Origin: Bdellovibrio bacteriovorus HD100
Lineage (GTDB): Bacteria > Bdellovibrionota > Bdellovibrionia > Bdellovibrionales > Bdellovibrionaceae
DNA: 64,000 bases
Direction of reading: 5' to 3'
Assembly: GCF_000196175.1 (NCBI RefSeq)
Contig: NC_005363.1
Span: 2,914,001-2,978,000, forward strand
In this document: positions 1 through 64,000 of the stretch, piece after piece
Layout: every line of letters starts with the position of its first letter
Position numbering within the stretch: the first letter of the stretch is position 1
Program-made: the position numbers and the translations under genes
Notes under the pieces: generated by a model
Told to the model about the DNA's origin: nothing
What the model saw: the letters and a program-made list of their open reading frames with translations, nothing else
Databases searched by the model: none

Positions 1-1153
1 CAACGATCCCTGCAGTCACCTCCGCCGGGGAATGCAGGCAAAGGACCGCGATATTGGCTGGGGTTTCCTTGTCCAGAATCTGCTGACGTTCTTCTTCACG
101 CATTTTCAGCACGAATGAGAATGGATTTGTTTCATCAGAGGACATCTCGTGCTCAACATAAGCCGCCAGAATCGCCTTATAAACATTGCGAACCGCAGTT
201 TCAGACTCAGATTTCGTGGTGTTGCCTTCGCGCTCTTTCACCGCTTTCCCCAGACGAGCCCAGGCCATCGCCGGCACATCTGTGAACACGCGTTTGGAAG
301 TGTCCCAACCCAGGAACTCCATCAACAACGAAGCATCGCCAGCGGATTCATTCAAGGTGAACTCTGTCACTGCACGAGATGCCAGTTGCGGGTATTGAGC
401 CGCAATCGCCAGAATGTGCTGTTTCACGGCGTCCATATTGAACTGCGGCTCCACCACAGCGGCAGCGGCTGGTTCTGTTGCTGCTGCCACAACCTCTTCC
501 GGCTTCTCTTCGCCATCCTGGTCTTTTTCAGTGTGTTTGTATTCGTGGTTTTCTTTCAGTTCCTTGCGCGGATCCTGTGCACGACCGCGTCTCCACGCCC
601 AGAACATCAGGCCGGACAAAGCCAGCAATGACATGATCACGATCAGAGTCCACATTTTCCAGGTCAGCTCAGGCAGAATATCCGGCTTGGGCTCGGCCTT
701 TGGCGGATCTGCCGGAAGCTCAATGCGTTTGACCGTGACAGAATCACCCGCGGTCGCATCCAGATGCAATTTGGAAGTCAAAAGCTCTTTAATGATCTTT
801 TCTGTCTCGGGATTCACATTACGGGACAAAACCACAGAAATATCGGTTTTGGACTTCATCTCGTGAAGTTTATTGGTGGCTTTACCCAAAGTGGGAGCAT
901 CGCCCATCAAAGGCATGCCCGGCAGATACTGAACGTCCATTTCGTCATGGAACTCTTTCAGCTTCTTTTCATCACGGTCCATTTCGATGGCCACGACCAG
1001 AGTGTAGTCCGTGGGACGCAAAATCGTGTTCAGAACACTGCGCGCACGGGCTTCGTACACTGTTTCAAGAGATCCGATCTCTTCTATGTACTGGGCGAAG
1101 GACACCTGAGAAAACATCAACGACAGAAGAAGTGCAGAAAAACGTTTCATCAT
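1..1153 (-). CDS. FliF-FliG-like membrane fusion protein (3' end outside window)
   Basis: Partial gene; 384 codons are visible and the C-terminus lies beyond base 1. A signal peptide (about residues 1-21) is followed by a FliF-like stretch: LETVYEARARSVL near 29-41, TLVVAIEMD near 51-59, and AGDSVTVKRIEL near 135-146, which resembles the RGDSVTV segment before the last FliF membrane helix. One transmembrane helix spans about 166-188. The cytoplasmic part (240 onward) looks like FliG: NPFSFVLKM at 343-351 and KETPANIAVL at 362-371 match the FliG segment around the EHPQTIA motif. The large ring-building periplasmic part of normal FliF is missing. The start overlaps the upstream stop as ATGA, with a second ATG directly after it. 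It is last of the four operon genes seen here. A rotor-like role is inferred from domains; the FliG torque helix would lie outside the window. Confidence 0.72.
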   Translation of the reverse strand, partial: MMKRFSALLLSLMFSQVSFAQYIEEIGSLETVYEARARSVLNTILRPTDYTLVVAIEMDRDEKKLKEFHDEMDVQYLPGMPLMGDAPTLGKATNKLHEMKSKTDISVVLSRNVNPETEKIIKELLTSKLHLDATAGDSVTVKRIELPADPPKAEPKPDILPELTWKMWTLIVIMSLLALSGLMFWAWRRGRAQDPRKELKENHEYKHTEKDQDGEEKPEEVVAAATEPAAAAVVEPQFNMDAVKQHILAIAAQYPQLASRAVTEFTLNESAGDASLLMEFLGWDTSKRVFTDVPAMAWARLGKAVKEREGNTTKSESETAVRNVYKAILAAYVEHEMSSDETNPFSFVLKMREEERQQILDKETPANIAVLCLHSPAEVTAGIV

Positions 1154-2127
1154 TTGATCCCTTTATCTTTCGCGAGAATGGCACCTGCCAGCATTTTAAG
1201 GTGCGGATACTGAGACTGCTTTTCGATCCTTTGGATATCTGCGGTGAACTCACTCACCACATTCAGCTCCTGAACAGCCACGAGGAAGCTGTCTTCCCAG
1301 ACTTCATCCTTGCTCTTGGCGGCCTCCGCCAGATGCTTTTTCAGGTCGCCCTGAATCAGGGAATGATTCAGTACCAGTTGCTTGTACACAAACGGCTTCA
1401 TCGCCTTTGGATAATTTGCATAATTTTTGTAAACACGGTTCAAAAGCTCCTTACGAGCCTCGCCGTCACGCACACGGGCCAGCATCTGCAGGCCTTCATT
1501 CACTTCGGTTTTGGAAAGCAGCATTTTGCCCAGCAAAACCCGGCCTTCACTACTGAGAGGCTCGGTCTGAATCAGCACATCCGCCACAATTTCACGGCGG
1601 AAAGCATCACGGCTGGTTTTGTGGAAGCTCTCAATTTTTTTCAAATCTTCAGCAGCCGGAGTCCCCAGACGCAGCAAGGTTTTTGCTGCAAAACTGTGGA
1701 CCTGTGCCGCATCCCCGACAACACCCTTGTTGGCCTCAGTCAGGAAGTTGACAATTTTGGACTGCAGCGCCTGCACGTCCTTCTTTTCTTCCGCTTTCCA
1801 CTGGATGTTGGAGACATCCAGCACATAGATACTGGCCTGGAAAAACTCTTTGTTTTCTTTCATTGTACGCTCTGGCCCAAACGATGCCATCAGCGTTGTG
1901 AAGTCGTGTTGCTTCCAAGCCTGCCCCGTCCTGGAGGACAAATGGGTGTTCACCGCCATAGAGTGGGACTTTTTAAGTTCATCCCAGGTCCCTTGACCCG
2001 AACGGATTCCCGCTTGGCGCGCCTGTGGCTTTTGGCTTTGCAGATAGCCTGCATAGCCCAATGCCGCGCCAACAACCAGCACGGCCCCCACGATGACACG
2101 TTTTTTGTTTGTGTTTTTATCAGACAT
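1150..2127 (-). CDS. Single-pass membrane protein with helical repeats
   Basis: 325 residues. The N-terminus is short and basic, then comes one membrane helix at about residues 9-28 (VIVGAVLVVGAALGYAGYL). The rest is largely alpha-helical and probably periplasmic, with repeat-like segments from about 120 to 320 that resemble HEAT/TPR-type solenoids (for example AKTLLRLGTPAAEDLKKIES). I cannot assign a family. It overlaps its downstream neighbour, the FliF-FliG-like gene, by 4 bp (ATGA) and abuts the upstream barrel gene by one base, so the group is very likely translated as a coupled unit. A scaffold role beside the FliF-FliG-like protein is inferred from position only. Confidence 0.75.
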   Translation of the reverse strand: MSDKNTNKKRVIVGAVLVVGAALGYAGYLQSQKPQARQAGIRSGQGTWDELKKSHSMAVNTHLSSRTGQAWKQHDFTTLMASFGPERTMKENKEFFQASIYVLDVSNIQWKAEEKKDVQALQSKIVNFLTEANKGVVGDAAQVHSFAAKTLLRLGTPAAEDLKKIESFHKTSRDAFRREIVADVLIQTEPLSSEGRVLLGKMLLSKTEVNEGLQMLARVRDGEARKELLNRVYKNYANYPKAMKPFVYKQLVLNHSLIQGDLKKHLAEAAKSKDEVWEDSFLVAVQELNVVSEFTADIQRIEKQSQYPHLKMLAGAILAKDKGIK

Positions 2128-2711
2128 CAGTCAAACCCCACAAAACGAAGACCCGCAAAAAGGGTCATAAAGCTATATTTGACGTTCTCATCTTCTGATG
2201 ACGGCGCCGTCAGACTGGAACCCATGGAAACCTGCCCGATCAGCAGCAAATCAGACATCACCGGAATTTCAACGCCGCCCCGGATGGTCAAATCGATCAA
2301 AGAAGCATTGAAGTCATCCACCGCCAGATTGCTCAAGCCCAGGTTTGCGGCAATGAACGGAGTTGGACGCCAGATTTTTGCTTCCGAAGAACTGTCGACC
2401 ACAACGCGCATGCCATTAACACCAAACATATAGTAACGACCACCCAGCGCGATGCGCGTAAAGGGCAGCTGCTTGCCTCCGCCGCCCGCCATCTCCATAA
2501 AGGACAAAGTCAGGGCTGTGTTCAAGGCCGGATTATTGATCGAATAGTTCACTTCCATCGTGGTGGAAGATTCGATGGACTTGTCAACACCAGCACTGGG
2601 GAACTGATACTTCAAAGAAGTCATGCCCATGCTGACATCCCAATCAGATGTCAGCGCCGCATGAGCCGGAACGTACAAGAATAGAAAAATCAGCGCCCCA
2701 AGAAACTTCAT
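2127..2711 (-). CDS. Small outer-membrane beta-barrel protein
   Basis: 194 residues with a clear signal peptide (MKFLGALIFLFLYVPAHA). The mature part alternates polar and hydrophobic residues, with aromatic-rich strands such as RIALGGRYYMFGV and a C-terminal FAGLRFVGFD. This is what an eight-stranded outer-membrane barrel of the OmpA/OmpW size class looks like. No enzyme motif is visible. It abuts the lipoprotein gene upstream and the membrane protein downstream, so it is probably an envelope partner of the FliF-FliG-like operon. Barrel topology is inferred from pattern; function is unknown. Confidence 0.75.
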   Translation of the reverse strand: MKFLGALIFLFLYVPAHAALTSDWDVSMGMTSLKYQFPSAGVDKSIESSTTMEVNYSINNPALNTALTLSFMEMAGGGGKQLPFTRIALGGRYYMFGVNGMRVVVDSSSEAKIWRPTPFIAANLGLSNLAVDDFNASLIDLTIRGGVEIPVMSDLLLIGQVSMGSSLTAPSSEDENVKYSFMTLFAGLRFVGFD

Positions 2712-3619
2712 CAGCGAACCCTGTTTTCATTACGCTTTTCGATTTCCACGTTGGAAGCCGGATAGCGCATTTCGGCCCCTGTTTTTGGCAATGGAGCCAT
2801 TCCCAGACGCTGATAGACGTCGGACAGATACTGATAAGCCACTTTGTTGTATGGATCGATTTTCAAACAGCGTTCCCAGGCGATTTTCGCGCCTTCAAAG
2901 TCCTTCTGCAGGTACTTGATGGAGCCTTTCAACAGCCACGCATTGTTCGAGTACTCATCCAGTTGCAACGCTTTGTCGATTTCGACAAGGGCTTTGTCAT
3001 ACTGGCCCTTTACAATCAACTGCTGGCCCTGGAAGACAAAACCCACCACCCGATCCGTGCGATCACGTTCGGCAGAGGGCATGCCTCCGGAAAGACGCGG
3101 AGAAAACAAAGCATCCTTATAGAATGAAGACGTGTTTTCCAGAAGCGCGACACGAAGTTTAAGCTCCTGCATTTCTGCCAGCAGCTCTTCCATTCTTTTG
3201 TCTTCAGGCTTTTTGTCCTTGTCCTCCGGCTTTGGCTTTTGTGGATCATTCTTTTTCTGATCCTCATTCTGAGCCAGCTCTTCCGCCTTCTTTTCCTCGT
3301 CGGACAAAGGATCCATACGAGTCGCCACCGCAAGGCTTTCCCCTTCGTTGACTTTGACCATGACTTCTTTTGTGCGATAGTTCTGCTTTTCAAAGATCAG
3401 GAAGAACACATCACCGAGCTTTGATTCCTCTTTCACCTGAAGAGGAGCGATGCCCAGAAGTTTCTTCTCCTGACTTTGCACGTCCTTGATGTAAACCTTG
3501 GCGCCGTTGGGATAGGACTTGATTGAATACTTTCCTGCGCATGCAGAAAGCAACACTGGCACCAGAGTTACAGACAACAATCCAAGTTGCCTTGCAGTTA
3601 AGATTTTCATTACCACCAT
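2711..3619 (-). CDS. PEGA/TPR lipoprotein
   Basis: 302 residues from the first ATG; a second in-frame ATG at 3610 (MKILTARQLG) is an equally likely start. A lipobox (LLSAC) ends the signal peptide. A PEGA-like domain follows at about residues 30-105 (SYPNGAKVYI, with repeated aromatic/valine strands), then a Lys/Glu-rich linker and coiled coil (about 110-165). At least two TPR units lie at about 200-270 (YDKALVEIDKALQLD, FEGAKIAWERCLKIDPYN). PEGA-TPR lipoproteins usually act as periplasmic or surface scaffolds. It is the first gene of the minus-strand operon that ends with the FliF-FliG-like protein, so it probably anchors that assembly to a membrane. Its intergenic region is shared with the divergent plus-strand barrel gene. 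Confidence 0.8.
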   Translation of the reverse strand: MVVMKILTARQLGLLSVTLVPVLLSACAGKYSIKSYPNGAKVYIKDVQSQEKKLLGIAPLQVKEESKLGDVFFLIFEKQNYRTKEVMVKVNEGESLAVATRMDPLSDEEKKAEELAQNEDQKKNDPQKPKPEDKDKKPEDKRMEELLAEMQELKLRVALLENTSSFYKDALFSPRLSGGMPSAERDRTDRVVGFVFQGQQLIVKGQYDKALVEIDKALQLDEYSNNAWLLKGSIKYLQKDFEGAKIAWERCLKIDPYNKVAYQYLSDVYQRLGMAPLPKTGAEMRYPASNVEIEKRNENRVR

Positions 3620-3640
3620 CCATCCTAGATTCGGGGTCTG

Positions 3641-3668
3641 TTGACTTCCTACATTTTCTCGGTAAGCT
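3641..3668 (+). promoter_or_regulatory. Possible sigma-70-type promoter for the barrel gene at 3686
   Basis: TTGACT at 3641-3646 is followed after 16 bp by TAAGCT at 3663-3668. The -35 match is good and the -10 match weak. The gene that follows has no obvious Shine-Dalgarno sequence, and this placement would give a leader of only about ten bases. Confidence 0.3.
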
Positions 3669-3685
3669 CGTAAATTAACAACTTT

Positions 3686-4303
3686 ATGAAGAGCTTACTA
3701 ACCTTAGTCCTATTCCTAACTGTTCCCCATCTTGCGAATGCGGAATTTCAAGCGCCGGTAATCCGCGCGAAGATGTCCATGTTCAGTACGACTGTATCCG
3801 CCGGTGAACAGGTTAACGAAGAGCCTTTGGGGTCCATGTTAACGCTCCAGCCGATGGTTCTATGGAACTTTCCTTCCATCAACTCCCGCATGGGAATCCA
3901 TTATATTATGGATTTCTCAAGCAATTACGGTTTCACCCCTATTTCCGGTATTGGGCTGACGGGATATTACTATTTGAAGGGTTTGCCGGCTTCTTACGAA
4001 ACAACGCCGGATGATACGCTGGTGCAGAAGTCCAAACCAGGCTTCTTTACGTTCGCCAGCTTCACGCCGGTGAATTTCAACTTGAATAAAAAAGAATCCA
4101 CCCCGAATGCGGGTGACGGTTTTTCTTTCAGTGCGCTTTTATATGAATTCATGCTGGGCGTGGGTTACGAATACCCACTTCGTCCCAATGCGCTGATCGC
4201 CGTGGAAATCTCCACCCGCGAGGCCAGCGGCGGAGACGGCAGTACAAAGTTCAGCTACTCCGGCCTGGGCCTGGGAATTTCCTTCACTACTTCCTACTAT
4301 TGA
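3686..4303 (+). CDS. Outer-membrane beta-barrel protein, unknown role
   Basis: 205 residues with a signal peptide (MKSLLTLVLFLTVPHLANA). The rest alternates hydrophobic and polar residues with many Tyr, Phe and Gly and ends in an aromatic segment (LGLGISFTTSYY), typical of a transported beta-barrel. No family is recognised. It is transcribed away from the PEGA lipoprotein operon and converges on motB, with a shared bidirectional terminator in between. It has no visible Shine-Dalgarno sequence before its ATG, so it may be translated from a short leader. Confidence 0.72.
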   Translation: MKSLLTLVLFLTVPHLANAEFQAPVIRAKMSMFSTTVSAGEQVNEEPLGSMLTLQPMVLWNFPSINSRMGIHYIMDFSSNYGFTPISGIGLTGYYYLKGLPASYETTPDDTLVQKSKPGFFTFASFTPVNFNLNKKESTPNAGDGFSFSALLYEFMLGVGYEYPLRPNALIAVEISTREASGGDGSTKFSYSGLGLGISFTTSYY

Positions 4304-4305
4304 AA

Positions 4306-4340
4306 CAAAAAAAGCGGCCCTGAGGCCGCTTTTCTTTTTT
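4306..4340. terminator. Bidirectional rho-independent terminator
   Basis: An AAAAGCGGCC / GGCCGCTTTT stem with a four-base loop is flanked by an A tract on one side and a T tract on the other. It can end both the plus-strand barrel gene and the minus-strand motB transcript. Confidence 0.88.
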
Positions 4341-4346
4341 GGCAAA

Positions 4347-5306
4347 CTACTGAGTCGCCGCAGGATTCAACTCAGATTCATACTTCTGAGCCTTGTTTTC
4401 CAGATCCTGGATCTTTCTTTGCAATTTATCCAGCTGCTGCTGTTTACGACGCTGCTCCTGCTGCTCTTTGTGACGCTTCTGAGCCTCATCGTATCTTGCC
4501 TGGGCCTGCTTCATTTTTTCCTGCAGACTGGCTTCACGCTGCTGATGTTCGATCTCTTCCTTGGTCAGCTGCTTGGAGAACTGTTTTTGCTGAAGCTTGT
4601 AGGCCGCTTCGGCATCGTCCAGTGTCACCGCCACCACCACACGGCGGTTCAGGACCTTGTTGGCCGGGATTGACACCCCTGCCTTGTCCACTTCCGGCGC
4701 CAGAGGATGACTGGATCCGAAACCGGCTGCTGAAAGCAGCTTGGAGTCGACCCCACTTTCTTCAAAATAACGAACCACCGAGCTTGCCCGCAAAGAAGAC
4801 AACTCCCAGTTGGACTTCACCAGACCGCTTTGAATCGCGTCGCTGTCGGTGTGACCTTCCACCGCAATCTTGTTCACGCCCTCTATTGAGCGTAAAGCAC
4901 TGACCACCCGGCGCAGATTCGGCTTGGCCGTCTCTTTCACTTCCACCGCTCCGGAGTCAAACAACACTTCGCCGTCGAATTTCAACAGCAGGGTGTTATT
5001 GCCGTCCTTGATGATCTCCACGCCATTCAGGTCGCCGGAGCCTTTAAGGATGTTCATGATTTTTTGTTCAGCCAGCAATGCCGCACTGACTTCCTTGATG
5101 TTACCACCGAAGTACTTTGCCACTTCCTTACGAACCAGATCGAACTTTGTATTGTCAAAGCGGGACATCGAATACATAAGAACGAAGAATCCGAAGAGAA
5201 GCGTCATCATGTCGGCGTAACTGACAAGCCAGTTGGATTCGTCATGAGCCATTTCATGCTCATGCTCCTCCAAATGCACTCTGCTGCGTTTATTACGCTC
5301 TCCCAT
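4347..5306 (-). CDS. motB: MotB-type stator protein with C-terminal coiled-coil extension
   Basis: 319 residues. The cytoplasmic N-terminus leads into the single membrane helix that carries the proton/sodium-binding aspartate, Asp32 (SYADMMTLLFGFF). A plug/linker follows, then an OmpA-like peptidoglycan-binding domain at about 115-232 (VEGHTDSD, LSSLRASSV, NRRVVV). Unusually, about 80 further residues follow (roughly 235-312), very rich in Gln, Lys and Glu and strongly predicted by pattern to form a coiled coil; ordinary MotB ends soon after the OmpA fold. It starts just after motA ends. B. bacteriovorus is known to carry several motAB pairs that serve its flagellum. The tail would reach into the periplasm and could contact another envelope protein; that is inference. 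Confidence 0.93.
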   Translation of the reverse strand: MGERNKRSRVHLEEHEHEMAHDESNWLVSYADMMTLLFGFFVLMYSMSRFDNTKFDLVRKEVAKYFGGNIKEVSAALLAEQKIMNILKGSGDLNGVEIIKDGNNTLLLKFDGEVLFDSGAVEVKETAKPNLRRVVSALRSIEGVNKIAVEGHTDSDAIQSGLVKSNWELSSLRASSVVRYFEESGVDSKLLSAAGFGSSHPLAPEVDKAGVSIPANKVLNRRVVVAVTLDDAEAAYKLQQKQFSKQLTKEEIEHQQREASLQEKMKQAQARYDEAQKRHKEQQEQRRKQQQLDKLQRKIQDLENKAQKYESELNPAATQ

Positions 5307-5308
5307 AT

Positions 5309-6118
5309 TTACGCCGCCTTCTTCGCTGTATCCACTTTCAGAGCACCGTCATCCTCGCGCTGAGCAGGAGACAGGAAAGACTTCAGATATTCCTTGATAA
5401 ACAAAGGGTGCTTCTTTTCGTGAACCAGAAGAATTCCTTCTTTGATGATTTCACGCAAGGTCACGTCGGCTTTGGAAACCGTCTGCAGCTTTTCGGAAAT
5501 CGGGATCAAAATCAGATTGGCCACAACCAGACCATAGAATGTCGCCACCAGCGCGGTTGCCATCGCGGGACCGATACGATCCTGCGCACCCGGCTCACCC
5601 AGTGTTTGCAACAGGGAAATCATCCCCAGTGTCGCACCCAAAAGACCGAATGCCGGCGGGAAGCGGGACATCGTATGCCAAACTTTGATTTCTTCATCAT
5701 CGCGCTTCTTTTTACCACGCAGGGCATTTGTCAGAACGTCTGCCAGCTCATCGTAGTTAAAACCATATTCCACCAACAACTTCACACCGTCTTTGATGAA
5801 CGGATGAGTCTCTGGCTTCATCAACGCAGGAACGGATTTTGGGTCACGGCGATAGGCTTCCGAGATTTCCACGATAGTTCCAATGGTGCCCAGATAGTCG
5901 ACTCTTTCACGACCCAGCATTTTGCGGGTGACGATCTTCAGGGCTGTCCAAAGACTCTTGAAGTTGAAGCTCAACAGAGCCACGGTCAAAGTACCACCGA
6001 TTACAAGCACGATCCCGTGCACATCGGCGAACACCTTCGGATTCTTTGCCGCATCGAGGATTGAAAATACTGCAATACTGACTGCAGCCAAAATACCTAA
6101 AAGCCCCGCTATATTCAT
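5309..6118 (-). CDS. motA: MotA/PomA-type stator protein
   Basis: 269 residues from ATG at 6118, chosen because it has a strong GGAGGA site and begins the first membrane helix (MNIAGLLGILAAVSIAVFS); an ATG further upstream would add 24 residues with no family resemblance. There are four membrane helices, a cytoplasmic loop with the conserved acidic/basic region (EAYRRDPKSVP), and the characteristic second pair of helices with PPAFGLLGATLGMI and GLVVANLILIPISEKL. It forms the ion-driven stator with MotB, which follows two bases later. The loop and helix pattern is more PomA-like than E. coli MotA-like, which does not by itself settle whether protons or sodium are used. Confidence 0.93.
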   Translation of the reverse strand: MNIAGLLGILAAVSIAVFSILDAAKNPKVFADVHGIVLVIGGTLTVALLSFNFKSLWTALKIVTRKMLGRERVDYLGTIGTIVEISEAYRRDPKSVPALMKPETHPFIKDGVKLLVEYGFNYDELADVLTNALRGKKKRDDEEIKVWHTMSRFPPAFGLLGATLGMISLLQTLGEPGAQDRIGPAMATALVATFYGLVVANLILIPISEKLQTVSKADVTLREIIKEGILLVHEKKHPLFIKEYLKSFLSPAQREDDGALKVDTAKKAA

Positions 6119-6247
6119 AGTTCCTCCGGAATATATACAATTGTCCAAGCATCGTTTCGGAGGCCTGAGTGAGACTCGAAACTGTACCAAGGCTTAGATT
6201 TGGGGGTGTTCCGCAGTTGAGACTAAATTACCTGTTCCGCAATTCTA

Positions 6248-6253
6248 TATAAT
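6248..6253 (+). promoter_or_regulatory. Candidate -10 box for the gene at 6275
   Basis: A perfect TATAAT lies 22 bases before the ATG. A convincing -35 is not visible; TAAATT lies 18 bp upstream. A purine-rich ribosome site (GGGAGAG) follows. Confidence 0.4.
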
Positions 6254-6274
6254 GAAGGGAACAGGGAGAGTGGA

Positions 6275-6706
6275 ATGACGAGCCTTATTATTGGTGCATG
6301 TCTTGTGATCTTTGCGATCGAGGGACTTCTGATCAGTTTGGAGTACTTCAAGATGCAGAAGAATACAAAATTGCAATCCGCACTGGATAAAGCCAACAGC
6401 GACAAAGACCTTCTGGGCCAACGTCTGGCGCAGGCGGAGCGCGATCTGCAAAACGCGCGTGCTGAGGTTCAGGGCATTTATGTACTATGGAACAAATCTC
6501 TGGAATCCGAAAAGACCATGCGCCATGAACTGCATGTCGCCAAGACACAACTGACCTATCTTGCACAAAAAGTGATTCAGGGGGTTCCTGCTCCGAAAGT
6601 CAGCCCCCAGGCGGCGTACTGGGAAACTCAAGAGCGCACTCCGGAAGTGGCCGTTTCCAAAAACGTCCACCGGGAAAGTTATCAAGCCAATATGGATTTC
6701 ATCTAG
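6275..6706 (+). CDS. Small membrane-anchored coiled-coil protein
   Basis: 143 residues. An N-terminal membrane helix (about 3-22, SLIIGACLVIFAIEGLLISL) is followed by a charged heptad-like coiled coil at about 28-100 (KLQSALDKANSDKDLLGQRL). A less ordered tail contains PAPKVSPQAA. There is no signal peptidase site, so it is probably an inner-membrane protein. It is divergent from motA, and its stop overlaps the stop of the minus-strand gene at 6703 by 4 bp. I do not recognise a family. It could be a structural partner of either flanking envelope operon, but that is guilt by position only. Confidence 0.75.
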   Translation: MTSLIIGACLVIFAIEGLLISLEYFKMQKNTKLQSALDKANSDKDLLGQRLAQAERDLQNARAEVQGIYVLWNKSLESEKTMRHELHVAKTQLTYLAQKVIQGVPAPKVSPQAAYWETQERTPEVAVSKNVHRESYQANMDFI

Positions 6707-7926
6707 AGAGGACACTGCAAGAGCGCGTATTCCACCCCGCTCTTGCTGTTTTCCACAAACAGGTGTCTTCCCCCTGGAAGCACCGTCCACAATCCCCGCT
6801 CCGACATCGCCTTCACCGCCACCTTGTCAGTCACAGTAAACTTCTTTGCTTCCCCTGCCGGGGCGGCCACGGTCAGTCCGTATTCTTTCAAAATATTATA
6901 AGGTCTTTTTCGTTCTGCGTACCAGACTGCGCGAGGCTCCTGCTCGCCATAGACTTTGTACTCTTCGCGATAATCCAAAGGCTCCCCGGTTTCAACGGCC
7001 AAAGCCGCCGGCGCTCCTTGCAAATGAGTCAAAGGATAGAAAGCCCACTTTTCATCGCGCTCCAGCCAACCGCTGGTTTTAAAACCGATCTGCTCATAAG
7101 GTGCCACTACAAAGTCCGAAAAAGGATTGGTGCCGGCGTCCACTGATAGCCTTTGCGTTTCAAGACTCAAACGATCCGGAGCGACCTTATAGACCGCAAA
7201 GTCTTTGCCTTCACCGCTGGAATACGCCAGCAATCCGGGCTCGATACGCACACGGGCTTTGCCATTGGAATATTCCTGCCCGCACTTCAGCACACTGAGC
7301 ATATTACCGGATTCGACTCCCATCAGGGTGTCCGGGGATCTTGGGACTTCGCGCGGAATCACACTCTGCCAGGCCTGGCTATTGTAGAACCCCAGGCGTC
7401 CGTTAGCTTCCAAGGAAACAAAGGTACTCTGATTCAGGCGTCTGAAGATCACATCAGACTTCCAGTTGTGGCCACAGACCCCCAGTTGGTTCAGCATTAT
7501 TGCGCTGTCGCCCTCCATTCGGATTGGCAGCGTGCGCCCGCTATCAGTGCGCACAAAGGCCATATTGCCGAAAGTCGCAGCAAGGGAATATCTGGATTCT
7601 TCAAACGGATAAATAGCGTTGGCAATTGTCGACTTGGGTTCTAAATACGGAGTGAAGTCCTGAGTAAAACCCAATTTATTCACAATCCAGGTGTCGCCCT
7701 TGGCATTCAAGGTCAACGCACGATAGTCGCCGTCAGCAAAACGATCCATCGCTGCCAGCATCGAGGTCTGTTCAAAACGCCCGGACTTCATGGTCGTGCA
7801 TTCCGGAAGCTTGGGGCGTGGCTTGCTGTTTTCAAAGATCATCGCCAGCACCAGCCCCAGGGCAATAACCACTGCCAGGATCACGGGGACTTTAATAAAA
7901 AACGGAATGGCTTTTTTATTGGTCAT
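6703..7926 (-). CDS. Membrane-anchored periplasmic protein, last gene of surface-complex operon
   Basis: 407 residues. One N-terminal membrane helix at about 10-31 (FIKVPVILAVVIALGLVLAM) is followed by a large periplasmic domain made mostly of short beta strands with aromatic and Gly-Asp turns (DYRALTLNAKGDTWIV, RLGFYNSQAWQSV). This pattern fits a beta-propeller-like or WD-like fold without a clear family signature. It overlaps the upstream VWA gene by 11 bp, so translation is probably coupled. As the only inner-membrane-anchored member of the six-gene operon it could connect the surface proteins to the inner membrane. That role is inference; the fold call is weak. Confidence 0.72.
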   Translation of the reverse strand: MTNKKAIPFFIKVPVILAVVIALGLVLAMIFENSKPRPKLPECTTMKSGRFEQTSMLAAMDRFADGDYRALTLNAKGDTWIVNKLGFTQDFTPYLEPKSTIANAIYPFEESRYSLAATFGNMAFVRTDSGRTLPIRMEGDSAIMLNQLGVCGHNWKSDVIFRRLNQSTFVSLEANGRLGFYNSQAWQSVIPREVPRSPDTLMGVESGNMLSVLKCGQEYSNGKARVRIEPGLLAYSSGEGKDFAVYKVAPDRLSLETQRLSVDAGTNPFSDFVVAPYEQIGFKTSGWLERDEKWAFYPLTHLQGAPAALAVETGEPLDYREEYKVYGEQEPRAVWYAERKRPYNILKEYGLTVAAPAGEAKKFTVTDKVAVKAMSERGLWTVLPGGRHLFVENSKSGVEYALLQCPL

Positions 7927-9325
7927 TTTTCACCTTGCTGCAATCCAGCTTCACAAGTCCACTGTTGGATCCCATGATCACATCCTTAAAGACGCACTTT
8001 TCATCCACCCGGACTTCATAGACGCCCTTACCCAGAACCAGCGGCACATTCGTCAGATGATTTCCCAGAAGGGCAAATCGTCCGTCATAGACATAAATGC
8101 CCCGCACTTTGGCATCTTCCACCACCAAAGCCCCGGCTTCCTGCACATCATAAGTGTATTCAGCATTGGGAACAATCAGGTAGTTTTCCAGAGTCTTTTC
8201 AAAGAACGGATCGCGGTAAAGGCGGATAGCCCACTTCCCCGTTGGCAGTGGAACACGCACATCACTGGTGAATCGCTTCACCACCTTACGATTTGTGTCC
8301 AGCAGCTCAATCTTCATCAGCTTTTCAACAAAGTTCGCCTGAAAGAAACCCTGACCACCCACCTTCAGCGTCACCTTCTTTTTCGGAGGGATCACGAACT
8401 CTGAAAACTTGTATTTGGGTTTCAAGTTCACGATCGCCAGATATTTTCCCGGCGGAACCTCAATCCCCTGGGACGCATGAAACTTGCGATAGATTTCATT
8501 CGGAGAGTCGGCCCGGAATAAAAACACCGTCGCGTTGGGCTGAGGACTGCTGACGAACAGATTCTTCCCCGGATTCAGCTGCTTGTCCAAGTCCTGGAAC
8601 AGCTCTTCCAGCTTTTCTTCATCATCAGCCTGGGACATGTCACCAATACAGGCCAGCTTATCCAGAACATCCGGCTGGTTCTGTAAACCAAAAGCCACGA
8701 CAAAGAATTTTAGATCGACGTCTTTTCCGCTGAGTTCAGCCGCGATTTTACAAGGATCCTGACCGCAGGTTTCCTCTCCGTCGGTGAAAAGAACCACCCG
8801 CTTCGGGCCCTTGTAATGCTCAACATCTTTATAGGCGTCCTTCAAGGCCTGTCCTATCGGAGTCATCCCCACCGGCTCAAAGCCTTTCACAATCCCTTCA
8901 ATCGCACCCAGTTTGCTTTGTGCGGGTTCGATTGCCAGATAGTTGTCCTTGCAGTCTTTCTTGCGACGGGATCCAATCACCCGCAGACCACTGCTGGTCT
9001 TTTCGGTCCACTGGGACATCAGATAGCGGGCCAGCAGTTTTTTTAGAACATAGATTTTGGTTTTCTTCGGCCCCATCAACTGCCCCATGGAACCGGAGCT
9101 GTCGATGACATATTCCACCAGCGGAATGGCGGTCGATGGCAGATCTTCGGCCTTCACTTCGCCCGAGGCATTGGCGGGAATTTTGGAGGGATCAAAATCC
9201 ATCTTATCAAGAAGATCCTCAGCTTTTAACTGCGTCATTCCCTGCGGCACGGAAGGTTCGTCCTTTTCCTGGGCCGAGGAGGCAAAAGCACACAAAGTCA
9301 GAACCAGCAGAATCAGCTTTTTCAT
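7916..9325 (-). CDS. VWA-domain protein with complete MIDAS
   Basis: 469 residues with a signal peptide (MKKLILLVLTLCAFASSA). A von Willebrand A domain spans about 68-250 and all MIDAS metal-binding elements are present: DSSGS at 75-79, Thr155 in GMTPIG, and Asp182 in FTDGEE. The domain also contains several cysteines (DCKDN, ETCGQDPC, LACIGD) that may form disulfides. About 200 C-terminal residues form beta-rich segments with basic patches, perhaps carboxypeptidase-regulatory-like domains (VPPGKYLAIV, VPLPTGKWAIRLY). VWA domains of this kind mediate metal-dependent protein adhesion. It overlaps the barrel gene upstream and the membrane protein gene downstream. Secreted VWA adhesins are known in myxobacterial gliding; whether this one is comparable is inference. 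Confidence 0.88.
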   Translation of the reverse strand: MKKLILLVLTLCAFASSAQEKDEPSVPQGMTQLKAEDLLDKMDFDPSKIPANASGEVKAEDLPSTAIPLVEYVIDSSGSMGQLMGPKKTKIYVLKKLLARYLMSQWTEKTSSGLRVIGSRRKKDCKDNYLAIEPAQSKLGAIEGIVKGFEPVGMTPIGQALKDAYKDVEHYKGPKRVVLFTDGEETCGQDPCKIAAELSGKDVDLKFFVVAFGLQNQPDVLDKLACIGDMSQADDEEKLEELFQDLDKQLNPGKNLFVSSPQPNATVFLFRADSPNEIYRKFHASQGIEVPPGKYLAIVNLKPKYKFSEFVIPPKKKVTLKVGGQGFFQANFVEKLMKIELLDTNRKVVKRFTSDVRVPLPTGKWAIRLYRDPFFEKTLENYLIVPNAEYTYDVQEAGALVVEDAKVRGIYVYDGRFALLGNHLTNVPLVLGKGVYEVRVDEKCVFKDVIMGSNSGLVKLDCSKVKNDQ

Positions 9326-10494
9326 CGTGGTTTCAGCATCTTTCCGACATAGTCTTCCATGCGAAGACCAATCATGATTCGAATGAAGTTCTGGCTTTCT
9401 TTGTAAGTGCCGCCTTCAGGAATACTATAAAAACCATCCGGTGCATTGGTCGGCGCCCCGGAGAAAGTCACCTGACTGGAGCTCATCCCCGTGCTGACAT
9501 CCACCGAGAACCTCTTGAAGAAGGGAATAAAGCCCATGTGCACCAGGGTTGTCGCCCCAAGGGAAAGCTCCATCGCTGTTCCTGTAGAGCTGTCTCCCCG
9601 GGTGACTCCGCTGTCTTTCATCGAATAAGACGGGAAATAGGTCAGGTCGAAGTAAATACGGTTGAAGCTCCAGTCGAAGGACTTTTCTGAGTTGAAGATA
9701 TTTGGACCAAACAGATAGTGGAAGTTTGCACCAAGCCCCATGCCAGAACCCGCACTGCTCAAAACATACTCATCGTCATTGGCAGTTTTGAAATCCGTGG
9801 ACTTGGTCACAAGCTTCAGCGTGGGACGCAGCTCTTTCCAAATTGGCAGAAAACGGTAATGAATCGCAATCATGCTTTCGCGATAGGTGGTTTGTTTTTC
9901 TTCGCGATTGTAGGATTTCACCGGCACACTGCCACCGGAACTGCGGTATTCAAGACCGATCCTCCACAGGAAGTCGAAGTACCACATCAGATGAGTGTCC
10001 ATGAAATTGTGTTCAAAGGTTTTGTACTGGTTGGCTTGGTTGGGAGAGGCACTTTCGATCTTCCCTTGATAAGGGCCGAAATCCAATTGTACATAACCCT
10101 GTTCGTAAGGATCCGGTTCGTCCGGCTGGAGGCCGCCTATTGGCGGGACTTCAGGTTCATCGTACTTTTTTTCCTGAAGCCGCGCCAGACTGACCACGCG
10201 GTCACGAACTTTCGGGAACTTGGTGATGGTTTTTGAGTCCAGCAGAATCAGGAACTTTCCATCCTGGATGTTTTCAACAGAGCCCCGGGAAATGACCTCG
10301 ATGTCGTCATCCTTGATGCGCGCAATAACCACCAGGTCACCGACCCGAACCAGCGGTGTTGATGCGACGATCACCACATCATCATTAACCCCGATGATGG
10401 GCACTGAGTTCTTCCGGATCACATCCGGATTTATGATGCTGGCAAAGCAGACATTGGCGAAAATGAATATGCTGAAAAATAGATGAAGCCTCAC
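9322..10494 (-). CDS. Outer-membrane beta-barrel with N-terminal periplasmic domain
   Basis: 390 residues. The signal peptide (MRLHLFFSIFIFANVCFA) is followed by a small beta-rich domain at about 20-110 (VIIGVNDDVVIVA-like strands) and a Pro/Glu/Asp-rich linker (EPEVPPIGGLQPDEPDP). From about 130 to the end come long amphipathic strands rich in Tyr, Trp and Phe (HLMWYFDFLWRIGLEYRS, FNRIYFDLTYFPSYS), as in a large beta-barrel. It lies between the giant Ig-like lipoprotein gene and the VWA gene, overlapping the latter by 4 bp. It may be the outer-membrane anchor or export channel of the surface complex. No specific family is recognised. Confidence 0.75.
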   Translation of the reverse strand: MRLHLFFSIFIFANVCFASIINPDVIRKNSVPIIGVNDDVVIVASTPLVRVGDLVVIARIKDDDIEVISRGSVENIQDGKFLILLDSKTITKFPKVRDRVVSLARLQEKKYDEPEVPPIGGLQPDEPDPYEQGYVQLDFGPYQGKIESASPNQANQYKTFEHNFMDTHLMWYFDFLWRIGLEYRSSGGSVPVKSYNREEKQTTYRESMIAIHYRFLPIWKELRPTLKLVTKSTDFKTANDDEYVLSSAGSGMGLGANFHYLFGPNIFNSEKSFDWSFNRIYFDLTYFPSYSMKDSGVTRGDSSTGTAMELSLGATTLVHMGFIPFFKRFSVDVSTGMSSSQVTFSGAPTNAPDGFYSIPEGGTYKESQNFIRIMIGLRMEDYVGKMLKPR

Positions 10495-10537
10495 AGGTAA
10501 ATTCTATGAGGCCTCTCTGAAAGATACAATTCCAAAG

Positions 10538-13500
10538 CTAGCGTGCGCGGTAAATCCGGCCCTTGCTGCGACTGACAAGAAGGATCTGACCCGAGTCAAA
10601 ACTGACAATACTGTCGACTGGATCCTGCACGGAATTCGCATAGACCTGATAGCTGTCCAGATCGATAGTGAACACCTGATTGGCGTCTTTCATGGTCCCG
10701 ATGATCATTCGATCATCGGGACGGATCACCAGACGACGCCCCTGCCCCGGCACATCAAATGGCGAGCTGCTGATCTCATTGACCCCGACAAACTGAACAT
10801 CCGCCGCCGTCGGAGTTTTAGCAGGCCCGTCGGTCAGGACGGCAACGCCACCCGTTCCAGACAGCAATGCCATCACCCGATGCGAGCTCACATCCACAAC
10901 CAGATCCGTCGGTTTGCAGTCCTCATGCCCTGCAACCCCATCCCACAAAGTAATCTGGGCAACCAACCCAGGTGTTCCCCCTGAGCGGACATTGCTGACA
11001 TTGAAGACAAACAGTTTGTGCGAAACAGATGGACTGGTCTGCTGGGTCGCCACGTACAGGCGTTCCAGATTTTTATTCAAGACCATTCCTGAAATTTTGG
11101 CGGTGCCGAAGTTGTAGATCTGAACAGCACTGGCCGGATTCAGATAGTCATAAAGCAACTTGTCGCCGTTGTCTGAAGCATAGAAGACATACGATGAATC
11201 CAAGGACTCAGTCAGACGCAAATCCGAGTTCAGGCTGCTTGTGAACAAATTCTGAGGACAGTCACCTATACACTTGTTTCCTGTACCCAGGCTTAAGCCC
11301 GTCAGATCCGTCGCCGGGATACGCAGTGCTTCTGTCGTCAGACCAAACGGACCTACACGCCCCGTTTGCGATGTGAGCAGAATATCAAAGCTGCCGGACG
11401 TCTTCACCAAAGCCATACGCTTGGTCTGAGTGCCTGCCAACCAAGGCAGATCTTCCATAAAGTTCCATGGAGGATTCACCAGGGTACCATTGGGCTTGTT
11501 CATCGCCCCATTCACCAGAGTCAGATCCCACAGAAAGTGCTTGGTGAACATGCCCAGTGTGTAGGTTCCCGCAAAGACCAGGTGATCGACGATGTTCGAC
11601 CCCAGAGTCAGCGTCACCGGCACCTCGTTAAGCCAGTTCAGGGACAGCGGATTCATCGATGGCAGACTTTCGGGACGGGCCGCAAAAATATCAAAAAGTT
11701 TTTCCGCCAACAGGTAGTTGTTGCGGATCTTCACTTTCCATTCCTTGGTTGCCACATAGTTTCCGTCGGTGGCTTCCGCCCGGATCATGAATTCGCCAGC
11801 TTTCAGAGGGCCTGCACCATCCGGATCCACTGAGGCATCCGTGTCTTTGGCTTTGAATTCAAAGTTCGGACCCTCGTCATAACGAAGCTCATCGTTCACA
11901 TACCAACGATAGAAAAGTGTATCGTTCGCATTCGGATCCGATGCCGAGATCGAGAAGGACACCGGCGCTTTTTCCGACGCCAGAACATCCGTTCCCGCTG
12001 GCAGGAAGCTGTTGATTACCGGTGATGTTTCAAACGGCGACAGCGGATTTTGCACTTTCAGATAGAAGCTGACCGTGTCCGTTTCCTGGGTTTTCAGGTC
12101 ACGCACACGGACGCGCACCTGATGACCGTCCCCGCCTTCTGCAGTCACATCGGCCGGATAGGCCGGATTCCAGCTGATGATTCCTTTAGCCGAATCGATG
12201 CACATGCCGTTGGCTTCAGCGCACGGACGCGGAGAGGTCACCAGTGAATACTCCAGGGAGTTTCCTTGGGAGTTATTGACGATCACTGGATACTTAAACG
12301 GTGCTGACGGCATACTGGCCGCCGTGTGCGGCATAAAGTGAACTGGCGTTCCCGCCAGGTTCTGACGAGGGCTCACGAAGTAAGCCGGTGCCACGACATT
12401 GATTCTAAGCGGAGTCGCACTGGCAGAACGAGGCAACGTCAAACCATCGCGGTCCACATCGCCATTGTCATTCACGAACAGTTCCGCAGAGTGCTCACCA
12501 ATATGAGTTCTTTGTGGGCACCATTCCATTTTATAGCGCTGGCGCAAAGCACTACCAACCAGCTCTGGCGCCCCTACCGGAGTCAGCTTTGGCACTGCCA
12601 AATCCAAATTCAAATTAGTCCCATCACCGCACTGAGAAACTGAGACATTGCGTTTGTAAGTGGCATCGTACGTCGCAATTTCGGGAGCCCAAGTTGTGCT
12701 GTTGGCATGGCACGAATAAGGATCGGCCACCACCGGATCCAATGTCGCATGCCGCAAAGGCACACCATTGGCGTCCCGGCACAGAGTCATCAGTGTTGAG
12801 AAGCTACCGCCACTAGGAACATAGGCGTCACTGTCGTAGAGGTAAATATCCTGACTGAAATAGGTGTCAGCAAAAATACGGAAGTTATTACCAGAAACAA
12901 TTTCAGCAATCGATGGCACCTGATTTTTATTGATCAGGCGGATTTTATAGAAGGCATCCGTGGACTGCTGAATATCCGGCATCGTTTTGGCATCATAGAC
13001 GCGCATTTTTACAACCAAACCATCCGTGCCTGAGAATTTTTTTGAGTCAGAATCCGTCGGATTCCACACCAGCTTGGCAGTGGTCTTGGAGCCAGGTCCC
13101 GGGGTGAGTGCTTCGCGTTTTTCGATGAAAACAGACAGACCTTCCGGCCTTGGCACCCACGTCGAAGTCTTTAAGTCATACACTTGGGCATCAAGATCGA
13201 AATTGACCGTCTGAAGCTCGGATCCTTTGTTGTTATCCACAGCATAAATATTGTAGATAGACTCGGTGGCTTCATTGAAATCCCCCAGAGTCAAAGGAGT
13301 GCCCAACGCAGCTCCGGTACCTCCGGCCAATGGTGTGAAACTGCTGTTCGTCAGCACCGGCTTGGTATTGATCTCTTTCACCACCAAAGTCACATTCGTC
13401 ACAGTGCTCAGAGTTCCCCAAGGGGACCTTTCAACAGCCGTGACCTTGAAACTGAAGTTTCCGGAATAGTCACTCGGGTGTGGAGTGTAGCGGAAGTAAC

Positions 13501-16500
13501 ATCTGTTTGTCTTGAAATAGTTCCGATCCGCAACCGCTGGCAATGCAGAACACACATTGGTTCCTGTGCACGAAGAGTTTGCAAGACCCGTTGTTCTGCA
13601 GACGCTCCACTGCCCCACGGGCCCCGTACCGACGGCTTGAACAGAAAAGGTGTAATAGTCTTTCGGATCCAGAGGATACCAATAGTCATCCAGTGTGTAA
13701 TACGGCGACGGCAGCTTCAAAGCGCTGTCTGCCACCTGAATCAAACCATCCTGAAGATTCGTACCCTGAGTCGCAACAATTGTCGGGCTGCTGACAATGA
13801 TCGACGGATTGTTGACATCCGTGAACCGCAACGTCGCCTGACGACTGTTGGAAGCGGGGGCTGTGGTTGTCCATCCCAGATTCTCCACTCGGCGAACCCA
13901 GGCGTTGAGGGAGACCGTCCCAACCGACATCACCAGCGGATCAATCAACTCATAGTAGGTATAATTTGCCGTACGGACTCGCGTACCGGCCGGTAAATTA
14001 ATTGCAGTGGTTCCTGTCGCGCGGAAGAACCTGACAACACCCTGATGTTCAAAGACACCGGTGTTTTCAACCTTTAGATTCGAAGCTTCCGCAGGCAGTG
14101 TATCCACAAAGGTATTGATAGCTTTTGCCGGAGCCCGGTATCCATCAAGGGCCCGCACTCGGAACTTACGATAGATATCCCCCTGATTGGAGGTTCCGCG
14201 CTGAACCATATGTTCATTCCAGTCATGAAGCCCCGGAGGATCCGGCAATGTCGGCGAAGTGGCCGAAGGAGTTCCGGAAACTGCGCGGACCGTAAAGACT
14301 GGCGCCCCGGCCAGCGTGTTGCTTGAAGTAAGCAAAGTGCCATCAGCAATCAGAATTGGTTTTCTCCAGACAGGAATCGAAACACTGCTCACTCCAACCG
14401 GCATGGCGATTTCATCCGGAGTTTCAAATTCCATCAATCGGCTTGCCGTGCGCACCACGGTGAACTTTGGAATTGTGATGGCCGTCGCAGTCGTCGGTCG
14501 GCTGAATGTCACGATACCACGATCATAAAGAGCCGTCGGATTTGTGACAGTGACTCCGGCTGGAACCGTCGTGCCGATCACTGTGACAGTGTTCGCTGCC
14601 GCTGTAGTGTCATTCGCCACCACTGGGAACAGAACCTCTAGGTCACCTGTGTTTATGGTGACGTTCACTTTCGGCCTAAAGACGATATTACTTCCTGGGA
14701 CGGTGAAGGTATTCGATGTCGTAAAGGTTCTGGCCACAGTATCCGTCGCAGAGCGCATAAATCGCACATAGCCTGCCGCTGTTCCCGAGATGTCTGCGGA
14801 CGTGTTCATAACACGGATACAGAATGAAGAGGCATTACGACGATAGGTGGGCTCTGTCATCCCCACCATGCGACGCAGGACTAGCATTTGATTGGTCCCG
14901 CAATCCACCACATTAGTCAGTGAATCAATGGCCCCTTTATTGGTGGCCGTGCCAGTCATACTGAAATCGTATGCCTCCAGCCACAACGGATCGTTGTCCC
15001 TGTCAGAAACTGTGTAGGTGATCGAATTCTGAATCTGATTTGTTCTGACCTGAACGGTCATGTCCCCCCCTGCCAGGCAGGGTTTGGTATTGCGGTCCGC
15101 AGCTGTCAGAGTCAGGGTCTTTGGAGCCGCGTTGCCGTTGTGATTGTCCTTCAAAGTGACAATGAAGGTGCCCGTTTTAAGAGTGTGCAGAGGCTTCCAC
15201 AGGTAGGTGTAGCGAACCCGATCCGCCAGCACCTCCGGCGAACCGACTTGAGTAATGTAAGACTTCAACGTTCCGGCAGTTGTCACCGTCAGCTCATCTG
15301 GAGGCGACGCCGGATTCGGCCCGACGTTATCGGGGTCTTGGAAATCCAAATAAAACTGATAAGGGGCCGCGCCATCCGGCACCTCTTTCGCGCAGTAATC
15401 ATACTCAATAGCGCTGCTGTTGACCGGATTCACTCCACCCAGCATGATCGGAGCCGCGTTGGTGTCTTTGACGGTGACCTGCACATTGGCCAGGGTCAGG
15501 CCGCCCAAAGCATCCGTGACTTCGAGTATGATGCTGTTTAGACCTTTTCGTGCGTCTTCATTGTTGGGTGTCCAACGAAGGGTGATTTCACCCGCATTGT
15601 TGATTTCTGTCGGAGCCATCTGTTCATTCAGATACAGCGGATTGGATCCGGAAATCGCCTCGGCCACAACTTTGATGGCATCGCCATCCTCGTCTTTGAA
15701 TTTAACGGTACACACCCATTCGGTGTTTTCATTCACGGTCGGTGCACAATTGTAGCTGTAAATGGGACGACGATTGACGTTTTCAACCAAAACCGGCCAG
15801 TCGACACGGCTGATCTTTCCACCGTCAGACAAAATCACACTCATTGTGTAAGGATCTGGGCGGCCATCATCATAGGTTGGCTCCCAGCGCACGATGCCTT
15901 CTTCGGCCGTGCGCAAAGACCCCTCGAGCATCCAGGCGTAAAACACCTGATCCCCATCCGGATCCCTGGCGGTGGCGCGAATTTCAATTTTTTTGCCTTC
16001 TTCCACCCGTTGTTGTTGCACCTTGGTGGTGGCTTTTTCATCCAGGACTGGCGGACGATTCACGATTCCAAATGGATAAGGCTCTGCCGTGACGTCACCT
16101 TCGGTGTTGTACACGAACTCCACGCCGAAAGACTTCATAAACGTCAAAAAATCATAGCTGTTGGAAAGACCGTTACGGATAAAACGGTACAACAAATCCG
16201 GATTGAATTCCGGAGAAATTCCAAACAGAGCCAGTCGTTCCTCCCGGAACTTGACCACCGCCTCCGTGATTTTCTGAATTTCATCTGGAGTATAAGTGCT
16301 CAGATCACGGCCCGGATAAGTCGACAAAAGATTATAGACCAGCGTCGTATCAAGGCTTGGCTGGATAATCGCATCCGGATACACCACGGCATACCAAGGC
16401 AGAGTACGATACTCCATCACCACTTTCAGAACCATGGCTCCGGAAGGACTCAGCCCCTTGGGCATGATGGAACGAATATAATCCGGCTTGGCATCTGTGG

Positions 16501-16714
16501 TCATATCCAGCAGGTTTTTGGTTTTCTTTTCCGCCTGGACAAATTCAGTCAGATACAGGGAAAACTTTTTTGTGCTGGCCGGGTTGACCTTGGTCATATC
16601 AAACTGCAATAGACTGCCCGGAGGAATCACGATTTCACTCGATTTCCCCTGCTCTTCAAGGCAGCCTGTCAACCAGACTGCCGCCAGAATCAGCGCCAAA
16701 GCTTTTAAAATCAT
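10538..16714 (-). CDS. Giant Ig/cadherin-like surface lipoprotein (2058 residues)
   Basis: The lipobox LTGC at residues 15-18 ends the signal peptide, so the protein is lipid-anchored. After an N-terminal helical region (to about 210) there are many tandem Ig-like or cadherin-like modules. They are recognisable by NRPPVLDE and NRRPIYS starts and by acidic calcium-type motifs such as RDPDGDQVFYAW, KDEDGDAI and SDRDNDPLW. Later modules (ASDPNANDTLFYRWYVNDE) precede a C-terminal 350 residues that look like a beta-propeller (LVIRPDDRMIIGTMKD). This is the architecture of large adhesins that project from the cell. The gene starts 28 bp after the second FG-GAP gene ends and is followed by the barrel gene 43 bp later. 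Its length and shape suggest a stalk or reach protein; ligand unknown. Confidence 0.85.
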   Translation of the reverse strand: MILKALALILAAVWLTGCLEEQGKSSEIVIPPGSLLQFDMTKVNPASTKKFSLYLTEFVQAEKKTKNLLDMTTDAKPDYIRSIMPKGLSPSGAMVLKVVMEYRTLPWYAVVYPDAIIQPSLDTTLVYNLLSTYPGRDLSTYTPDEIQKITEAVVKFREERLALFGISPEFNPDLLYRFIRNGLSNSYDFLTFMKSFGVEFVYNTEGDVTAEPYPFGIVNRPPVLDEKATTKVQQQRVEEGKKIEIRATARDPDGDQVFYAWMLEGSLRTAEEGIVRWEPTYDDGRPDPYTMSVILSDGGKISRVDWPVLVENVNRRPIYSYNCAPTVNENTEWVCTVKFKDEDGDAIKVVAEAISGSNPLYLNEQMAPTEINNAGEITLRWTPNNEDARKGLNSIILEVTDALGGLTLANVQVTVKDTNAAPIMLGGVNPVNSSAIEYDYCAKEVPDGAAPYQFYLDFQDPDNVGPNPASPPDELTVTTAGTLKSYITQVGSPEVLADRVRYTYLWKPLHTLKTGTFIVTLKDNHNGNAAPKTLTLTAADRNTKPCLAGGDMTVQVRTNQIQNSITYTVSDRDNDPLWLEAYDFSMTGTATNKGAIDSLTNVVDCGTNQMLVLRRMVGMTEPTYRRNASSFCIRVMNTSADISGTAAGYVRFMRSATDTVARTFTTSNTFTVPGSNIVFRPKVNVTINTGDLEVLFPVVANDTTAAANTVTVIGTTVPAGVTVTNPTALYDRGIVTFSRPTTATAITIPKFTVVRTASRLMEFETPDEIAMPVGVSSVSIPVWRKPILIADGTLLTSSNTLAGAPVFTVRAVSGTPSATSPTLPDPPGLHDWNEHMVQRGTSNQGDIYRKFRVRALDGYRAPAKAINTFVDTLPAEASNLKVENTGVFEHQGVVRFFRATGTTAINLPAGTRVRTANYTYYELIDPLVMSVGTVSLNAWVRRVENLGWTTTAPASNSRQATLRFTDVNNPSIIVSSPTIVATQGTNLQDGLIQVADSALKLPSPYYTLDDYWYPLDPKDYYTFSVQAVGTGPVGQWSVCRTTGLANSSCTGTNVCSALPAVADRNYFKTNRCYFRYTPHPSDYSGNFSFKVTAVERSPWGTLSTVTNVTLVVKEINTKPVLTNSSFTPLAGGTGAALGTPLTLGDFNEATESIYNIYAVDNNKGSELQTVNFDLDAQVYDLKTSTWVPRPEGLSVFIEKREALTPGPGSKTTAKLVWNPTDSDSKKFSGTDGLVVKMRVYDAKTMPDIQQSTDAFYKIRLINKNQVPSIAEIVSGNNFRIFADTYFSQDIYLYDSDAYVPSGGSFSTLMTLCRDANGVPLRHATLDPVVADPYSCHANSTTWAPEIATYDATYKRNVSVSQCGDGTNLNLDLAVPKLTPVGAPELVGSALRQRYKMEWCPQRTHIGEHSAELFVNDNGDVDRDGLTLPRSASATPLRINVVAPAYFVSPRQNLAGTPVHFMPHTAASMPSAPFKYPVIVNNSQGNSLEYSLVTSPRPCAEANGMCIDSAKGIISWNPAYPADVTAEGGDGHQVRVRVRDLKTQETDTVSFYLKVQNPLSPFETSPVINSFLPAGTDVLASEKAPVSFSISASDPNANDTLFYRWYVNDELRYDEGPNFEFKAKDTDASVDPDGAGPLKAGEFMIRAEATDGNYVATKEWKVKIRNNYLLAEKLFDIFAARPESLPSMNPLSLNWLNEVPVTLTLGSNIVDHLVFAGTYTLGMFTKHFLWDLTLVNGAMNKPNGTLVNPPWNFMEDLPWLAGTQTKRMALVKTSGSFDILLTSQTGRVGPFGLTTEALRIPATDLTGLSLGTGNKCIGDCPQNLFTSSLNSDLRLTESLDSSYVFYASDNGDKLLYDYLNPASAVQIYNFGTAKISGMVLNKNLERLYVATQQTSPSVSHKLFVFNVSNVRSGGTPGLVAQITLWDGVAGHEDCKPTDLVVDVSSHRVMALLSGTGGVAVLTDGPAKTPTAADVQFVGVNEISSSPFDVPGQGRRLVIRPDDRMIIGTMKDANQVFTIDLDSYQVYANSVQDPVDSIVSFDSGQILLVSRSKGRIYRAR

Positions 16715-16742
16715 CCCCTGCCCCCGCAGAAATCAAACGTAC

Positions 16743-19700
16743 TTAATAGAGTAAGAAGAAGTTCCCCACATCAATACCGTTGATCGGCGCATGACCGTCA
16801 TGTCCCTCACTTGGAACCATGATGTCCATAGTGCCATCCCCATTCACATCCCCGGATGAAGTGTTCAAATAGAAGTAATTTGGTGACGTTTCGGTGTCCT
16901 CGTACTGGATTACATAGGGCTTCATGCGCCCTTGCGCATCCCCGACAACCACCGTATCCGGATAATCTGCAGAGTGCAGACCCACGCTGGAGCCGAAGAA
17001 GACAAGTCCACGTCCCAGTTGGCTGTTACCGCTGATTGAATCGTCATAGCCATACGACCCCAGAATCACGTCATCAAATCCGTCGCCATTGAAGTCGCCT
17101 TTTTTCATACGGCCTGTCATGACCTCACTGCCGACCATATCCCCACCTTTCGCATCCCAGGCATAGAAGGCCTGAGGTGCCGGTTTCGGTGTTCCCACGG
17201 AACGGATGCATTGCAGGCCCGCACCACCACCTGGCAGGTCCGGATCCGTGTACAACATCTGCTTGTTCAGATTGGTCTCCAGATAATCCCACATAGTTGT
17301 ATTGTTATCAGAACCGCACAATGGGCCATAATAGACATAGGCCATACCACTGTCAGAGAAGCCTGATTTCGGTGACTCTTTCGGAGCCGTCACAATCAAG
17401 TCCTCATAACCATCGCTGTTCAGGTCCCCGGCTGAATCCAAACGATACCCGAAGTAACGGCCGATGCGGTTAACTCCCAGGTCCCCGTTCAAAATCGGCG
17501 GCATCAAACCATACACGCGGCCCGCAGCGCCATCCTGATCCAACGATGGATCCAGATTCTGGAACTGGTCGTCGTCAGTGCACGATCCACCCATATAAGT
17601 GGAGTTGTAATAGCTGTCACGATCCGCAGCCTGAATACCGTTGCTGCTTCCCTGATACAGGAATAAACGACCGTAGTTGGAACGACTGTCGGCATCATAG
17701 TAACAAGCCAGATCCTCCCAGCCCGGAGCTGAAACAACCAGGTCGTCGATGCCGTCTTTGTTATAGTCCATCACCGCTATGCTTGCGCCGAACATGTGAC
17801 GAAGGCGATCGTAACCATAGTTCACGTTGCGCACCATCGGACTGTAAAGGTACTGCATCTTGCACGAGTGGCCCGGAGCCCCACTGCAGGCTTTGTTGGC
17901 AACCGCTGCCGCCTCTGTCCCATAGGTGTCGATCATGTAGTTTGAGTTCGACGACAAAAGATTCGTGTTCACCGTCGGTTCATTGTCCGTTGGCGTATAA
18001 CCCTTGACCTTCGGAGTCTGAACCCCTGAAGAAGAGCCATACCAGATGAACACACGACCCATTTCAACAGCCTGAACACCGTTCAAACAGCTTGAATCTG
18101 CTTCGTCATAACACTGCCAGCCCTGCCCCGCCGCCGGCGGATCACCGAATGGAGGATTCACGTCGCTGATACTGGTCCCTTTGTTCATCGTAAAGAATGA
18201 TGGAGCTGTCGGAACTGCCAGAACCAGATCCGAGTACCCATCTCCATTGAAGTCACCGTGATGAATGACCTTACGACGGTGAGGCGAAAGCTCATCCATC
18301 CCAAGGAACTCAGAGCCCCACGAAATCGGCGACCAGCGCGTTGTGATATACTGCGGATCACCGGCAGCCGGAAGCCACTTCGGATTGGTCACCGCCTGAA
18401 GCCCCCCACGGGAACCGTAGTAGGCCACAACCTGACCGCCTGTACCCGGATCCAGGAAGATCACGTCCGCAAAACCATCCCCGTTGATATCACCACCGTC
18501 AAAGGCGCGAATAGCCCAGCCGGAACTTAAGTTCGTCGGTTTGCTGATCAACTGTGGCAGGGCAATATCACTCAGTGTCACCCCTTGCGCCGGATTCACG
18601 GATGGATAGCAATAGTTTTCATTCTGATTCTGTGGTTTGAATACACGCGCCAGATTGCCCTTGCAATAAGACGTGGTGATCAACCCCAGATTGGATCCGA
18701 AGAACACCACCGCATCCGTCGTATAAGTTTTGCTGTTTGCCGAAGGACGGGATATCTGGGCCACTGCATCCGCATATCCGTCACGGTTGATATCACCGAC
18801 GATGCGAATGCTTTCGAAGTTAAGGCTCTGCGGGCTGGCCGCGTGGTCCACCATTTTTTCTGCAGGCACAGAGTTCACAGAAGACAGAGGCTGACCTTTG
18901 GAGTAGTAGCCGAAGGCGGCTCCACCACCCAGCTTTGTCGACTTGTCCAGGTAAGATCCAACGAACACGTCATTCAGCGGCGTCAAACCGGAATAGTCCC
19001 CGTCAAAATTGCCCACAGCCACGGAGCGGCCGAAGTAGTCATAGGACTGCCCCTGATAGTTGTACAGATGCAGGAAGTTGGAGGTCAGCCCCACACCGGA
19101 CAAACTTGTAAACACATAAGCTGCTCCGGAGTTGGTCGCTTTCGTTCCATCTCCCGTCGCACCCACGACAACATCTTTCAGTCCATCACCTGTGACGTCA
19201 CCGACCGCCATCGCTTCCGGATAAAGTCCCAGATAGTAATTCGAACCAATGGAATTGGAGCGAATCAGTGTCGGGGCACATTTACGCTTGGTGAGATTGT
19301 TGTTCGTATCAAAGCGGTCACACTGGGAAGACCCGTCATTCCAGTCGCTGTCCTTGATATTAGGATCCACGGCATCGATACCCTTGAAGGCATCCATTTC
19401 ATAAAGTTTGAACGGATTTCCATAAAAGACCCACAATGCGCCTGAATTGGTTTTGGAGCCATTATTGAAATAGCTGCTCGAAACCACTGCTTCCGCCCAT
19501 CCGTCTGCATTCGTGTCGGAAGGACTTGTCAACGCCGTGTTGGTTGCATCATAGCGAGAATGATCACCGACCAGAGCGACAGATGTCCCGAAGCCACGTG
19601 AAGTCATTTTTACACCTGAGCCCACCTGATCATCTTTATAGAAGCTGCGCGGGAACAAAATGCGGAAGCCGGCTTTATTGGTCAGGCACGAGAAGTGTTT

Positions 19701-21959
19701 GTTCGTATCCATCTTGCGGTTACCGCAGAACCAGAACTGGTTGCGGTACGTTTCATCCTCTGTGGCTGATGCCGAAGGCGCTGACCGTCCGAAGTAAACA
19801 TAGGCTGCTCCCGGAGCCGAGCCCACACCAGCCGCCGCATTATTGACCGGCAAACTGTAGTAATTGACCCCGCTTGGGAACGAGAAGCCAGAACTTCCCC
19901 AGCCACCTTCCGCTGGCGGAATTGCCGCGCAGGTATCCGGAGTCGAACAGCTGGCGGTCGTTGCCTTGATTTTCGCGCTTTGTGCCTGGATATACCGGTC
20001 TCCGGGCGCCCCTACGATCATGTCAGCGCCGCCCACCAGTTTCCCGGCAGAGTTGCGAATTCTGTAGCCACCATCCACATCGGCCCCGCCATGAATGGCA
20101 TGACCAAAGCGGGCTCCATAATGCGGAGTCGGTGCATAGATCTTCAGGAAACGGAACTTGGGATGAGTGGCGTTCGGAATAGCCCCCGCCGTCGGAGTTT
20201 CATAACCGATACCGGATTTGGAACCAAAGTACATGGCCACAAACCCTGTTTCTGGCTCATACTTTGAATCCCCTGGCAAATTCGGAGCTGGTGTCCCGTC
20301 CCAGTTGCCACGTGGCGCCCCGATGGCGATGTCATCATATCCATCACCATTGAAGTCACCAACAAAGGAAACCGCGTGCCCAAATTCGGAATTGTTGCCT
20401 GTCGGTGAACGTCCCGCCTGATCCCAGTGCGACGAAGGCCACAAGGATGTATCCGGCCACAACATCACAGCGGAACAAGTCGCCCCCTCAACAAGGCCGT
20501 TACAAGTTTCAAAGTTTTGCTGCATGTCTTTGATTTTGGTCGGAGACTTCAAGCCCTCAGCACTTCCGAAGAAGACAAAGGCCGAGCCATCATACTCATA
20601 AGGGCTGTAGGAGGTATCCTGCCCTGGGGCCCCGACCACCAGATCCTGACAGGCGTTACCCAAACGAGTGTCCCCGTTCAGATTTCCACTGCCGGACATG
20701 GATTTTCCAAAGCGTGCGTAAGGTGTCAGATCCTCAAAAGTGATGATCTGCGGATCCAACCCGGGAACCGCCGGATTCTGCACCGGATCCGGGGACGTTT
20801 TCAGTTTGAAACTTGCTGAACCTGTCGGCTTATAAGAATAGTAAATATAAACCGCACCGGCATTGGCAGATTTCACCCCCAAAGAGGCAATGGACATGTT
20901 CGGCAGGCCGACGGCGAGATCCGGCTGACCGTCACAGTTGAAGTCACCGGAGGTCATGGATTCGCCCATGTAAGCCACACCCGCGTCCGCCGCCGCAACA
21001 GGAGGCATTTCCTTATAACCCGGAATACCCTTGATGTAGGTGCTAAGATTATCAAAAATCAGAGTTTCATTTTTCGCACCGTCATTATAGTTCACACGAA
21101 TGGACAGATCCTCAATTTTACCGATCGTCCAGTTGGCCGAAGGCGAAAACACGATAGTGCCCGCGCCCACCAGCGGATCTGATACCGCTGTGTTACCCAT
21201 GTAAACCCGGCTGACATAGTTTTCATTTTTGTATTCAGAATTCACGACCGGCGTCACCTTCGCAAATGGCAAAGCACCAATCGAAATCGGGCTCAGCTCA
21301 TAGGCCGGTGTCGGGAAGGACGAGTTCGTGGAACCCGTCACCACTTTGGTGGGACGTTCATAGGTCTCATCCTGATACTTCACCTGAACGACGAAATGAA
21401 AGCGTGTCGATCCCGTCATGTTACGGAAGATATAGCGATTCTCCAGCGAAGTGCGATCCACCGCGGTCCAATTGGCAGTGTTTTCTGCCGTGGGATCCTC
21501 GTACTCTTTAAAGAAGATCTGATATTCAGCCACCTTGTTTGGATAGTCCCAAACCAGGATCAAATTGCCGTCGGCATCCTTGGAAACACTGCCGGCGCCA
21601 GTAAAGGGCTTGTAGGTGGTGACCGTGATCTCTTTATTGCCACCGACACTGTTGGTTCCATCAGTCGCCACCACTTTGAATGTATAGCTGGTGTTCGGCG
21701 CCAGATCACGAATGATCACAGAGTCCTGGAACGTTTCTGCCACCGCATCAGATGAAAGATTGTAATAGACTTTGTACTCGCGATAACGACTGTGCAACTG
21801 CCAGTAAACCCGGACCGCGGTTGGAGACAGCACTTCAACGCCCTCGGCTCCGGTAAAGTCACGCAGCAGACTTCCGGTCTCCAGCTTCTCTGTACAAGCC
21901 GCAAGGCTCAACAGACCCGTCAGCAGGACAGTTTTGAAAATCCTTTTAATAGAGAACAT
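16743..21959 (-). CDS. Integrin-alpha-like FG-GAP repeat lipoprotein B
   Basis: 1738 residues from ATG at 21959. That start has an AGGAG site eight bases upstream and opens directly into a lipoprotein signal (MFSIKRIFKTVLLTGLLSLAAC); an ATG at 22052 would add 31 unrelated residues. Two fibronectin-III-like domains (about 30-240) follow. Then roughly fourteen FG-GAP/VCBS repeats carry calcium-loop motifs of the form D-x-N-x-D-G-x-x-D (GDFNGDGYDDIAIGAP, GDLNSDGYEDLIVTAP, GDVNGDGTMDIMVPSE), enough for two seven-bladed propellers. The start lies inside the 3' end of the preceding paralogue (14-bp overlap). Family members bind proteins or glycans on surfaces. I infer a surface-exposed or periplasm-facing lipoprotein used for attachment. 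Confidence 0.88.
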   Translation of the reverse strand: MFSIKRIFKTVLLTGLLSLAACTEKLETGSLLRDFTGAEGVEVLSPTAVRVYWQLHSRYREYKVYYNLSSDAVAETFQDSVIIRDLAPNTSYTFKVVATDGTNSVGGNKEITVTTYKPFTGAGSVSKDADGNLILVWDYPNKVAEYQIFFKEYEDPTAENTANWTAVDRTSLENRYIFRNMTGSTRFHFVVQVKYQDETYERPTKVVTGSTNSSFPTPAYELSPISIGALPFAKVTPVVNSEYKNENYVSRVYMGNTAVSDPLVGAGTIVFSPSANWTIGKIEDLSIRVNYNDGAKNETLIFDNLSTYIKGIPGYKEMPPVAAADAGVAYMGESMTSGDFNCDGQPDLAVGLPNMSIASLGVKSANAGAVYIYYSYKPTGSASFKLKTSPDPVQNPAVPGLDPQIITFEDLTPYARFGKSMSGSGNLNGDTRLGNACQDLVVGAPGQDTSYSPYEYDGSAFVFFGSAEGLKSPTKIKDMQQNFETCNGLVEGATCSAVMLWPDTSLWPSSHWDQAGRSPTGNNSEFGHAVSFVGDFNGDGYDDIAIGAPRGNWDGTPAPNLPGDSKYEPETGFVAMYFGSKSGIGYETPTAGAIPNATHPKFRFLKIYAPTPHYGARFGHAIHGGADVDGGYRIRNSAGKLVGGADMIVGAPGDRYIQAQSAKIKATTASCSTPDTCAAIPPAEGGWGSSGFSFPSGVNYYSLPVNNAAAGVGSAPGAAYVYFGRSAPSASATEDETYRNQFWFCGNRKMDTNKHFSCLTNKAGFRILFPRSFYKDDQVGSGVKMTSRGFGTSVALVGDHSRYDATNTALTSPSDTNADGWAEAVVSSSYFNNGSKTNSGALWVFYGNPFKLYEMDAFKGIDAVDPNIKDSDWNDGSSQCDRFDTNNNLTKRKCAPTLIRSNSIGSNYYLGLYPEAMAVGDVTGDGLKDVVVGATGDGTKATNSGAAYVFTSLSGVGLTSNFLHLYNYQGQSYDYFGRSVAVGNFDGDYSGLTPLNDVFVGSYLDKSTKLGGGAAFGYYSKGQPLSSVNSVPAEKMVDHAASPQSLNFESIRIVGDINRDGYADAVAQISRPSANSKTYTTDAVVFFGSNLGLITTSYCKGNLARVFKPQNQNENYCYPSVNPAQGVTLSDIALPQLISKPTNLSSGWAIRAFDGGDINGDGFADVIFLDPGTGGQVVAYYGSRGGLQAVTNPKWLPAAGDPQYITTRWSPISWGSEFLGMDELSPHRRKVIHHGDFNGDGYSDLVLAVPTAPSFFTMNKGTSISDVNPPFGDPPAAGQGWQCYDEADSSCLNGVQAVEMGRVFIWYGSSSGVQTPKVKGYTPTDNEPTVNTNLLSSNSNYMIDTYGTEAAAVANKACSGAPGHSCKMQYLYSPMVRNVNYGYDRLRHMFGASIAVMDYNKDGIDDLVVSAPGWEDLACYYDADSRSNYGRLFLYQGSSNGIQAADRDSYYNSTYMGGSCTDDDQFQNLDPSLDQDGAAGRVYGLMPPILNGDLGVNRIGRYFGYRLDSAGDLNSDGYEDLIVTAPKESPKSGFSDSGMAYVYYGPLCGSDNNTTMWDYLETNLNKQMLYTDPDLPGGGAGLQCIRSVGTPKPAPQAFYAWDAKGGDMVGSEVMTGRMKKGDFNGDGFDDVILGSYGYDDSISGNSQLGRGLVFFGSSVGLHSADYPDTVVVGDAQGRMKPYVIQYEDTETSPNYFYLNTSSGDVNGDGTMDIMVPSEGHDGHAPINGIDVGNFFLLY

Positions 21960-24900
21960 AGACGACTCCTGTCGAGAATGCCTTGCCGGATGGATGATTA
22001 CGGCCTGGTGCAGCCAGTACAACATCGGAAACTCCGTCTCCGTTGATGTCACCGTTCACACTGTTGGATATGTAACTGTATTCATAAGCTTTGCGTTCGG
22101 GCAGATACAGCAGCATTGGCTCACAAAGAGGTGCTGAACCACCGTAACAGCGCGGGGTTGTTGTCGGCGTGGAATTGATCTTCAATCCCAGCAAACTGCC
22201 ATAGTAAACCACGAAGGCCCCGGAATCAGCCTGCACCTCTTCCAGGTCATAGTCTTTGCCCGGCATGTTCACAATAATGTCGGCGTAGCCGTCGTTATTC
22301 ACATCACCCACTCCGGCAAGGCCATATCCAAATCCGTCTCCGGAATCGAAGATGGCATCAGTTCCCAGGACCTCAAGTCGCTGAGGCTTTGGCTGGGACT
22401 GGCTGGTGTGCAGAGTGTTCTTGGCAATAGGGCTGGAGCCGGCCAGGAACAGATCCGTGGTGGCCAAGGACGTGGAGCCATAGAAAGCGTAAGCACTGCC
22501 CACCTGGCCGCCATAGAAGGAATAGACTTTTCCAGCCACCGGAGCCGACACCACGATGTCGACCACTCCGTCTCCGTTAATGTCACCTGCTGAGGCGACT
22601 TCAAAGCCAAAGCGCTCCGCCGCCGCGGCCGGATCCAGTTTTTGAATCGGCGTATAGCCCAGACCTCGCGCGCCACCCTTGAACAGATAGATGCGCCCCT
22701 TGAACGACGTCAAAGACGGATCACTGACAACCAGCTCGTCGCTTTCCTCGCCGGCCAGAACATCCAGAGAATCAGTCCCGACGATGCTCCACCCGAAGGT
22801 CACACCTGTGTCGGAGGAAGCCAGCATCTGCACTTTACAAACTTTGGGCAGCGTCTCACTGCATGGATTTTCCACCAGAACATCGGCCGCCGCTCCCAAA
22901 TCGTCCTGCAGACGAATGGTTCCGGTCGCACGATTGGTCTGTGGACCCGTGGCAGAGCCGTAAATCACGAACACACGGCCTTTGTTGGCTGCCGACATGT
23001 TCACACCACCCGGGATCACGTCCAAACTTGGCGTCAGGTTGGTCGCTGTGCCCAGGGCAAAATCCCCGTACCCATCGGCGTTGAAGTCACCAAAGGCGAC
23101 CGCACGGTTGATGGAGGCAAATGTACCAACAGACAATCCGGAAACCGGGAAGGACCCGTGCATATTTCCATCCGTATGGAAGGAAATCGTGTTCACGCCG
23201 CCGATACCGAATCGAAGGGGATTTTGCCCCACCGGTGCCAACGAAGGCGCATTGGCATAAACCACACCGCTGGAAGAGCCATAATAAATGTAACTGCCAT
23301 AGGTGCCCAGAATCAGCAGATCGTCGTAAGCATCACCATTCACACTGCCAATGCGGTGGAATTCCCGGCCAAACCCTGAGTCGCTGTCCACAGCCAGCTT
23401 CAGTGGCGCAAGAGGCGTCGCCGGATTTCTTGATGGCTCCGGTGTTGTCACCAGACCACCGGCACTGCCATAAAAAATCACTAGTTCAACAGTGCTGGCC
23501 ACGGAAATATGGGTAACCACATCAGCGTATCCATCCCCGTTCAAATCACCGACGATCTTGGCACGCTCATAGTGATAGTTCAGCTCTTTACTGAAATTCA
23601 CATTCACTGTCTGATCCGGGTTCGTCACCGACGCGGCGAAGGAACCGTTGGAATTAAAGACAAAGGCCGCTCCGTTGTAATAAGACGGATTGGAAAGATA
23701 AGGGGCGCCAATAATCAGATCCCCGGTTTTATCACCGTTGAAATCCGCGCCAGCCATACCACCACCACCGATCTGCGCACCGGCGGTCATGTCTTTGGCA
23801 TAAATAATAGAGGCACCGAATGGATTTACGCCACCGCTGTACCAGGTACAGTTGGTTGCGCAACCATAAGAATCATCATCGGACAACTGGGGAGCATCGA
23901 TACGCACACCCGCTTCGGTTCCCAAGGTGGAAACGTCAGGTTTGTACAAATAGACCACACCGTGATTCACAATGCTCTTTTTACCATCACTGCTTGTGAC
24001 CGTGCGGTAAGGCACACCCACCGCCAATGATGGAAGTCCTCGCGTGACATCCTCGATGTCCGCCACTGTTCCCAGGGAACGCCCGTACTGAACGCCCGCC
24101 TCAGAGGGACTGGTGTGCAGCGCCTGATTTTCACAATGCTCAAGACTGCCGGTCACGACATTGCGATTTTTCGCGTCACACGCCAAAGAGTTCACGGCAT
24201 TCACCGTTTGCATCGGCTCCAAAATTCCCTGCAATCCCCCGGTCGTAAAGTCCGCCGACCGTGGAGTCATGTAGTAACCGAACACCACACCGGCGTTGGT
24301 GCGGCCAGAGACCGTTGATGTTGGTGCACCGACAAACACGGCACCGGAAACATTTGGAGTCGAGTTGGTTGTGCCGATCACCTTGGTCAAAGGATAACCA
24401 TTCTGATTCGGCACCCCCAGCAGAGAATATCCGTACCCTTTCACCGTGATGTGAGAGGCACTGATTCCCTGGGTCGTGTCAGGGTAGGACTCTTTACACA
24501 TCCAGCTGGTTATTTGCTGCAAGTCCGACCCGGAAGTCGGCTGCACACCTTTACATGCCAGGATTGAGCCGCGTCCCGCAGCACGGGCCGGCACCCCGAT
24601 CACAAGATCATCACACTTGTTGAATTCAAAGCCTTTGTTCTTTGGTGCAGGTGAGGTTCTAAAGACATAGCCCCCGCCATTTTCGCAGGTGCGCGAGTTG
24701 TATGCCGAAGCCACTGCTCCGCCAAAGTCCTCGGCAACGCTTGTGCCGGCAAAAGATCCATCCGTCAGATCACCCGCACCGATGGTCTCAGCATCAATTT
24801 TGGCGTGGCTTTTCACCGCACTTGCAGGATAAAGCCCGAAGCGGTCTCCACGCAGAACGTGAATCTGACGTTTGCTGGCATTCGTCGTCACACCCATGGC

Positions 24901-26595
24901 CAGATCGTCATAACCATCATTGTTATAATCACCAAAGGTGATGGAATGCACATACGCTGTCGTGGAATCGCGATACTTCGCCGGACGACATTTGAAAGAC
25001 GTCGGGTCACAAGTGGCCTCATTCAGACCATAAGCACTTCCGCCAGCGCCCGTCACCAGGCCTCGGACCGGATCACCGAAAACAACAAAGACCGCGCCAT
25101 CGTTGGTCTGCATGGCAAGGTCATCACAGGTATGAATCTCTTTAAGCTTGTTCAAATCAGCCGGCGGCACCGCCGGAGTGTAAAGGTCGTCACAAAGACC
25201 CACACGATTGATCTTCGGATCGTTATCGGTGACACCTTCAGGCGGTTTATAGCGGCTGAAACAATCGCCATTCACATTCCCGACAGCGATGCGAATTCCC
25301 AGACGTGCATCTGAGGTCAGATCGGTGTAATAAATCAGCTGTGGATCCGGGAAAGAAGCATCCGCTGTCGGCACCACATCCGTTTTCAAACGCGGTTTGG
25401 GGCGAACGATATTTCCGTCAGCGTCGATCTCGTCCGGTGGCTGATACCCGTAAAACACAGAGACCGCACCCGTCGCATCATAGTGCCGTTCGCTGATATA
25501 AGGTGTCGCACGCGGAGCCGATACGGCCACATCTTTGTAACCGTCACAGTTAAAGTCACCAACCTGGATACCGTTACCCAACTCCTGCATGCCAAGCCCG
25601 CCACCGATAAGACGCGGCAACAAGGGAGCCTTGGCACCCGCCCCTTCCAGGCTTCGCACCAGAGGTTTGCTCAAGCCCGGCAGCCCATCCGGCTGAACAT
25701 CCACAATGGTCACCTTGCCATCCGTTGCCGTAACCTTGGCGTAGATGTTCTTCACACCCGGATCAATTGGAATGATGGAACGGAAATAGTCATTGCCGCT
25801 CACTGTCGCCAGACGAATGTCTGTAAAGCGTTCGAAAATCTCGGTCTTGTAAGTAGAATCCCCGCCCTCAGTCCAGAACCACGGGAAGTTGCCCACGAAC
25901 GCTGAGTTCATCCGAACCGCTGGCAGATTCGACAGCTGGGACTGAACCAGCACACACGGTGCTTTGGAATTCAGATACGTTTCACTCATGTTCGACGGTT
26001 CAAAAGTGCCGTCATCATAGAACGCCATCACCCAGAAGCAGTACTTCGCACCGCTGGGCAGGGAATTCACAAGAGAGGTGCTCTTATTGACCACCGTGGT
26101 GACCGCATTTGTTAGATCCCAGGATTCGCTTTCACGCTTTGCGAAGATCTTGTAAGTGACACCGTCTCCGTTTTTCACCCAGCTGACTTCCACAGAACCA
26201 TTGGACTGGGACTGCAGGCCCGAGGAAGGAATGCCCGAGAAATTCGCGAGCGTCTTGACGGTCATGTAGCTGTCGAAACCAAACTCTTCATCTGTCGTTG
26301 CGTCCACGCCGGACGTAGAAAATTCATAGTAGCTGTCCGGAGTCAGACTGTTCAGTGTCGTGGTCGCGAACGTTTCAGTTTTCTTCGGGGTATTAAAACC
26401 TTTTTGATAGACTCGATATTCTTTGAATCGCGCCTGCAGAGGCCATGATAGTCTTACACTCGTTGGCGAAATAGCCACGGCGCTTTCCAAACCGTTGAAT
26501 TTAGATGGCAAGTTGGTGCTTTGAAGACCTGCTTTCGCACAGGAAATCAGGACACCACATGCAACGTACAAAAGTAGTGATAGAAGACATTTCAT
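21946..26595 (-). CDS. Integrin-alpha-like FG-GAP repeat lipoprotein A, first gene of operon
   Basis: 1549 residues with lipobox LISC at about residues 16-19. The order is the same as in its neighbour: two fibronectin-III-like domains (SPTSVRLSWPLQARFKEYRV; the paralogue has SPTAVRVYWQLHSRYREYKV), then about eleven FG-GAP repeats (GDFNCDGYKDVAVSAP, GDYNNDGYDDLAMGV, GDINGDGVSDVVLAAP). Cysteines are frequent between repeats and may form disulfides. Both proteins end in an aromatic residue (VVYVLY and NFFLLY). The pair arose by tandem duplication and has since diverged strongly. The Shine-Dalgarno match is poor (GAGG 15-18 bases before the ATG). It heads the six-gene operon, so the operon promoter should lie in 26596-26900. 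Confidence 0.87.
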   Translation of the reverse strand: MKCLLSLLLYVACGVLISCAKAGLQSTNLPSKFNGLESAVAISPTSVRLSWPLQARFKEYRVYQKGFNTPKKTETFATTTLNSLTPDSYYEFSTSGVDATTDEEFGFDSYMTVKTLANFSGIPSSGLQSQSNGSVEVSWVKNGDGVTYKIFAKRESESWDLTNAVTTVVNKSTSLVNSLPSGAKYCFWVMAFYDDGTFEPSNMSETYLNSKAPCVLVQSQLSNLPAVRMNSAFVGNFPWFWTEGGDSTYKTEIFERFTDIRLATVSGNDYFRSIIPIDPGVKNIYAKVTATDGKVTIVDVQPDGLPGLSKPLVRSLEGAGAKAPLLPRLIGGGLGMQELGNGIQVGDFNCDGYKDVAVSAPRATPYISERHYDATGAVSVFYGYQPPDEIDADGNIVRPKPRLKTDVVPTADASFPDPQLIYYTDLTSDARLGIRIAVGNVNGDCFSRYKPPEGVTDNDPKINRVGLCDDLYTPAVPPADLNKLKEIHTCDDLAMQTNDGAVFVVFGDPVRGLVTGAGGSAYGLNEATCDPTSFKCRPAKYRDSTTAYVHSITFGDYNNDGYDDLAMGVTTNASKRQIHVLRGDRFGLYPASAVKSHAKIDAETIGAGDLTDGSFAGTSVAEDFGGAVASAYNSRTCENGGGYVFRTSPAPKNKGFEFNKCDDLVIGVPARAAGRGSILACKGVQPTSGSDLQQITSWMCKESYPDTTQGISASHITVKGYGYSLLGVPNQNGYPLTKVIGTTNSTPNVSGAVFVGAPTSTVSGRTNAGVVFGYYMTPRSADFTTGGLQGILEPMQTVNAVNSLACDAKNRNVVTGSLEHCENQALHTSPSEAGVQYGRSLGTVADIEDVTRGLPSLAVGVPYRTVTSSDGKKSIVNHGVVYLYKPDVSTLGTEAGVRIDAPQLSDDDSYGCATNCTWYSGGVNPFGASIIYAKDMTAGAQIGGGGMAGADFNGDKTGDLIIGAPYLSNPSYYNGAAFVFNSNGSFAASVTNPDQTVNVNFSKELNYHYERAKIVGDLNGDGYADVVTHISVASTVELVIFYGSAGGLVTTPEPSRNPATPLAPLKLAVDSDSGFGREFHRIGSVNGDAYDDLLILGTYGSYIYYGSSSGVVYANAPSLAPVGQNPLRFGIGGVNTISFHTDGNMHGSFPVSGLSVGTFASINRAVAFGDFNADGYGDFALGTATNLTPSLDVIPGGVNMSAANKGRVFVIYGSATGPQTNRATGTIRLQDDLGAAADVLVENPCSETLPKVCKVQMLASSDTGVTFGWSIVGTDSLDVLAGEESDELVVSDPSLTSFKGRIYLFKGGARGLGYTPIQKLDPAAAAERFGFEVASAGDINGDGVVDIVVSAPVAGKVYSFYGGQVGSAYAFYGSTSLATTDLFLAGSSPIAKNTLHTSQSQPKPQRLEVLGTDAIFDSGDGFGYGLAGVGDVNNDGYADIIVNMPGKDYDLEEVQADSGAFVVYYGSLLGLKINSTPTTTPRCYGGSAPLCEPMLLYLPERKAYEYSYISNSVNGDINGDGVSDVVLAAPGRNHPSGKAFSTGVVYVLY

Positions 26596-26619
26596 ATTAG
26601 ATTCAGGCTAGCCTCACTT

Positions 26620-26826
26620 TCAGGTCTTGGAAATGCCGTTTGAAAGCGCACAGATGATGGTACAGTCCAGCTGGGAGCCCATTCTATCGACGTTTTTCAG
26701 GTCTTTAAGCCAGAGCAGAATCAGCTTGATACTCTTAAATGAAATCAGTGCAAGATAAGCGTCCCACTCGTGGCGATCCTCGTTCACCAAAAGGGGAACA
26801 GTTTCTGATTGCATGAACAGATCCAA
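26620..26826 (-). CDS. Doubtful small ORF or gene remnant
   Basis: 68 codons from a TTG, or 64 from ATG at 26814. Codon choice and residue make-up look protein-like (SETVPLLVNEDRHEWDAY), and the open frame continues upstream of the TTG for 14 codons to a TGA without a good start. No ribosome site fits well. It fills most of the 308-bp gap upstream of the FG-GAP operon. It may be a short hypothetical gene or the tail of a decayed one; nothing links it to a family. Confidence 0.25.
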   Translation of the reverse strand: MDLFMQSETVPLLVNEDRHEWDAYLALISFKSIKLILLWLKDLKNVDRMGSQLDCTIICALSNGISKT

Positions 26827-26903
26827 CGCGCCTGAATTCCAAATTTGAATCAGAATCTTGGATGAGTATCAGTGATGCATTTTGAAAATCTAAGGAACAC
26901 CTG

Positions 26904-27380
26904 ATGAACACAAAAGTAAACGGAAGCACGATTGAAATCTCTCTGGAAGGACCTATCAGCGAGAAAACCTCTTTGTTTGAACTCAACATTCAAAACTACA
27001 AAGACATCAAACTGAACATGTCCAAGGTGACATTCATCAACTCCATCGGCGTTAAGAACTGGATCATGTGGACTTGCCGTGTGCCGACCGATGCAAAGCT
27101 GTCACTGGATGAATGCCCGTTCGTCATTGTGAATCAAGTGAACATCGTTCAGGGTTTTCTGCCAAAAAATGCCCGCGTGACTTCTTTCAATGCACCTTTC
27201 CTGTGTGAAGACTGCTCTCACGAACACGTGATCAAACTGAGTGAGAACGTTCACTACAATTACGCTGGTGAGCAGGAATCAAAATTAAATTTGCCATCTG
27301 AAATAAAGTGTTCCAAATGTTCCGCGAAACTCGAACCGGATTTCATCGTGGATAAAACATTTGGATTTCTAAAAAAATAA
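26904..27380 (+). CDS. STAS-like protein with C-terminal zinc-ribbon
   Basis: 158 residues with an AAGGA site before the ATG. The N-terminal 90 residues read like a STAS domain (STIEISLEGPIS, IKLNMSKVTFINSIGVKNW), the fold of anti-sigma-factor antagonists. The usual phosphorylated serine in the D-x-S-G-x-G motif is represented here by NSIGV. Two CxxC pairs follow (LCEDCSHEHV near 98-107 and CSKCSAKLEP near 136-145), which should bind one zinc ion. It is divergent from the FG-GAP operon and lies 56 bp upstream of the FecR-domain gene. A regulatory or scaffolding role is inferred from the fold; partners are not visible. Confidence 0.7.
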   Translation: MNTKVNGSTIEISLEGPISEKTSLFELNIQNYKDIKLNMSKVTFINSIGVKNWIMWTCRVPTDAKLSLDECPFVIVNQVNIVQGFLPKNARVTSFNAPFLCEDCSHEHVIKLSENVHYNYAGEQESKLNLPSEIKCSKCSAKLEPDFIVDKTFGFLKK

Positions 27381-27436
27381 AGCCTGTGAACCGGTCGCGT
27401 CTGTACATCGACAGATAAATCCCCCATAGTAGGGGA

Positions 27437-30400
27437 ATGAAAAAGAAACTCGTATTAGCAGCACTTGTTTTGTTCATCGGAATCATAGCGGGCGTGGCCT
27501 ATCTTGCGGGAATCCCAGGCCTGAGCAAAGTGGATGAAACCACGCTGGGAAAACCGCTTGCTGTCATTCGCGAGATCCGGACACAAGTCAGACATAAATA
27601 TCCGGGAGATTTTTTCTGGCGCACGGCCAGTGATGGACAAAAACTTTTCAACGGCTCTGAAGTTTTCGTTGGCGAAAAGTCAGCAGCCGTTCTTCACTTC
27701 TCCGGCAACCGCCGCGCACGCCTCAGCGAAAACACCCTGCTGCGCATTTCCGAAGACTCTGGCGGTAGAAACAACCTGATCCTGGCCCTCAACGACGGTT
27801 CTTTCAATCTGCGCAGTTTTCCCAATGACAACACAGGCATCATCCTGCGTGTGGATCAGGCGGGTTTAAGAATCGGCCCGGGCTCGAAGTATGATCTGTA
27901 TGTTAAAAAGAAAGAGCATGCGTTGGGCCTGGCCATGGCCGCAGGGCAGATTGCCATTGAGGGAGTTGAAGACAAAAAGATACTGACCCAGGGAGAAAGC
28001 GTTGTCGTGCGCAGTCGCGGGTCCGGCAACGCCCCCCCAGTGAGTGGCAACCAGGGTGAGACCAGCAAGGTGGAACTCTATATCGATCAGACCATTGATC
28101 CATCCATCAAGCTGCTGCAGCCAGTGGAAAAGCAAGTCGTCTATAAAAACGAAACCAACCAGTTCTTCGTTTGGGAAAGTGACCCGGCTGAACATCAGAC
28201 GCTGGAGTATTCAACCCATCCCGATTTCTATCAGATAGACGGCGAGCTGACTGTGACGGGCACCAAGACAATCCCGGTGCCCGTCGCAAAACTGAGCGGA
28301 GATGTTTTCTGGCGCGTTGTCTCGTACAAAGAGGGTGTCCCCCACTTCTCCAGCGCCTCTTACTTCAAAGTCGCCAACCTGCAAAAGACCTCGCTGACCG
28401 AACCGCGCCTGACTTTCATTGAACGCGGAAAGTGGCAGCTGGATGTCTCGATCAACAACCCTGCTGCCAATGCTCGATACGAGTTTCAGGTCAGCCGCAC
28501 GGAAAGATACCAGGATCTGTATGATGCCTTTGTCGGCCCAGCGCCGTTCCGGTCTCTGATTGACCAATCCGGTGACTTTTATTTGCGCGTGCGCCGCCTC
28601 TATGGCAACGATTTGGTTTCTGACTGGTCCGACCCCCTTAAACTCCATGTTCGCAGCCCTCTGACCGCGCCGATCCTTAAAGTCAGTTCGCACGGCGAAA
28701 AAGTGGGCGGGGTTGTTGCCGCCACCCTGTCCTGGACGGGTGAAGAGGCGGCTGAATACTTCCTGCTGCGCACTTCATTCAATGCTGACATGCGGGACTC
28801 CAAAATTACACGCCTGCCGAAATCAAAAACAGAATTTGAAATCAACGAATACCTGACACGTCCCTACTACATCAGCCTGCAAACAGAAGCCAAAGAAGGC
28901 GAAGTCTCTGCCGCATCAAATATCGTGACACTGCAGCCTTCGCCAACGGCCATGAAAAATCTGGCCGCCTCTGCGGCAGCCGCAAGAGCGGCGGAACTTC
29001 AGGCAAAGAAAAGTGAAGCCGCCGCCACAGCAGACCGCCAGAACGCGCTGAGCATCACGGCCCCGGAAGACAATCTGGTGGCCTATGTCGGAAAGCCCAT
29101 CCGCTTTGAATGGAGCGGCTCCGCCCCGGCCCTTGAGTTTTCCACCGTGGCGAGTTTCACCCAGGACCTGGAAAAATTAAACACCTCTGGCCGGACGTCG
29201 ACTGAAGTGACCCGGAAAAAAGCCGGATTCTTTTATTGGCGACTTATTGCCGCCAACGGAAAAACCACGCCTCCGCGCAAGATCACCGTGGTGCCGCCTT
29301 CTGATATCAATCTGGAAAAAGCCGAACTGCGCCTGATCGAACGCGGCCGCTGGGAAATCACGGCTAAAGTTCGCGATGCAAAAAACAATGAGCGCTTCGA
29401 GTTGCAGTTAAGCCGCACCGCTGATTTCCAAACCGTCACCGCTTCACGCACCGGCCCCCTGTCTGGGGGTGTTGAAGTCACCGATCCGGGCACCTACTAT
29501 CTGCGCGCCCAGAAAATCTACACCGACAAACCTTCCTCCGGTTGGTCGAATGTGATCAGCACCGAGGTGCGCCCTCCTTTATCCGCACCCGAGCTGCTGA
29601 AAGAAAAAGAGGACCTGCTAAGTCCCGTCACGGTGCGTGTCACGATGAAGTGGAAGCCGGTGCCTCACGCTGCGGGATACATCATCGAAATGGCGGACAC
29701 GCCCAAGTTTGGCAATGTGACGTTGAGTGTGAATCTGAATTCTCCGGAGTACGCCATTGATCACGCGACCAAAGAACCGAGCTATGTGCGGGTTCTGGCC
29801 CGCTCCAAAGAAGGGGAAATCTCCCCTGCCTCTGCGGTATTTAAGATCAAAGGCGTTCTGCCAGGCCCGTCAGTCGAACGCTACGAAATCACTTTTGCCA
29901 ATATTGACGAAAAGCAGGCTCAGGACCAGCTGCACGTTCTTTGGAACCATCGCAAGAACGCAAAGAAGTACTTGATCGAGGTGGGCCGGAACGAAAGCCT
30001 GAAAGACGCCCAACGTTTTGAGACCCGCAATATCGAGTTCTTTATGCCCGTGCAAGAAGAGGGCTGGTACTATTTCCGCCTGATTCCCAAGTCAGAAAGT
30101 CCGGACTTCTTCGACACTCCATCTCAGGTTTACGGCGTGGAATATCGCAAACAGGCTGATCTTCTGGCGGCGGCTTTGGAAGCCCCGGCAAAGGGCAACA
30201 AGTTCAAAGCAGGCGATGCCATTCGCTTCGCCTGGGGGCAGATTCTGGGGGCCGCTTGGTACGAACTGGAACTTGCCAAAAACACGGATTTCAGCGGCAG
30301 TGTGGTTTATAAAGTGGAAGCCCGCGATTACTATCTGAACCGGGGCCTGAGCAAAGGACGCTGGTACTTCCGAATGCGTGGCCGCAGCTCCAGTCAGACT

Positions 30401-30439
30401 TCACCGTGGTCGGACGCCAGCTTCATCGAAGTTCAATAA
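27437..30439 (+). CDS. FecR-domain protein with internally duplicated Fn3-like region
   Basis: 1000 residues. A signal anchor (LVLAALVLFIGIIAGVAYLAG) is followed by a FecR domain at about 55-195 (KLFNGSEVFVGEKSAAVLHF, RARLSENTLLRI). The rest is built of beta-sandwich modules. A block near residues 325-425 (LTFIERGKWQLDVSI, YEFQVSRTERYQDLY) recurs near 630-720 (LRLIERGRWEITAKV, FELQLSRTADFQTVT), each followed by a Pro/Ala spacer. An Ala-rich helical linker (about 510-535) separates the two halves. FecR domains of this stand-alone type occur in envelope proteins and often bind peptidoglycan or other proteins. A short CCCC/GGGG hairpin (27421-27434) overlaps the ribosome site AGGGG and might reduce translation. 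It ends at a strong terminator. Confidence 0.82.
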   Translation: MKKKLVLAALVLFIGIIAGVAYLAGIPGLSKVDETTLGKPLAVIREIRTQVRHKYPGDFFWRTASDGQKLFNGSEVFVGEKSAAVLHFSGNRRARLSENTLLRISEDSGGRNNLILALNDGSFNLRSFPNDNTGIILRVDQAGLRIGPGSKYDLYVKKKEHALGLAMAAGQIAIEGVEDKKILTQGESVVVRSRGSGNAPPVSGNQGETSKVELYIDQTIDPSIKLLQPVEKQVVYKNETNQFFVWESDPAEHQTLEYSTHPDFYQIDGELTVTGTKTIPVPVAKLSGDVFWRVVSYKEGVPHFSSASYFKVANLQKTSLTEPRLTFIERGKWQLDVSINNPAANARYEFQVSRTERYQDLYDAFVGPAPFRSLIDQSGDFYLRVRRLYGNDLVSDWSDPLKLHVRSPLTAPILKVSSHGEKVGGVVAATLSWTGEEAAEYFLLRTSFNADMRDSKITRLPKSKTEFEINEYLTRPYYISLQTEAKEGEVSAASNIVTLQPSPTAMKNLAASAAAARAAELQAKKSEAAATADRQNALSITAPEDNLVAYVGKPIRFEWSGSAPALEFSTVASFTQDLEKLNTSGRTSTEVTRKKAGFFYWRLIAANGKTTPPRKITVVPPSDINLEKAELRLIERGRWEITAKVRDAKNNERFELQLSRTADFQTVTASRTGPLSGGVEVTDPGTYYLRAQKIYTDKPSSGWSNVISTEVRPPLSAPELLKEKEDLLSPVTVRVTMKWKPVPHAAGYIIEMADTPKFGNVTLSVNLNSPEYAIDHATKEPSYVRVLARSKEGEISPASAVFKIKGVLPGPSVERYEITFANIDEKQAQDQLHVLWNHRKNAKKYLIEVGRNESLKDAQRFETRNIEFFMPVQEEGWYYFRLIPKSESPDFFDTPSQVYGVEYRKQADLLAAALEAPAKGNKFKAGDAIRFAWGQILGAAWYELELAKNTDFSGSVVYKVEARDYYLNRGLSKGRWYFRMRGRSSSQTSPWSDASFIEVQ

Positions 30440-30442
30440 TAA

Positions 30443-30475
30443 AAAAGAGCTCCCGCCGGGAGCTCTTTTTTATTT
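30443..30475 (+). terminator. Rho-independent terminator after the FecR-domain gene
   Basis: An AAAGAGCTCCC / GGGAGCTCTTT stem is followed by a T-rich tract, four bases after the stop codon. Confidence 0.92.
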
Positions 30476-30501
30476 TCAGCATTTCATTTCTTTACAATAA
30501 A

Positions 30502-30777
30502 TTAGACAACCAGCTCGATGATCGCACGGAAACCATTGCTCCCAGCCATGGCCGCCAGGATATTGCGCAATGAAGTGATATTCTTTCCCTGGGCTCCGAT
30601 CAGTTTTCCACGATGCTCCTGAGGGATATTGATGCAATATACGGTTGTGCGGTCCCCAGTTGTGAACCTGACGTCGATACCGTCAGCGCCACCAGCCATT
30701 TCCCTTACCACATCCTGTAACAAACCTGCGATACGCTCTCTAACCTGATCCGTTTGTGCTTCCGCCAGCGCCAACAC
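30502..30777 (-). CDS. khpA: KH-domain RNA-binding protein (KhpA-like)
   Basis: 91 residues from GTG at 30777, preferred because GAAAGG lies seven bases upstream and the length then fits KhpA (about 75-90 residues). An ATG at 30903 would add 42 residues without family resemblance. A leading helix (QVRERIAGLLQDVV) precedes a single KH fold with the GxxG loop in HRGKLIGAQGKNITSLRN. KhpA binds RNA and can pair with KhpB/Jag to influence cell division or RNA stability; a KhpB partner is not in the window. It is transcribed after the proS terminator and so probably has its own promoter in 30780-30935. Confidence 0.8.
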   Translation of the reverse strand: MLALAEAQTDQVRERIAGLLQDVVREMAGGADGIDVRFTTGDRTTVYCINIPQEHRGKLIGAQGKNITSLRNILAAMAGSNGFRAIIELVV

Positions 30778-30933
30778 TTTGTGCCTTTCGTTAACTTCCC
30801 AACCATGGTCAACGCTGGCCCCACAAAGGGCAACGTCCACCTTTAACGACAAGACTTCAAAGTGTTCACAGAGAAATGCTTCCCGAACAGTTCGGGGAAA
30901 CACGAGATTTATTGATTCTTTGACCGGAATGAA

Positions 30934-30959
30934 AAAGGCCCTCGGAAGAGGGCCTTTAG
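30934..30959 (-). terminator. Rho-independent terminator after proS
   Basis: An AAGGCCCTC / GAGGGCCTT stem immediately follows the proS stop on the minus strand and is followed by a T tract. It closes the ribE-to-proS run. Confidence 0.88.
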
Positions 30960-30960
30960 C

Positions 30961-32460
30961 TTAATAGGATTTTGCGAACAAGACCCACTTTGTCGCGGGT
31001 TTGCCGGAGAAAATACAGTTGCCCTGTACCGGCTCCTGATCCAGCGGCATACAGCGCGGAGTCACTTTCAACTGCGCCAGCAGCTCATGCCCCATCCCGG
31101 CTTCACACCAAGGGACCTTGGCAAAGCCCGGAGCGGTGTTTTCACCACCAGAGAAGTACTTTTCAAAGTCCTGCAGGTTCGTGATGGTCTTGATGCTTTC
31201 ATCGCGCATCTGTTTCGCACGCTCAAATAGACCATCTTGCATTTCCTGAAGAAGATTCGTGATGTTTGCCACGAATGCGTTTCTTTCCATGGAAGCTTTT
31301 TCTTTCGGACCACGGTCACGGCGACCGACAAAGACTTCGCCTTTTGCCATGTCACGAGGACCCACTTCAACACGCACAGGAACACCCTGCTTAATGTACT
31401 GCCATGCTTTTTCACCACCACGCATGTCACGATCATCGATCTTCACACGCACGGAAGAACCCACATAGTTCTGGGCTTTAAGGTCTTTTTCCAAAGCTTT
31501 TACATAGTCCAGCACCTGAGCACGCTCTTCGTCGTTGCGATAGATCGGAATGATCACCACGTGCAACGGAGCCAGTCTTGGAGGAACCACAAATCCATTG
31601 TCATCACTGTGGGTCATGATCAGACCACCGATCAAACGGGTCGAAACACCCCAGGACGTGGTCCAAGCGAACTCTTCCTTGCCTTCCGCACTCAGGTACT
31701 TGATCTCAGAGGCCTTGGCAAAGTTCTGACCCAGGAAGTGAGAAGTTCCCGCCTGCAGGGCTTTTTTATCCTGCATCAGTGCTTCGATCGTGTAAGTGTC
31801 CACCGCGCCCGGGAATCTTTCATCCGGAGTTTTCATGCCCTTGATCACCGGCATTGCCATGTATTGTTCTGCAAATTCAGAATAAACATTCAGCATCTGC
31901 AAAGTCTCTTCCTGAGCTTCCTTGGCCGTGGCGTGAACGGTATGGCCTTCCTGCCACAGGAATTCGGCAGTTCTCAGGAACATGCGCGTGCGCATTTCCC
32001 ATCTCATCACGTTACACCACTGATTCACCAGAATCGGCAGATCACGATAAGATTTCACCCATTTTGCAAACTGGTGACCGATGATCGTTTCGCTGGTTGG
32101 GCGGATGATCAGTGGTTCTTCCAGTTCGCCATCCGGGATCAGCTTGCCGTTGCCATCACCTTTCAAACGGTGATGAGTCACAACCGCGCATTCTTTCGCA
32201 AAGCCTTCCACATGAGCCGCTTCTTTTTCAAGGAAGCTCAACGGGATCAAAAGAGGGAAATAGGCATTCACGTGGCCGGTGTCTTTGAACATGCGGTCCA
32301 AAACGCCCTGCATGTTTTCCCAAACGGCATAGCCCCAGGGTTTGATCACCATGCAACCGCGCACCGGAGAGTTTTCCGCCATATCAGCGGCAACGATCAC
32401 CTGCTGGTACCACTCTGGATAGTTTTGAGAACGTGTCGGGGTAATTGCTGTATCTGCCAT
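30961..32460 (-). CDS. proS: Prolyl-tRNA synthetase, short archaeal/eukaryal type
   Basis: 499 residues. It activates proline and charges tRNA-Pro in the cytoplasm. Class II motifs are present: motif 2 region RTRMFLRTAEFLWQEGHTVH and the proline-pocket region RPTSETIIGHQF. It lacks the roughly 180-residue editing insertion of the long bacterial ProRS and carries the C-terminal extension with zinc-type residues seen in the archaeal/eukaryal form (HELLAQLKVTPRCMPLD, GNCIFSGKP). It starts 18 bp after ntrX ends, so it is probably co-transcribed with the two-component genes and ends at the hairpin directly downstream. The family is well known in scattered bacteria, usually attributed to ancient transfer. 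Confidence 0.95.
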   Translation of the reverse strand: MADTAITPTRSQNYPEWYQQVIVAADMAENSPVRGCMVIKPWGYAVWENMQGVLDRMFKDTGHVNAYFPLLIPLSFLEKEAAHVEGFAKECAVVTHHRLKGDGNGKLIPDGELEEPLIIRPTSETIIGHQFAKWVKSYRDLPILVNQWCNVMRWEMRTRMFLRTAEFLWQEGHTVHATAKEAQEETLQMLNVYSEFAEQYMAMPVIKGMKTPDERFPGAVDTYTIEALMQDKKALQAGTSHFLGQNFAKASEIKYLSAEGKEEFAWTTSWGVSTRLIGGLIMTHSDDNGFVVPPRLAPLHVVIIPIYRNDEERAQVLDYVKALEKDLKAQNYVGSSVRVKIDDRDMRGGEKAWQYIKQGVPVRVEVGPRDMAKGEVFVGRRDRGPKEKASMERNAFVANITNLLQEMQDGLFERAKQMRDESIKTITNLQDFEKYFSGGENTAPGFAKVPWCEAGMGHELLAQLKVTPRCMPLDQEPVQGNCIFSGKPATKWVLFAKSY

Positions 32461-32478
32461 CTTACTGTCTCTTTCCTT

Positions 32479-33852
32479 CTATTCTTTCGTATCAATTCCG
32501 TAGGCTTTGATCTTTCGGTGCAGGTAACTTCTTTCCAGACCAATAACCTCTGCTGTGCGCGAAATATTGCCGCTGTTTTCGCCAATCTTGCGCAGCAGAT
32601 ATTCTTTTTCAAACTGGGCGCGTGCCTCACGGAAGGTGGAAAGATCCTGCATCTCCACCGCTTTTTCGTCGTCTTTGTCGATCAGACCTGCGAAACGCAA
32701 ATCGTGAACGTCCACGAAATCGCCCGGAGTCAGAATGTACACGCGCTCAATAAAATTCTTCAGTTCACGAACGTTGCCCGGCCACTGATAGGCCAGCATT
32801 TTTTCCACGCCTTTTTCTGAAAACGCTTTTTTCGGATAACCGCTTTCGCGGGAAACGTTGTCAGAGAAATAGGAAACAAGCACCGGGATGTCCTCGGGAT
32901 GCTCTCTCAGCGCAGGCACGCGGAAAGGAATCACGTTCAGACGATAGTAAAGGTCTTCACGGAAACGACCGTCCTTCACTTCTTTTTCAAGATCCTTCGA
33001 GGAGGCTGCGATCACACGAACATCATTTTCGATCAATTCCGTGCCACCCACTCTGGTATAGGTGCGGTTGTCGAGATACTTCAACAGCTTGGATTGCGCC
33101 GCCTGATTCAGCTCGCCGATCTCAGCAATGTAAAGTGTGCCGCCAAAAGCCAGATCCAGTTTGCCTTTTTTCGTGCGCTCTACACCCGGCATGGCGCCTT
33201 TTTCGATTCCGAAAATTTCTGAATCCTGAAGGTCCTCGGGGATGCCACCGCAGTTGATTTCAACAAACGGACGGCTGGCGCGGGAACTCATGTAATGGAT
33301 ATTCTGTGCGACAAGCTCTTTGCCTGTACCGGCTTCACCCTGGATCAGAACCCAGGAACTGGTCGGTGCCACACGCGCGATGATCTGCTTTGTCGCCACG
33401 ATGCTTGGGGCCTCGCCGATCAAAGCGATGGATTTACGAAGCTTGTTCAACAGAAGCGCTTTTTCTTCCTTCTGCTGCTGGTAGCTCAGGATGTTGGAGA
33501 TCACAATCAGGATCTTGTCCATGGAAAGAGGCTTTTCAATAAAGTCCCAGGCACCCAGTTTGGTCGCCTTCACCGCGGTTTCGATGGTTCCGTGACCGGA
33601 GATCATCACAAACTCCACGTGAGGAAACTCTTTGCGCGCCAGATTCAGAACTTCGATACCGTCGTACTTGCCCGGCATCCAGATATCCAAAAACACGATG
33701 TCCGGCTGAACGTCACGAATCGCCTGGATTCCCGATTCACCATCATGAGCCAAAGAAACCTGATAGCCTTCATCACGCAAAGATGCGGAAAGCACATCAC
33801 GAATCGGTGCTTCGTCGTCAATAATCAAAATTTTCGTGTTCAGTGCCGTCAT
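32479..33852 (-). CDS. ntrX: NtrX-like response regulator with degenerate AAA+ motifs
   Basis: 457 residues. The receiver domain is intact: acidic pair IDDE at 11-14, phosphorylation site Asp56 (FLDIWMP), and Lys107 (EKPLS). The AAA+ domain keeps Walker A (GEAGTGKE, 172-179) and the arginine-rich FREDLYYRLNVIP. However, Walker B reads LYIAE (240-244), with Ala243 where Asp is normal. The sigma-54-contacting GAFTGA loop is GAMPGV (219-224). A Fis-type helix-turn-helix closes the protein (NISRTAEVIGLERSYLHRKI), with the ERSYLHRK pattern typical of NtrX. It sits 17 bp downstream of the kinase gene. Loss of both motifs suggests that it cannot activate sigma-54 promoters and acts as a plain DNA-binding regulator; that is inference from motifs. 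Confidence 0.9.
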   Translation of the reverse strand: MTALNTKILIIDDEAPIRDVLSASLRDEGYQVSLAHDGESGIQAIRDVQPDIVFLDIWMPGKYDGIEVLNLARKEFPHVEFVMISGHGTIETAVKATKLGAWDFIEKPLSMDKILIVISNILSYQQQKEEKALLLNKLRKSIALIGEAPSIVATKQIIARVAPTSSWVLIQGEAGTGKELVAQNIHYMSSRASRPFVEINCGGIPEDLQDSEIFGIEKGAMPGVERTKKGKLDLAFGGTLYIAEIGELNQAAQSKLLKYLDNRTYTRVGGTELIENDVRVIAASSKDLEKEVKDGRFREDLYYRLNVIPFRVPALREHPEDIPVLVSYFSDNVSRESGYPKKAFSEKGVEKMLAYQWPGNVRELKNFIERVYILTPGDFVDVHDLRFAGLIDKDDEKAVEMQDLSTFREARAQFEKEYLLRKIGENSGNISRTAEVIGLERSYLHRKIKAYGIDTKE

Positions 33853-33869
33853 AACGACCTCTTTTCTTG

Positions 33870-36083
33870 CTAGGACTCAGACGGCTTCCATGCGCCGACT
33901 TCGTTCACTGGCATTTCAATAACCATCTTGATACCTTTGGGTTCATTGGCCGTGGCCCGAATAAACCCGTTGTGATCCTCGATGATCCTTTTCACAATGG
34001 CCAATCCTAGCCCAGTTCCGCCCTCTTTTGTAGAGTAGTATGGCTCAAAAATGCGACTTCGATCCGCCGCGGGGATGCCTTCGCCATTGTCCGCCACCGT
34101 CATGCGCACGGTTTTGATGTCTTTATCGTAGCGCGTGGTGATTTTCACGCTGGGCTGTGACTCTTTTGCAACAGCGGAAACTGAGTTATCGACCAAATTG
34201 ACCAAAACACGCTTGATCTGGTCCGGGTCGAACTTGAAGTCCGGCAGTTCCAGGTCCTTGCTGAACTCAAAGTCGATCTGCGGGTGGGCCTGACGGTACA
34301 ACCCCAGGGATTCCTCCACCACCGAGTTCAAATTCGCCACCACCGGACGGGCCTGCGGCAAACGGGCAAAGTTGCTGAATTCATTCACCAGATTTTTAAG
34401 TCCATCCACCTGTTTCACGATCATGGTGGTGCATTCGCTGAAGGCCGGATCCGTGATCGAGCCCCCGAACTTGCGCTGCAGACGTTCGGCAGAAAGTTTG
34501 ATCGGCGTCAGCGGATTTTTGATTTCATGCGCGATACGACGGGCCACTTCGGTCCACGCCGCCGCACGCTGGGCGTTCACAATCGGGGACATGTCATCAA
34601 AGACAAGAATCTTACCGATGTCTTCGCCCTTTTCATCTTTCAACATCGACAAGGTCACCTGCAACGGAATCGCTTCCCCCTGAACATTCAGGCGCAGCTC
34701 TTTTTGCAAACTTTCGATCTTATGATCGTGCATGGTTTTTTGCAACTCCGCGAAGGTGCGGAAATACTCCAGCGTCAGCAGATCACGCACCGAATGCCCG
34801 ATGTACTTTTCCGGATCCACACGCAACAGCTGGGCGGCATGACGATTGATCGTCGTTACAATCCCCGCCCTGTCCACCGAGATCACCCCGGCGCTGACGT
34901 TTTTAAGAACCGTGTCCGTGTACCGCGCGTGCTGATCCAGTTCGGCCAGCGTGCTTTCCAACGTCCCCGTCATCGAGTTGAAGCTTTGAATCAGGTCAGC
35001 AATCTCTTCAGAACCGGCTTTGACTTCCAGCGGAGTGTAATCCCCCCCGGCGACCCGGCGGGTGGCGCGGCCCAGTTGCACGATCGGCACTGACAGTTGT
35101 TTTGCCAGATAGAATCCGAACCAGGTTGCCGCCAGCAGGATCACGAAGGTCATCAGAACCAAAATATACAAATAGATCGACTTCAGCGGGTATTCCAGCG
35201 GATTGATATCGCGGAATTCATCATACGCTGTCGAGATGTCATTCATCTTGGAAATCAATGAAAGCGGCAGGAAGCTTGAAACGACAACTGCACCCCGCTC
35301 GGCGCCCTCTTGGACGGGCACAATCACGCGCACCAGATTGCCGTCACCAAATTGGTGAATGATACTGGCTTCGGCCTGAAGCTTGATCCCCTTTTGCAGG
35401 AACTCCAAAGACACTGCCGGCACCGTTGGTACGGTGTCATCTTCGGCCGACACCACCACGCGCTTGCCGAACAGGGATGGATAATACTCCACCGCATCCA
35501 GGCTGAAATCCTTGCGCAGCTGTTCCACTTTTTTTTCGATGGCACGCTGATCACGCAGCGGACGAAGAGAATCCGCAATCTGATGGGCGAAGTGATAGTT
35601 CTTTTTCTTGGCGTTGAAATAGTATGCGTTGGTGACTTCGATGGAGCTTTTCAGGACCCCGGCCATCTTCGCACTGAACCATTTGTCGAAGCTGGAGTTG
35701 ATATAAAAGACCGAGATGATGAACATCAGCACGGTCGGAATGAAACTGAACGCCACAAAGGCCGCAACCAGTTTGGCCTTTAAACTTGAGCCAAAGACTT
35801 TGCCCTGTCTTTCCACGAAGACCTTCACGACGTTGCGGAAGATCATGAACAGCAGAAGCAAAAGCAGGATGATGTTGAAGTTCACCAGACCGAAGAAGAA
35901 GATACTGTGAACAAACGGAAGCTGCTGACTGGTGGCAAACAGGCGGATCTCAAACCACGTCAGAAGACCAAATAAAAACGACACCACAAGAACCAAAATG
36001 ATCTCGCGGCGTCGCTTTTTAAACTCCTGGGGACCAGGAGGAAGAAACTCATCCTTAAGGGGCGTATTTTCCATAGGCCCCAT
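33870..36083 (-). CDS. ntrY: NtrY-like membrane sensor histidine kinase
   Basis: 737 residues from the first ATG (36083); ATG at 36074 is also possible. Three or four membrane helices lie in the first 120 residues, followed by a periplasmic sensing loop (about 120-285), another helix (about 300-322, ILVLMTFVILLAATWFGFYL) and a HAMP domain. A PAS domain follows (GVISVDRAGIVTTINRHAA). The kinase core has an H box (RRIAHEIKNPLTPIKLSAER), N box (LVNLVDNSVSAV) and G boxes (DNGEGIP, GGTGLGLAIV). All catalytic motifs are intact. It starts six bases after the ribH stop and is followed by ntrX, its obvious partner. The NtrYX family responds to nitrogen, redox or envelope state; the signal here is unknown. 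Confidence 0.93.
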   Translation of the reverse strand: MGPMENTPLKDEFLPPGPQEFKKRRREIILVLVVSFLFGLLTWFEIRLFATSQQLPFVHSIFFFGLVNFNIILLLLLLFMIFRNVVKVFVERQGKVFGSSLKAKLVAAFVAFSFIPTVLMFIISVFYINSSFDKWFSAKMAGVLKSSIEVTNAYYFNAKKKNYHFAHQIADSLRPLRDQRAIEKKVEQLRKDFSLDAVEYYPSLFGKRVVVSAEDDTVPTVPAVSLEFLQKGIKLQAEASIIHQFGDGNLVRVIVPVQEGAERGAVVVSSFLPLSLISKMNDISTAYDEFRDINPLEYPLKSIYLYILVLMTFVILLAATWFGFYLAKQLSVPIVQLGRATRRVAGGDYTPLEVKAGSEEIADLIQSFNSMTGTLESTLAELDQHARYTDTVLKNVSAGVISVDRAGIVTTINRHAAQLLRVDPEKYIGHSVRDLLTLEYFRTFAELQKTMHDHKIESLQKELRLNVQGEAIPLQVTLSMLKDEKGEDIGKILVFDDMSPIVNAQRAAAWTEVARRIAHEIKNPLTPIKLSAERLQRKFGGSITDPAFSECTTMIVKQVDGLKNLVNEFSNFARLPQARPVVANLNSVVEESLGLYRQAHPQIDFEFSKDLELPDFKFDPDQIKRVLVNLVDNSVSAVAKESQPSVKITTRYDKDIKTVRMTVADNGEGIPAADRSRIFEPYYSTKEGGTGLGLAIVKRIIEDHNGFIRATANEPKGIKMVIEMPVNEVGAWKPSES

Positions 36084-36089
36084 GCTAGA

Positions 36090-36629
36090 TTACTTTCTTA
36101 CTTTTTTCTTCTTTTTTTGTGTTTTTGCCGCAGCTTTTGCAGGCTTCTTGGCCGCTTTCGCAGGGGCTTTTTTAGCCAACATAAGAGCTGTCTTCATGGC
36201 CGCAGGGATTTCCTGAGTCAGGCCGATCATTTCCATCGTCACCTGAGCCGCTTCTTCACCCTTGTTACCGTGATCACCACCCGCACGAGCCAGGGCTTGT
36301 TCTTCGTTTTCCGTCGTCAGAACGCCGAAACCGATCGGTTTTTTGTAATCAAGCATAAGGCGAGTTACGCCGTCAGTCACAGAGTTGCAAACATAGTCAT
36401 AGTGAGAAGTGTCACCACGGATCACCACACCCAAAGCCACAACACCGTCACAGCCCGCTTCCAGGAAAGCCTGGCACGCCAATGGGATTTCCACCGCGCC
36501 CGGAACCAAAGCCGCAAAGATCTCTACGTCTTCACAGGCCTCCAGATAGCTGATTGCGCCTTCTTCAAGTTTAGAGGTGATTTCCTGATTCCAGCGAGCG
36601 GTGACAACACCAACTTTGATTTTTCCCAT
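36090..36629 (-). CDS. ribH: Lumazine synthase with Lys/Ala-rich tail
   Basis: 179 residues. It condenses 3,4-dihydroxy-2-butanone-4-phosphate with the pyrimidinedione intermediate to form 6,7-dimethyl-8-ribityllumazine. The core is complete: RWNQEIT, PGAVEIPLAC and the catalytic His76 region RGDTSHYDYV. Family members are about 155 residues. This one carries some 28 extra residues (152-179) made almost only of Lys, Ala and Pro (KKAPAKAAKKPAKAAAK, then KKKKKVRK), very like the basic domain of the H1-like protein at 48576. It overlaps the end of ribB(A) by one base and lies next to ntrY. The tail might bind nucleic acid or other acidic partners on the assembled capsid; this is inference. Confidence 0.95.
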   Translation of the reverse strand: MGKIKVGVVTARWNQEITSKLEEGAISYLEACEDVEIFAALVPGAVEIPLACQAFLEAGCDGVVALGVVIRGDTSHYDYVCNSVTDGVTRLMLDYKKPIGFGVLTTENEEQALARAGGDHGNKGEEAAQVTMEMIGLTQEIPAAMKTALMLAKKAPAKAAKKPAKAAAKTQKKKKKVRK

Positions 36630-37759
36630 TATTTTGGTCCCTTCAAGTTTTCCATTGCGACAATTTCAACGATTTCAATATCAAAGGCCTTCAGGCCGAC
36701 TTTCTTTTCAGGCTTATTGGTCAACAGGCGGATTTTGTTCGCGCCAATCTCACGCAGGATCTGCGCACCAATGCCGTAATCACGTTCATCCATCAACGGC
36801 GTCGTCGGACGGATGTCCTCAAGACCCACCAGAACATTCAGCTCCTGAGTCAGACCGGAAGTTCGGTTGTTCCCGCGCAGAAGCACGAAAGCACCGCTTT
36901 CTTCCTGGGAAATCGCCTTGATGCTTTCAAGCACGGACGAAGCCCCACGCTGAACCACCGCCATGAAATCACGGGTGAAGTTATCCACGTGAACACGAAC
37001 CAGGGTCGGATGATCTTTCTTGATTTCACCTTTTTGAATCACCAAATGTTCCAACCCATCCACGGTGCTGCGGAAAACACGCGCCTGCATGTTTTCACCA
37101 AAAGACGCCGGCAGTGGAACGCTGTGCAGCTCTTCCACCAAAGTTTCATTCGCCAGACGATAAGCGATCAGATCCACGATCGTGCCAATTTTGATGTCGT
37201 GCTTTTTTGCGAACTCACGCAGATCACCCACGCGAGCCATTGTGCCGTCATCGTTCATCACTTCACAGATCACGGCTGCCGGATTCAAACCCGCCAGACG
37301 GGCCAGATCCACGCTGGCCTCTGTGTGACCCGCACGCTTCAAAACCCCACCCTGCTGGGCGCGGATTGGGAAGATGTGACCCGGCATGTGAATGTCAGAG
37401 GGTTTTGCATGAGGGTTCGCAGCCACTCGGCACGTCAGCGCACGGTCGGCAGCAGAAATACCGGTCGAGATCCCTTCAGAAGCTTCGATGCTGACCATGA
37501 ACGCCGTTTTGTTCGGCGCAAAGTTCAGATCATCACGAACCATCAGTGGAAGCTGCAGACGCTCGACCTGCTGGGCTGTCAGACACAGGCACACCAGGCC
37601 GCGGGCTTCTTTCACCATGAAGTTGATATTTTGTGGCGTCGCGAATTCAGCGGCCAGAATCAGATCGCCTTCGTTTTCACGATCCTCGTCATCCACCAGG
37701 ATGACCATCTTGCCGTTACGAACATCATCGATGATCTCAGGGATTGTATTGAATTCCAT
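36629..37759 (-). CDS. ribB: Dihydroxybutanone-phosphate synthase with degenerate GTP cyclohydrolase II domain (RibBX-type)
   Basis: 376 residues. The N-terminal DHBP synthase domain (1-200) is complete: DDEDRENEGDLILAAE for metal and substrate binding, GISTGISAADRA, and GHIFPIRAQQGGVLKRAGHT. It makes 3,4-dihydroxy-2-butanone-4-phosphate from ribulose-5-phosphate. The C-terminal 170 residues align in position with GTP cyclohydrolase II, but the zinc signature (normally C-x10-C-x-C with a CDCG stretch) is absent and the RQEGRGIGL motif is replaced by LLRGNNRTSGLTQEL. The second activity is therefore probably lost, as in the known RibBX proteins. The gene lies 2 bp after ribE and overlaps ribH by one base. 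A separate RibA must exist elsewhere. Confidence 0.92.
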   Translation of the reverse strand: MEFNTIPEIIDDVRNGKMVILVDDEDRENEGDLILAAEFATPQNINFMVKEARGLVCLCLTAQQVERLQLPLMVRDDLNFAPNKTAFMVSIEASEGISTGISAADRALTCRVAANPHAKPSDIHMPGHIFPIRAQQGGVLKRAGHTEASVDLARLAGLNPAAVICEVMNDDGTMARVGDLREFAKKHDIKIGTIVDLIAYRLANETLVEELHSVPLPASFGENMQARVFRSTVDGLEHLVIQKGEIKKDHPTLVRVHVDNFTRDFMAVVQRGASSVLESIKAISQEESGAFVLLRGNNRTSGLTQELNVLVGLEDIRPTTPLMDERDYGIGAQILREIGANKIRLLTNKPEKKVGLKAFDIEIVEIVAMENLKGPK

Positions 37760-37761
37760 TG

Positions 37762-38361
37762 TTAGCCCTTTCTGACTTCCAAAGAACGTTGGATGGCGCG
37801 GGCCATGTAATCAGGCTCCACGTTGATACGGCTGCCCGGCTTAAGCAGTCCCAAGTTAGTGCGTTTCAAAGTTTCAGGAATCAAGCAGACAGACACCACC
37901 GAACCCTGCAGTTCGTTGACGGTCAGACTGACCCCGTTCAGGGTCACGCTGCCCTTTTTCCAAACGTAAGGCAAAATGGTTTCTGCCACGTTCACATCCA
38001 GGAAGAAGGATTCGCCCTCAAGATCCGCGCGGGTCACAGTCCCCAGACTGTCGACGTGACCGGTCACCAGATGGCCGTGAATGCGATCGCCAAAACGCAA
38101 AGATCTCTCAAGATTGACCTGTTTTCCCAGCCAGCTTTGTGGGTTCCATTCAAGAACCTTGATGGTCTCAGCCGCCAAAGCAAAGGTCATGGTTTGATCA
38201 TCAAAAGCTTCCACGGTCAGGCAGGCGCCGTCGCAGGCAATGCTGTCGCCGAGCTTTATGTCATTGAATTCAGAAGGTTTTTTGATTTTAATACGATAGG
38301 CATTGGTCAGCTCTTCAGAGCTTTCAATGGGCATCACAGATTCTACGATTCCAGAAAACAT
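37762..38361 (-). CDS. ribE: Riboflavin synthase alpha subunit
   Basis: 199 residues, the normal length. It dismutates two lumazine molecules into riboflavin. The family's two internal lumazine-binding repeats are visible: MFSGIVESV at the start, DSIACDGACLTVEAF in the first barrel and GSVTLNGVSLTVNEL in the second, with GHLVTGHVDSLGTV between them. A GAGG site precedes the ATG. It is the first gene of the ribE-ribB-ribH-ntrY-ntrX-proS run. I looked for an FMN riboswitch in the 85 bp upstream and found none, so FMN control through that element is unlikely here. Confidence 0.95.
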   Translation of the reverse strand: MFSGIVESVMPIESSEELTNAYRIKIKKPSEFNDIKLGDSIACDGACLTVEAFDDQTMTFALAAETIKVLEWNPQSWLGKQVNLERSLRFGDRIHGHLVTGHVDSLGTVTRADLEGESFFLDVNVAETILPYVWKKGSVTLNGVSLTVNELQGSVVSVCLIPETLKRTNLGLLKPGSRINVEPDYMARAIQRSLEVRKG

Positions 38362-38446
38362 AGGGGCCTCAAGCTTGTGGCCGAGACCCTACATCTTTCC
38401 CCTGCCCGTGGCAAGGAAAGTGGCACTTTTACACTCTAAGAAAGCC

Positions 38447-39643
38447 CTAGCCGCGGCCCGGTTTTCCCGGTTTTTGATTGCCAATGGGCTTGGACGGGGT
38501 CTGAGTGCTCGGCGTGGAGGAATCCACCGGCTGAACACCCGGATCCTGGGGCTTGTAATCCGCCGCATGGAACTGGAACAGTTTTACTTTGGCTCCAATA
38601 ACCGCGTTATTGGCATTTTGTTCAATCACGCGACCACGGGAGATTTCATCACCCACCCAGTCGATCTCGATCTTGGCAACAGCCGAACCTGCCGCGGCCC
38701 CACCACCCAGGTACTTCGAGTTACAAGGCTCACCTTCCCAGTAGTAGTCTTCGTTATAAACCAACAACTGGTCGCCCGCTTCCAGGCCCACATCCAAACC
38801 ACCCACGATCACCAGATGCGTGTCGTGATTGGCCATCACACGGGTATGCCATTCTTCCGATTTTAAACCGGCGTTCAGTTCACCCACGGCTTTGACCAAT
38901 GCATTCTTGGTCACTTGCGCCAGCGGAGTCTGATAGTAAGCACTGGGCCCAATGGTGAAGGCACCGAAATTCAGGCCGAAGTTCACTTTGGTTTTGGTTT
39001 GTTTTGTCGTCACATTGGCGGCTGTCATGACTTTCGAGGTCAGCGGACGAGTCGCCATCATGGAAAGATCCAGCTGCGCCCACTCGACATTCAAGCCCGC
39101 CGAAGCCAGTCCATTCGTGGAATAGTTCCCAGCCGGGGTGAAGCCAACAGTCAGACCACCACCGCCGATCAATTCAAATGAATTCACCGCACCGGAAAGT
39201 TTCGCCTGTGGAATGTTCACCATACACCACGCGGTCTGTGCGTACTGCACATCGTAGTTGTCCTTGCCGACAGCTTCCGCGAACGCCTTCATCATCTGAC
39301 CGTCCGCTTTGGTCAGATTGAAGAAGCTTTGATCCCCGCTGCGTGCCTGCTCCGGGGGAACAGCGATAGGAGGCGCATATCTTAGCGCGAATTCTTTGCT
39401 CTCCATGAGCACTCCGTATATCTGTTCGTTGGCAACAAATTGAAAATCGAAAGAACCGTTCGGGAAGATCAGAGGACTGGAGCGGATCGCGCCCATCTCC
39501 ACAATCTTCTTAAGACTGCGCACCGGAACTTCAGCCTGCTTTTGTTCGCACTTCTGATTTCCCATAGTCATGGCCGCGCCGGCGATCATCACGCCTGCTT
39601 TGAAAATTTGTTTCGACCATTTTACTGTGCCTTGTGATTTCAT
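38447..39643 (-). CDS. CsgG-like secreted envelope protein
   Basis: 398 residues from ATG at 39643, which has AAGGGAA upstream; an ATG seven codons earlier lacks a good site. The N-terminal export segment (KWSKQIFKAGVMIAGAAMTM) has no clear lipobox. The middle resembles the CsgG/curli-assembly family: a glycine-rich strand (FELIGGGGLTVGF), then AQLDLSMMATRPLTSKV, corresponding to the LDLRLVD-type segment, and AQVTKNALVKAVGELN near the end of the domain. The next part (GGLDVGLEAGDQLLVYNE) resembles the C-terminal domain of FlgT-like proteins. The last 45 residues are Pro/Ser/Thr-rich. It might be a periplasmic or outer-membrane assembly protein. Both family resemblances are by eye only. Confidence 0.6.
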   Translation of the reverse strand: MKSQGTVKWSKQIFKAGVMIAGAAMTMGNQKCEQKQAEVPVRSLKKIVEMGAIRSSPLIFPNGSFDFQFVANEQIYGVLMESKEFALRYAPPIAVPPEQARSGDQSFFNLTKADGQMMKAFAEAVGKDNYDVQYAQTAWCMVNIPQAKLSGAVNSFELIGGGGLTVGFTPAGNYSTNGLASAGLNVEWAQLDLSMMATRPLTSKVMTAANVTTKQTKTKVNFGLNFGAFTIGPSAYYQTPLAQVTKNALVKAVGELNAGLKSEEWHTRVMANHDTHLVIVGGLDVGLEAGDQLLVYNEDYYWEGEPCNSKYLGGGAAAGSAVAKIEIDWVGDEISRGRVIEQNANNAVIGAKVKLFQFHAADYKPQDPGVQPVDSSTPSTQTPSKPIGNQKPGKPGRG

Positions 39644-39952
39644 GATATTCCCTTTCCACTCCATCTATCGAGGCGGTTCTTGCACAGTATACGGAATGAA
39701 AAGGCTGGACCTTAAACCGGGTGTAAGTTTGCGGACTCATTTGCAAAAACGAAACCGGTTTCACCTTGAGACACGCTAAGTGTTTGAAATTGTTCGCGAG
39801 CCTTGAAAACAGCAATTATAAAAAAATATTGCCTTGTCGAATGTTTAGACTGTTTAAGAAAAGTTGAATGGCGTGATGACTAGTGTGAATACTCTGAACG
39901 TCAAAACAATGATCACAAAAAAACGAAATACCAATAAAGAAATTTCGGACGG
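39644..39952. other. 309-bp gap, promoter region of the CsgG-like gene
   Basis: No convincing gene. It holds the leader of the CsgG-like gene and AT-rich DNA near 39810-39830 with a small GCAAT / ATTGC inverted repeat around an A tract. An open frame on the plus strand here lies mostly over the end of the CZB-like gene and looks like a shadow. Confidence 0.5.
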
Positions 39953-40279
39953 CTACTTCGCCGCCCGCTCCAGAACTGCAATGCTGCTGACAATTTCTTC
40001 CGACAACAGCACGAACATTTCACTCTTGATCAGCTCCCGGGCCTGCGATCTCTGCCCGGCATCCACCAGCGTCAGCACGGCAGAAACATAGTTGCAGAAA
40101 GCCTCGTGTTCTTTTTCCAGATGTTGAAATGCTGGCAGATGCGACAGGCTGCGCTTGTTGTCCCGCAACCAGAAAAGCAGGTCTTCATCAGGCACCTGCA
40201 GCTCTGAACCGTTTTCCACAAAATTTCTGAGGCTGAGTTTGTATTTGGCGTGAGCCAGAACGATGTCGTTAGTCTTCAT
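39953..40279 (-). CDS. CZB-like single-domain protein with altered metal ligands
   Basis: 108 residues, all helical. The arrangement matches the chemoreceptor zinc-binding (CZB) domain: a first-helix His (LAHAKYKLSLRNFV), a WL segment corresponding to the CxxGxW region (EDLLFWLRDNKRSL), a FQHLEKEHEAFCNYV helix, and a last helix ending in DAGQRSQARELI. The normal set is His, Cys, His, His. Here the Cys is replaced by Asp/Leu and the last His by Cys (HEAFC), so zinc binding would be altered or lost. CZB domains usually sit on chemoreceptors or diguanylate cyclases; this one is stand-alone. A GAGGAAT site precedes the ATG. About 300 bp without a convincing gene follow. Confidence 0.6.
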   Translation of the reverse strand: MKTNDIVLAHAKYKLSLRNFVENGSELQVPDEDLLFWLRDNKRSLSHLPAFQHLEKEHEAFCNYVSAVLTLVDAGQRSQARELIKSEMFVLLSEEIVSSIAVLERAAK

Positions 40280-40363
40280 GTAGGATTCCTCAGACGCTCT
40301 TGTCGGAGTGAATCCCTCTCACTGTATGATGCAGATCATGACTTTAGAAAAAATCAGGCAGTT

Positions 40364-40858
40364 TTAGAAGCTTCCGCCACCGGACAATGTGATAAAGTAT
40401 TGGGTCTCGCTTTTATTAAGAGTGAAATCGTTTTTATCCTTACGATCCTCGAAATACTGGAACTGCTGAACACCTCCACCGATGCGCAAGCCACCCAGGC
40501 CGAAGGTGATCCCGGCAACTCCAAACGCCGCGTTGGAATTTTCAGAGGCAAAACGCAATCCCGGACCGGCATAAAGCTCAATCCCCAAAGTGCGGCTGCT
40601 GTTGTACATCTCGTAATTGAAAAGACCTGCGGTGTCCAAGCCATACACGGTGTTAATCTGAGAACCGAACTGGGTGAAAATGGAGTTTCTCCAGTTAAAC
40701 CAGTTCACCGGATAATAATTCAACCCCAGATGAATTTCGCTGTAGGACTCGCCATCGCGGGAACCGGTTGAACCACTTAAGTCATAAGACACATAGGAAG
40801 CCTGGGCCGCACCAGAAAAGCCCATTGCCAGAATAAGCACGCCAATAAACTTTTTCAT
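40364..40858 (-). CDS. Small outer-membrane barrel protein
   Basis: 164 residues with a signal peptide (MKKFIGVLILAMGFSGAAQA). The mature part shows about eight amphipathic strands rich in Tyr and Gly (HLGLNYYPVNWFNWR, LGIELYAGPGLRFAS) and ends with a Gly-Phe C-terminus (FITLSGGGSF), as usual for an outer-membrane barrel. It lies 15 bp downstream of the histone-fold gene and is probably co-transcribed with it. Specific function unknown. Confidence 0.72.
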   Translation of the reverse strand: MKKFIGVLILAMGFSGAAQASYVSYDLSGSTGSRDGESYSEIHLGLNYYPVNWFNWRNSIFTQFGSQINTVYGLDTAGLFNYEMYNSSRTLGIELYAGPGLRFASENSNAAFGVAGITFGLGGLRIGGGVQQFQYFEDRKDKNDFTLNKSETQYFITLSGGGSF

Positions 40859-40873
40859 AGAACTCCATTTCTT

Positions 40874-41380
40874 TTATTTTTTCAAAAACTCGAAATCGCG
40901 ATCCATCACCGTCTTGCGCCCGTCAGCCCGTGCATTTTCAATCGCCCGGTCACACAAAATACGCACGTGATCCGAAAGCACATCCATCACCGAAGCCGAA
41001 GTATTGTATTCAGAACGCGCCTGAATATAGTCCTTCAAACGAGAAGCGATGATCAAAACTTCCTGAGGAGCTGCGGCCAGACTGCCCGCTGGAGCTGACG
41101 ATGTCGATGCTGTCGGGGATTTGACAATAATACGGGCCGGAGCGCGCTGATGGGATTCTTCAGCGGCCGCTGCATCTTTGGGAGCAACCTTTTCCACGGC
41201 CCCGGCATCGCGGTGTCTTGCCCCTGGCAGATGTGTTTCAAAACAAGGAACACTGCAAAAGACATAGCCCGTGCGTTCGTTATTGCAGGTGGAAACACTG
41301 CAGACGAAATATTTCGAACCATAATTGATGGGCTTCTTGCAGGAACTGCATTTACGCCAGAATGTGGTGGTGGCTTCCAT
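40874..41380 (-). CDS. ZZ-type zinc-finger histone-fold protein
   Basis: 168 residues from ATG at 41380, which has GGAG upstream; an ATG 30 bases earlier is less likely. The N-terminal 55 residues form a zinc-finger-like module with Cys11, 14, 27, 32, 42, 46 and His50 (CSSCKKPINY, CSVPCFETH). A low-complexity Ala/Ser/Pro linker (58-104) follows. Residues 105-166 form a histone fold: IIASRLKDYIQARSEY, SVMDVLSDHVRILCDRAIENA and the signature ADGRKTVMDRDFEFL, which matches the GRKTV-x-x-x-D end of archaeal histones. B. bacteriovorus is known to use histones as chromatin proteins, and zinc-finger (ZZ) histones are a described bacterial class. It should dimerise and bind DNA or bridge it to another partner; the finger's target is unknown. 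Confidence 0.85.
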   Translation of the reverse strand: MEATTTFWRKCSSCKKPINYGSKYFVCSVSTCNNERTGYVFCSVPCFETHLPGARHRDAGAVEKVAPKDAAAAEESHQRAPARIIVKSPTASTSSAPAGSLAAAPQEVLIIASRLKDYIQARSEYNTSASVMDVLSDHVRILCDRAIENARADGRKTVMDRDFEFLKK

Positions 41381-41434
41381 AAAATCTCCTGCCACTATTG
41401 AAGCACACATTGGCAGGGCCTGAAAAACGAATTC

Positions 41435-42547
41435 TTATTGATTGCAGTGTGGGATTTTCTGGTCTGGCTCCAGACGGTTCTGCGTGCCCAGGTGACGGGC
41501 GGCTTCTTTGAGGGCGTCCTTGGAACCTTTGCTGCTGATCGGATAAACGGTGTAACCATCGCGGTACGTCGGCGTGTAATAGGATGTCAGCACCTGCGTG
41601 CGACCCTGCACATCGCGTCCCAAATGCAGATAGACAACGGCGCCGGTTTTCTTTTCGACGCCTGCCTGGAAGGCCAGGAAGTTCCCCAGGGAATACACAA
41701 TCATCGTCAGACGACCGTCACTGGTGCGATAGCTTTCCCAAGGTTGCAAGACATGGGGATGAGATCCCACAACTGCCACAGCGCCCGCTTCCAGGAACCG
41801 CTTGGCATAAGCCGTTTGAGATTTGTCCGGTTTGTGGCTGTATTCCACACCCCAGTGCGGAAGCACAATCACACCGTCAACATCGCCACGAGCGCGCAAC
41901 TGACGGATCAATGTTTCGACCTGCTGGGATTTGCCATAACAGGAAAGAACTTGGCTCTTCGTATCAGCAATCCCATTGGTGGCCTCGGTGCAGGCGACAA
42001 AGGCCATGCGATAGCCACGCACATCTGCCAAGTGATAGAAACTTTCGTTCGGCGCATAGGACGGTCTTGTGCCCACCGTGGAAAGGCCGATGTTTTTTGC
42101 GGCCTCAATCGTGCGATCCACTCCCCGCCATTGGCGATCCAAAGAATGATTGTTGGCGGTGCTGATCAGATCAATATTGGAACTTTTCAGATCCCGCAGA
42201 ATCTGCGGATGGAAGTTGAAGGAAAAATTAGTTCCTGAATACACGTTCAGATCATAGGTGAAACCCTGATCGCCCACATCACGACCGGCCTTATCGATAC
42301 CGACCGCTGCCGGGCCTTCCAGATTCACGGTCATGTAATCGGCCTTGTTGAACAAAGGAATGGCTTTGCTCCAAAGACTGGTGAAGTTCTGTTTCGGCAG
42401 AATGTTTTTGTAAAGAGCATCGTGAACCAGAATGTCCCCGGCAAACCCCAGCACCACGGAACCATCGGCGCAGTTCGCGCCTTTGTTCGCGTGAGCGGAC
42501 GTTGCAAAGAGCAGACTGGCAATGAGGAAAGCTTTATTCAGACGCAT
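41435..42547 (-). CDS. CapA-family metallophosphoesterase-like protein
   Basis: 370 residues with a signal peptide (AFLIASLLFATSAHA). The CapA/PGA-synthesis fold is clear: GFAGDILVHDALY at the start of the domain, NLEGP, the ANNHSLDRQWRGVD segment, VLPHWGVEYSH and VVGSHPHVLQPWE, which together give the usual metal-site Asp, Glu, Asn and His residues, then YSLGNFL. CapA proteins are linked to poly-gamma-glutamate capsule, but many family members have other, unknown substrates. No capB/capC genes lie nearby, so the substrate is open. The product would be periplasmic or exported. Confidence 0.85.
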   Translation of the reverse strand: MRLNKAFLIASLLFATSAHANKGANCADGSVVLGFAGDILVHDALYKNILPKQNFTSLWSKAIPLFNKADYMTVNLEGPAAVGIDKAGRDVGDQGFTYDLNVYSGTNFSFNFHPQILRDLKSSNIDLISTANNHSLDRQWRGVDRTIEAAKNIGLSTVGTRPSYAPNESFYHLADVRGYRMAFVACTEATNGIADTKSQVLSCYGKSQQVETLIRQLRARGDVDGVIVLPHWGVEYSHKPDKSQTAYAKRFLEAGAVAVVGSHPHVLQPWESYRTSDGRLTMIVYSLGNFLAFQAGVEKKTGAVVYLHLGRDVQGRTQVLTSYYTPTYRDGYTVYPISSKGSKDALKEAARHLGTQNRLEPDQKIPHCNQ

Positions 42548-42638
42548 AGCCCGTGAGGATGCCCTCGGCAGAGGGGTTTCTCAACCCACAGGCCTGTAAC
42601 GGAAAAGAATGCAAAAGGTGTCTAAAACCCTGACAGTA

Positions 42639-43022
42639 CTAGTCGTGGGAAAGGCCCGTAATCAGCAGTTCAGCCGTCGCCGGATTGGTCGCCAAAGGAA
42701 CGTTATGAACGTCACAGATTCGCATCAGCATCGAGATGTCCGGGTCATGGGGATGCATGCCCAGCGGATCACGGAAAAAGATCACGCCTTGGCACTTGCC
42801 AGTCGCAACCTCGGCAGCGATCTGGGCGTCCCCACCCAATGGTCCCGAAAGCCTGCGTGTGACTTTCAATCCCGCGGCCTGGATCAGGCGGCCGGTATTG
42901 CCGGTGCCCACCAAAGTGAAGTTTTTGAAAGTCTCCAGATGATCACGCACGAAAGAAACCATCAGAGCTTTCTTTCCGTCGTGAGCAATCAAGGCCAATG
43001 TCTTTTTCTTTTGTTTTTTCAT
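42639..43022 (-). CDS. mgsA: Methylglyoxal synthase
   Basis: 127 residues, slightly shorter than the E. coli enzyme. It converts dihydroxyacetone phosphate to methylglyoxal and phosphate, a bypass of lower glycolysis under phosphate limitation or sugar excess. Family motifs are complete: ALIAHDGKK, GTGNTGRLI for phosphate binding, SGPLGGDAQI with the catalytic Asp, FFRDPL and HPHDPDI with the conserved His and Asp, and VPLATNPATAELL. It is monocistronic in appearance, between clpB and the CapA-like gene. Confidence 0.95.
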   Translation of the reverse strand: MKKQKKKTLALIAHDGKKALMVSFVRDHLETFKNFTLVGTGNTGRLIQAAGLKVTRRLSGPLGGDAQIAAEVATGKCQGVIFFRDPLGMHPHDPDISMLMRICDVHNVPLATNPATAELLITGLSHD

Positions 43023-43072
43023 TCGTTCACTCTATTCCCGTAAAACTCAATTGTCATGTGATCGCTTAAGAA

Positions 43073-43106
43073 GCAAAAAGCCCTGCCTCGTTGAGACAGG
43101 GCTTGA
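43073..43106 (-). terminator. Rho-independent terminator after clpB
   Basis: On the minus strand, an AAGCCCTG / CAGGGCTT stem with an extended inner pairing is followed by TTTTTGC. It lies about 35 bases after the clpB stop. Confidence 0.88.
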
Positions 43107-43138
43107 TGCTGTGTAGCCAGAAAAAACAACCAGGCACC

Positions 43139-45727
43139 TTAGAAGGTCAGGGTGCTTCCGTTGGCTTTGACGTGGATGGTGTCTCCGGCTTTGACTTTGC
43201 CCGAGATGATCTCTTTGGAAAGTGGATTCAGAAGTTCGGTCTGAATCACACGTTTCAAAGGTCTTGCACCGTAAATCGGGTCGTAGCCTTTCTTCGCCAG
43301 GAAGTCGATGGCCTCCTGATTGAAGTCGATGCCGATCTTTTTTGCTCTCAGTCGCTGTGCGACCAGATCCAACTGCACCTTCACGATGCCGGAAATCTGC
43401 GCTTCGCCCAGGGACTTGAACATCACGATCTCATCAATACGGTTCAGGAACTCTGGACGGAATCTTTCACGCAAAGCTTCGTTGACCGCTTCACGTTTCT
43501 GATTTTCCGACATACCCGGATCCAGAATCGACTGCGATCCCACGTTCGAGGTCATGATCAGCACGGTGTTTTTGAAATCCACCGTGCGCCCCTGACCGTC
43601 GGTCAAACGACCGTCATCCAGAACCTGCAACAGGATGTTGAACACATCCGGATGGGCTTTTTCAACCTCATCCAGCAGCACCACACTGTACGGACGGCGA
43701 CGGACTGATTCCGTCAGCTGGCCACCCTCTTCATAACCGACATAGCCCGGAGGCGCGCCGATCAAACGGGACACAGCGTGTTTTTCCATATATTCACTCA
43801 TGTCGATACGGACAACGGCTTGTTCGTCATCGAACAGGAATTCGGCCAAGGCCTTCACGGTTTCAGTTTTACCCACACCTGTCGGACCCAGGAACATAAA
43901 GGTTCCGATCGGACGGTTCGGGTCTGAAATCTCGGCCCGTGCCCGGCGAATGGCATCGGCCACAATCGTCAGGGCATGATCCTGACCCACCACACGGTGT
44001 TTCAGAGAATCTTCCATGTGCAGCAGTTTCTGGGATTCACTTTCCAGCATTTTGCTGACTGGAATACCCGTCCACTTCGCGACGACTTCGGCCACATCTT
44101 CAGGACCGACTTCTTCTTTCAGCATGCGGTTTTCTGAAGAGGATTTCGCGCCTTCCTTGCTGCGCTCCTCCAGGGCTTTGAGTTTTTTCTCGGCCTCAGG
44201 AAGCTTTCCGTATTTCAGTTCGGCCGCCTTGCCCAGATCGCCCTCGCGCTCGGCTTTAGCCACGGCCACCTTCAGGTCCTCGATGTCGGCTTTGAGTTTT
44301 TTAATGCCCTCAATGCCGCCTTTTTCAAATTCCCATTGTTCCCGCAGCAACTGGTTCTTGGCGTTCAGCTCGGTGATTTCTTTATCAATCACCGCCAGAC
44401 GCTCGCGGGCGCTTTCGTCTTTTTCTTTTTTCAGCGCCTCTTTTTCAATGCGCAACTGCATCAGCTCGCGTTCGATCTTGTCGACTTCTTCCGGCACCGA
44501 GCGGGTTTCAATACCCAGCTTGCTGGCCGCTTCGTCGATCAAATCGATCGCCTTGTCCGGCAGGAAACGGTTGGTGATGTAACGATGAGACAATTTCACC
44601 GCCGACACCAAGGCCGCATCCGTGATGCGAATACCGTGGTGGACTTCGTACTTTTCCTTCAGGCCACGCAAGATGGTGATGGCGTCTTCAACACTTGGTT
44701 CCTCGACCATCACAGTCTGGAAGCGTCTTTCCAAAGCCGCATCCTTTTCGATGTACTTGCGATACTCATCCAAAGTGGTGGCACCAATACAGCGCAATTC
44801 ACCGCGCGCCAGGGCCGGCTTCAGCAACTGCCCTGCATCCATGGCGCCCTCGGTTTTACCCGCGCCCACCAGGGTGTGCAGTTCGTCGATGAACAGAATA
44901 ATCTGGCCATCACTGGAGGTGACTTCTTTGATCACCGCTTTCAGACGGTCCTCAAATTCCCCGCGGTACTTAGCGCCCGCGATCAACGCCCCCATATCCA
45001 GGGACATCAGTTTTTTGCCAATCAGATTGTCCGGCACGTCCTGTTTGATGATACGCAAAGCCAGGCCTTCGGCAATGGCGGTTTTACCCACCCCAGGCTC
45101 CCCAATAAGGACCGGGTTGTTTTTGGTGCGACGGGAAAGAACCTGCACCACACGGCGGATTTCTTCATCACGCCCCACCACCGGATCCAGCTTGCCCTCG
45201 GCCGCCAAAGCGGTCAGATCACGGGCATACTTGTTCAGAACCTCGTACTTGTTTTCAGGATCATCATCCGTCACTTTTTGTTTTCCGCGAATTTCAGTCA
45301 GGGCCGTGCGTGCCGCCTCCGCCGTGACTTTGTTTTTCTTAAACAGCCCGTTCAGCTCAGAGTCCCCGCCTTTAAGCATGGCCATAAAGAAGTGCTCGGT
45401 GGAGATATAGGAATCACCCCACTCCTGAGCTTCGGTTTCGGCCGCCTGAAAGATCTTTTCAAGGCGAGGGCTGGCAAACATCTTTTGCCCGCCGCCCGTC
45501 ACCTGAGGGAATTTATCAATTTTGGTCCGCAATTCCGCAAGGAACTGGGCCTGAGGAACATTCAATTTGTCGAGAATGCGCGGAACTATGCCTTCGGTCT
45601 GCTGCACCAGCTCCATCAGAAGGTGTTCCGGCTCTACAGAGGGGCTGCTTTTGCGCTCAGCCAATCTCGCGGCGGCCTGCATGGCCTCCTGGCTTTTTCG
45701 CGTCATTTTTTCAATATCGTTGCTCAT
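43139..45727 (-). CDS. clpB: ClpB protein disaggregase
   Basis: 862 residues, the normal length. This hexameric AAA+ chaperone threads aggregated proteins and works with DnaK. The N-domain repeats (about 1-150) are followed by AAA-1 with Walker A GEPGVGKT and Walker [10 protein letters not shown], a long coiled-coil M domain (about 405-530) rich in Lys and Glu, and AAA-2 with GPTGVGKT and [12 protein letters not shown] strong GGAGGG site precedes the ATG. It is divergent from the small Cys protein gene at 45786. All motifs are intact. I did not find a convincing heat-shock promoter or CIRCE element upstream. Confidence 0.97.
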
Positions 45728-45785
45728 AAACCCTCCATCTGGAATAAAGGATGAGTCTTATTTCAGCAATGTCAAGGCGGTCAAA

Positions 45786-46046
45786 GTGGCAGGTATCGTA
45801 AATCCCAAAGGTAAAGGCAAATCGCAGCCACGCCTGCATCCATCCATTAAAAAAGACCGCGTCAACCCCAAGGACTATCTGGAATATGACACACGCTTTT
45901 CCTGTGAGGACTGTTCCCACTTTGACGGCGAAAAAGTTGTCTGCACCATTGGGTACAATCCCCTTCATCACCTCAAAGCCACACAAACACATCAGTATGA
46001 ACTGGCCGGCAACATGGCCTTCTGCCGTTTCATCGAGATAGACTGA
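45786..46046 (+). CDS. Small four-cysteine protein, GTG start
   Basis: 86 residues from GTG at 45786, supported by AAGGCGG six bases upstream. The first 35 residues are basic (GIVNPKGKGKSQPRLHPS). Then FSCEDCSHFDGEKVVCTIGY and a late MAFCRF give a four-Cys set, plus His residues (NPLHHLKATQTHQYE), that could hold a metal ion. It begins only 59 bp from the clpB start on the other strand, so the two share a regulatory region. Family unknown to me. Confidence 0.65.
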   Translation: MAGIVNPKGKGKSQPRLHPSIKKDRVNPKDYLEYDTRFSCEDCSHFDGEKVVCTIGYNPLHHLKATQTHQYELAGNMAFCRFIEID

Positions 46047-46183
46047 AAATTCTGTTCCTTTGCACGCCAGCAGCGGGTTTGCGCTCAGCGCCCAGCCTCA
46101 GCCTTTTATCCCCATTCAGAAAATTGACTCAGCCAAAGTCCTGACAAATTCGATTTTTCCCTCTGAAAGTACTGTGTACAAAT

Positions 46184-46211
46184 GATTCAGGACAATCCTA
46201 CGTCCTGAATC
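46184..46211. promoter_or_regulatory. Perfect 10-bp inverted repeat upstream of the flagellin leader
   Basis: GATTCAGGAC at 46184-46193 and GTCCTGAATC at 46202-46211 are exact reverse complements with an eight-base loop. There is no T tract, so it is not an ordinary terminator. It could be a regulator's operator or an RNA hairpin. CCCGATCT-like sequences, which weakly resemble the core of a sigma-28 -10 element, follow near 46212 and 46289. Confidence 0.5.
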
Positions 46212-46320
46212 CCCGATCTGTCTTACGGCCAGTATTGTGAAAAACAAACAAAACCCGCCCGACGTCCTGTCAAGAGCTCATACCAAATCCCGATCTAATG
46301 CACATCAACGATTCACTCAG

Positions 46321-46611
46321 AAGGAGTCAAGAGAGATGGTCACTCTCTTGCTGAACCGAAAGGAGGGCCTTCAAGGATGAAACTGAAATAGAACAATAGA
46401 TTGTTCACGCGCAGAGCGCAGGAGCAGAAAGGCAAAGCCCTGAAAGCGGACTGAGCAAAGCGAGGGTTAAAGCCCAAAAACAAAAAGGCCATTATAAGCA
46501 CCGACTCGGATGTCAGTGCCGGCAAAGCGAAAGTAGGTTTCGCTGATGCCAACAAAACAAATCAAGGAAGGTAATGAATATGAAAAATAAATATTAACGG
46601 AGGAATTTAAA
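46321..46611 (+). promoter_or_regulatory. Structured flagellin mRNA leader with tiny ORFs
   Basis: The 565 bp between the small Cys protein and flagellin hold no ordinary gene. AAGGAG at 46321 is followed nine bases later by a 14-codon ORF (46336-46380, MVTLLLNRKEGLQG). Its ATG sits in the loop of a perfect 8-bp hairpin (CAAGAGAG 46328-46335 with CTCTCTTG 46343-46350). Its TGA overlaps a second ATG for a four-codon ORF (46377-46391, MKLK) with its own AAAGGAGGG. A further hairpin has stem AGCGAAA / TTTCGCT (46526-46544), extended by GGCA / TGCC. A seven-codon ORF (46574-46597, MNMKNKY) has AAGGAAGG just upstream. The leader contains about eight GGA triplets. Features are seen directly; a role in post-transcriptional control is inference. 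Confidence 0.55.
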
Positions 46612-47445
46612 ATGGGAATGAGAGTAACAACAAATATCAGCGCACTTAATGCTCAACGTAACTTGGTCGGTTCTCAAAGACAGATCAACGACTCTATGGC
46701 GAAACTTGCTTCCGGCAGCCGCATCAATAAAGCTGCTGACGACGCTGCAGGTTTGGCGATCTCTGAAGGCTTGAAAGCTCAGATCAGATCTGCGGCCCAA
46801 GCTCAGCGCAATGCGAACGATGGTATCTCCATGGTTCAAACTGCAGAGGGTGGTCTGAACGAGATCGGTAACATCGTGGTTCGTCTTCGTGAGTTGGGCA
46901 TCCAGGCTGCTTCTGATACAGTTGGTGAAACAGAGCGTGGTATGTTGAATAAAGAGGTTCAACAGTTGAAATCAGAAATGCAGCGTATTGCTTCTGTAAC
47001 AACTTGGGGTACTACAAAACTATTGGATGGTTCTTCTCCGAAGTTCGATTTCCAAGTAGGTTTGTTCAACAACTCTGAAGAAGATCGTATCTCCTTCAAC
47101 GCTTCTGAAAACGTGGCTACTTTGGATGCTCTGGGTCTGTCTGGTGTGGACTTCTCCACTAAAGAAGGCGCTCAGGAAGCTTTGGGTATGCTGGATAATG
47201 CACAGACTTCAATCTCTGGAACTCGCGCCAACCTGGGTGCCCTTCAGAACAGATTGACTTCTACAGTAGACAACTTGGGTGTTGCTCAAGAGAACTTGTC
47301 TGCAGCTAACAGCCGTATCCGTGACACAGACGTTGCTCAGGCATCTTCCGAGATGACTCGTAACAACATCTTGTTGCAAGCTGGTACATCCACTTTGGCT
47401 CAAGCCAACCAGTCCAACCAATTGGCTCTTAAGCTGATCGGCTAG
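46612..47445 (+). CDS. fliC: Flagellin
   Basis: 277 residues, typical of the short Bdellovibrio flagellins. The conserved N-terminal D0/D1 region (MRVTTNISALNAQRNL, SSRI-type GSRINKAADDAAGLAISE) and C-terminal D1/D0 region (NRLTSTVDNLGVAQENLSAANSRI and the end LAQANQSNQLALKLIG) are complete, with only a small variable middle. It polymerises into the flagellar filament; in B. bacteriovorus the flagellum is sheathed and built from several flagellins. Start: an excellent GGAGGA site eight bases before the ATG, with a long structured leader before that. Codon use is strongly biased towards T-ending and common codons, unlike neighbouring genes, as expected for very high expression. It ends with a strong terminator. 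Confidence 0.97.
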   Translation: MGMRVTTNISALNAQRNLVGSQRQINDSMAKLASGSRINKAADDAAGLAISEGLKAQIRSAAQAQRNANDGISMVQTAEGGLNEIGNIVVRLRELGIQAASDTVGETERGMLNKEVQQLKSEMQRIASVTTWGTTKLLDGSSPKFDFQVGLFNNSEEDRISFNASENVATLDALGLSGVDFSTKEGAQEALGMLDNAQTSISGTRANLGALQNRLTSTVDNLGVAQENLSAANSRIRDTDVAQASSEMTRNNILLQAGTSTLAQANQSNQLALKLIG

Positions 47446-47471
47446 TCTGAAAGCTAAAAGTTCAAACTTTA

Positions 47472-47509
47472 TACCCGGAGGGTTTACGCCTTCCGGGTTT
47501 TTTATTTTT
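47472..47509 (+). terminator. Rho-independent terminator after flagellin
   Basis: An ACCCGGAGG / CCTTCCGGGT stem with a short loop is followed by TTTTTTATTTTT. Confidence 0.93.
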
Positions 47510-47692
47510 GGGGAAGCGGCGGCCGCCGAGCTCCCCTTTTTCATTTTTAATGTTCAAAGTTTTTCCAGCCAGACCTGCCTAGATAATTAGCATCAGAAAA
47601 GTGTAGAACTTTTTTACCAATAATTTCAAATATTTAGCTAAAGTCTAGGTGAAAACCTTCCGAAAAATATGGAAGAAGCATGGAGGTTTTGT

Positions 47693-48466
47693 ATGGCTAA
47701 ACATATCACAGCAAGATTGATGGTCGCTCTTTTCGCCACCGCAGCTCTTGCCGCCTGTGGCAAACAGGGAGGTTTCGAGTCATTGCCGGGAACTGGCAAC
47801 ACCAGCCAGGGGTCCAGCGATGACGGCAACTCCGGTCAAAGTGGCACACCCGCTCCGACAGAGCCGGCTCCTCCAAGTGCTTACGACAAAATGGATCTGA
47901 ATGGATATGTGGGCGGCGGCACCTATGAAAATGAAAAGGTGCTTGGTATCGACAAAGCCAACAACGCTTTGCTTCTGTATCTCCCCCTGCCAGGTGCCTT
48001 CAGCAGTCTTTATATAGATGTGCCGCAAGTGAAGGGCGTTCAGATCAAAACGGTCATGGATTCCCAGCAAAAAGCGCGTGTGGCGGTCAGCATTCCGCTG
48101 AAACTGATCGTTAAAGATCGCGTTACAACCCTGCCGGCGACTAAATTGCCAAATGGTAACAACCTGCCAATGATGCCAAGCGGAGAGCTTCCATCCCTTG
48201 GGCTGGGGCTGAATCCGAACTCGGACAACAAGGTTTATCTGTATTTCGGTGTGAATGCGGTCGGAATGTTTATCGAAAGTTCCTTGTTCCCGGCGTTTTT
48301 GGGCCTGACTTACCCTCTTAAGAACGCTGCCGCGACCCGCACCCTCGGTTATTTCACGATTGTCCCTAAATCCGGCGCCTATAATGGCGGCCTGTTCCTG
48401 TCCTTCATCCTTCCAAATGATCTGGCCAAGATCATCGATGACCACTTGAGTGGGGTTATCAAGTAA
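47693..48466 (+). CDS. Lipoprotein of unknown function
   Basis: 257 residues from ATG at 47693, preferred over an ATG 24 bases upstream because a GGAGG site lies between the two and this start opens straight into a lipoprotein signal (MAKHITARLMVALFATAALAAC). After the lipidated Cys there is a Gly/Ser/Pro-rich linker (about 20-60), then a beta-rich domain with long hydrophobic strands (ALLLYLPLPGAFSSLYIDV, NKVYLYFGVNAVGMFI). No family recognised. A perfect 11-bp inverted repeat follows the stop and probably ends the transcript. Confidence 0.75.
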   Translation: MAKHITARLMVALFATAALAACGKQGGFESLPGTGNTSQGSSDDGNSGQSGTPAPTEPAPPSAYDKMDLNGYVGGGTYENEKVLGIDKANNALLLYLPLPGAFSSLYIDVPQVKGVQIKTVMDSQQKARVAVSIPLKLIVKDRVTTLPATKLPNGNNLPMMPSGELPSLGLGLNPNSDNKVYLYFGVNAVGMFIESSLFPAFLGLTYPLKNAAATRTLGYFTIVPKSGAYNGGLFLSFILPNDLAKIIDDHLSGVIK

Positions 48467-48503
48467 ACAAGACCGTCCCCACCGTCATTCTATTTTGATT
48501 TGC

Positions 48504-48540
48504 ATGCCCCCTTAATTCTCGCTAGTCTAAGGGGGCATTT
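48504..48540 (+). terminator. Probable terminator after the lipoprotein gene
   Basis: ATGCCCCCTTA and TAAGGGGGCAT form a perfect 11-bp stem with a 13-base loop, but only a short T run follows. It may be a weak terminator or a processing site ahead of the H1-like gene. Confidence 0.6.
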
Positions 48541-48575
48541 CCATTATTGAACCAGGACATTTCAGGGAGCGAATC

Positions 48576-49172
48576 ATGGCAAAGAAAAAAGCAAAACCTG
48601 CGAAAAAAGTAGCTAAGAAAGCAGCGAAACCTGCTAAAAAAGCTGCCGCAAAAAAAGTAACTAAAAAAGCTGCTAAACCAGCTAAAAAAGCGACTGCAAA
48701 AAAAGCGGCTAAGCCGGCTAAAAAAGCAGCTCCAAAAAAGGCCGCTAAACCAGCTAAGAAAGCCGCTCCTAAAAAAGCTGCTGTGAAAAAAGCTGCGAAG
48801 CCTGCGAAAAAAGCCGCTGCTAAAAAGCCAGCTGCCAAGAAACCTGCTGCAAAAAAATCAGCTGCTCCTAAAAAAGCTGCTGCGGCTGCTGTAGGCGGTA
48901 TCGCTGCTGTTGAAGTTCTTAAACCTCAGGTTGAAGACATGACAGCGGACTTTGACGATGAAGCTGAAATCGACAGCATGATCGACATCGAAGAAGAAGC
49001 TGTTTCTGAAGATGACGAATGGGATGATGAAGAAGAGTCTGAAGAAGGCGAAGGCTCCATCGAAGAAGAAGACGAGGAAATCGAAGAAGACATCACTTCC
49101 AAAAACGATGATGATGGCGACGATGACGATGAAGACGACGAAGACTTCGGTGATGACGAAGGTTACTTCTAG
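48576..49172 (+). CDS. Histone H1-like basic protein with acidic tail
   Basis: 198 residues of two opposite parts. Residues 1-105 are nearly all Lys, Ala and Pro in imperfect repeats (KPAKKAAAKKVTKKAA), like the C-terminal domain of eukaryotic H1 and bacterial H1-like proteins. A short linker (AAVGGIAAVEVLKPQ) is followed by a strongly acidic stretch, about 120-198, almost all Asp and Glu (EDDEWDDEEESEEGEG). The basic half should bind DNA or RNA without sequence preference. The acidic half could mask it or bind other basic proteins. A GGGAG site precedes the ATG and a strong terminator follows. It shares its basic motif with the tail of the window's lumazine synthase. Confident as a gene; the chromatin role is by analogy. 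Confidence 0.85.
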   Translation: MAKKKAKPAKKVAKKAAKPAKKAAAKKVTKKAAKPAKKATAKKAAKPAKKAAPKKAAKPAKKAAPKKAAVKKAAKPAKKAAAKKPAAKKPAAKKSAAPKKAAAAAVGGIAAVEVLKPQVEDMTADFDDEAEIDSMIDIEEEAVSEDDEWDDEEESEEGEGSIEEEDEEIEEDITSKNDDDGDDDDEDDEDFGDDEGYF

Positions 49173-49190
49173 TCGCTGCGCACACAGCAA

Positions 49191-49224
49191 ATAAAAAAGG
49201 GAGTCTTTGACTCCCTTTTTTATT
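49191..49224 (+). terminator. Rho-independent terminator between the H1-like and PLP-enzyme genes
   Basis: AAAAAAGGGAGTC / GACTCCCTTTTTT with a three-base loop. It ends about 12 bases before the next ATG, so that gene either starts its own transcript at this point or depends on read-through. Confidence 0.92.
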
Positions 49225-49235
49225 ATCATCAGGGC

Positions 49236-50384
49236 ATGTACAAGCACCTCTACAAACGCTTCCTTGATGCCCATCCGGACCAGATCCATTTTGCCTGCCA
49301 CAGTCACCACTACTGGCCCGATGCCACCCGTGAAGCCCACCTGCAGTACTGGGATGATTCCTGCAAATATGTCGACAACAAATGGAACCACATTTTTTCC
49401 ACCAAGGTTCCCCAGGCACAAAAGCTGATCGCCGAAAGTCTGAACCTGTCCCATCCTGAGCAGATTGTCTTTGCTCCGAACACACATGAATTTGTCTTTC
49501 GTCTGCTGAGTTCTTTGAACTGGGATAAAAAGCTGCGCATTCTGACCACTGATTCTGAATTTTACAGTTTCGACCGTCAGATCAACCGCCTGTCTGAAAT
49601 GTCCCAGTTCGAAGTGGTGAAAGTACCCACCCTGCCCTTTGAAACCTTCCATGAAAGATTTGAAGCCGCGGCAAAATCAACACCGTGGGATCTGGTCTTT
49701 GTCAGCCAGGTGTTCTTTAACTCTGGGCTGGCTTGCGATATTCACCGTCTGGTGAAATCCGCTCCGTCCGACAGTTTGTTCGTGGTGGATGGCTATCACG
49801 CCTTTATGGCTGTGCCGACGGATCTAAAAGCTCTGGAAAGCCGCATCTTCTATCTGGCGGGCTCTTACAAATACGCCCAAGGGGGCGAAGGGGCTTGCTT
49901 CCTGTATGTCCCTCCGGGCACCCGTCACCGTCCGTTTCACACCGGCTGGTTTGCTGAACTTTCAAAGCTTTCTGCCGTGGGAAATGAAGTGGGTTATCCG
50001 ACCGATGCCCTTCAGTACGCGGGCAGCACCATGGACTTTTCGGCGCTGTATCGCCTGATTGCCTCACTAGAGACCTTCAAAAAAGAAGGTCTCAGTGTCA
50101 CGGCCATTCACAAGCACATTCAAAACAACCAAAAAGTATTCTTGCAGGAACTGGAACAAAAAAAGCACCCGCTGCTGAACCGTTCACGCCTGATGGCTTT
50201 GGATCTGGATCATCACGGTCACTTCCTGACGTTTGATCTGCCGACCACCGAGGACTGCCAGAAACTGGTGCAGGGACTGGATGCCCGCGGAGTGCACGTG
50301 GATTCGCGCAAGAACCGCCTGCGTTTCGGCTTTGGGTTGTATCACGACGCCGAAGATGTCCGCAGCGTGATTGAGCGTCTGTAG
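49236..50384 (+). CDS. Class V aminotransferase/kynureninase-like PLP enzyme
   Basis: 382 residues. Fold-type I PLP features: a start typical of kynureninases (HFACHSHHYWPDATREAH), FAPNTHEFVFRLLSSL for the phosphate region, FVVDGYHAFMAVPTDL with the PLP-ring Asp, and the Schiff-base lysine in YLAGSYKYAQGGEG. It could be a kynureninase, a cysteine desulfurase-like protein or another class V enzyme; no kynurenine-pathway genes are present, so I leave the substrate open. The ATG lies about 12 bases after a terminator and has only a weak AGGGC ribosome site. An 84-bp gap separates it from the cyclic-nucleotide-binding gene. Confidence 0.82.
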   Translation: MYKHLYKRFLDAHPDQIHFACHSHHYWPDATREAHLQYWDDSCKYVDNKWNHIFSTKVPQAQKLIAESLNLSHPEQIVFAPNTHEFVFRLLSSLNWDKKLRILTTDSEFYSFDRQINRLSEMSQFEVVKVPTLPFETFHERFEAAAKSTPWDLVFVSQVFFNSGLACDIHRLVKSAPSDSLFVVDGYHAFMAVPTDLKALESRIFYLAGSYKYAQGGEGACFLYVPPGTRHRPFHTGWFAELSKLSAVGNEVGYPTDALQYAGSTMDFSALYRLIASLETFKKEGLSVTAIHKHIQNNQKVFLQELEQKKHPLLNRSRLMALDLDHHGHFLTFDLPTTEDCQKLVQGLDARGVHVDSRKNRLRFGFGLYHDAEDVRSVIERL

Positions 50385-50468
50385 AAAGGTCGAGGCAGCC
50401 CTCGCCGTCATTGAACAAGCCGAAGAATTCTCTATTCTTTATTAAGGAGTCCGAAGAAGGGAATTCAC

Positions 50469-51221
50469 GTGGCTGACCTTGAGAGTAAAAGAATTTTTCT
50501 GATCGCTTCTGCCAAACCGGAGGAAGCAGAAAAAATTGAAAGCACCCTGAACCGACACATTCAGAATGCCACCGTTTTCACGGCCACCGACGGCAGCGAA
50601 GCCCTGTTCAAAGCCGAAAACGTGATACCGAATGTGGTCATCGTGGATTCCGAGATTTCCAAAATCAGCGCGCTGGATCTGACACAAAAACTGATTCAGA
50701 AAAAAGAGCGCATCGCCGTCATCATTATGTCTCCGTTGCCGGACACCGATCATTTTGTGGACGAGGTCGTCACAGGCCAGGTGCACATCCTGACCCGCCC
50801 GACCGACGAAGCCACTTTCGTTGAGCACCTGACCCGCGCATTGAACTGGATCGTGAACGGCGACAACGCCAACTATCGCATGAAATTCCTGGCGGCCCAT
50901 CAGATCCTGATCCGCGAAGGTGAAAAGGCCGAATCCGTTTATCTGGTGAAACGCGGGCAACTGAAAGCCTATAAGACCGACAACGGCGTTGAAACCCTGC
51001 TGGGCCATATCAACCCCGGTGAATTCGTGGGCGAAATGGCCTACATCAATGGCGAACCCCGATCCGCCAATGTCATGAGCCTGACTAACTGCGAACTGAT
51101 CGAAATCCCCAACAACTGCCTGGATGTGGTACTGTTTTCAAAACCCGCCTGGTCCAAGGCGCTGGTGAAAACACTTTCCCTGCGACTGAAAAATTCCAAC
51201 GAAGACAAAGTTCAAAACTAA
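50469..51221 (+). CDS. Pseudo-receiver plus cyclic-nucleotide-binding domain protein
   Basis: 250 residues from a GTG with GAAGGGAA upstream. The N-terminal 125 residues have a receiver fold: the aspartate of the phosphorylation strand is kept (NVVIVDSEI, Asp60), but the acidic pair that binds magnesium is replaced (FLIASAKPEE) and the conserved Lys is Arg (LTRPTDE), so phosphorylation is doubtful. The C-terminal half is a cyclic-nucleotide-binding domain with a canonical phosphate-binding cassette (GEFVGEMAYINGEPRSANV). There is no helix-turn-helix after it, so it is not a Crp-type regulator. It probably senses cAMP or cGMP and passes the signal on by contact. It ends at a bidirectional terminator. 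Confidence 0.83.
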   Translation: MADLESKRIFLIASAKPEEAEKIESTLNRHIQNATVFTATDGSEALFKAENVIPNVVIVDSEISKISALDLTQKLIQKKERIAVIIMSPLPDTDHFVDEVVTGQVHILTRPTDEATFVEHLTRALNWIVNGDNANYRMKFLAAHQILIREGEKAESVYLVKRGQLKAYKTDNGVETLLGHINPGEFVGEMAYINGEPRSANVMSLTNCELIEIPNNCLDVVLFSKPAWSKALVKTLSLRLKNSNEDKVQN

Positions 51222-51254
51222 AAAAGGCCGTCTTGCAACGGCCTTTTTCTTCTA
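51219..51254. terminator. Bidirectional terminator between convergent genes
   Basis: An AAAAAGGCCGT / ACGGCCTTTTT stem with a six-base loop serves the plus-strand cyclic-nucleotide-binding gene and the minus-strand marR end. Confidence 0.92.
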
Positions 51255-51279
51255 ATCTCAAATTTCCAGTTTCCAGCGT

Positions 51280-51801
51280 CTATCTTGGTGTCAAAGCAGA
51301 CTTGTTCTGAATCATCTTTTCCATCAGACCGTTCAGGCTGTTTTTTTCCTCATTGGAAACGACATTCCAGAAATTCACGATCCGCGGATACCACTGAGGG
51401 AAGATGTCCTGGATAGCCTGCTCGCCTTTCGGCGCCAGACGAATCACAAACGAACGACCGTCAGACTGATGCCCTTCACGAACCACCAATTCAGCTTTTT
51501 CCAGACTGTTGATCAAACCTGAAATCGTGGCTTGGGTTACACCCACTTGGTTGGCCAGCTCCGAAGGACGCAAACCTGCAGGCGCGTTTCTGAGCAAGAA
51601 CAACAGCATAAAGCGGCCGCTGGAAAGGTTGTATTTGGAAAGCAGACTGTCCAGGCTGTTTTCAATCTCGCTGGCCACTTTCAGGAACAGCAGATTGGAA
51701 TACACCGCCATCGAATCCGGCTCTGCCGCCACCGGCAGTGTTGTCAAAGATGTATGAACCTCTTCACGGGACGGGAGATCTTGAATGAATAATTTTGCCA
51801 T
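51280..51801 (-). CDS. MarR-family transcriptional regulator
   Basis: 173 residues from ATG at 51801 with a GGAGG site. A winged helix-turn-helix is clear: RFMLLFLLRNAPAGLRPSEL, then recognition region VTQATISGLINSLEKAELV and wing SDGRSFVIRLAPKG. MarR dimers repress transporter genes and release DNA on binding small aromatic ligands. It is the last gene of the tolC-RND operon, 54 bp after the pump gene, so it is likely to control its own operon together with the divergent TetR protein. Confidence 0.9.
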   Translation of the reverse strand: MAKLFIQDLPSREEVHTSLTTLPVAAEPDSMAVYSNLLFLKVASEIENSLDSLLSKYNLSSGRFMLLFLLRNAPAGLRPSELANQVGVTQATISGLINSLEKAELVVREGHQSDGRSFVIRLAPKGEQAIQDIFPQWYPRIVNFWNVVSNEEKNSLNGLMEKMIQNKSALTPR

Positions 51802-51855
51802 AAGGCCTCCAATATCTGAAATCAAGGGCGGGAAATGTTCCCGCCCGGTACTGAA

Positions 51856-54800
51856 CTATTTAGCCGGAATCATGCCTTTGTCGTCATGGTTCTCGGTTTC
51901 TTCAATCACGGCATCGCTTGATTTTTCTTCCATCTTTTTCTGGGAAGTGAATCTTGCGCCAAAGTTATTTGCCCACACACGGAATCTGTCCACGTAAGTG
52001 AACACCGCCGGCACCACAATCAAAGTCAGGATTGTGGATGAAATCATACCCCCGATGATCGCAACCCCCATCGCCGTGCGCGTTTTGGAAGCTGCATTCA
52101 TACCGATCACCACCGGAACCACCCCGGCGATCAAAGCAAAGGACGTCATCAGGATCGGACGAAGACGGGTTTTACCAGCCAGAATCAATGCTTCACGGCG
52201 GCTTTTGCCCTCTTCCATCATCTGCTTGGCAAAGTCGACAAGCAAAATACCGTTCTTACCCGCCACCCCGATCAGCATGAAGAACCCGAAGATCGCAAAG
52301 ATCGTCAGAACTTCACCGGTCAGGAACAGAGCCAGGAAGGCACCGCACAGGGCCAGTGGCAACGCCACCATGATCGTGATCGGCGTGATGAAGGATTCAT
52401 ACAAGCTCGACAGGATCAGATAGATGAACAGAATCGCAAAGCCCAGAGCCATCACTGTGGATGTCATCAGTTCCTGCATGTTTTCCGCATCACCACCGAA
52501 ACCATAACGAACACTTGGAGGCAGAGCGTTTTCACCCGTGCTCATTGCTGCCACGGCCGAATTCACCACATCACTCAGACCCGCGCCCGGCGCCAGACCT
52601 GCCGTGATCTGAATGTAACGACCACGGTCCTGACGTTCGATGGAAGCCGGTCCGGATTCCACTTCACCTTTGGCGATGTCACTCAAACGCACCAGTTTTC
52701 TGTTCACGTTCGGGATGTAAACGTCGTTAAACGTTTTCATCAGGTCACGCTGGTCATCCTGCAAACGAACACGAACTTCATATTCACGACCACGTTCGCG
52801 GAATTTTGCCGGAGTCAAACCTTCCACCTGGGCACGAAGCTCGCCCCCCATGGTGCTGGTATTAATACCGAACACTTTGGCAGCGCCTGGCTTCAGATGA
52901 ACCTGCATTTCAGGCTTACCCGGGCGATAGTTTGAGTCGACGTCCTTTAGACGGGGATCCTTCTTCAAAAGTTCATACATTTTTGTGCCGGCTTTTTCCA
53001 ATTCCACCGGATCCGCAGAAATAATGTTCAGAATGAACGGCTGACCACCCATACCGCCGGTTGCGTCATATTTTTTAACGACCGGATTTGCTGAAGACAG
53101 ATGCGTCAGCTGACCACGGATCTTGTCACGGAACTGCTCTGTTGTCAGAGGTCCGCGCTCTTTACCGTCTTTCATGCGCACATAGAAGCTGGCTTTGTTG
53201 GACTCTCCGTACAAGCTGCCCACAATCATTGTTGTGAAACGAACTTCCGGGTTGTCGTGCAGGATCTTATCGACCTGACGAGCCACCTCTTCCGTACCGT
53301 CCAAGCTGGTGCCCGGCTGCAGTTCCAAAGTCACAGAGAACTCACCCGAGTCATCATCCGAAATGAACGCGCCCGGAACTTTTGTCACTGTGTAGATACT
53401 CAGGAAGAACACCACCATGGTCAGACCGATAGTCACTTTCGGCCAATCCAGGGACACATTCAAAAGTTTTACGTACAGGTTTTCAAGCATGGTTTGGAAA
53501 CGGTCGAAACCTTTCACCATGCGGCCCAGAGTCTTGTCATAAAGACCCGCAGGCTTGTGTTTGTCGTGACCACCACCGTGACCGGATCCACCAAAGTATG
53601 CTGTCAACATCGGGATCAAAGTCATCGCCACAAACCAGCTGATCGCCATCGAGAACACGACAGTCATACCGAACTGCTTCAGGAACTGACCGATGGTTCC
53701 GGACATCGTACCCACTGGCACAAACACCGCGATAACCACCAGAGTGATCGCCATAACGGCCATCTGGATCTCAGTTGTTCCTTTTTCCGCCGCCGTCAGG
53801 GACTCTTCACCCAGTTCCATACGACGATAGATGTTTTCAATTACCACGATCGCGTCATCGATCAACAGACCGACCGCCAGGGTCAAAGCCAGCATGGACA
53901 CGATGTTGATCGAGAACCCGGCAATCTTCATGACCATGAACGCACCAATCAAAGAGATCGGTACCGACAAGGCTGTGATGAAGGTTGAACGCGGGCTTCC
54001 CAGGAAGAAGAACACGGTAATAACTGTCAGAAGAATACCGATGATGATCGTCTCATAAACGTCATACAAGTTGTCCGAGATCTTCACGGAAGCGTCTGTC
54101 ATGACCGCGACAACCGGAGCACCTTCCATTTTTTCAAGCTCTGGCTTGATACGTTCCATCTGTTTGATCACGTCCTGAGCCACTTTCACAGTGTTGGAAC
54201 CGGACTGACGATACACCTGAAGGAACAAAGACTTTTCACCGTCCACGTATGCACGGGATTTTTCATCGGCCAGGGTGTCAACAACCTTACCCAGATCCGC
54301 CACGCGGGTCGGAACCTCATTCCCGTAAAGATTTACCAGAGTGTCAGAGATTTCCGGAACGGATGAGAACTCACCCAGACCACGGAAGACCATCTCTTTT
54401 TCGCCCTGATTCACCTTACCGGAAGGAATGTTCTGACCGGAAGCGCCCACTTGCGCTGCTACCTGAGATACAGAGATCTCACGGGCACGCAGTTTTTTGC
54501 GATCCAGAAGAACGTGAATTTCACGCTCACGGCCCCCGATGATCTCGATGGCACCCACGTTACGAACCTGCTCAAGGCGCGGCTTCACGAACTGGTCCGC
54601 GATATCAAACAAAGCCGCATCGCCAAGGTCTTTGGCAGTCAACGACACTGTCAGGATCGGCGTATCCGCCGGGTCAAAACGTTTGATCAGAGGATCTTCA
54701 ACGTCGTCAGGCAGTTTGGCTTTGGCAAGGTTGACCTTGTCGCGCACTTCCTGCTCGGCGTGTTTAACGTCCACTTCACTGTTGAACTCAACGATAACCT

Positions 54801-55068
54801 GGGAAACACCCTCCAGGGATTTGGAGGTCAGACGTTTGATACCGGAAATCGTGCTGACTTCCTCTTCAATAGGACGGCTGACCAGGGTTTCAATTTCGGC
54901 AGGACCCGCACCCGCATAAACGGTTTGCACGGTTACAACCGGAATGGAAACGTCCGGATAAAGATCCACGGACATGGACTTGAAGGAGGCCCAACCGACA
55001 ACCACCATGGCGATGGTCACGCAGGTGATAAATATAGGACGGCTGATGGATAACTTAGGTAAACTCAT
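51856..55068 (-). CDS. RND-family efflux pump inner-membrane protein (HAE1 type)
   Basis: 1070 residues with twelve membrane helices in two homologous halves and large periplasmic loops. The proton-relay aspartates are present in helix 4 (LAVGLLIDDAIVVIEN). Porter-domain motifs VDVKHAEQEVRDKV and PGRPEMQ-like GKPEMQVHLKPGA match the family. There is a His/Gly-rich cytoplasmic loop (GGSGHGGGHDKHK) and a charged C-terminal tail. The protein should form trimers that expel drugs, lipids or other hydrophobic compounds. The tolC-like gene ends 2 bp upstream, but no membrane-fusion (adaptor) protein gene lies in this operon, although the family normally needs one. Confidence 0.95.
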   Translation of the reverse strand: MSLPKLSISRPIFITCVTIAMVVVGWASFKSMSVDLYPDVSIPVVTVQTVYAGAGPAEIETLVSRPIEEEVSTISGIKRLTSKSLEGVSQVIVEFNSEVDVKHAEQEVRDKVNLAKAKLPDDVEDPLIKRFDPADTPILTVSLTAKDLGDAALFDIADQFVKPRLEQVRNVGAIEIIGGREREIHVLLDRKKLRAREISVSQVAAQVGASGQNIPSGKVNQGEKEMVFRGLGEFSSVPEISDTLVNLYGNEVPTRVADLGKVVDTLADEKSRAYVDGEKSLFLQVYRQSGSNTVKVAQDVIKQMERIKPELEKMEGAPVVAVMTDASVKISDNLYDVYETIIIGILLTVITVFFFLGSPRSTFITALSVPISLIGAFMVMKIAGFSINIVSMLALTLAVGLLIDDAIVVIENIYRRMELGEESLTAAEKGTTEIQMAVMAITLVVIAVFVPVGTMSGTIGQFLKQFGMTVVFSMAISWFVAMTLIPMLTAYFGGSGHGGGHDKHKPAGLYDKTLGRMVKGFDRFQTMLENLYVKLLNVSLDWPKVTIGLTMVVFFLSIYTVTKVPGAFISDDDSGEFSVTLELQPGTSLDGTEEVARQVDKILHDNPEVRFTTMIVGSLYGESNKASFYVRMKDGKERGPLTTEQFRDKIRGQLTHLSSANPVVKKYDATGGMGGQPFILNIISADPVELEKAGTKMYELLKKDPRLKDVDSNYRPGKPEMQVHLKPGAAKVFGINTSTMGGELRAQVEGLTPAKFRERGREYEVRVRLQDDQRDLMKTFNDVYIPNVNRKLVRLSDIAKGEVESGPASIERQDRGRYIQITAGLAPGAGLSDVVNSAVAAMSTGENALPPSVRYGFGGDAENMQELMTSTVMALGFAILFIYLILSSLYESFITPITIMVALPLALCGAFLALFLTGEVLTIFAIFGFFMLIGVAGKNGILLVDFAKQMMEEGKSRREALILAGKTRLRPILMTSFALIAGVVPVVIGMNAASKTRTAMGVAIIGGMISSTILTLIVVPAVFTYVDRFRVWANNFGARFTSQKKMEEKSSDAVIEETENHDDKGMIPAK

Positions 55069-55070
55069 GA

Positions 55071-56513
55071 CTATTTCCCTCCTTCAGGAGAGGCCTGGTA
55101 AAGCTTGATTTGCGCCTGCAAACCAAGAATATTTGCTGCTGATTTTACTTTGCTGATTGCTGACGTTGTATAGTCCTGTTCAAACAACAGAACCTGATAC
55201 GTGGTCGTGCGACCCTGACGAAGGCGCACGCGCTCGTTTTCAAGCTTCGCCTTCTGAGCATCTTCAATGCGAGACAACAAACGAAGGTTGTCACGTGCAT
55301 CCTGAAGATTGCGGGTCAAATTGGTCCAGTCGATTTCCTGGGCATAGTAAGCGTACTCACGGTTCAATTCCGCCGCACGTTCGGCTTTGCGGGCACCGGC
55401 TTTGGTGTCAGATGCCGCACCAATATTCAAAGGCATGCTGAAACGAACACCCACAAAAGCGGTGTCTTGGTCCGTTTTACCGGATTCTTTCATCGCCTCG
55501 TTGTATTCTTCATCGCGGCCGTTCATTGCATAGTTACCGTAGATGTCCAAAGACGGACGGTTTCTTTCCAGGGTGATCACGGCATTGGCGCGGGCCGCTG
55601 CCAACTGAGCGTTGGTCGCTTCCACATCGGCGCGACTGCCTGGACGAGCTGCCGGAATCGCCAGCTGCTCCAATGATTTATAGTTCACTTTTTCAAGAGT
55701 CTCCACTTTGGCCGTGGCTTCGCGGTTCAGGAATTTATTGAACATGCGTTGCGCTTCCAAGTATTCATTCTGAGCCACTTGCAGTTCCAAAGTACGTGCT
55801 TCAACCAGCGCACGCGCCTGCAGAACGTCAGCTTCCTCACCCAGATTCATTCTTTTTTTGCGGCTGACATAATCCAAGATACTTTGCGCAGCTTGTTTTG
55901 CCTGCTCTTGAATCGTCACCACATCCTGCCAGGCCGCAAGCTTCCAATAAGCTGCTTCTGCACCAGCAAGGATGTTCAGGGACTGCCCCTGGCTGGAGAA
56001 TTTTTCGGCGATGTTCTGAGCTCTCAACGCCTCTTCATTGGCCTGAGCGGTACGACCGAATCCGTTTGCCCACAAAGGCATGGACAACTCCAGCTTCGGA
56101 GTTGCATCCCAATATTTGGACGGATTGATCGGAGACGTTGGCGCCAGCCCCTCAAATTGGGTGCGCGTCATATCATAAGACAACTTGGTTTGAAGACCGA
56201 AGCTGAACTGCTGACTTACACCCAGGGAGTAGTACTGACTTTTTACTTCGTCATACATCTTGGGATTGCCGGGCTTGCCGTCATAACCCCAGCGGGCTTC
56301 TGCAAAAAGCTTCGGGGTGAAGATCAAATCAGCCTCACGGGATTTTAACTGGGCACCTTCTGACTGCTCAGCGCTGCCTTTATAGGCTGTGCTGTCCCCT
56401 TTCACCTGATCGAGATACTCGTTCAGGGTCAGTGCGGAGGCCGAAGCTCCGTGCAAAAGAGTCCCACAGATAAGGAACTTCGCTCCCCATTGTATGAGCT
56501 TGTTTTTTTCCAT
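55071..56513 (-). CDS. TolC-family outer-membrane efflux protein
   Basis: 480 residues from ATG at 56513, which has GGAG upstream and leads directly into the signal region (WGAKFLICGTLLHGASASA); an ATG 87 bases earlier is unlikely. The two-repeat TolC fold shows as long heptad helices (LQVAQNEYLEAQRMFNKFL, LQDARDNLRLLSRIEDAQKA) with short strands between them and the late GRTTTYQVLLFEQDY segment typical of the family. It forms the trimeric exit duct for the RND pump encoded next. It is the first gene of the operon, so its promoter and operators are in 56514-56681. Confidence 0.9.
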   Translation of the reverse strand: MEKNKLIQWGAKFLICGTLLHGASASALTLNEYLDQVKGDSTAYKGSAEQSEGAQLKSREADLIFTPKLFAEARWGYDGKPGNPKMYDEVKSQYYSLGVSQQFSFGLQTKLSYDMTRTQFEGLAPTSPINPSKYWDATPKLELSMPLWANGFGRTAQANEEALRAQNIAEKFSSQGQSLNILAGAEAAYWKLAAWQDVVTIQEQAKQAAQSILDYVSRKKRMNLGEEADVLQARALVEARTLELQVAQNEYLEAQRMFNKFLNREATAKVETLEKVNYKSLEQLAIPAARPGSRADVEATNAQLAAARANAVITLERNRPSLDIYGNYAMNGRDEEYNEAMKESGKTDQDTAFVGVRFSMPLNIGAASDTKAGARKAERAAELNREYAYYAQEIDWTNLTRNLQDARDNLRLLSRIEDAQKAKLENERVRLRQGRTTTYQVLLFEQDYTTSAISKVKSAANILGLQAQIKLYQASPEGGK

Positions 56514-56552
56514 ATTAGTTCTCCAAAGTCCTATTACTGACTGGTTGAATAT

Positions 56553-56577
56553 GTAATCGCTTACATACAAGTTTGTA
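56553..56577. promoter_or_regulatory. Candidate TetR/MarR operator, tolC side
   Basis: GTAATCGCTTAC (GTAA-N4-TTAC, 56553-56564) runs into TACAAGTTTGTA (56566-56577), a perfect 5+2+5 inverted repeat. Sites of this shape are typical for TetR-family repressors. Confidence 0.45.
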
Positions 56578-56600
56578 CCCCAACGATGATAAGTATGCAA

Positions 56601-56627
56601 TCAATTACTTAATTGAATATCAATTGA
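56601..56627. promoter_or_regulatory. AT-rich perfect palindromes between tolC and tetR
   Basis: TCAATTACTTAATTGA (56601-56616) is a perfect 7+2+7 inverted repeat, and TCAATTGA (56620-56627) repeats its ends. They lie about midway between the divergent starts and are good candidates for the operator of the TetR or MarR protein. Confidence 0.5.
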
Positions 56628-56681
56628 CCTTATGATACAGTATCCTATAGATAGTGATTTTAGGTATTTAGGGGGTTTTCC

Positions 56682-57332
56682 ATGTCTGACACATCTCAAC
56701 TTAAGACTGTTCAGGACGAAAGTGCTGATGGCCAAAAGGGTAAAAAGCGTGACAGAAGTGCTTCTGAAGAGCGTCTGATTTCTGCAGGCATCGAAATCTT
56801 CTCCAAGCATGGTTATGATGGCTCCACTACGAAGTTGATTGCCAAAAAGGCTGACGTAAACGAGTCCCTGATCGGTCGTTACTTTGACGGCAAGGAAGGT
56901 CTGCTACTTACCATCGTTGAACGCTTCATCGAAGAGGTCCGCACCGAGGAACTTGCCTACCCACCTCAGGACACCCTGGCTGCTGAACTCAGCAAATATG
57001 TCGACTTCAAGGTGGGCAAAAGCCACGATCGCGACTGCCTGGGTAAAATCATCATCTGTCAGTGCCTGACCGACAATAAGTTCCGTAAAAAAGCATTGGA
57101 ACGCATCCCTATGTTTGCAGATCCCAAGCTGATCGAGCGCTTGGAACGACTGCAGAAGATGGGACAAATTAAAGAAAGCGTCACTCTGGAAGAAATCGCC
57201 GAAGAGATTGAAACCTATTTGCACGGCGCCTTCCTGTTTGACCTGATTCTTTCCGAAACCCCGCAAGAGATCGTCACCAAGAACGCCCTCAGATTCATCA
57301 GCCACTACACTGCGGGTATCGGCAAATCCTAG
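56682..57332 (+). CDS. TetR-family transcriptional regulator
   Basis: 216 residues. An N-terminal extension of about 25 charged residues (DESADGQKGKKRDRSASEE) precedes the TetR helix-turn-helix (LISAGIEIFSKHGYDGSTTK, then KADVNESLIGRYFDGKEGLL). The C-terminal ligand-binding domain is all helical. It is divergent from the tolC-RND-marR operon with palindromes between, the standard layout for a repressor of its neighbouring pump. The GGGGG ribosome site is strong. Its TAG stop overlaps, as CTAG, the stop of the convergent barrel gene. Confidence 0.9.
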   Translation: MSDTSQLKTVQDESADGQKGKKRDRSASEERLISAGIEIFSKHGYDGSTTKLIAKKADVNESLIGRYFDGKEGLLLTIVERFIEEVRTEELAYPPQDTLAAELSKYVDFKVGKSHDRDCLGKIIICQCLTDNKFRKKALERIPMFADPKLIERLERLQKMGQIKESVTLEEIAEEIETYLHGAFLFDLILSETPQEIVTKNALRFISHYTAGIGKS

Positions 57333-57940
57333 AAGAAGTATTTCAGGTTCAAAAGGGCGCTTCCGATAGCGCCTTTTGTTTTTGCCGTGTCCGTACCGGA
57401 CGACAGCTTCAGTTCTGTCGTCGTGGAACGTCCAATATATTCGATCACGAAATTATCCGCAAAGAACCAGCCCAGGCCAAACAGAACACCCACTCCGTTG
57501 GTCGCCTCGCCGTCACCCGTTCCTGCCGGGGTGAATTTATTGATACCATAAGCAAGACCCAGCGGAAGATAGAAGGATTCCCAGCGATACAGTGTTCCCG
57601 CATAAAGGAAATGTGTCTGGAATTTGGAAGTGCTGCCGGTTGCGCTGTAGGTGACTCCGTTTAAGGTCATCTTGTCCAGATCACGCTCCCCACCCAATGA
57701 GATACCACTGATAAAACCCCAGGAATGTTGAGGAGCGTACCAAGCGTTGAATCCAACCTCGACAGCGCCTTTGTATTCCAGGTCATAATCAATATCTGTC
57801 GGAGTTCCCGAAACGGTTCCGTCACCGGAAAGTTTCGCCAGATAGTTCGGGCTGTACCCGATCTGAACGCCATATCTCCACTCGGCGTTGGCCGTCGTGG
57901 AAAGACCCAAAATCATCATCACTGCTGCTAATAGTCTCAT
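57329..57940 (-). CDS. Outer-membrane barrel protein (OmpW-size)
   Basis: 203 residues from ATG at 57940, with GGAG upstream and a clean signal peptide (MRLLAAVMMILGLSTTANA); an ATG 54 bases earlier is unlikely. Alternating strands with many Tyr, Gly and Trp (FNAWYAPQHSWGFISGISL, GVLFGLGWFFADNFVIEYIG) end in LLNLKYFF, the aromatic C-terminus of outer-membrane barrels. It converges on the TetR gene with a 4-base overlap. Specific role unknown. Confidence 0.78.
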   Translation of the reverse strand: MRLLAAVMMILGLSTTANAEWRYGVQIGYSPNYLAKLSGDGTVSGTPTDIDYDLEYKGAVEVGFNAWYAPQHSWGFISGISLGGERDLDKMTLNGVTYSATGSTSKFQTHFLYAGTLYRWESFYLPLGLAYGINKFTPAGTGDGEATNGVGVLFGLGWFFADNFVIEYIGRSTTTELKLSSGTDTAKTKGAIGSALLNLKYFF

Positions 57941-58034
57941 GCGGTTCTCCTGAAAATGCACCTGAACCGATGATCTGTTGGGGGCCCAAAACAAGTAAAC
58001 ACAAATTAAATTGTTTAGGACTTAGGTTCTGAAA

Positions 58035-58075
58035 AAAGAAAAAGGCCCGTCGTTTTACCGACAGGCCCTTGGTGA
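58035..58075 (-). terminator. Terminator after the Cys-repeat protein gene
   Basis: On the minus strand, AGGGCCTGTCG / CGACGGGCCTTT (one mismatch) is followed by TTTTCTTTTTTC. It lies shortly after the stop at 58088. Confidence 0.82.
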
Positions 58076-58087
58076 TTTTGGTTTTGA

Positions 58088-59239
58088 TTACTCTGGCATT
58101 GGCAGGTCAATAATCAGACCGCCATCTGGTGGTGGAGGCGGAGGAGTTGTCACCGGATCCAACGGCGCTGGCTGTTGGGACTCCTGCTTTTTCTTCTCTT
58201 CCTCTTTTTTCTTTTCTTCGTCTTTCTTTTTCTGTTCGTCCGCTTTGCGTTTTTCCTCGTCCTTGCGCTTCTGCTCTTCCTGCTGTTTGCCGGAATCTAC
58301 AGACGGCAGAGAAGGAGTCGTCGGAGCTGTTGGCTTGGAAGGCTGTTGCGGGATCGGCTGTGGCTTTTCCTGCTGCTTGCGGTTTTCTTCTTCCTTACGA
58401 CGTTGTTCGTCGGCCTTGCGTTGTTCTTCCTGCTTGCGAGCTTCTTCCTGTTTACGAGCCTGCTCTTGCTGTTGCTGCTGCTGGCGACGAACTTCGTCGG
58501 CCTTGCGCTGTTCTTCCTGACGACGTTTTTCTTCAGCCGCTTTCTTTGCAGCTTCCGCTTTGGCAGCTTCGATACGGCGCTGTTCTTCAATACGGCGACG
58601 TTCGGCTTCGGCACGAGCCCGGGTTTCAGCATCGTGTCTTTCCATACAGATACGGGCTGCCGCCACGCCGGACTGACCCTTACCGCGGAATTCTTCGATA
58701 ATACATTTATTAAGAGCGTTGTTCGTGCCGTTTTTGCAAAGTCTTAAAGCATCGTATTGCAAACGCGCGTTTTCAACTTCCTGGCCACCCTGACGGTAAA
58801 GCTCAGTCACACACTTATCAAATGTGGGATTCACAGTCTGACGGCAGATGAACAAAGCATATTCACGATATTCAGGTCCAAAGGACTTACGCACATTTAA
58901 AGTACAATCCTGAACCTGATAATTGGAACCCACGCCATTGGCACAGAAGAAACCAGAAAGTTCGACATTGTCATCTCCAAAGCGACGACTCAGATCCACA
59001 GTACAGCGCTGGAATTCCGCATCCGTACGACCATGCGAACAAGCCGCATCCGTATTGGAACTGAAAGTTCCCAACTGGGAATACAGACTATCCGAACACT
59101 CGGCAATGCTCACCACACGCACAGATCCCGGCGGCGGGGGTGCTGGGGGATTGTTGTTGCCATTTCCACGCTTGATCCACGCATTGGCAGAGCTGGCCAT
59201 GGCAAGAATTGTCAATAATGTTACAGAAGCGCGTTTCAT
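58088..59239 (-). CDS. Secreted Cys-repeat protein with long charged coiled coil and Pro-rich end
   Basis: 383 residues from ATG at 59239, which opens into a signal peptide (MKRASVTLLTILAMASSANA); an ATG 57 bases earlier lacks support. The N-terminal 170 mature residues contain about four units of roughly 35 residues with a paired-Cys pattern: QRCTVDLSRRFG...FFC, QDCTLNVRKSFG...FIC, DKCVTELYRQGG...RLC and NKCIIEEFRGKG...RIC. A stretch of about 130 residues rich in Glu, Arg, Lys, Gln and Ala then forms an extended helix or coiled coil, interrupted by Pro-rich parts (PQPIPQQPSKPTAPTTP), and the C-terminus is Pro-rich. I do not recognise a family. Spacing suggests disulfide-linked helical hairpins in the periplasm or outside the cell. 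Confidence 0.78.
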   Translation of the reverse strand: MKRASVTLLTILAMASSANAWIKRGNGNNNPPAPPPPGSVRVVSIAECSDSLYSQLGTFSSNTDAACSHGRTDAEFQRCTVDLSRRFGDDNVELSGFFCANGVGSNYQVQDCTLNVRKSFGPEYREYALFICRQTVNPTFDKCVTELYRQGGQEVENARLQYDALRLCKNGTNNALNKCIIEEFRGKGQSGVAAARICMERHDAETRARAEAERRRIEEQRRIEAAKAEAAKKAAEEKRRQEEQRKADEVRRQQQQQQEQARKQEEARKQEEQRKADEQRRKEEENRKQQEKPQPIPQQPSKPTAPTTPSLPSVDSGKQQEEQKRKDEEKRKADEQKKKDEEKKKEEEKKKQESQQPAPLDPVTTPPPPPPDGGLIIDLPMPE

Positions 59240-59402
59240 ATGAACCTCTATTATCCAAGGCCTTGAGTTGCAATGCCTGCGCCAAAACCATCTCAAATCT
59301 GTACGTTTTGGAGTATTTTACCTGCGCACAACTTTGACAGCAGTGCCGCTTTCTGCGGCGACAACGCCGGTAGTTCCAAACAGTTCCGGGGGCTTAAACG
59401 AC

Positions 59403-59479
59403 AAAAGGCCCGCAAAGGGCCTTTTGAAGAGAGAAAGAAAACACCCGGAGTGGAAAGAGAGAGGAACCACTCCGGGTTG
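59403..59479 (-). terminator. Two hairpins after the sigma-54 activator gene
   Basis: Read on the minus strand: ACCCGGAGTGG / CCACTCCGGGT (59451-59477), then AAAAGGCCCTTTGCGGGCCTTTT (59405-59427) followed by a T-containing tract. Together they should stop transcription from 60548. Confidence 0.8.
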
Positions 59480-59489
59480 CTAGTACAAA

Positions 59490-60548
59490 CTATTTCATCG
59501 GCTTCGTGTGAACCGCGAATTTCTCGAATTCGCCGTACTCATGAAGTTTGTTATAAAGGGTCTTGATCGTGATACCCAGGTTGTTTGCCGCCTGAGTTTT
59601 GTTGCCACCGAAGTGAGCCAACGCTTTCAGGATGTAACGCTTTTCAAGCTCATGCAAAGTCATCGCCGGATCGTAAGCGATAACGTCTTTTTCAGCTTCA
59701 CCGTTACGGATGTTTTCCGGGATATCATTCAGCATGATCATGTGACCGTCAGACAGGATCTGAAGTCTTTCACACACGTTCTGAAGTTCACGGATGTTAC
59801 CCGGCCACTCATAGCGAATCAGAGCCTTCATCGCTTCTTCATTCACAGAACGACCACGGTTCAGGTAGGCGTGCTGGGAGTTGTTCAGGAAGTGATTTAC
59901 CAATGCAGGGATATCTTCCTTACGACGACGCAGAGGCGGAGCGCTGACCACGATCGTGTTGATGCGATAGAACAAGTCCTCACGGAAGTTGCCACGAGTC
60001 ACTTCCTGATCCAACTCACGGTTGGTCGCACAGATCAGACGGATATCAACTTTGATTGGGTCTTTGCCACCCACACGGTAAACTTCACCTTCCTGAATGA
60101 AACGAAGAAGTTTAGCCTGGATCGCCGGATCCAATTCACCGATTTCATCCAGGAACAGAGTCCCGCCGTTAGCCGCTTCAGCCAAACCGATTTTGCGGTT
60201 GTAAGCGCCAGTGAAGGAACCTTTTTCGTGACCGAACAACTCAGACTCAAGCAATGTTTCGCGAAGGGCACCGCAGTTGATTGCAACAAACGGTTTGTTC
60301 TTACGACCGGAGCGATCGTGGATGGCGCGGGCGATCAGCTCTTTACCAGTCCCGGATTCACCAAGAACCAGGATGTTGGCTTGGGATGGAGCTACACGGT
60401 CGATCATCTTCATCAAACTGCCCATCACTTCGGACTGATAGACGATGGTCTTGTTTTCAACCACTTTGGAAGTTTGATTTGTGTTCCACATAACTTGGTT
60501 TGCATTCTGAGAAGAGGGCAAAACAGTCGTTGAGTTGTTTTCGTTCAT
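59490..60548 (-). CDS. Sigma-54-dependent activator without a receiver domain
   Basis: 352 residues. A short N-terminal segment of 40 residues precedes a complete AAA+ activator domain: Walker A GESGTGKE (63-70), GSFTGA (110-115), Walker B LFLDE (131-135) and FREDLFYRINTI. The C-terminal Fis-type helix-turn-helix reads LAHFGGNKTQAANNLGITIK. It lacks a receiver, GAF or PAS domain, so activity is probably set by expression level or a partner protein, as for PspF-like proteins. Its motifs are intact, unlike those of the NtrX-like protein at 32479. GGTGGAG precedes the ATG. It is divergent from the Xer-type recombinase gene. Confidence 0.92.
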   Translation of the reverse strand: MNENNSTTVLPSSQNANQVMWNTNQTSKVVENKTIVYQSEVMGSLMKMIDRVAPSQANILVLGESGTGKELIARAIHDRSGRKNKPFVAINCGALRETLLESELFGHEKGSFTGAYNRKIGLAEAANGGTLFLDEIGELDPAIQAKLLRFIQEGEVYRVGGKDPIKVDIRLICATNRELDQEVTRGNFREDLFYRINTIVVSAPPLRRRKEDIPALVNHFLNNSQHAYLNRGRSVNEEAMKALIRYEWPGNIRELQNVCERLQILSDGHMIMLNDIPENIRNGEAEKDVIAYDPAMTLHELEKRYILKALAHFGGNKTQAANNLGITIKTLYNKLHEYGEFEKFAVHTKPMK

Positions 60549-60734
60549 AGCTCCACCTTTCGGTTTACGTACTTTTTAAAACTGGGTGGGCGTCTCAATT
60601 TGAATATCTCGCTTTGATACGCCGCGACAACGCATTGAGTTATAACTTTGGTCGTGTAGTAATTGCAATAAAAATAATGCACGACGTTAACTTTTTTTTA
60701 GGGTCTCAGCCCTAATATAGGAACTTTCAGGGGT

Positions 60735-61619
60735 ATGGCGAAGGCATTTAAGCTTTCCGAAAATATAGATAAATACCTGAAATACATGACTTTTATAAAG
60801 TCTGCCTCGCCCCTTACGATCAAGCACTATTCCCTGGATCTGATGCAGGCCTTTAATTATGAAGATCCCTCAGTTAAGGCTAAATCAATTTCGGAGTCCG
60901 AATTACTTTCCACGGCCCGGGCGGCCTTCAACCAATGGGCGCATCTGTCGCTGGCCTCTAGAAACCGCAAGGCCGCTACTCTGAAAAGCTTCTTTTCCTG
61001 GGCCTTTGAAGAAAGCCTGACCGAGAAGGATCTGTCGGTGCAGATCACCTGCCCGAAAGTCCCGAAGAAGCTTCCGCATTTCGTAAGCGTGGATGAAGCC
61101 CTGTCTGTCCTGAAAAGCTTTGATAGCGAGACGAAAATTCCCCTGAAAGAAAAGGTTCTGTTCCTGCTTCTGTATGGCGGCGGCTTGCGTGTCAGCGAAG
61201 CCTGCAATCTGAAGTGGAGCGAAGTGCAGACCTCGCAGAAAGTTCTGCGTGTGAAAGGAAAGGGATCTAAAGAGCGAGTCGTCGCTCTGCCCTCTTTGAC
61301 CGTGGAAGTTTTGCTGAAGTGGAAAAAGGAAAGCTCTTTTGATGAATACGTCTTTGGCGAAAAGCCTCTAAATTCCCGCACCGCTTACGAGATGGTCCGC
61401 CAAAGTGGTATTCGCGCAGGGCTTTTAAAACCACTGCATCCCCATGCGCTTCGCCACAGCTTTGCCACTCACCTGCTAAGCAGCGGAGCGAATCTGCGCA
61501 CTCTGCAAGAACTTCTGGGTCACGAAAGCCTGCAAGCCACAGAAAAGTACACCCATCTGGGCATCGACCAGCTGGCCCGCACCATGGAAAACCTGCATCC
61601 ATTGGGTAAAGGAAAGTAA
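60735..61619 (+). CDS. Tyrosine recombinase of the XerC/XerD type
   Basis: 294 residues, the usual Xer length. The N-terminal core-binding domain (about 8-105) has the SAM-like pattern (LKYMTFIKSASPLTIKHYS). The catalytic residues are all present: Arg152 (GGGLRVSEACN), Lys176 region (VKGKGSKER), His237 and Arg240 (HPHALRHSF), His263 (LLGHESL) and Tyr272 (EKYTHL). It cuts and rejoins DNA through a phosphotyrosine, classically to resolve chromosome dimers at dif. No mobile-element features flank it, so a housekeeping role is likelier than an integrase. Whether it is XerC or XerD cannot be decided here. Its stop is 3 bp from the convergent recO stop. Confidence 0.93.
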   Translation: MAKAFKLSENIDKYLKYMTFIKSASPLTIKHYSLDLMQAFNYEDPSVKAKSISESELLSTARAAFNQWAHLSLASRNRKAATLKSFFSWAFEESLTEKDLSVQITCPKVPKKLPHFVSVDEALSVLKSFDSETKIPLKEKVLFLLLYGGGLRVSEACNLKWSEVQTSQKVLRVKGKGSKERVVALPSLTVEVLLKWKKESSFDEYVFGEKPLNSRTAYEMVRQSGIRAGLLKPLHPHALRHSFATHLLSSGANLRTLQELLGHESLQATEKYTHLGIDQLARTMENLHPLGKGK

Positions 61620-61622
61620 GCT

Positions 61623-62231
61623 TTAAAGAGTGGCGTTCACGATATAGTGACGAACCATCTGTTCAACGTTCTTCAGTTCATCATCCACAGTCTGACGATA
61701 GGACACCAGCTGATTACTGTCGGCCATGTTGGTCTTAAGGAAGGGCGCCATCCAGGGTTCGGCATCCACCACACCCTGCTGCAGAAGAAACTTCAGATAG
61801 AAATGCATTTTCACGATCAGCGGATCCTGGGCCGTTTCAAGCGCGCGCAGCGTGTGTCCCAGAAGATTGAACAGGAACTCGGAATGGCGGTCGCCTTCCT
61901 GACTGACTTTGCTGACACATTCCAAAATGTGCAACGCCAGCTCCAGACGGTCATAGTCCGTGCGAAGTCCGGCAAAATCGTTAATCAGCGTTGCTTCCTG
62001 CAGGACATGCAGTTTGCCTTCTTCCGCGGATTGTTTGTAAGTCAGACTGACAAAGTGAGTGGGTTCCAGCACGCCACCGCCGAAACGTTTTTTGCTTTTC
62101 AGCGCTCCCCGGGCCATGAAGGACAGCTTTTCGCCTTGAGTGGATATGGCATGCAGAATCAGATCCGATTCGGAGTATTTCATTTTCTTGAGAATAATGA
62201 AGCGATTCTGGGCTTGGGTCACACATTCCAA
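61623..62231 (-). CDS. recO: DNA repair protein RecO (short form)
   Basis: 202 residues; most RecO proteins are about 240. The N-terminal OB fold is clear: RFIILKKMKYSESDLILHAI, KLSFMARGALKSKKRFGGGV and LEPTHFVSL. The helical C-terminal part lacks the four-Cys zinc site found in some RecO proteins. RecO loads RecA onto SSB-coated DNA with RecR and anneals strands. The start overlaps the preceding gene by 13 bp; an internal Met (MKYSESD) would cut into the conserved fold, so the early ATG is preferred. Confidence 0.88.
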   Translation of the reverse strand: MECVTQAQNRFIILKKMKYSESDLILHAISTQGEKLSFMARGALKSKKRFGGGVLEPTHFVSLTYKQSAEEGKLHVLQEATLINDFAGLRTDYDRLELALHILECVSKVSQEGDRHSEFLFNLLGHTLRALETAQDPLIVKMHFYLKFLLQQGVVDAEPWMAPFLKTNMADSNQLVSYRQTVDDELKNVEQMVRHYIVNATL

Positions 62232-63205
62232 CTTTGCTGGGCTTTGATATCTTCATACGAAGATATCAGCAGCTTGGCAAAGTCTTTTGTCGCCAGCAAT
62301 TCCGGCCCGACTACCAGCAGTCCGCGCAGGCAGTCAGAACTGGGAGCCGGCTCCCACCAGTGACGGAACATTTTGATGGCATTCCATTGGCACATGTTGG
62401 TGGTTTCAAGTCTCTTCCAGCCTTCCTGGGCGGAAAGCCCCAGTTTGCTGAAAACTTTTTGCGCCACGGCTTCGGCACTGACGTCAGAAAACACGCACAG
62501 CGCCCGGTCATAAAGTCTCGCGGTGCCTGGTTTCAGAAAAGACGGCGCCACAGCGGCCATTTCAGATTCAAATTTTTCAACCAGAAGCTGATTCACACTG
62601 CGACCGTCGCGAGCCGAGCTCAGCTCTTTGACGAAGTCCACTTCCGACCACGCCTGGTTCTGCACCTGCAAGGCCGGAGAACGAAACCGCTCACCCAACA
62701 CGGCCACACTCACTGTGGGTGTATAGGAACACAAACGAACCGTGTACGGACGGATCTCGACAGATTCATGAAAATGTCTGGCATGGGAAACCCGGAAAGA
62801 AAAGATGCGCTTTTCATTCAATAGACGATCCAGCTCATCGGCAAAGGGATACAGCTCCCCTGTGACCGGATGATCCTCGCTGAACAAAACAAAGCAGGTG
62901 TCTTTCTTCAGACTTTCCACCCACTCTTTCACATCCGTGATCTGAGAGTGAGAACGCGCATTCACTTCGTAGGTCTCTTTGTAATAGTAACCCAGCAAAC
63001 CTTCAAAGACAGAAGTCTGCCCCTGAACAACACCGATGGCTTTTTTGTGGGACATAAAGTGAGCTGTGCTCTGAGAAATTTCGTAAACGGCCTGAGAAAG
63101 GCCCTGATAGGCACGCGCACGAATTCGCGGCTCCAGCCCCAAACAGGTTTTCACTTGATCGTTCAACTCTTCCCAGGTCTCAGGGCGCACAACATCGATG
63201 AGCAT
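62219..63205 (-). CDS. Unknown cytoplasmic protein, possibly a decayed PLP-fold protein
   Basis: 328 residues without a signal peptide or membrane helix. A segment near 105-125 (FVLFSEDHPVTGELYPF) recalls the NPTG turn of fold-type I PLP enzymes, and the order of strands around it (CFVLFSE, IFSFRVSHARHFHES, VRLCSYTPTVSVAVLGERF) would fit that fold. However, no Schiff-base lysine motif can be seen where expected, so it may be a non-catalytic descendant. This family idea is weak. It overlaps recO by 13 bp and is probably co-transcribed with it. Confidence 0.75.
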   Translation of the reverse strand: MLIDVVRPETWEELNDQVKTCLGLEPRIRARAYQGLSQAVYEISQSTAHFMSHKKAIGVVQGQTSVFEGLLGYYYKETYEVNARSHSQITDVKEWVESLKKDTCFVLFSEDHPVTGELYPFADELDRLLNEKRIFSFRVSHARHFHESVEIRPYTVRLCSYTPTVSVAVLGERFRSPALQVQNQAWSEVDFVKELSSARDGRSVNQLLVEKFESEMAAVAPSFLKPGTARLYDRALCVFSDVSAEAVAQKVFSKLGLSAQEGWKRLETTNMCQWNAIKMFRHWWEPAPSSDCLRGLLVVGPELLATKDFAKLLISSYEDIKAQQSWNV

Positions 63206-63302
63206 ACTTCACTCAAGGCTAGCAGATTCCCCGACAAAAGAGAGTGAGACAAAGGTCTTATTTTAAGACGTCGTTTTGAGAAACCTGCCAAGGAACATTA
63301 CA

Positions 63303-63953
63303 ATGAAATGGTTTTTCGGGAGTTCGTTTATGCGTCTATTGATTGTTTCGATTCTGGGTCTTTTTGTCTGTTTGCTTTCTCCCGTCGCGCAAGCCCGCGA
63401 CCTATTCGAAGCACGCCTGTCCTATGGCATGCTGAATTCGGATCCGGATCTGAATTCATTGTGTGTGGGCTGCGCCAGTTCTGCTCCCAGTGTCACTCCA
63501 TTTTATGGTCTGGGCGCGGACGGAATTGTCACACTTCCTATCCCATTGCTTCCTGGCATCGGTATACGCTATGAAAATATGGAGTTCTCGACATCCAAGT
63601 CAGGACTGGACTACACCGCCCACTTCAGCCGAACAGCGCTGCTGCTCAATTGGCGTCCCATTGATAATCTGATCTATCTTGGCCCAATCCTCACATACGG
63701 CCTTTCACATTCCACCGACCTGAAAGTCACGGAATTTGGTGTGAAAAAAGCCAACTACTCCGCCGGTTCCCCCAGCTCGTACACAGTGGGTTTAGAAGCC
63801 GGCGTAAAGCTCATTGGCTTCTCATTGGGCGCTGAGGTTGGATATCAGAATTTCCAATGGAATGATGCGACAGACGCGACAGGTAACGCACCCTCTCAAG
63901 ATATCAATATGAATGGGACTTACGGAAAATTTATCCTTGGCTTTTCCATTTAA
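63303..63953 (+). CDS. Outer-membrane beta-barrel protein
   Basis: 216 residues from ATG at 63303, supported by AAGGAA nine bases upstream; ATGs at 63276 and 63330 are the alternatives. The signal peptide ends at SPVAQA. Strands with alternating residues (YGLGADGIVTLPIPLLPGI, TALLLNWRPIDNLIYLGPIL) and the C-terminus YGKFILGFSI indicate a barrel, with a short Cys pair near the N-terminus (LCVGCAS). Role unknown. The remaining 47 bp of the window after it hold nothing I can call. Confidence 0.75.
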   Translation: MKWFFGSSFMRLLIVSILGLFVCLLSPVAQARDLFEARLSYGMLNSDPDLNSLCVGCASSAPSVTPFYGLGADGIVTLPIPLLPGIGIRYENMEFSTSKSGLDYTAHFSRTALLLNWRPIDNLIYLGPILTYGLSHSTDLKVTEFGVKKANYSAGSPSSYTVGLEAGVKLIGFSLGAEVGYQNFQWNDATDATGNAPSQDINMNGTYGKFILGFSI

Positions 63954-64000
63954 GTATTGAAATCATGGCCCCTCTGATACACTTAGTAGTGCGAGGTGCC

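Follow-up and report, generated by a model that had tools for sequence, protein, structure and literature searches.

Introduction

FliG has so far been treated as a part of the flagellum only. The closest precedent for the protein reported here is the FliF-FliG fusion of Chlamydia. Bergeron (2016, PMC4768692) discussed this natural protein, in which a short FliF is joined to FliG in a non-standard setting, together with the injectisome. It keeps RBM2, has no RBM3 and carries the M region of FliG only, and no MotAB partner is described in that paper. Such fusions have also been engineered, and the joined ring protein and FliG still assemble (PMC11481574; works cited in PMC4768692), but these are laboratory constructs with full-length FliF, in the flagellum. 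Within FliF, the 34-mer stoichiometry belongs to RBM3, and isolated RBM3 assembles into rings (PMC8786727).

A second comparison is with the Agl-Glt system of Myxococcus and its relatives in Bdellovibrio bacteriovorus HD100 (PMC13104615, PMC12546842), which combines a proton motor, envelope-spanning proteins, outer-membrane barrels and a VWA adhesin. The TolQ-like Agl motors lack a FliG rotor. Gliding has been assigned to Agl/Glt-like clusters (PMC12546842, PMC9140294), and a 2026 review still regards the gliding machinery of Bdellovibrio as unidentified and as a major open challenge (PMC13104615). A 2025 survey reported rotor proteins in species without filaments and raised another function as a possibility (PMC12199754).

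Here, we analysed a window of the HD100 genome (the whole stretch of 64,000 nucleotides; G000:C1:2914001-2978000, in a genome of 3,782,950 bases), in which a gene set, called the module below, encodes a predicted fusion of RBM3 with a whole FliG together with its own MotA and MotB. In contrast to Agl-Glt, the module has true MotA/MotB with a FliG surface, and the gliding clusters described for HD100 (PMC13104615, PMC12546842) sit elsewhere in the genome. With the flagellar rotor-stator core it shares FliG N-M-C, RBM3 and the final membrane helix, MotA, MotB with plug and OmpA domain, and charges of the R281/D289 type. It differs from that core in that the two rotor proteins are fused and RBM1, RBM2, TM1, the beta-collar and the EHPQ motif are lost; FliM/FliN, export gate, rod and filament are missing from the gene set, and the partners are outer-membrane, PEGA/TPR and VWA proteins. 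Because every core part has a recognisable relative there, we classed the module with the flagellar rotor-stator core. A separate class would be warranted if it were shown to rotate and to have an output other than the flagellum. We found no description of the module in the literature, and no mention of the genes Bd3015-Bd3018 in the literature on the organism; subscription journals and preprints were outside the scope of this search.

The Fusion Gene

An earlier note, made from the sequence alone, had proposed that an open reading frame at 2-1153 of the minus strand combines the last periplasmic segment and final membrane helix of FliF with a FliG-like region and a signal peptide. The reading frame is real and extends 578 bp beyond the left edge of the window; read past this edge, the full gene has 577 codons (L002:14420-16153, minus strand), and the proposed combination in one protein was borne out. 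Judged from the sequence and from an AlphaFold2 model (mean pLDDT 72; about 85-90 across most of the FliG_C part), the architecture is signal peptide, RBM3, transmembrane helix (TM) and FliG N-M-C:

2..1153, minus strand: FliF(RBM3)-FliG fusion, first 384 of 577 codons
1091..1153, minus strand: signal peptide, about residues 1-21 (sequence MMKRFSALLLSLMFSQVSFAQ; helix 2-23 in the model)
713..1075, minus strand: periplasmic RBM3-type ring-building domain, residues 27-147 (structure and a weak profile match)
578..661, minus strand: single transmembrane helix, residues 165-192 (secondary structure of the model; sequence)
2..349, minus strand: in-window part of the cytoplasmic FliG N-M-C region, residues 269-563 (Pfam, structure and profile)

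A gene for a protein with HAMP and a SpoIIE-type phosphatase domain (L002:12672-14423, plus strand) converges on the fusion gene. Its position is kept in the genus, and it is a possible regulator.

Neighbouring Genes

The neighbours agreed with the earlier description, which listed a PEGA/TPR lipoprotein, a barrel and a helical-repeat membrane protein, with motAB 3 kb away; they also include a second barrel. The features beside the fusion gene are as follows:

1150..2127, minus strand: N-in membrane protein with an armadillo/HEAT-like helical repeat, probably periplasmic (model pLDDT >90 for most of residues 60-320)
2127..2711, minus strand: small outer-membrane beta-barrel OMP1
2711..3619, minus strand: PEGA/TPR lipoprotein with lipobox LSAC and invariant Cys27, the most conserved partner
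3686..4303, plus strand: small outer-membrane beta-barrel OMP2
4347..5306, minus strand: MotB with plug and OmpA-type peptidoglycan-binding domain, by inference the motB2/Bd3020 of the literature
5309..6118, minus strand: MotA of the rotor-associated clade (type 1), by inference the motA2/Bd3021 of the literature
7916..9325, minus strand: secreted VWA protein with MIDAS residues D75, S77, S79, T155 and D182
9322..10494, minus strand: 390-aa secreted protein adjoining the VWA gene, found with the module in families f1 and f4
10538..16714, minus strand: giant lipoprotein of 2058 aa with a weak PKD-like match, found with the module in part of its range, membership uncertain
16743..22025, minus strand: giant lipoprotein of 1760 aa with FG-GAP repeats and fn3, found with the module in part of its range, membership uncertain

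Four genes, those of the PEGA lipoprotein, OMP1, the helical-repeat protein and the fusion, are coupled by overlaps of TGATG or ATGATG and thus look like one operon, while OMP2 lies on the opposite strand and MotA-MotB form a second pair. The MIDAS motif of the VWA protein is complete, and all five residues were invariant in nine sequences. The dN/dS values of six core genes against the nearest relative were 0.01-0.05; therefore, the gene set is a maintained one. Pfam searches found no FliM, FliN or export genes among the ten genes of the first 9.3 kb of the window.

The helical-repeat protein was also considered as a second FliG or FliF, and this was not supported; its structural match is a generic ARM/HEAT one (best Z = 11.9). 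The 1760-aa lipoprotein (FG-GAP, E = 1.2e-57, with fn3 repeats) resembles an integrin-like surface protein.

FliG Identity of the Cytoplasmic Part

The FliG identity of the fusion is firm. In Pfam, FliG_M matched residues 358-424 (E = 1.4e-7) and FliG_C (PF01706) matched residues 459-555 (E = 4.6e-10), both above the gathering score. A C-terminus without FliG_C, or one matching another family, had been named beforehand as what would refute the rotor reading; this test was run, and the C-terminus is FliG_C. A search of PDB sequences gave Thermotoga FliG (1lkv) as the best solved chain (E = 6.2e-12). When a profile of 18 fusion orthologs was compared with the flagellar FliGs of the phylum, the N, M and C regions were aligned in order (E = 3.5e-17, probability 98.9). 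The model matched complete FliG (Z = 13.9), the FliG chain of the MotAB-FliG complex 8ucs and FliG_C alone (Z = 12.3), the last with an rmsd of 2.3 A over 89 residues. The proposed relationship to FliF and FliG was thus recovered by profile and structure for FliG, and mainly by structure for FliF RBM3.

The fusion did not reach the cut-off of the NCBI equivalog model TIGR00207 (44.1 bits vs 226.7), so it is FliG-derived and not a flagellar FliG. A segment KETPANIAVL had been taken as the counterpart of EHPQTIA. It does lie at this position, but the FliM-binding EHPQ motif itself was kept in 0 of 18 fusions, compared with 25 of 25 flagellar FliGs of the phylum. This loss fits a putative motor without a switch ring.

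Other candidate families were rejected. MgtE_N, which has a FliG-like fold, matched sister proteins weakly and the window protein not at all, and the FliG matches of the fusion are far stronger. Matches to DUF4381 and CcmD lay on the membrane helix and its flanks, did not reach the curated cut-offs and were regarded as chance.

The MotA/MotB Partner and the Torque Residues

The stator pair was identified by MotA_ExbB, MotB plug and OmpA domains (Pfam, E = 5.4e-23, 2.4e-17 and 9.6e-17, respectively). Among solved chains, PomA and MotA come closest to the window MotA (E about 1e-47 to 1e-45). The window protein scored E = 3e-41 with a PomA model vs 6e-5 with TolQ and is thus not a TolQ-type motor such as AglR. 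In a MotA tree, 12 type-1 MotAs from across classes formed one clade (support 100/99) and 11 flagellar MotAs of the phylum formed a separate one (99/98); the other rows have long branches, and their position is uncertain. A DNA search of E. coli genomes gave no match to the window MotA, as expected at such a distance.

We compared the charged residues on the two sides of the presumed contact. On the torque helix, the R281 equivalent was R or K in 16 of 18 fusions and the D289 equivalent was D or E in all 18; equivalents of K264 and R297 are absent, and the D288 position is variable and not kept. Among 14 partner MotAs, the R90 equivalent was R in 13 and K in one, and the acid equivalent to E98 is absent. 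Accordingly, of the two classical charge pairs, rotor and stator both retain one, although the register of the R90/E98 loop rests on an alignment with one gap.

Distribution and Gene Linkage

Among 369 Bdellovibrionota genomes, the fusion was found in 26, the PEGA/TPR lipoprotein in 25, the type-1 MotA in 25 (E below 1e-110) and the VWA protein in 26 (E below 1e-60), of which 25 are fusion genomes. These genome sets are nearly identical (hypergeometric p near 1e-36, an overstated value, as the genomes are related). The sole fusion genome without a MotA match is G009, in which motA is cut by a contig end. Within Bdellovibrio, the whole set is present in 9 of 24 genomes and nothing of it in the other 15; genus g6 (3/6) and g140 (9/12) are likewise patchy. 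This patchiness inside genera indicates that the module genes come and go together. A contig scan for the fusion found Bdellovibrionota only, but it used just two peptide patterns and does not show absence elsewhere.

Gene neighbourhoods were read in stretches of up to 20 kb around the fusion orthologs. In families f1, f4, f22 and f24 the fusion lies with MotA, MotB, the PEGA/TPR lipoprotein, OMP1 and OMP2 in shuffled order; in family f10 a contig end precedes the stator genes. The fusion, MotA, PEGA and VWA genes of genomes G028 and G215 are located on one contig within about 25 kb. In two other classes the genes are adjacent, and f22 and a second type have fusion, motA and motB in one gene run. 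In f22 an RBM3 paralog comes first and is followed by fusion, motA and motB; the gaps in L091 are at most 37 bases.

Directly upstream of the fusion in other classes lies a second RBM3-TM protein without a recognisable FliG (E = 3.9e-19 to the N-terminus of the fusion), which suggests a two-protein ring:

L091:7849-9021: upstream RBM3-TM protein
L092:7347-8324: upstream RBM3-TM protein
L093:7299-8534: upstream RBM3-TM protein
L090:10853-12358: upstream RBM3-TM protein

Relation to the Flagellum

It was asked whether genomes with the module lack flagella. This was refuted: FlhA was found in 27 of 28 genomes searched and an ordinary FliG in nearly all, and in HD100 the flagellar FliF-FliG operon is intact at 3.31 Mb. 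The module therefore exists beside the flagellum and does not take its place. Since the module genomes are flagellate, presence of the module without a flagellum cannot be used as proof of its independence.

The same observation is compatible with an accessory role, in which the fusion forms an extra ring or docking platform round the flagellar motor and recruits the third MotAB pair for more torque or for altered behaviour inside prey. The MotAB pair of the window has been called a flagellar stator, and the expression of motA2/motB2 was changed in fliL mutants (PMC11323537). The main contrary evidence to a separate module is the work of Morehouse et al. (2011; ref 41 of PMC11323537), according to whose title the three MotAB pairs of HD100 contribute to the motility of the single flagellum; on the strength of this title, the window pair may also serve the flagellum. 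However, the module is absent from 15 of 24 Bdellovibrio genomes and from most flagellate genomes of the phylum, and the fusion travels with outer-membrane and VWA genes and not with flagellar ones. The loss of RBM1/2 and EHPQ and the different clade of the module MotA also speak against an accessory. In two-hybrid assays, FliL (Bd1076) bound neither MotA2 nor MotB2, but the MotA2-MotB2 pair was negative as well, so that the assay is not decisive (PMC11323537). We regard the accessory role as unlikely.

A Proposed Rotary Module

The best reading remains the one first put forward from the sequence, a non-flagellar rotor with its own MotAB stator. It is carried by the co-occurrence in 26 of 369 genomes, the adjacency of the genes in two other classes and the separate MotA clade; rotation has not been shown. 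That rotor and stator form a module separate from the flagellum seems quite probable to us. As an overall explanation, we give a dedicated, filament-less rotary motor a probability of roughly 0.65; no experiment supports it and its function is untested.

In the proposed machine, the RBM3 domains would build a ring in the periplasm, and each subunit would hang one FliG below the membrane; this assembly is inferred. A proton-driven, peptidoglycan-anchored MotA/MotB stator would push on the FliG_C helix and turn the ring, without FliM/FliN switch, export gate, rod or filament. At its periplasmic side the ring may hand torque on, by way of the helical-repeat protein and the PEGA/TPR lipoprotein, to the outer-membrane barrels, the VWA protein and possibly the giant adhesin-like proteins. 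The torque would move or tension the VWA and adhesin-like proteins, with surface movement or prey contact as the result. The MIDAS VWA protein, the giant FG-GAP/fn3 lipoproteins, the PEGA/TPR lipoprotein and the barrels suggest, by inference, an adhesive outer-membrane assembly that receives the torque. We hold an output on outer-membrane adhesins only tentatively, as it falls somewhat below an even chance. Gliding is one option among several, and prey attachment or entry is another.

The same parts could be arranged as a stationary platform, with the FliG-like ring as a fixed anchor pushed by the MotAB pentamer and MotB or a partner transmitting the force as in TolQR, ExbBD and Agl. In line with this arrangement, the module gene set has no recognised genes for rod, bushing or switch, and the peptidoglycan-binding MotB and the repeat proteins in the periplasm could bear the force without an intermediary. 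However, the retained RBM3 and the full FliG with torque-helix charges are what a rotor needs, and a MotB with an OmpA domain is the anchored side. Thus, we consider the platform improbable.

If the rotary motor is real, the flagellar rotor-stator core can exist independently of secretion and filament, and this is relevant to the evolution of the flagellum. The module is a concrete candidate both for the filament-less rotor proteins and for the gliding motor of Bdellovibrio, in a model strain with working genetics. It also offers an alternative reason for one of the three MotAB pairs of HD100, which has hitherto been assigned to the flagellum as a stator.

Origin of the Periplasmic Domain

The FliF identity of the RBM3 domain rests mainly on the structural model. 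Residues 27-147 matched FliF RBM3 of several S-ring structures with Z = 10-11.5 (rmsd 2.1 A over 84 residues for 7cg7), and the best unrelated fold reached Z = 8.7. By sequence alone the apparent kinship is weak: the profile match of the fusion to FliF 190-398 is colinear with E = 8e-4 and a probability of 25%, although the profile alignment places a GDSV motif at the same point in both proteins. YscJ_FliF (RBM1-RBM2, PF01514) had no match in the fusion, compared with E = 1.5e-53 for the flagellar FliF of the same genome. Of FliF, only RBM3 and the following membrane helix are kept. The earlier statement that the ring-forming modules of FliF are absent was wrong, as RBM3 is the S-ring module.

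An independent joining of FliG to a ring-building domain from the injectisome or sporulation RBM family could draw on this weak sequence kinship, on a marginal SpoIIIAH match in one ortholog (E = 0.0015) and on RBM folds being common to injectisome, sporulation and flagellar systems (PMC4768692), but it is very improbable, given that FliF RBM3 leads the structural list, that the order RBM3-TM-FliG is that of FliF and then its partner FliG, and that GDSV is placed as in FliF.

Diverged Gene Sets

Two further types of gene set were observed. Type 2 consists of a TPR lipoprotein, a 627-797 aa protein with FliG M/C, MotA and MotB. Its large protein matched the fusion by profile (E = 4.7e-22), and an acid stands at the torque-helix R281 position in 4 of 5 type 2 fusions. 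Type 3 has a PEGA lipoprotein, MotA, MotB, a 579-597 aa membrane protein with a weak FliG_C, a barrel-sized small protein and a giant lipoprotein. They are located as follows:

L049:7991-12917: type 2 set
L100: type 2 set
L101: type 2 set
L102:6659-12267: type 2 set
L103: type 2 set
L128:4210-14000: type 3 set
L129:4762-12741: type 3 set

This recurrence is the strongest sign of a machine and not of an accident in one lineage. The subfamilies have a much-alike gene set, namely PEGA/TPR lipoprotein, MotA, MotB, a ring-domain-TM-FliG protein, a small barrel and a giant lipoprotein. They may represent a class of flagellum-free machines with a FliF/FliG rotor and MotAB that drive outer-membrane adhesins, with at least three subfamilies in Bdellovibrionota, and this class might provide the motor still sought for surface movement or prey entry; we put this at a little under an even chance.

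A third FliG_C protein of the HD100 genome was also detected (L009:10105-11010, plus strand, genome 828105-829010; 301 aa, E = 2.9e-6), with a C-terminal coiled coil. Its gene follows directly downstream of a lipoprotein gene. In its DxSxS motif, its lipobox and its length, this lipoprotein agrees with Bd0875, a MIDAS adhesin required for the invasion of prey (PMC11003981). A similar lipoprotein occurs in another genus (L105), again about 1 kb from a protein that has FliG_C only.

Follow-up and report, generated by a model that had tools for sequence, protein, structure and literature searches.

The described systems closest to the gene set reported here are the flagellar MS-ring and C-ring with their stator, the Agl-Glt system of Myxococcus and the gliding machinery of Bacteroidota that depends on T9SS. 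We computed gene content, conservation, co-occurrence, domain identities and predicted folds for this set in Bdellovibrio bacteriovorus HD100, starting from a stretch of 64,000 nucleotides (the window; NC_005363.1, positions 2,914,001 to 2,978,000). The set shares with the flagellum an RBM3-like domain, FliG_M and FliG_C folds and MotA/MotB with an OmpA-type domain. On the other hand, it combines FliF and FliG parts in a single chain of 577 aa (a signal peptide followed by one predicted TM helix), lacks the EHPQ and DDR motifs, is linked to outer-membrane and surface proteins and has a distant MotA2. Agl-Glt (AglRQS, GltA-K, CglB), as far as the available text describes it, is similar in outline, having an ion-driven motor, a TPR periplasmic protein, paired barrels of the outer membrane and a VWA lipoprotein (PMC4488436). 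AglRQS consists of one MotA/TolQ/ExbB-type and two ExbD/TolR-type subunits, and FliG is not mentioned in the available part of the text (PMC3169522). In our set, AglR with two ExbD/TolR-type partners (AglQ, AglS) was not found; instead, the stator pair is of the MotA-MotB type and is accompanied by the FliF/FliG fusion and FG-GAP lipoproteins. T9SS gliding (GldLM, SprB) is similar in that a 5:2-type rotary motor moves outer-membrane adhesins, and GldLM is described in the accessible part of the source as not homologous to MotAB (PMC13104615). NCBIfam scans covering parts of the set gave no match to T9SS families (GldLM, SprA and others).

The set includes six genes, A to F, whose ORFs are all present in the ORF listing on the minus strand (6703-26595 of the window). 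The preliminary description regarded them as one operon of genes overlapping or lying tens of bases apart, for three giant lipoproteins with propeller and Ig-like repeats, an outer-membrane barrel with a periplasmic domain, a VWA protein and a membrane-anchored protein. The spacing agrees with this, with overlaps of 14 bases (A-B), 4 bases (D-E) and 11 bases (E-F) and gaps of 28 bases (B-C) and 43 bases (C-D). A strong terminator-like hairpin of 12 pairs in the C-D gap (10485..10515, minus strand; z -3.8) makes a single transcript for A-F insecure, and the system reaches well past the block. The hairpin marks a module boundary and is possibly a partial terminator. Predicted promoters were not in excess over shuffled sequence in the promoter scan.

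All three lipoproteins have a lipobox. A (21946..26595, minus strand; 1549 aa, Cys19) has two fn3 domains (E-value 4e-6), FG-GAP propeller repeats (1.2e-39) and seven Ca-loop motifs, and B (16743..21959, minus strand; 1738 aa, Cys22) has fn3 (3.8e-8), FG-GAP repeats (2.4e-57) and nine such motifs. The start codon of B is very probably the ATG at 21959, which places the lipobox at Cys22, rather than the GTG at 22052 of the ORF list. The repeats of C (10538..16714, minus strand; 2058 aa, Cys18) are weaker than had been implied, since its PKD/cadherin-like or Ig/PKD-like matches (tand_rpt_95, PKD_4) all fall below the curated cut-offs. The AlphaFold model of D (9322..10494, minus strand; mean pLDDT 84.8) predicts a six-strand, SH3-like N-terminal periplasmic domain followed by a 10-strand outer-membrane barrel. 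E (7916..9325, minus strand) is a VWA protein (2.3e-8) without a lipobox, its export signal peptide being judged by eye. The MIDAS residues of E (DxSxS, T, D; D75, S77, S79, T155 and D182) are invariant in 10 of 10 aligned rows, leaving this candidate adhesin with an intact metal site. F (6703..7926, minus strand) has one N-terminal hydrophobic segment, taken as a TM anchor, before a large outer domain, and direct search gave no homologues outside Bdellovibrio. The same species has another VWA/MIDAS protein, the adhesin Bd0875, which is needed for normal prey entry according to the available text (PMC11003981); Bd0875 is a 378-aa lipoprotein, whereas E has no lipobox and belongs to a large cluster with MotAB. 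The Bd0875 gene adjoins a gene with a FliG_C domain in 7/7 genomes inspected.

The block A-F is found in identical order in all six other Bdellovibrio species from which the complete block was retrieved. This order shows that the arrangement exceeds chance, and an order confined to this strain is ruled out by its recurrence there and by the occurrence of the genes, shuffled, in other genera and families. Accordingly, a fixed gene order was rejected as the hallmark of the set; the conserved trait is linkage. A, B and C are consecutive in 16/16 genomes from which all three were retrieved, and D adjoins E in 22 of the 24 inspected. We surveyed 368 genomes of the phylum with profiles whose training set included some of these genomes. 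D was found in 25 and the fusion protein (E<1e-50) in 26, with 24 in common (Fisher p 2.8e-34); in G311, which has the fusion without D, the contig ends inside C, so that D may be unassembled. MotA2-type MotA was found in 25 genomes at 422 bits or more (the next best match has 287 bits) and as a fragment in G009, and these 26 genomes are the same as those with the fusion. D, the fusion and motA2 lie within about 36 kb on one contig in 17/24 genomes, in several different orders, and on different contigs in the remaining seven. In genome G028, they form part of an uninterrupted run of fusion-A-B-C-D-E-TPR-motA-motB. Within the genus Bdellovibrio, the set is present in 9/24 genomes and absent from 15/24.

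Beyond F in HD100 lie a convergent gene for a small TM/coiled-coil protein (6275..6706, plus strand), which is found between F and motA2 in 7/7 Bdellovibrio, and then the stator genes motA2 (5309..6118, minus strand; Bd3021 by inference) and motB2 (4347..5306, minus strand; Bd3020 by inference). MotA2 is a MotA family member and MotB2 has a TM segment and an OmpA-type peptidoglycan-binding domain, as expected of a MotAB pair; the best NCBIfam matches are PomA-type (3e-41) and MotD/MotB-type (4e-37), all below equivalog cut-offs. The MotA2 profile gives 529 bits for MotA2, versus 86 and 54 for the two other MotA proteins of HD100. In the MotA tree, all 25 MotA2 rows fall on one side of a branch (support 64/99); the flagellar branches are so long (4.9 to 10) that the distance of MotA2 is certain, whereas its exact position is not. 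A C-terminal tail of MotB2 was dropped as a special feature, as the other long MotB of HD100 (318 aa) has a similar one. The remaining neighbours are a small outer-membrane-barrel-like protein of 205 aa (3686..4303, plus strand) and a TPR lipoprotein with lipobox Cys27 (2711..3619, minus strand), both conserved with the set and with Pfam-type matches below cut-off (PEGA in the latter), a second such barrel-like protein of 194 aa (2127..2711, minus strand; Pfam match also sub-cut-off) and a weakly conserved TM-anchored protein of 325 aa (1150..2127, minus strand).

The fusion gene crosses the window edge: its first 384 codons are at 1..1153 (minus strand), and the whole gene is G000:C1:2913420-2915153 (L128:9421-11154). 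The product has a FliF-RBM3-like domain in the periplasm, joined by a TM helix to a FliG-like part in the cytoplasm, which matches FliG_C (PF01706, 4.6e-10) and FliG_M (PF14841, 1.4e-7) in Pfam. FliF has two TM helices and RBM1/2; in the fusion, these are replaced by a signal peptide, one TM helix and one RBM-like domain. The predicted model (pLDDT 70, pTM 0.31, from an alignment of 5 rows) matches FliG in Foldseek at 7e-8 and FliF RBM3 rings only at E of about 1e-2. VIA-align, in which families absent from its list were not used as evidence, superposes the model on RBM3 (Z 11.5, rmsd 3.3 over 96 residues) and on FliG_C bound to MotAB (Z 9.8, rmsd 2.0 over 88). The model contains the ring-building fold of the MS-ring RBM3. 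The FliM-binding motif EHPQ and the torque-helix motif DDR, each present in 3/3 canonical FliG, are found in none of 13 fusion proteins, one of which has EHPK; it is therefore doubtful that torque arises from the usual charge pairs. Of the 34 genomes that matched the fusion profile, 8 gave weak matches (E 1e-7 to 7e-4) and were excluded from the count of 26. A reading of these weak matches as canonical FliF was dropped: the three examined (L167, L168, L170) resemble other proteins with a signal peptide, a periplasmic part and a TM helix, and the gene of L170 (L203:9298-11022) has no FliG match in Pfam.

The preliminary description proposed a dedicated adhesion or export machine. Conserved linkage and co-occurrence support a dedicated machine spanning the envelope, but the stator pair and the FliF/FliG-like fusion suggest that the machine is a motor and not a passive device for adhesion or export. 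We consider, with a probability of about 0.58, that A-F serve as the outer arm, in the outer membrane and at the surface, of a non-flagellar rotary machine driven by ions. We infer that such a machine forms a ring, generates torque that is carried across the envelope and exposes A-C at the surface. MotB2 would be anchored to peptidoglycan, and ion flow through MotA2-MotB2 would turn MotA2, making it push against the cytoplasmic, FliG-like end of the fusion. The fusion would form a ring via its RBM3-like domain and so unite MS-ring and C-ring in one chain. In the periplasm, the TPR, TM-anchored and SH3-like domains may relay the motion to D, the two small barrels, E and A-C, and the barrels, E and the propeller lipoproteins would then grip a surface or prey or move along it. 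The most likely output, suggested with reserve, is gliding or the movement of adhesins; a rotary or force-sensing adhesion complex is the alternative output. The main evidence against the rotary reading is a 2011 paper, whose title reports a contribution of all three motAB pairs to movement by the single flagellum, together with the presence of the set in only 9/24 Bdellovibrio genomes and the unconserved torque residues.

That title also favours a flagellar accessory, in which MotA2-MotB2 is an extra stator, the fusion builds a substitute or auxiliary rotor ring, and D, E and A-C sit in the sheath or motor disks of the sheathed polar flagellum. Flagellin is found in 27/27 genomes with the system and FlhA in 26/27, so no flagellum-free carrier exists among them, but this test is uninformative because FlhA is found in 313/368 genomes overall (p 0.07). 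Moreover, 287 FlhA-positive genomes lack the set, including the 15 in the genus, MotA2 is far from the other MotA proteins of HD100, and the fusion has lost the FliM-binding motif. Expression of motA2/motB2 is altered in fliL mutants, but FliL-Bd1076 binds MotB3 and, in the available text, not MotB2 (PMC11323537). A flagellar accessory is thus unlikely. Still less probable is that ion flow of the MotAB type places or recycles the giant lipoproteins in a Tol/Ton-like way without a rotating surface structure, as the earlier word "export" and the presence of three giant lipoproteins and several barrels beside the motor genes may suggest. The Tol and Ton systems are not known to include a FliF/FliG-like ring protein, and the closest solved structures to D are closed adhesin-type and OmpT-type barrels and FadL. 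Least probable is static or force-sensing adhesion by A-E with motor genes serving something else and linked by shared regulation: the role of Bd0875 and the hairpin parting A-C from D-F agree with it, but the stator, rotor fusion and D are strictly co-inherited in a patchy distribution with reshuffled order, and G028 carries them in a single run.

Section 8 of a 2026 review (PMC13104615) describes the gliding machinery of B. bacteriovorus as not yet identified, and homologues of Myxococcus Agl/Glt at Bd0828-0838 are an older candidate (PMC3169522). Our literature search, with preprints and most subscription papers outside its scope, found nothing on Bd3022-Bd3028, nothing related by title on FG-GAP in Bdellovibrio and, for FliG, gliding, MotAB and non-flagellar, no paper describing the system by title or abstract start, and our claim of novelty is limited to that scope. 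The rotary machine may be a new candidate for the gliding engine of B. bacteriovorus. More tentatively still, Bdellovibrionota may have a class of envelope-spanning, non-flagellar rotary machines, with MotAB and a one-chain FliF/FliG driving integrin-like propeller and VWA proteins on the surface, that serves HD100 as a gliding and prey-handling engine and has relatives in FliG-VWA pairs like that beside Bd0875.

Finally, the set supplies named, removable genes for the problem of the gliding machinery, and MotAB2, treated so far as a flagellar stator, is recast as a possible non-flagellar motor. If the rotary reading is true, a complex of the outer membrane and surface that is coupled to a stator of the flagellar type and a FliF/FliG rotor fusion would constitute a rotary machine outside the flagellum, which would bear on the origin and re-use of such motors.

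All six open reading frames of the block at 6703-26595 on the minus strand of the window are present as the preliminary description had them, and their tight spacing was borne out by measured junctions of -14 to +43 bases. The giant lipoproteins A and B carry fn3 and FG-GAP repeats, but the Ig/PKD-like repeats of the third, C, are weak. The outer-membrane protein D is predicted (mean pLDDT 84.8) to consist of a six-strand SH3-like N-terminal domain and a 10-strand barrel, whose closest solved folds in Foldseek are OpcA, FadL and OmpT-type barrels (E 1e-6 to 1e-5). E is a VWA protein and F has one TM segment. The view of this operon as a dedicated surface machine stood in part: the block is conserved, but the set is larger, with the stator genes motA2/motB2, a FliG-like fusion gene, a TPR lipoprotein gene and genes for small barrel-like proteins (OMPs) linked to it.

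By gene spacing, the minus-strand units in HD100 are A-B-C and D-E-F, motA-motB, and TPR-OMP-P325-fusion (P325 is a TM-anchored 325-aa protein), the genes of the last overlapping their neighbours by 1 to 4 bases; two plus-strand genes sit among these units. Between C and D lies a strong hairpin of 12 pairs with a T-rich tail (window 10485-10515, minus strand, z -3.8), at the boundary where the modules part in other families, and it is possibly an attenuator. A promoter scan found no excess of promoter-like matches over shuffles. A 1000-aa membrane-anchored repeat protein (window 27437-30439, plus strand), with a FecR match far under the cut-off, is divergent from A; it is retained next to the block in five of seven stretches from Bdellovibrio, and genome G004 has a weak relative. 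A flagellin N-terminal domain is encoded at 46624-47034 (plus strand). Moreover, a membrane protein gene convergent with the fusion gene (L128:7673-9424, plus strand, in a stretch of the HD100 genome) adjoins it in 7/7 Bdellovibrio stretches; its product, with a phosphatase-like C-terminal part of PP2C/SpoIIE type by eye, is a possible regulator.

The same order was sought in other genomes, and each of the six other Bdellovibrio species whose entire block was fetched preserves A-B-C-D-E-F-(convergent gene)-motA-motB. Outside the genus, and in other families too, A-B-C and D-E remain units and the remaining genes relocate: fusion-A-B-C-D-E-TPR-motA-motB in G028, D-E-motA-motB-OMP-TPR-x-fusion-OMP-A-B-C in G057, and in G304 D-E divergent from A-B-C, after which come two smaller genes, fusion, motA, motB, OMP, TPR and OMP. 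A-B-C are consecutive in 16/16 genomes with all three fetched, and D neighbours E in 22 of the 24 inspected, the exceptions being G004 (E 27 kb off) and G306 (contig starts at D). D was found in 11/59 genomes (own counted), F in 7/59 and E in 14/59 (own counted, generic VWA matches among them). Among 19 E loci in named genome contigs, 16 are long matches in Bdellovibrionota or unplaced Proteobacteria MAGs and three, elsewhere, are generic VWA matches. Direct search found F in the genus only; an open frame after E in G004 has an N-terminus resembling F by eye.

The conserved neighbour of about 580-630 aa matches FliG domains. In HD100 (G000:C1:2913420-2915153, 577 aa; FliG_C 4.6e-10, FliG_M 1.4e-7 against Pfam) its gene crosses the window edge, the first 384 codons being the minus strand of window 1-1153. 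Two motifs found in canonical FliG, EHPQ and DDR, are missing from the fusion proteins. A model of the 585-aa homologue from stretch L064 (pLDDT 70, pTM 0.31) has an alpha-beta-beta-alpha-beta domain (32-145), a long TM helix (167-196) and a helical rest. Foldseek paired it with 13 FliG chains at E<=5e-5, followed by chains of the FliF RBM3/MS-ring at E only about 1e-2; in VIA-align, FliF RBM3 scored Z 11.5 (rmsd 3.3 over 96) and FliG_C of a MotAB-FliG complex Z 9.8 (rmsd 2.0 over 88). By sequence and predicted fold, then, the fusion puts into a single chain the flagellar roles of FliF RBM3 and FliG.

To see the set over the phylum, one panel of 368 genomes was searched with profiles each trained on 10 to 13 of the genomes counted. 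D was found in 25, MotA2 in 25 at >=422 bits (next best 287 bits), and the fusion N-terminus in 34 at E<=0.001 or 26 at E<1e-50, the eight weak ones being left out hereafter. With an additional MotA2 fragment in G009, on a contig that also carries the fusion gene, MotA2 and fusion genomes are identical (26/26). D and fusion share 24 genomes (Fisher p 2.8e-34, assuming an independence that the genomes do not have); D, fusion and motA2 lie on a single contig within about 36 kb in 17 of them and on separate contigs in seven (G009, G229, G305, G307, G308, G309, G318). D occurs without fusion only in G313 (87% complete), and fusion without D in G219 (84% complete, about 690 contigs) and in G311, whose contig stops inside C (99.8% identical to that of G314 over 526 aa). 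Within the genus, all three are absent from 15/24 genomes.

The set is not a core flagellar part, because 287 genomes have FlhA without it. Flagellin is present in 27/27 carriers (the union of D, fusion and MotA2 genomes) and FlhA in 26/27, but with FlhA in 313/368 genomes overall the comparison is uninformative (p 0.07). The system MotA scores 529 bits with its family model versus 86 and 54 for the other two motA-motB-type MotA of HD100, and one branch of the MotA tree (support 64/99) sets the 25 MotA2 rows apart from the rest. A 2011 study of the three motAB pairs reportedly, by its title, found that all contribute to single-flagellum motility. This title claim and an expression change in fliL mutants speak against separation from the flagellum. 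In PMC11323537, motA2/motB2 expression was altered in fliL mutants, and FliL-Bd1076 bound MotB3, not MotB2; by gene order, the window motA-motB would be Bd3021/Bd3020.

From the computed parts, domains, predicted folds, linkage and co-occurrence, we infer coupling, rotation and action outside as follows: the RBM3-like domains would form a periplasmic ring, MotA2 would rotate the FliG-like side of the fusion, the SH3-like domain of D, the TPR lipoprotein, TM-anchored proteins and E would link this to the outer membrane, and A-C would act outside the cell.

The pairing of a VWA adhesin with a FliG-like cytoplasmic protein recurs. Beyond the window, a 378-aa HD100 protein matches the prey-invasion MIDAS adhesin Bd0875 in length and in C22, D66, E213 and Y349, residues named for it in PMC11003981; a FliG_C-domain gene (PF01706 2.9e-6) follows 44 bases on (L224:8925-10061 and 10106-11011, G000:C1 about 826.9-829.0 kb). 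This linkage was seen in 7/7 genomes inspected, four without and three with one intervening same-strand gene. A second, diverged cluster in G028 (L060:1830-14311), also in G024 (L212), reads VWA, 359 aa, TPR, 631 aa with FliG_M, 192 aa, motA, motB and two fn3 proteins, and has the look of a sister type of this machine. The phylum holds further non-standard FliG-MotAB units: in G304, a 776-aa FliG_C protein (5e-14) immediately precedes another motA-motB pair (L201:7235-11210). In addition, proteins of about 560-620 aa at L203:7867-11022, L208:8568-11705, L202:4139-7258 and L204:8324-10180 weakly resemble the fusion; three of these four loci adjoin motA-like genes, and the three proteins read have a signal peptide, a periplasmic part and a TM segment.

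Finally, the system would resemble the Agl-Glt and T9SS gliding machines in its working, with an ion-driven motor, periplasmic linkers, barrels and adhesins (PMC4488436, PMC3169522 and PMC13104615), a likeness that does not by itself make it a member of either; one of the features that define Agl, an AglR accompanied by two subunits of ExbD type, is absent from it. Gliding is the best-fitting output, because HD100 glides (PMC3271064), and section 8 of PMC13104615 describes gliding as independent of flagella and pili and calls its machinery unidentified. An older candidate is the Agl/Glt homologues at Bd0828-0838 (PMC3169522). Given these homologues, and a set that most of the Bdellovibrio genomes searched lack, the system could be one engine among several, or a force-driven device for adhesion.
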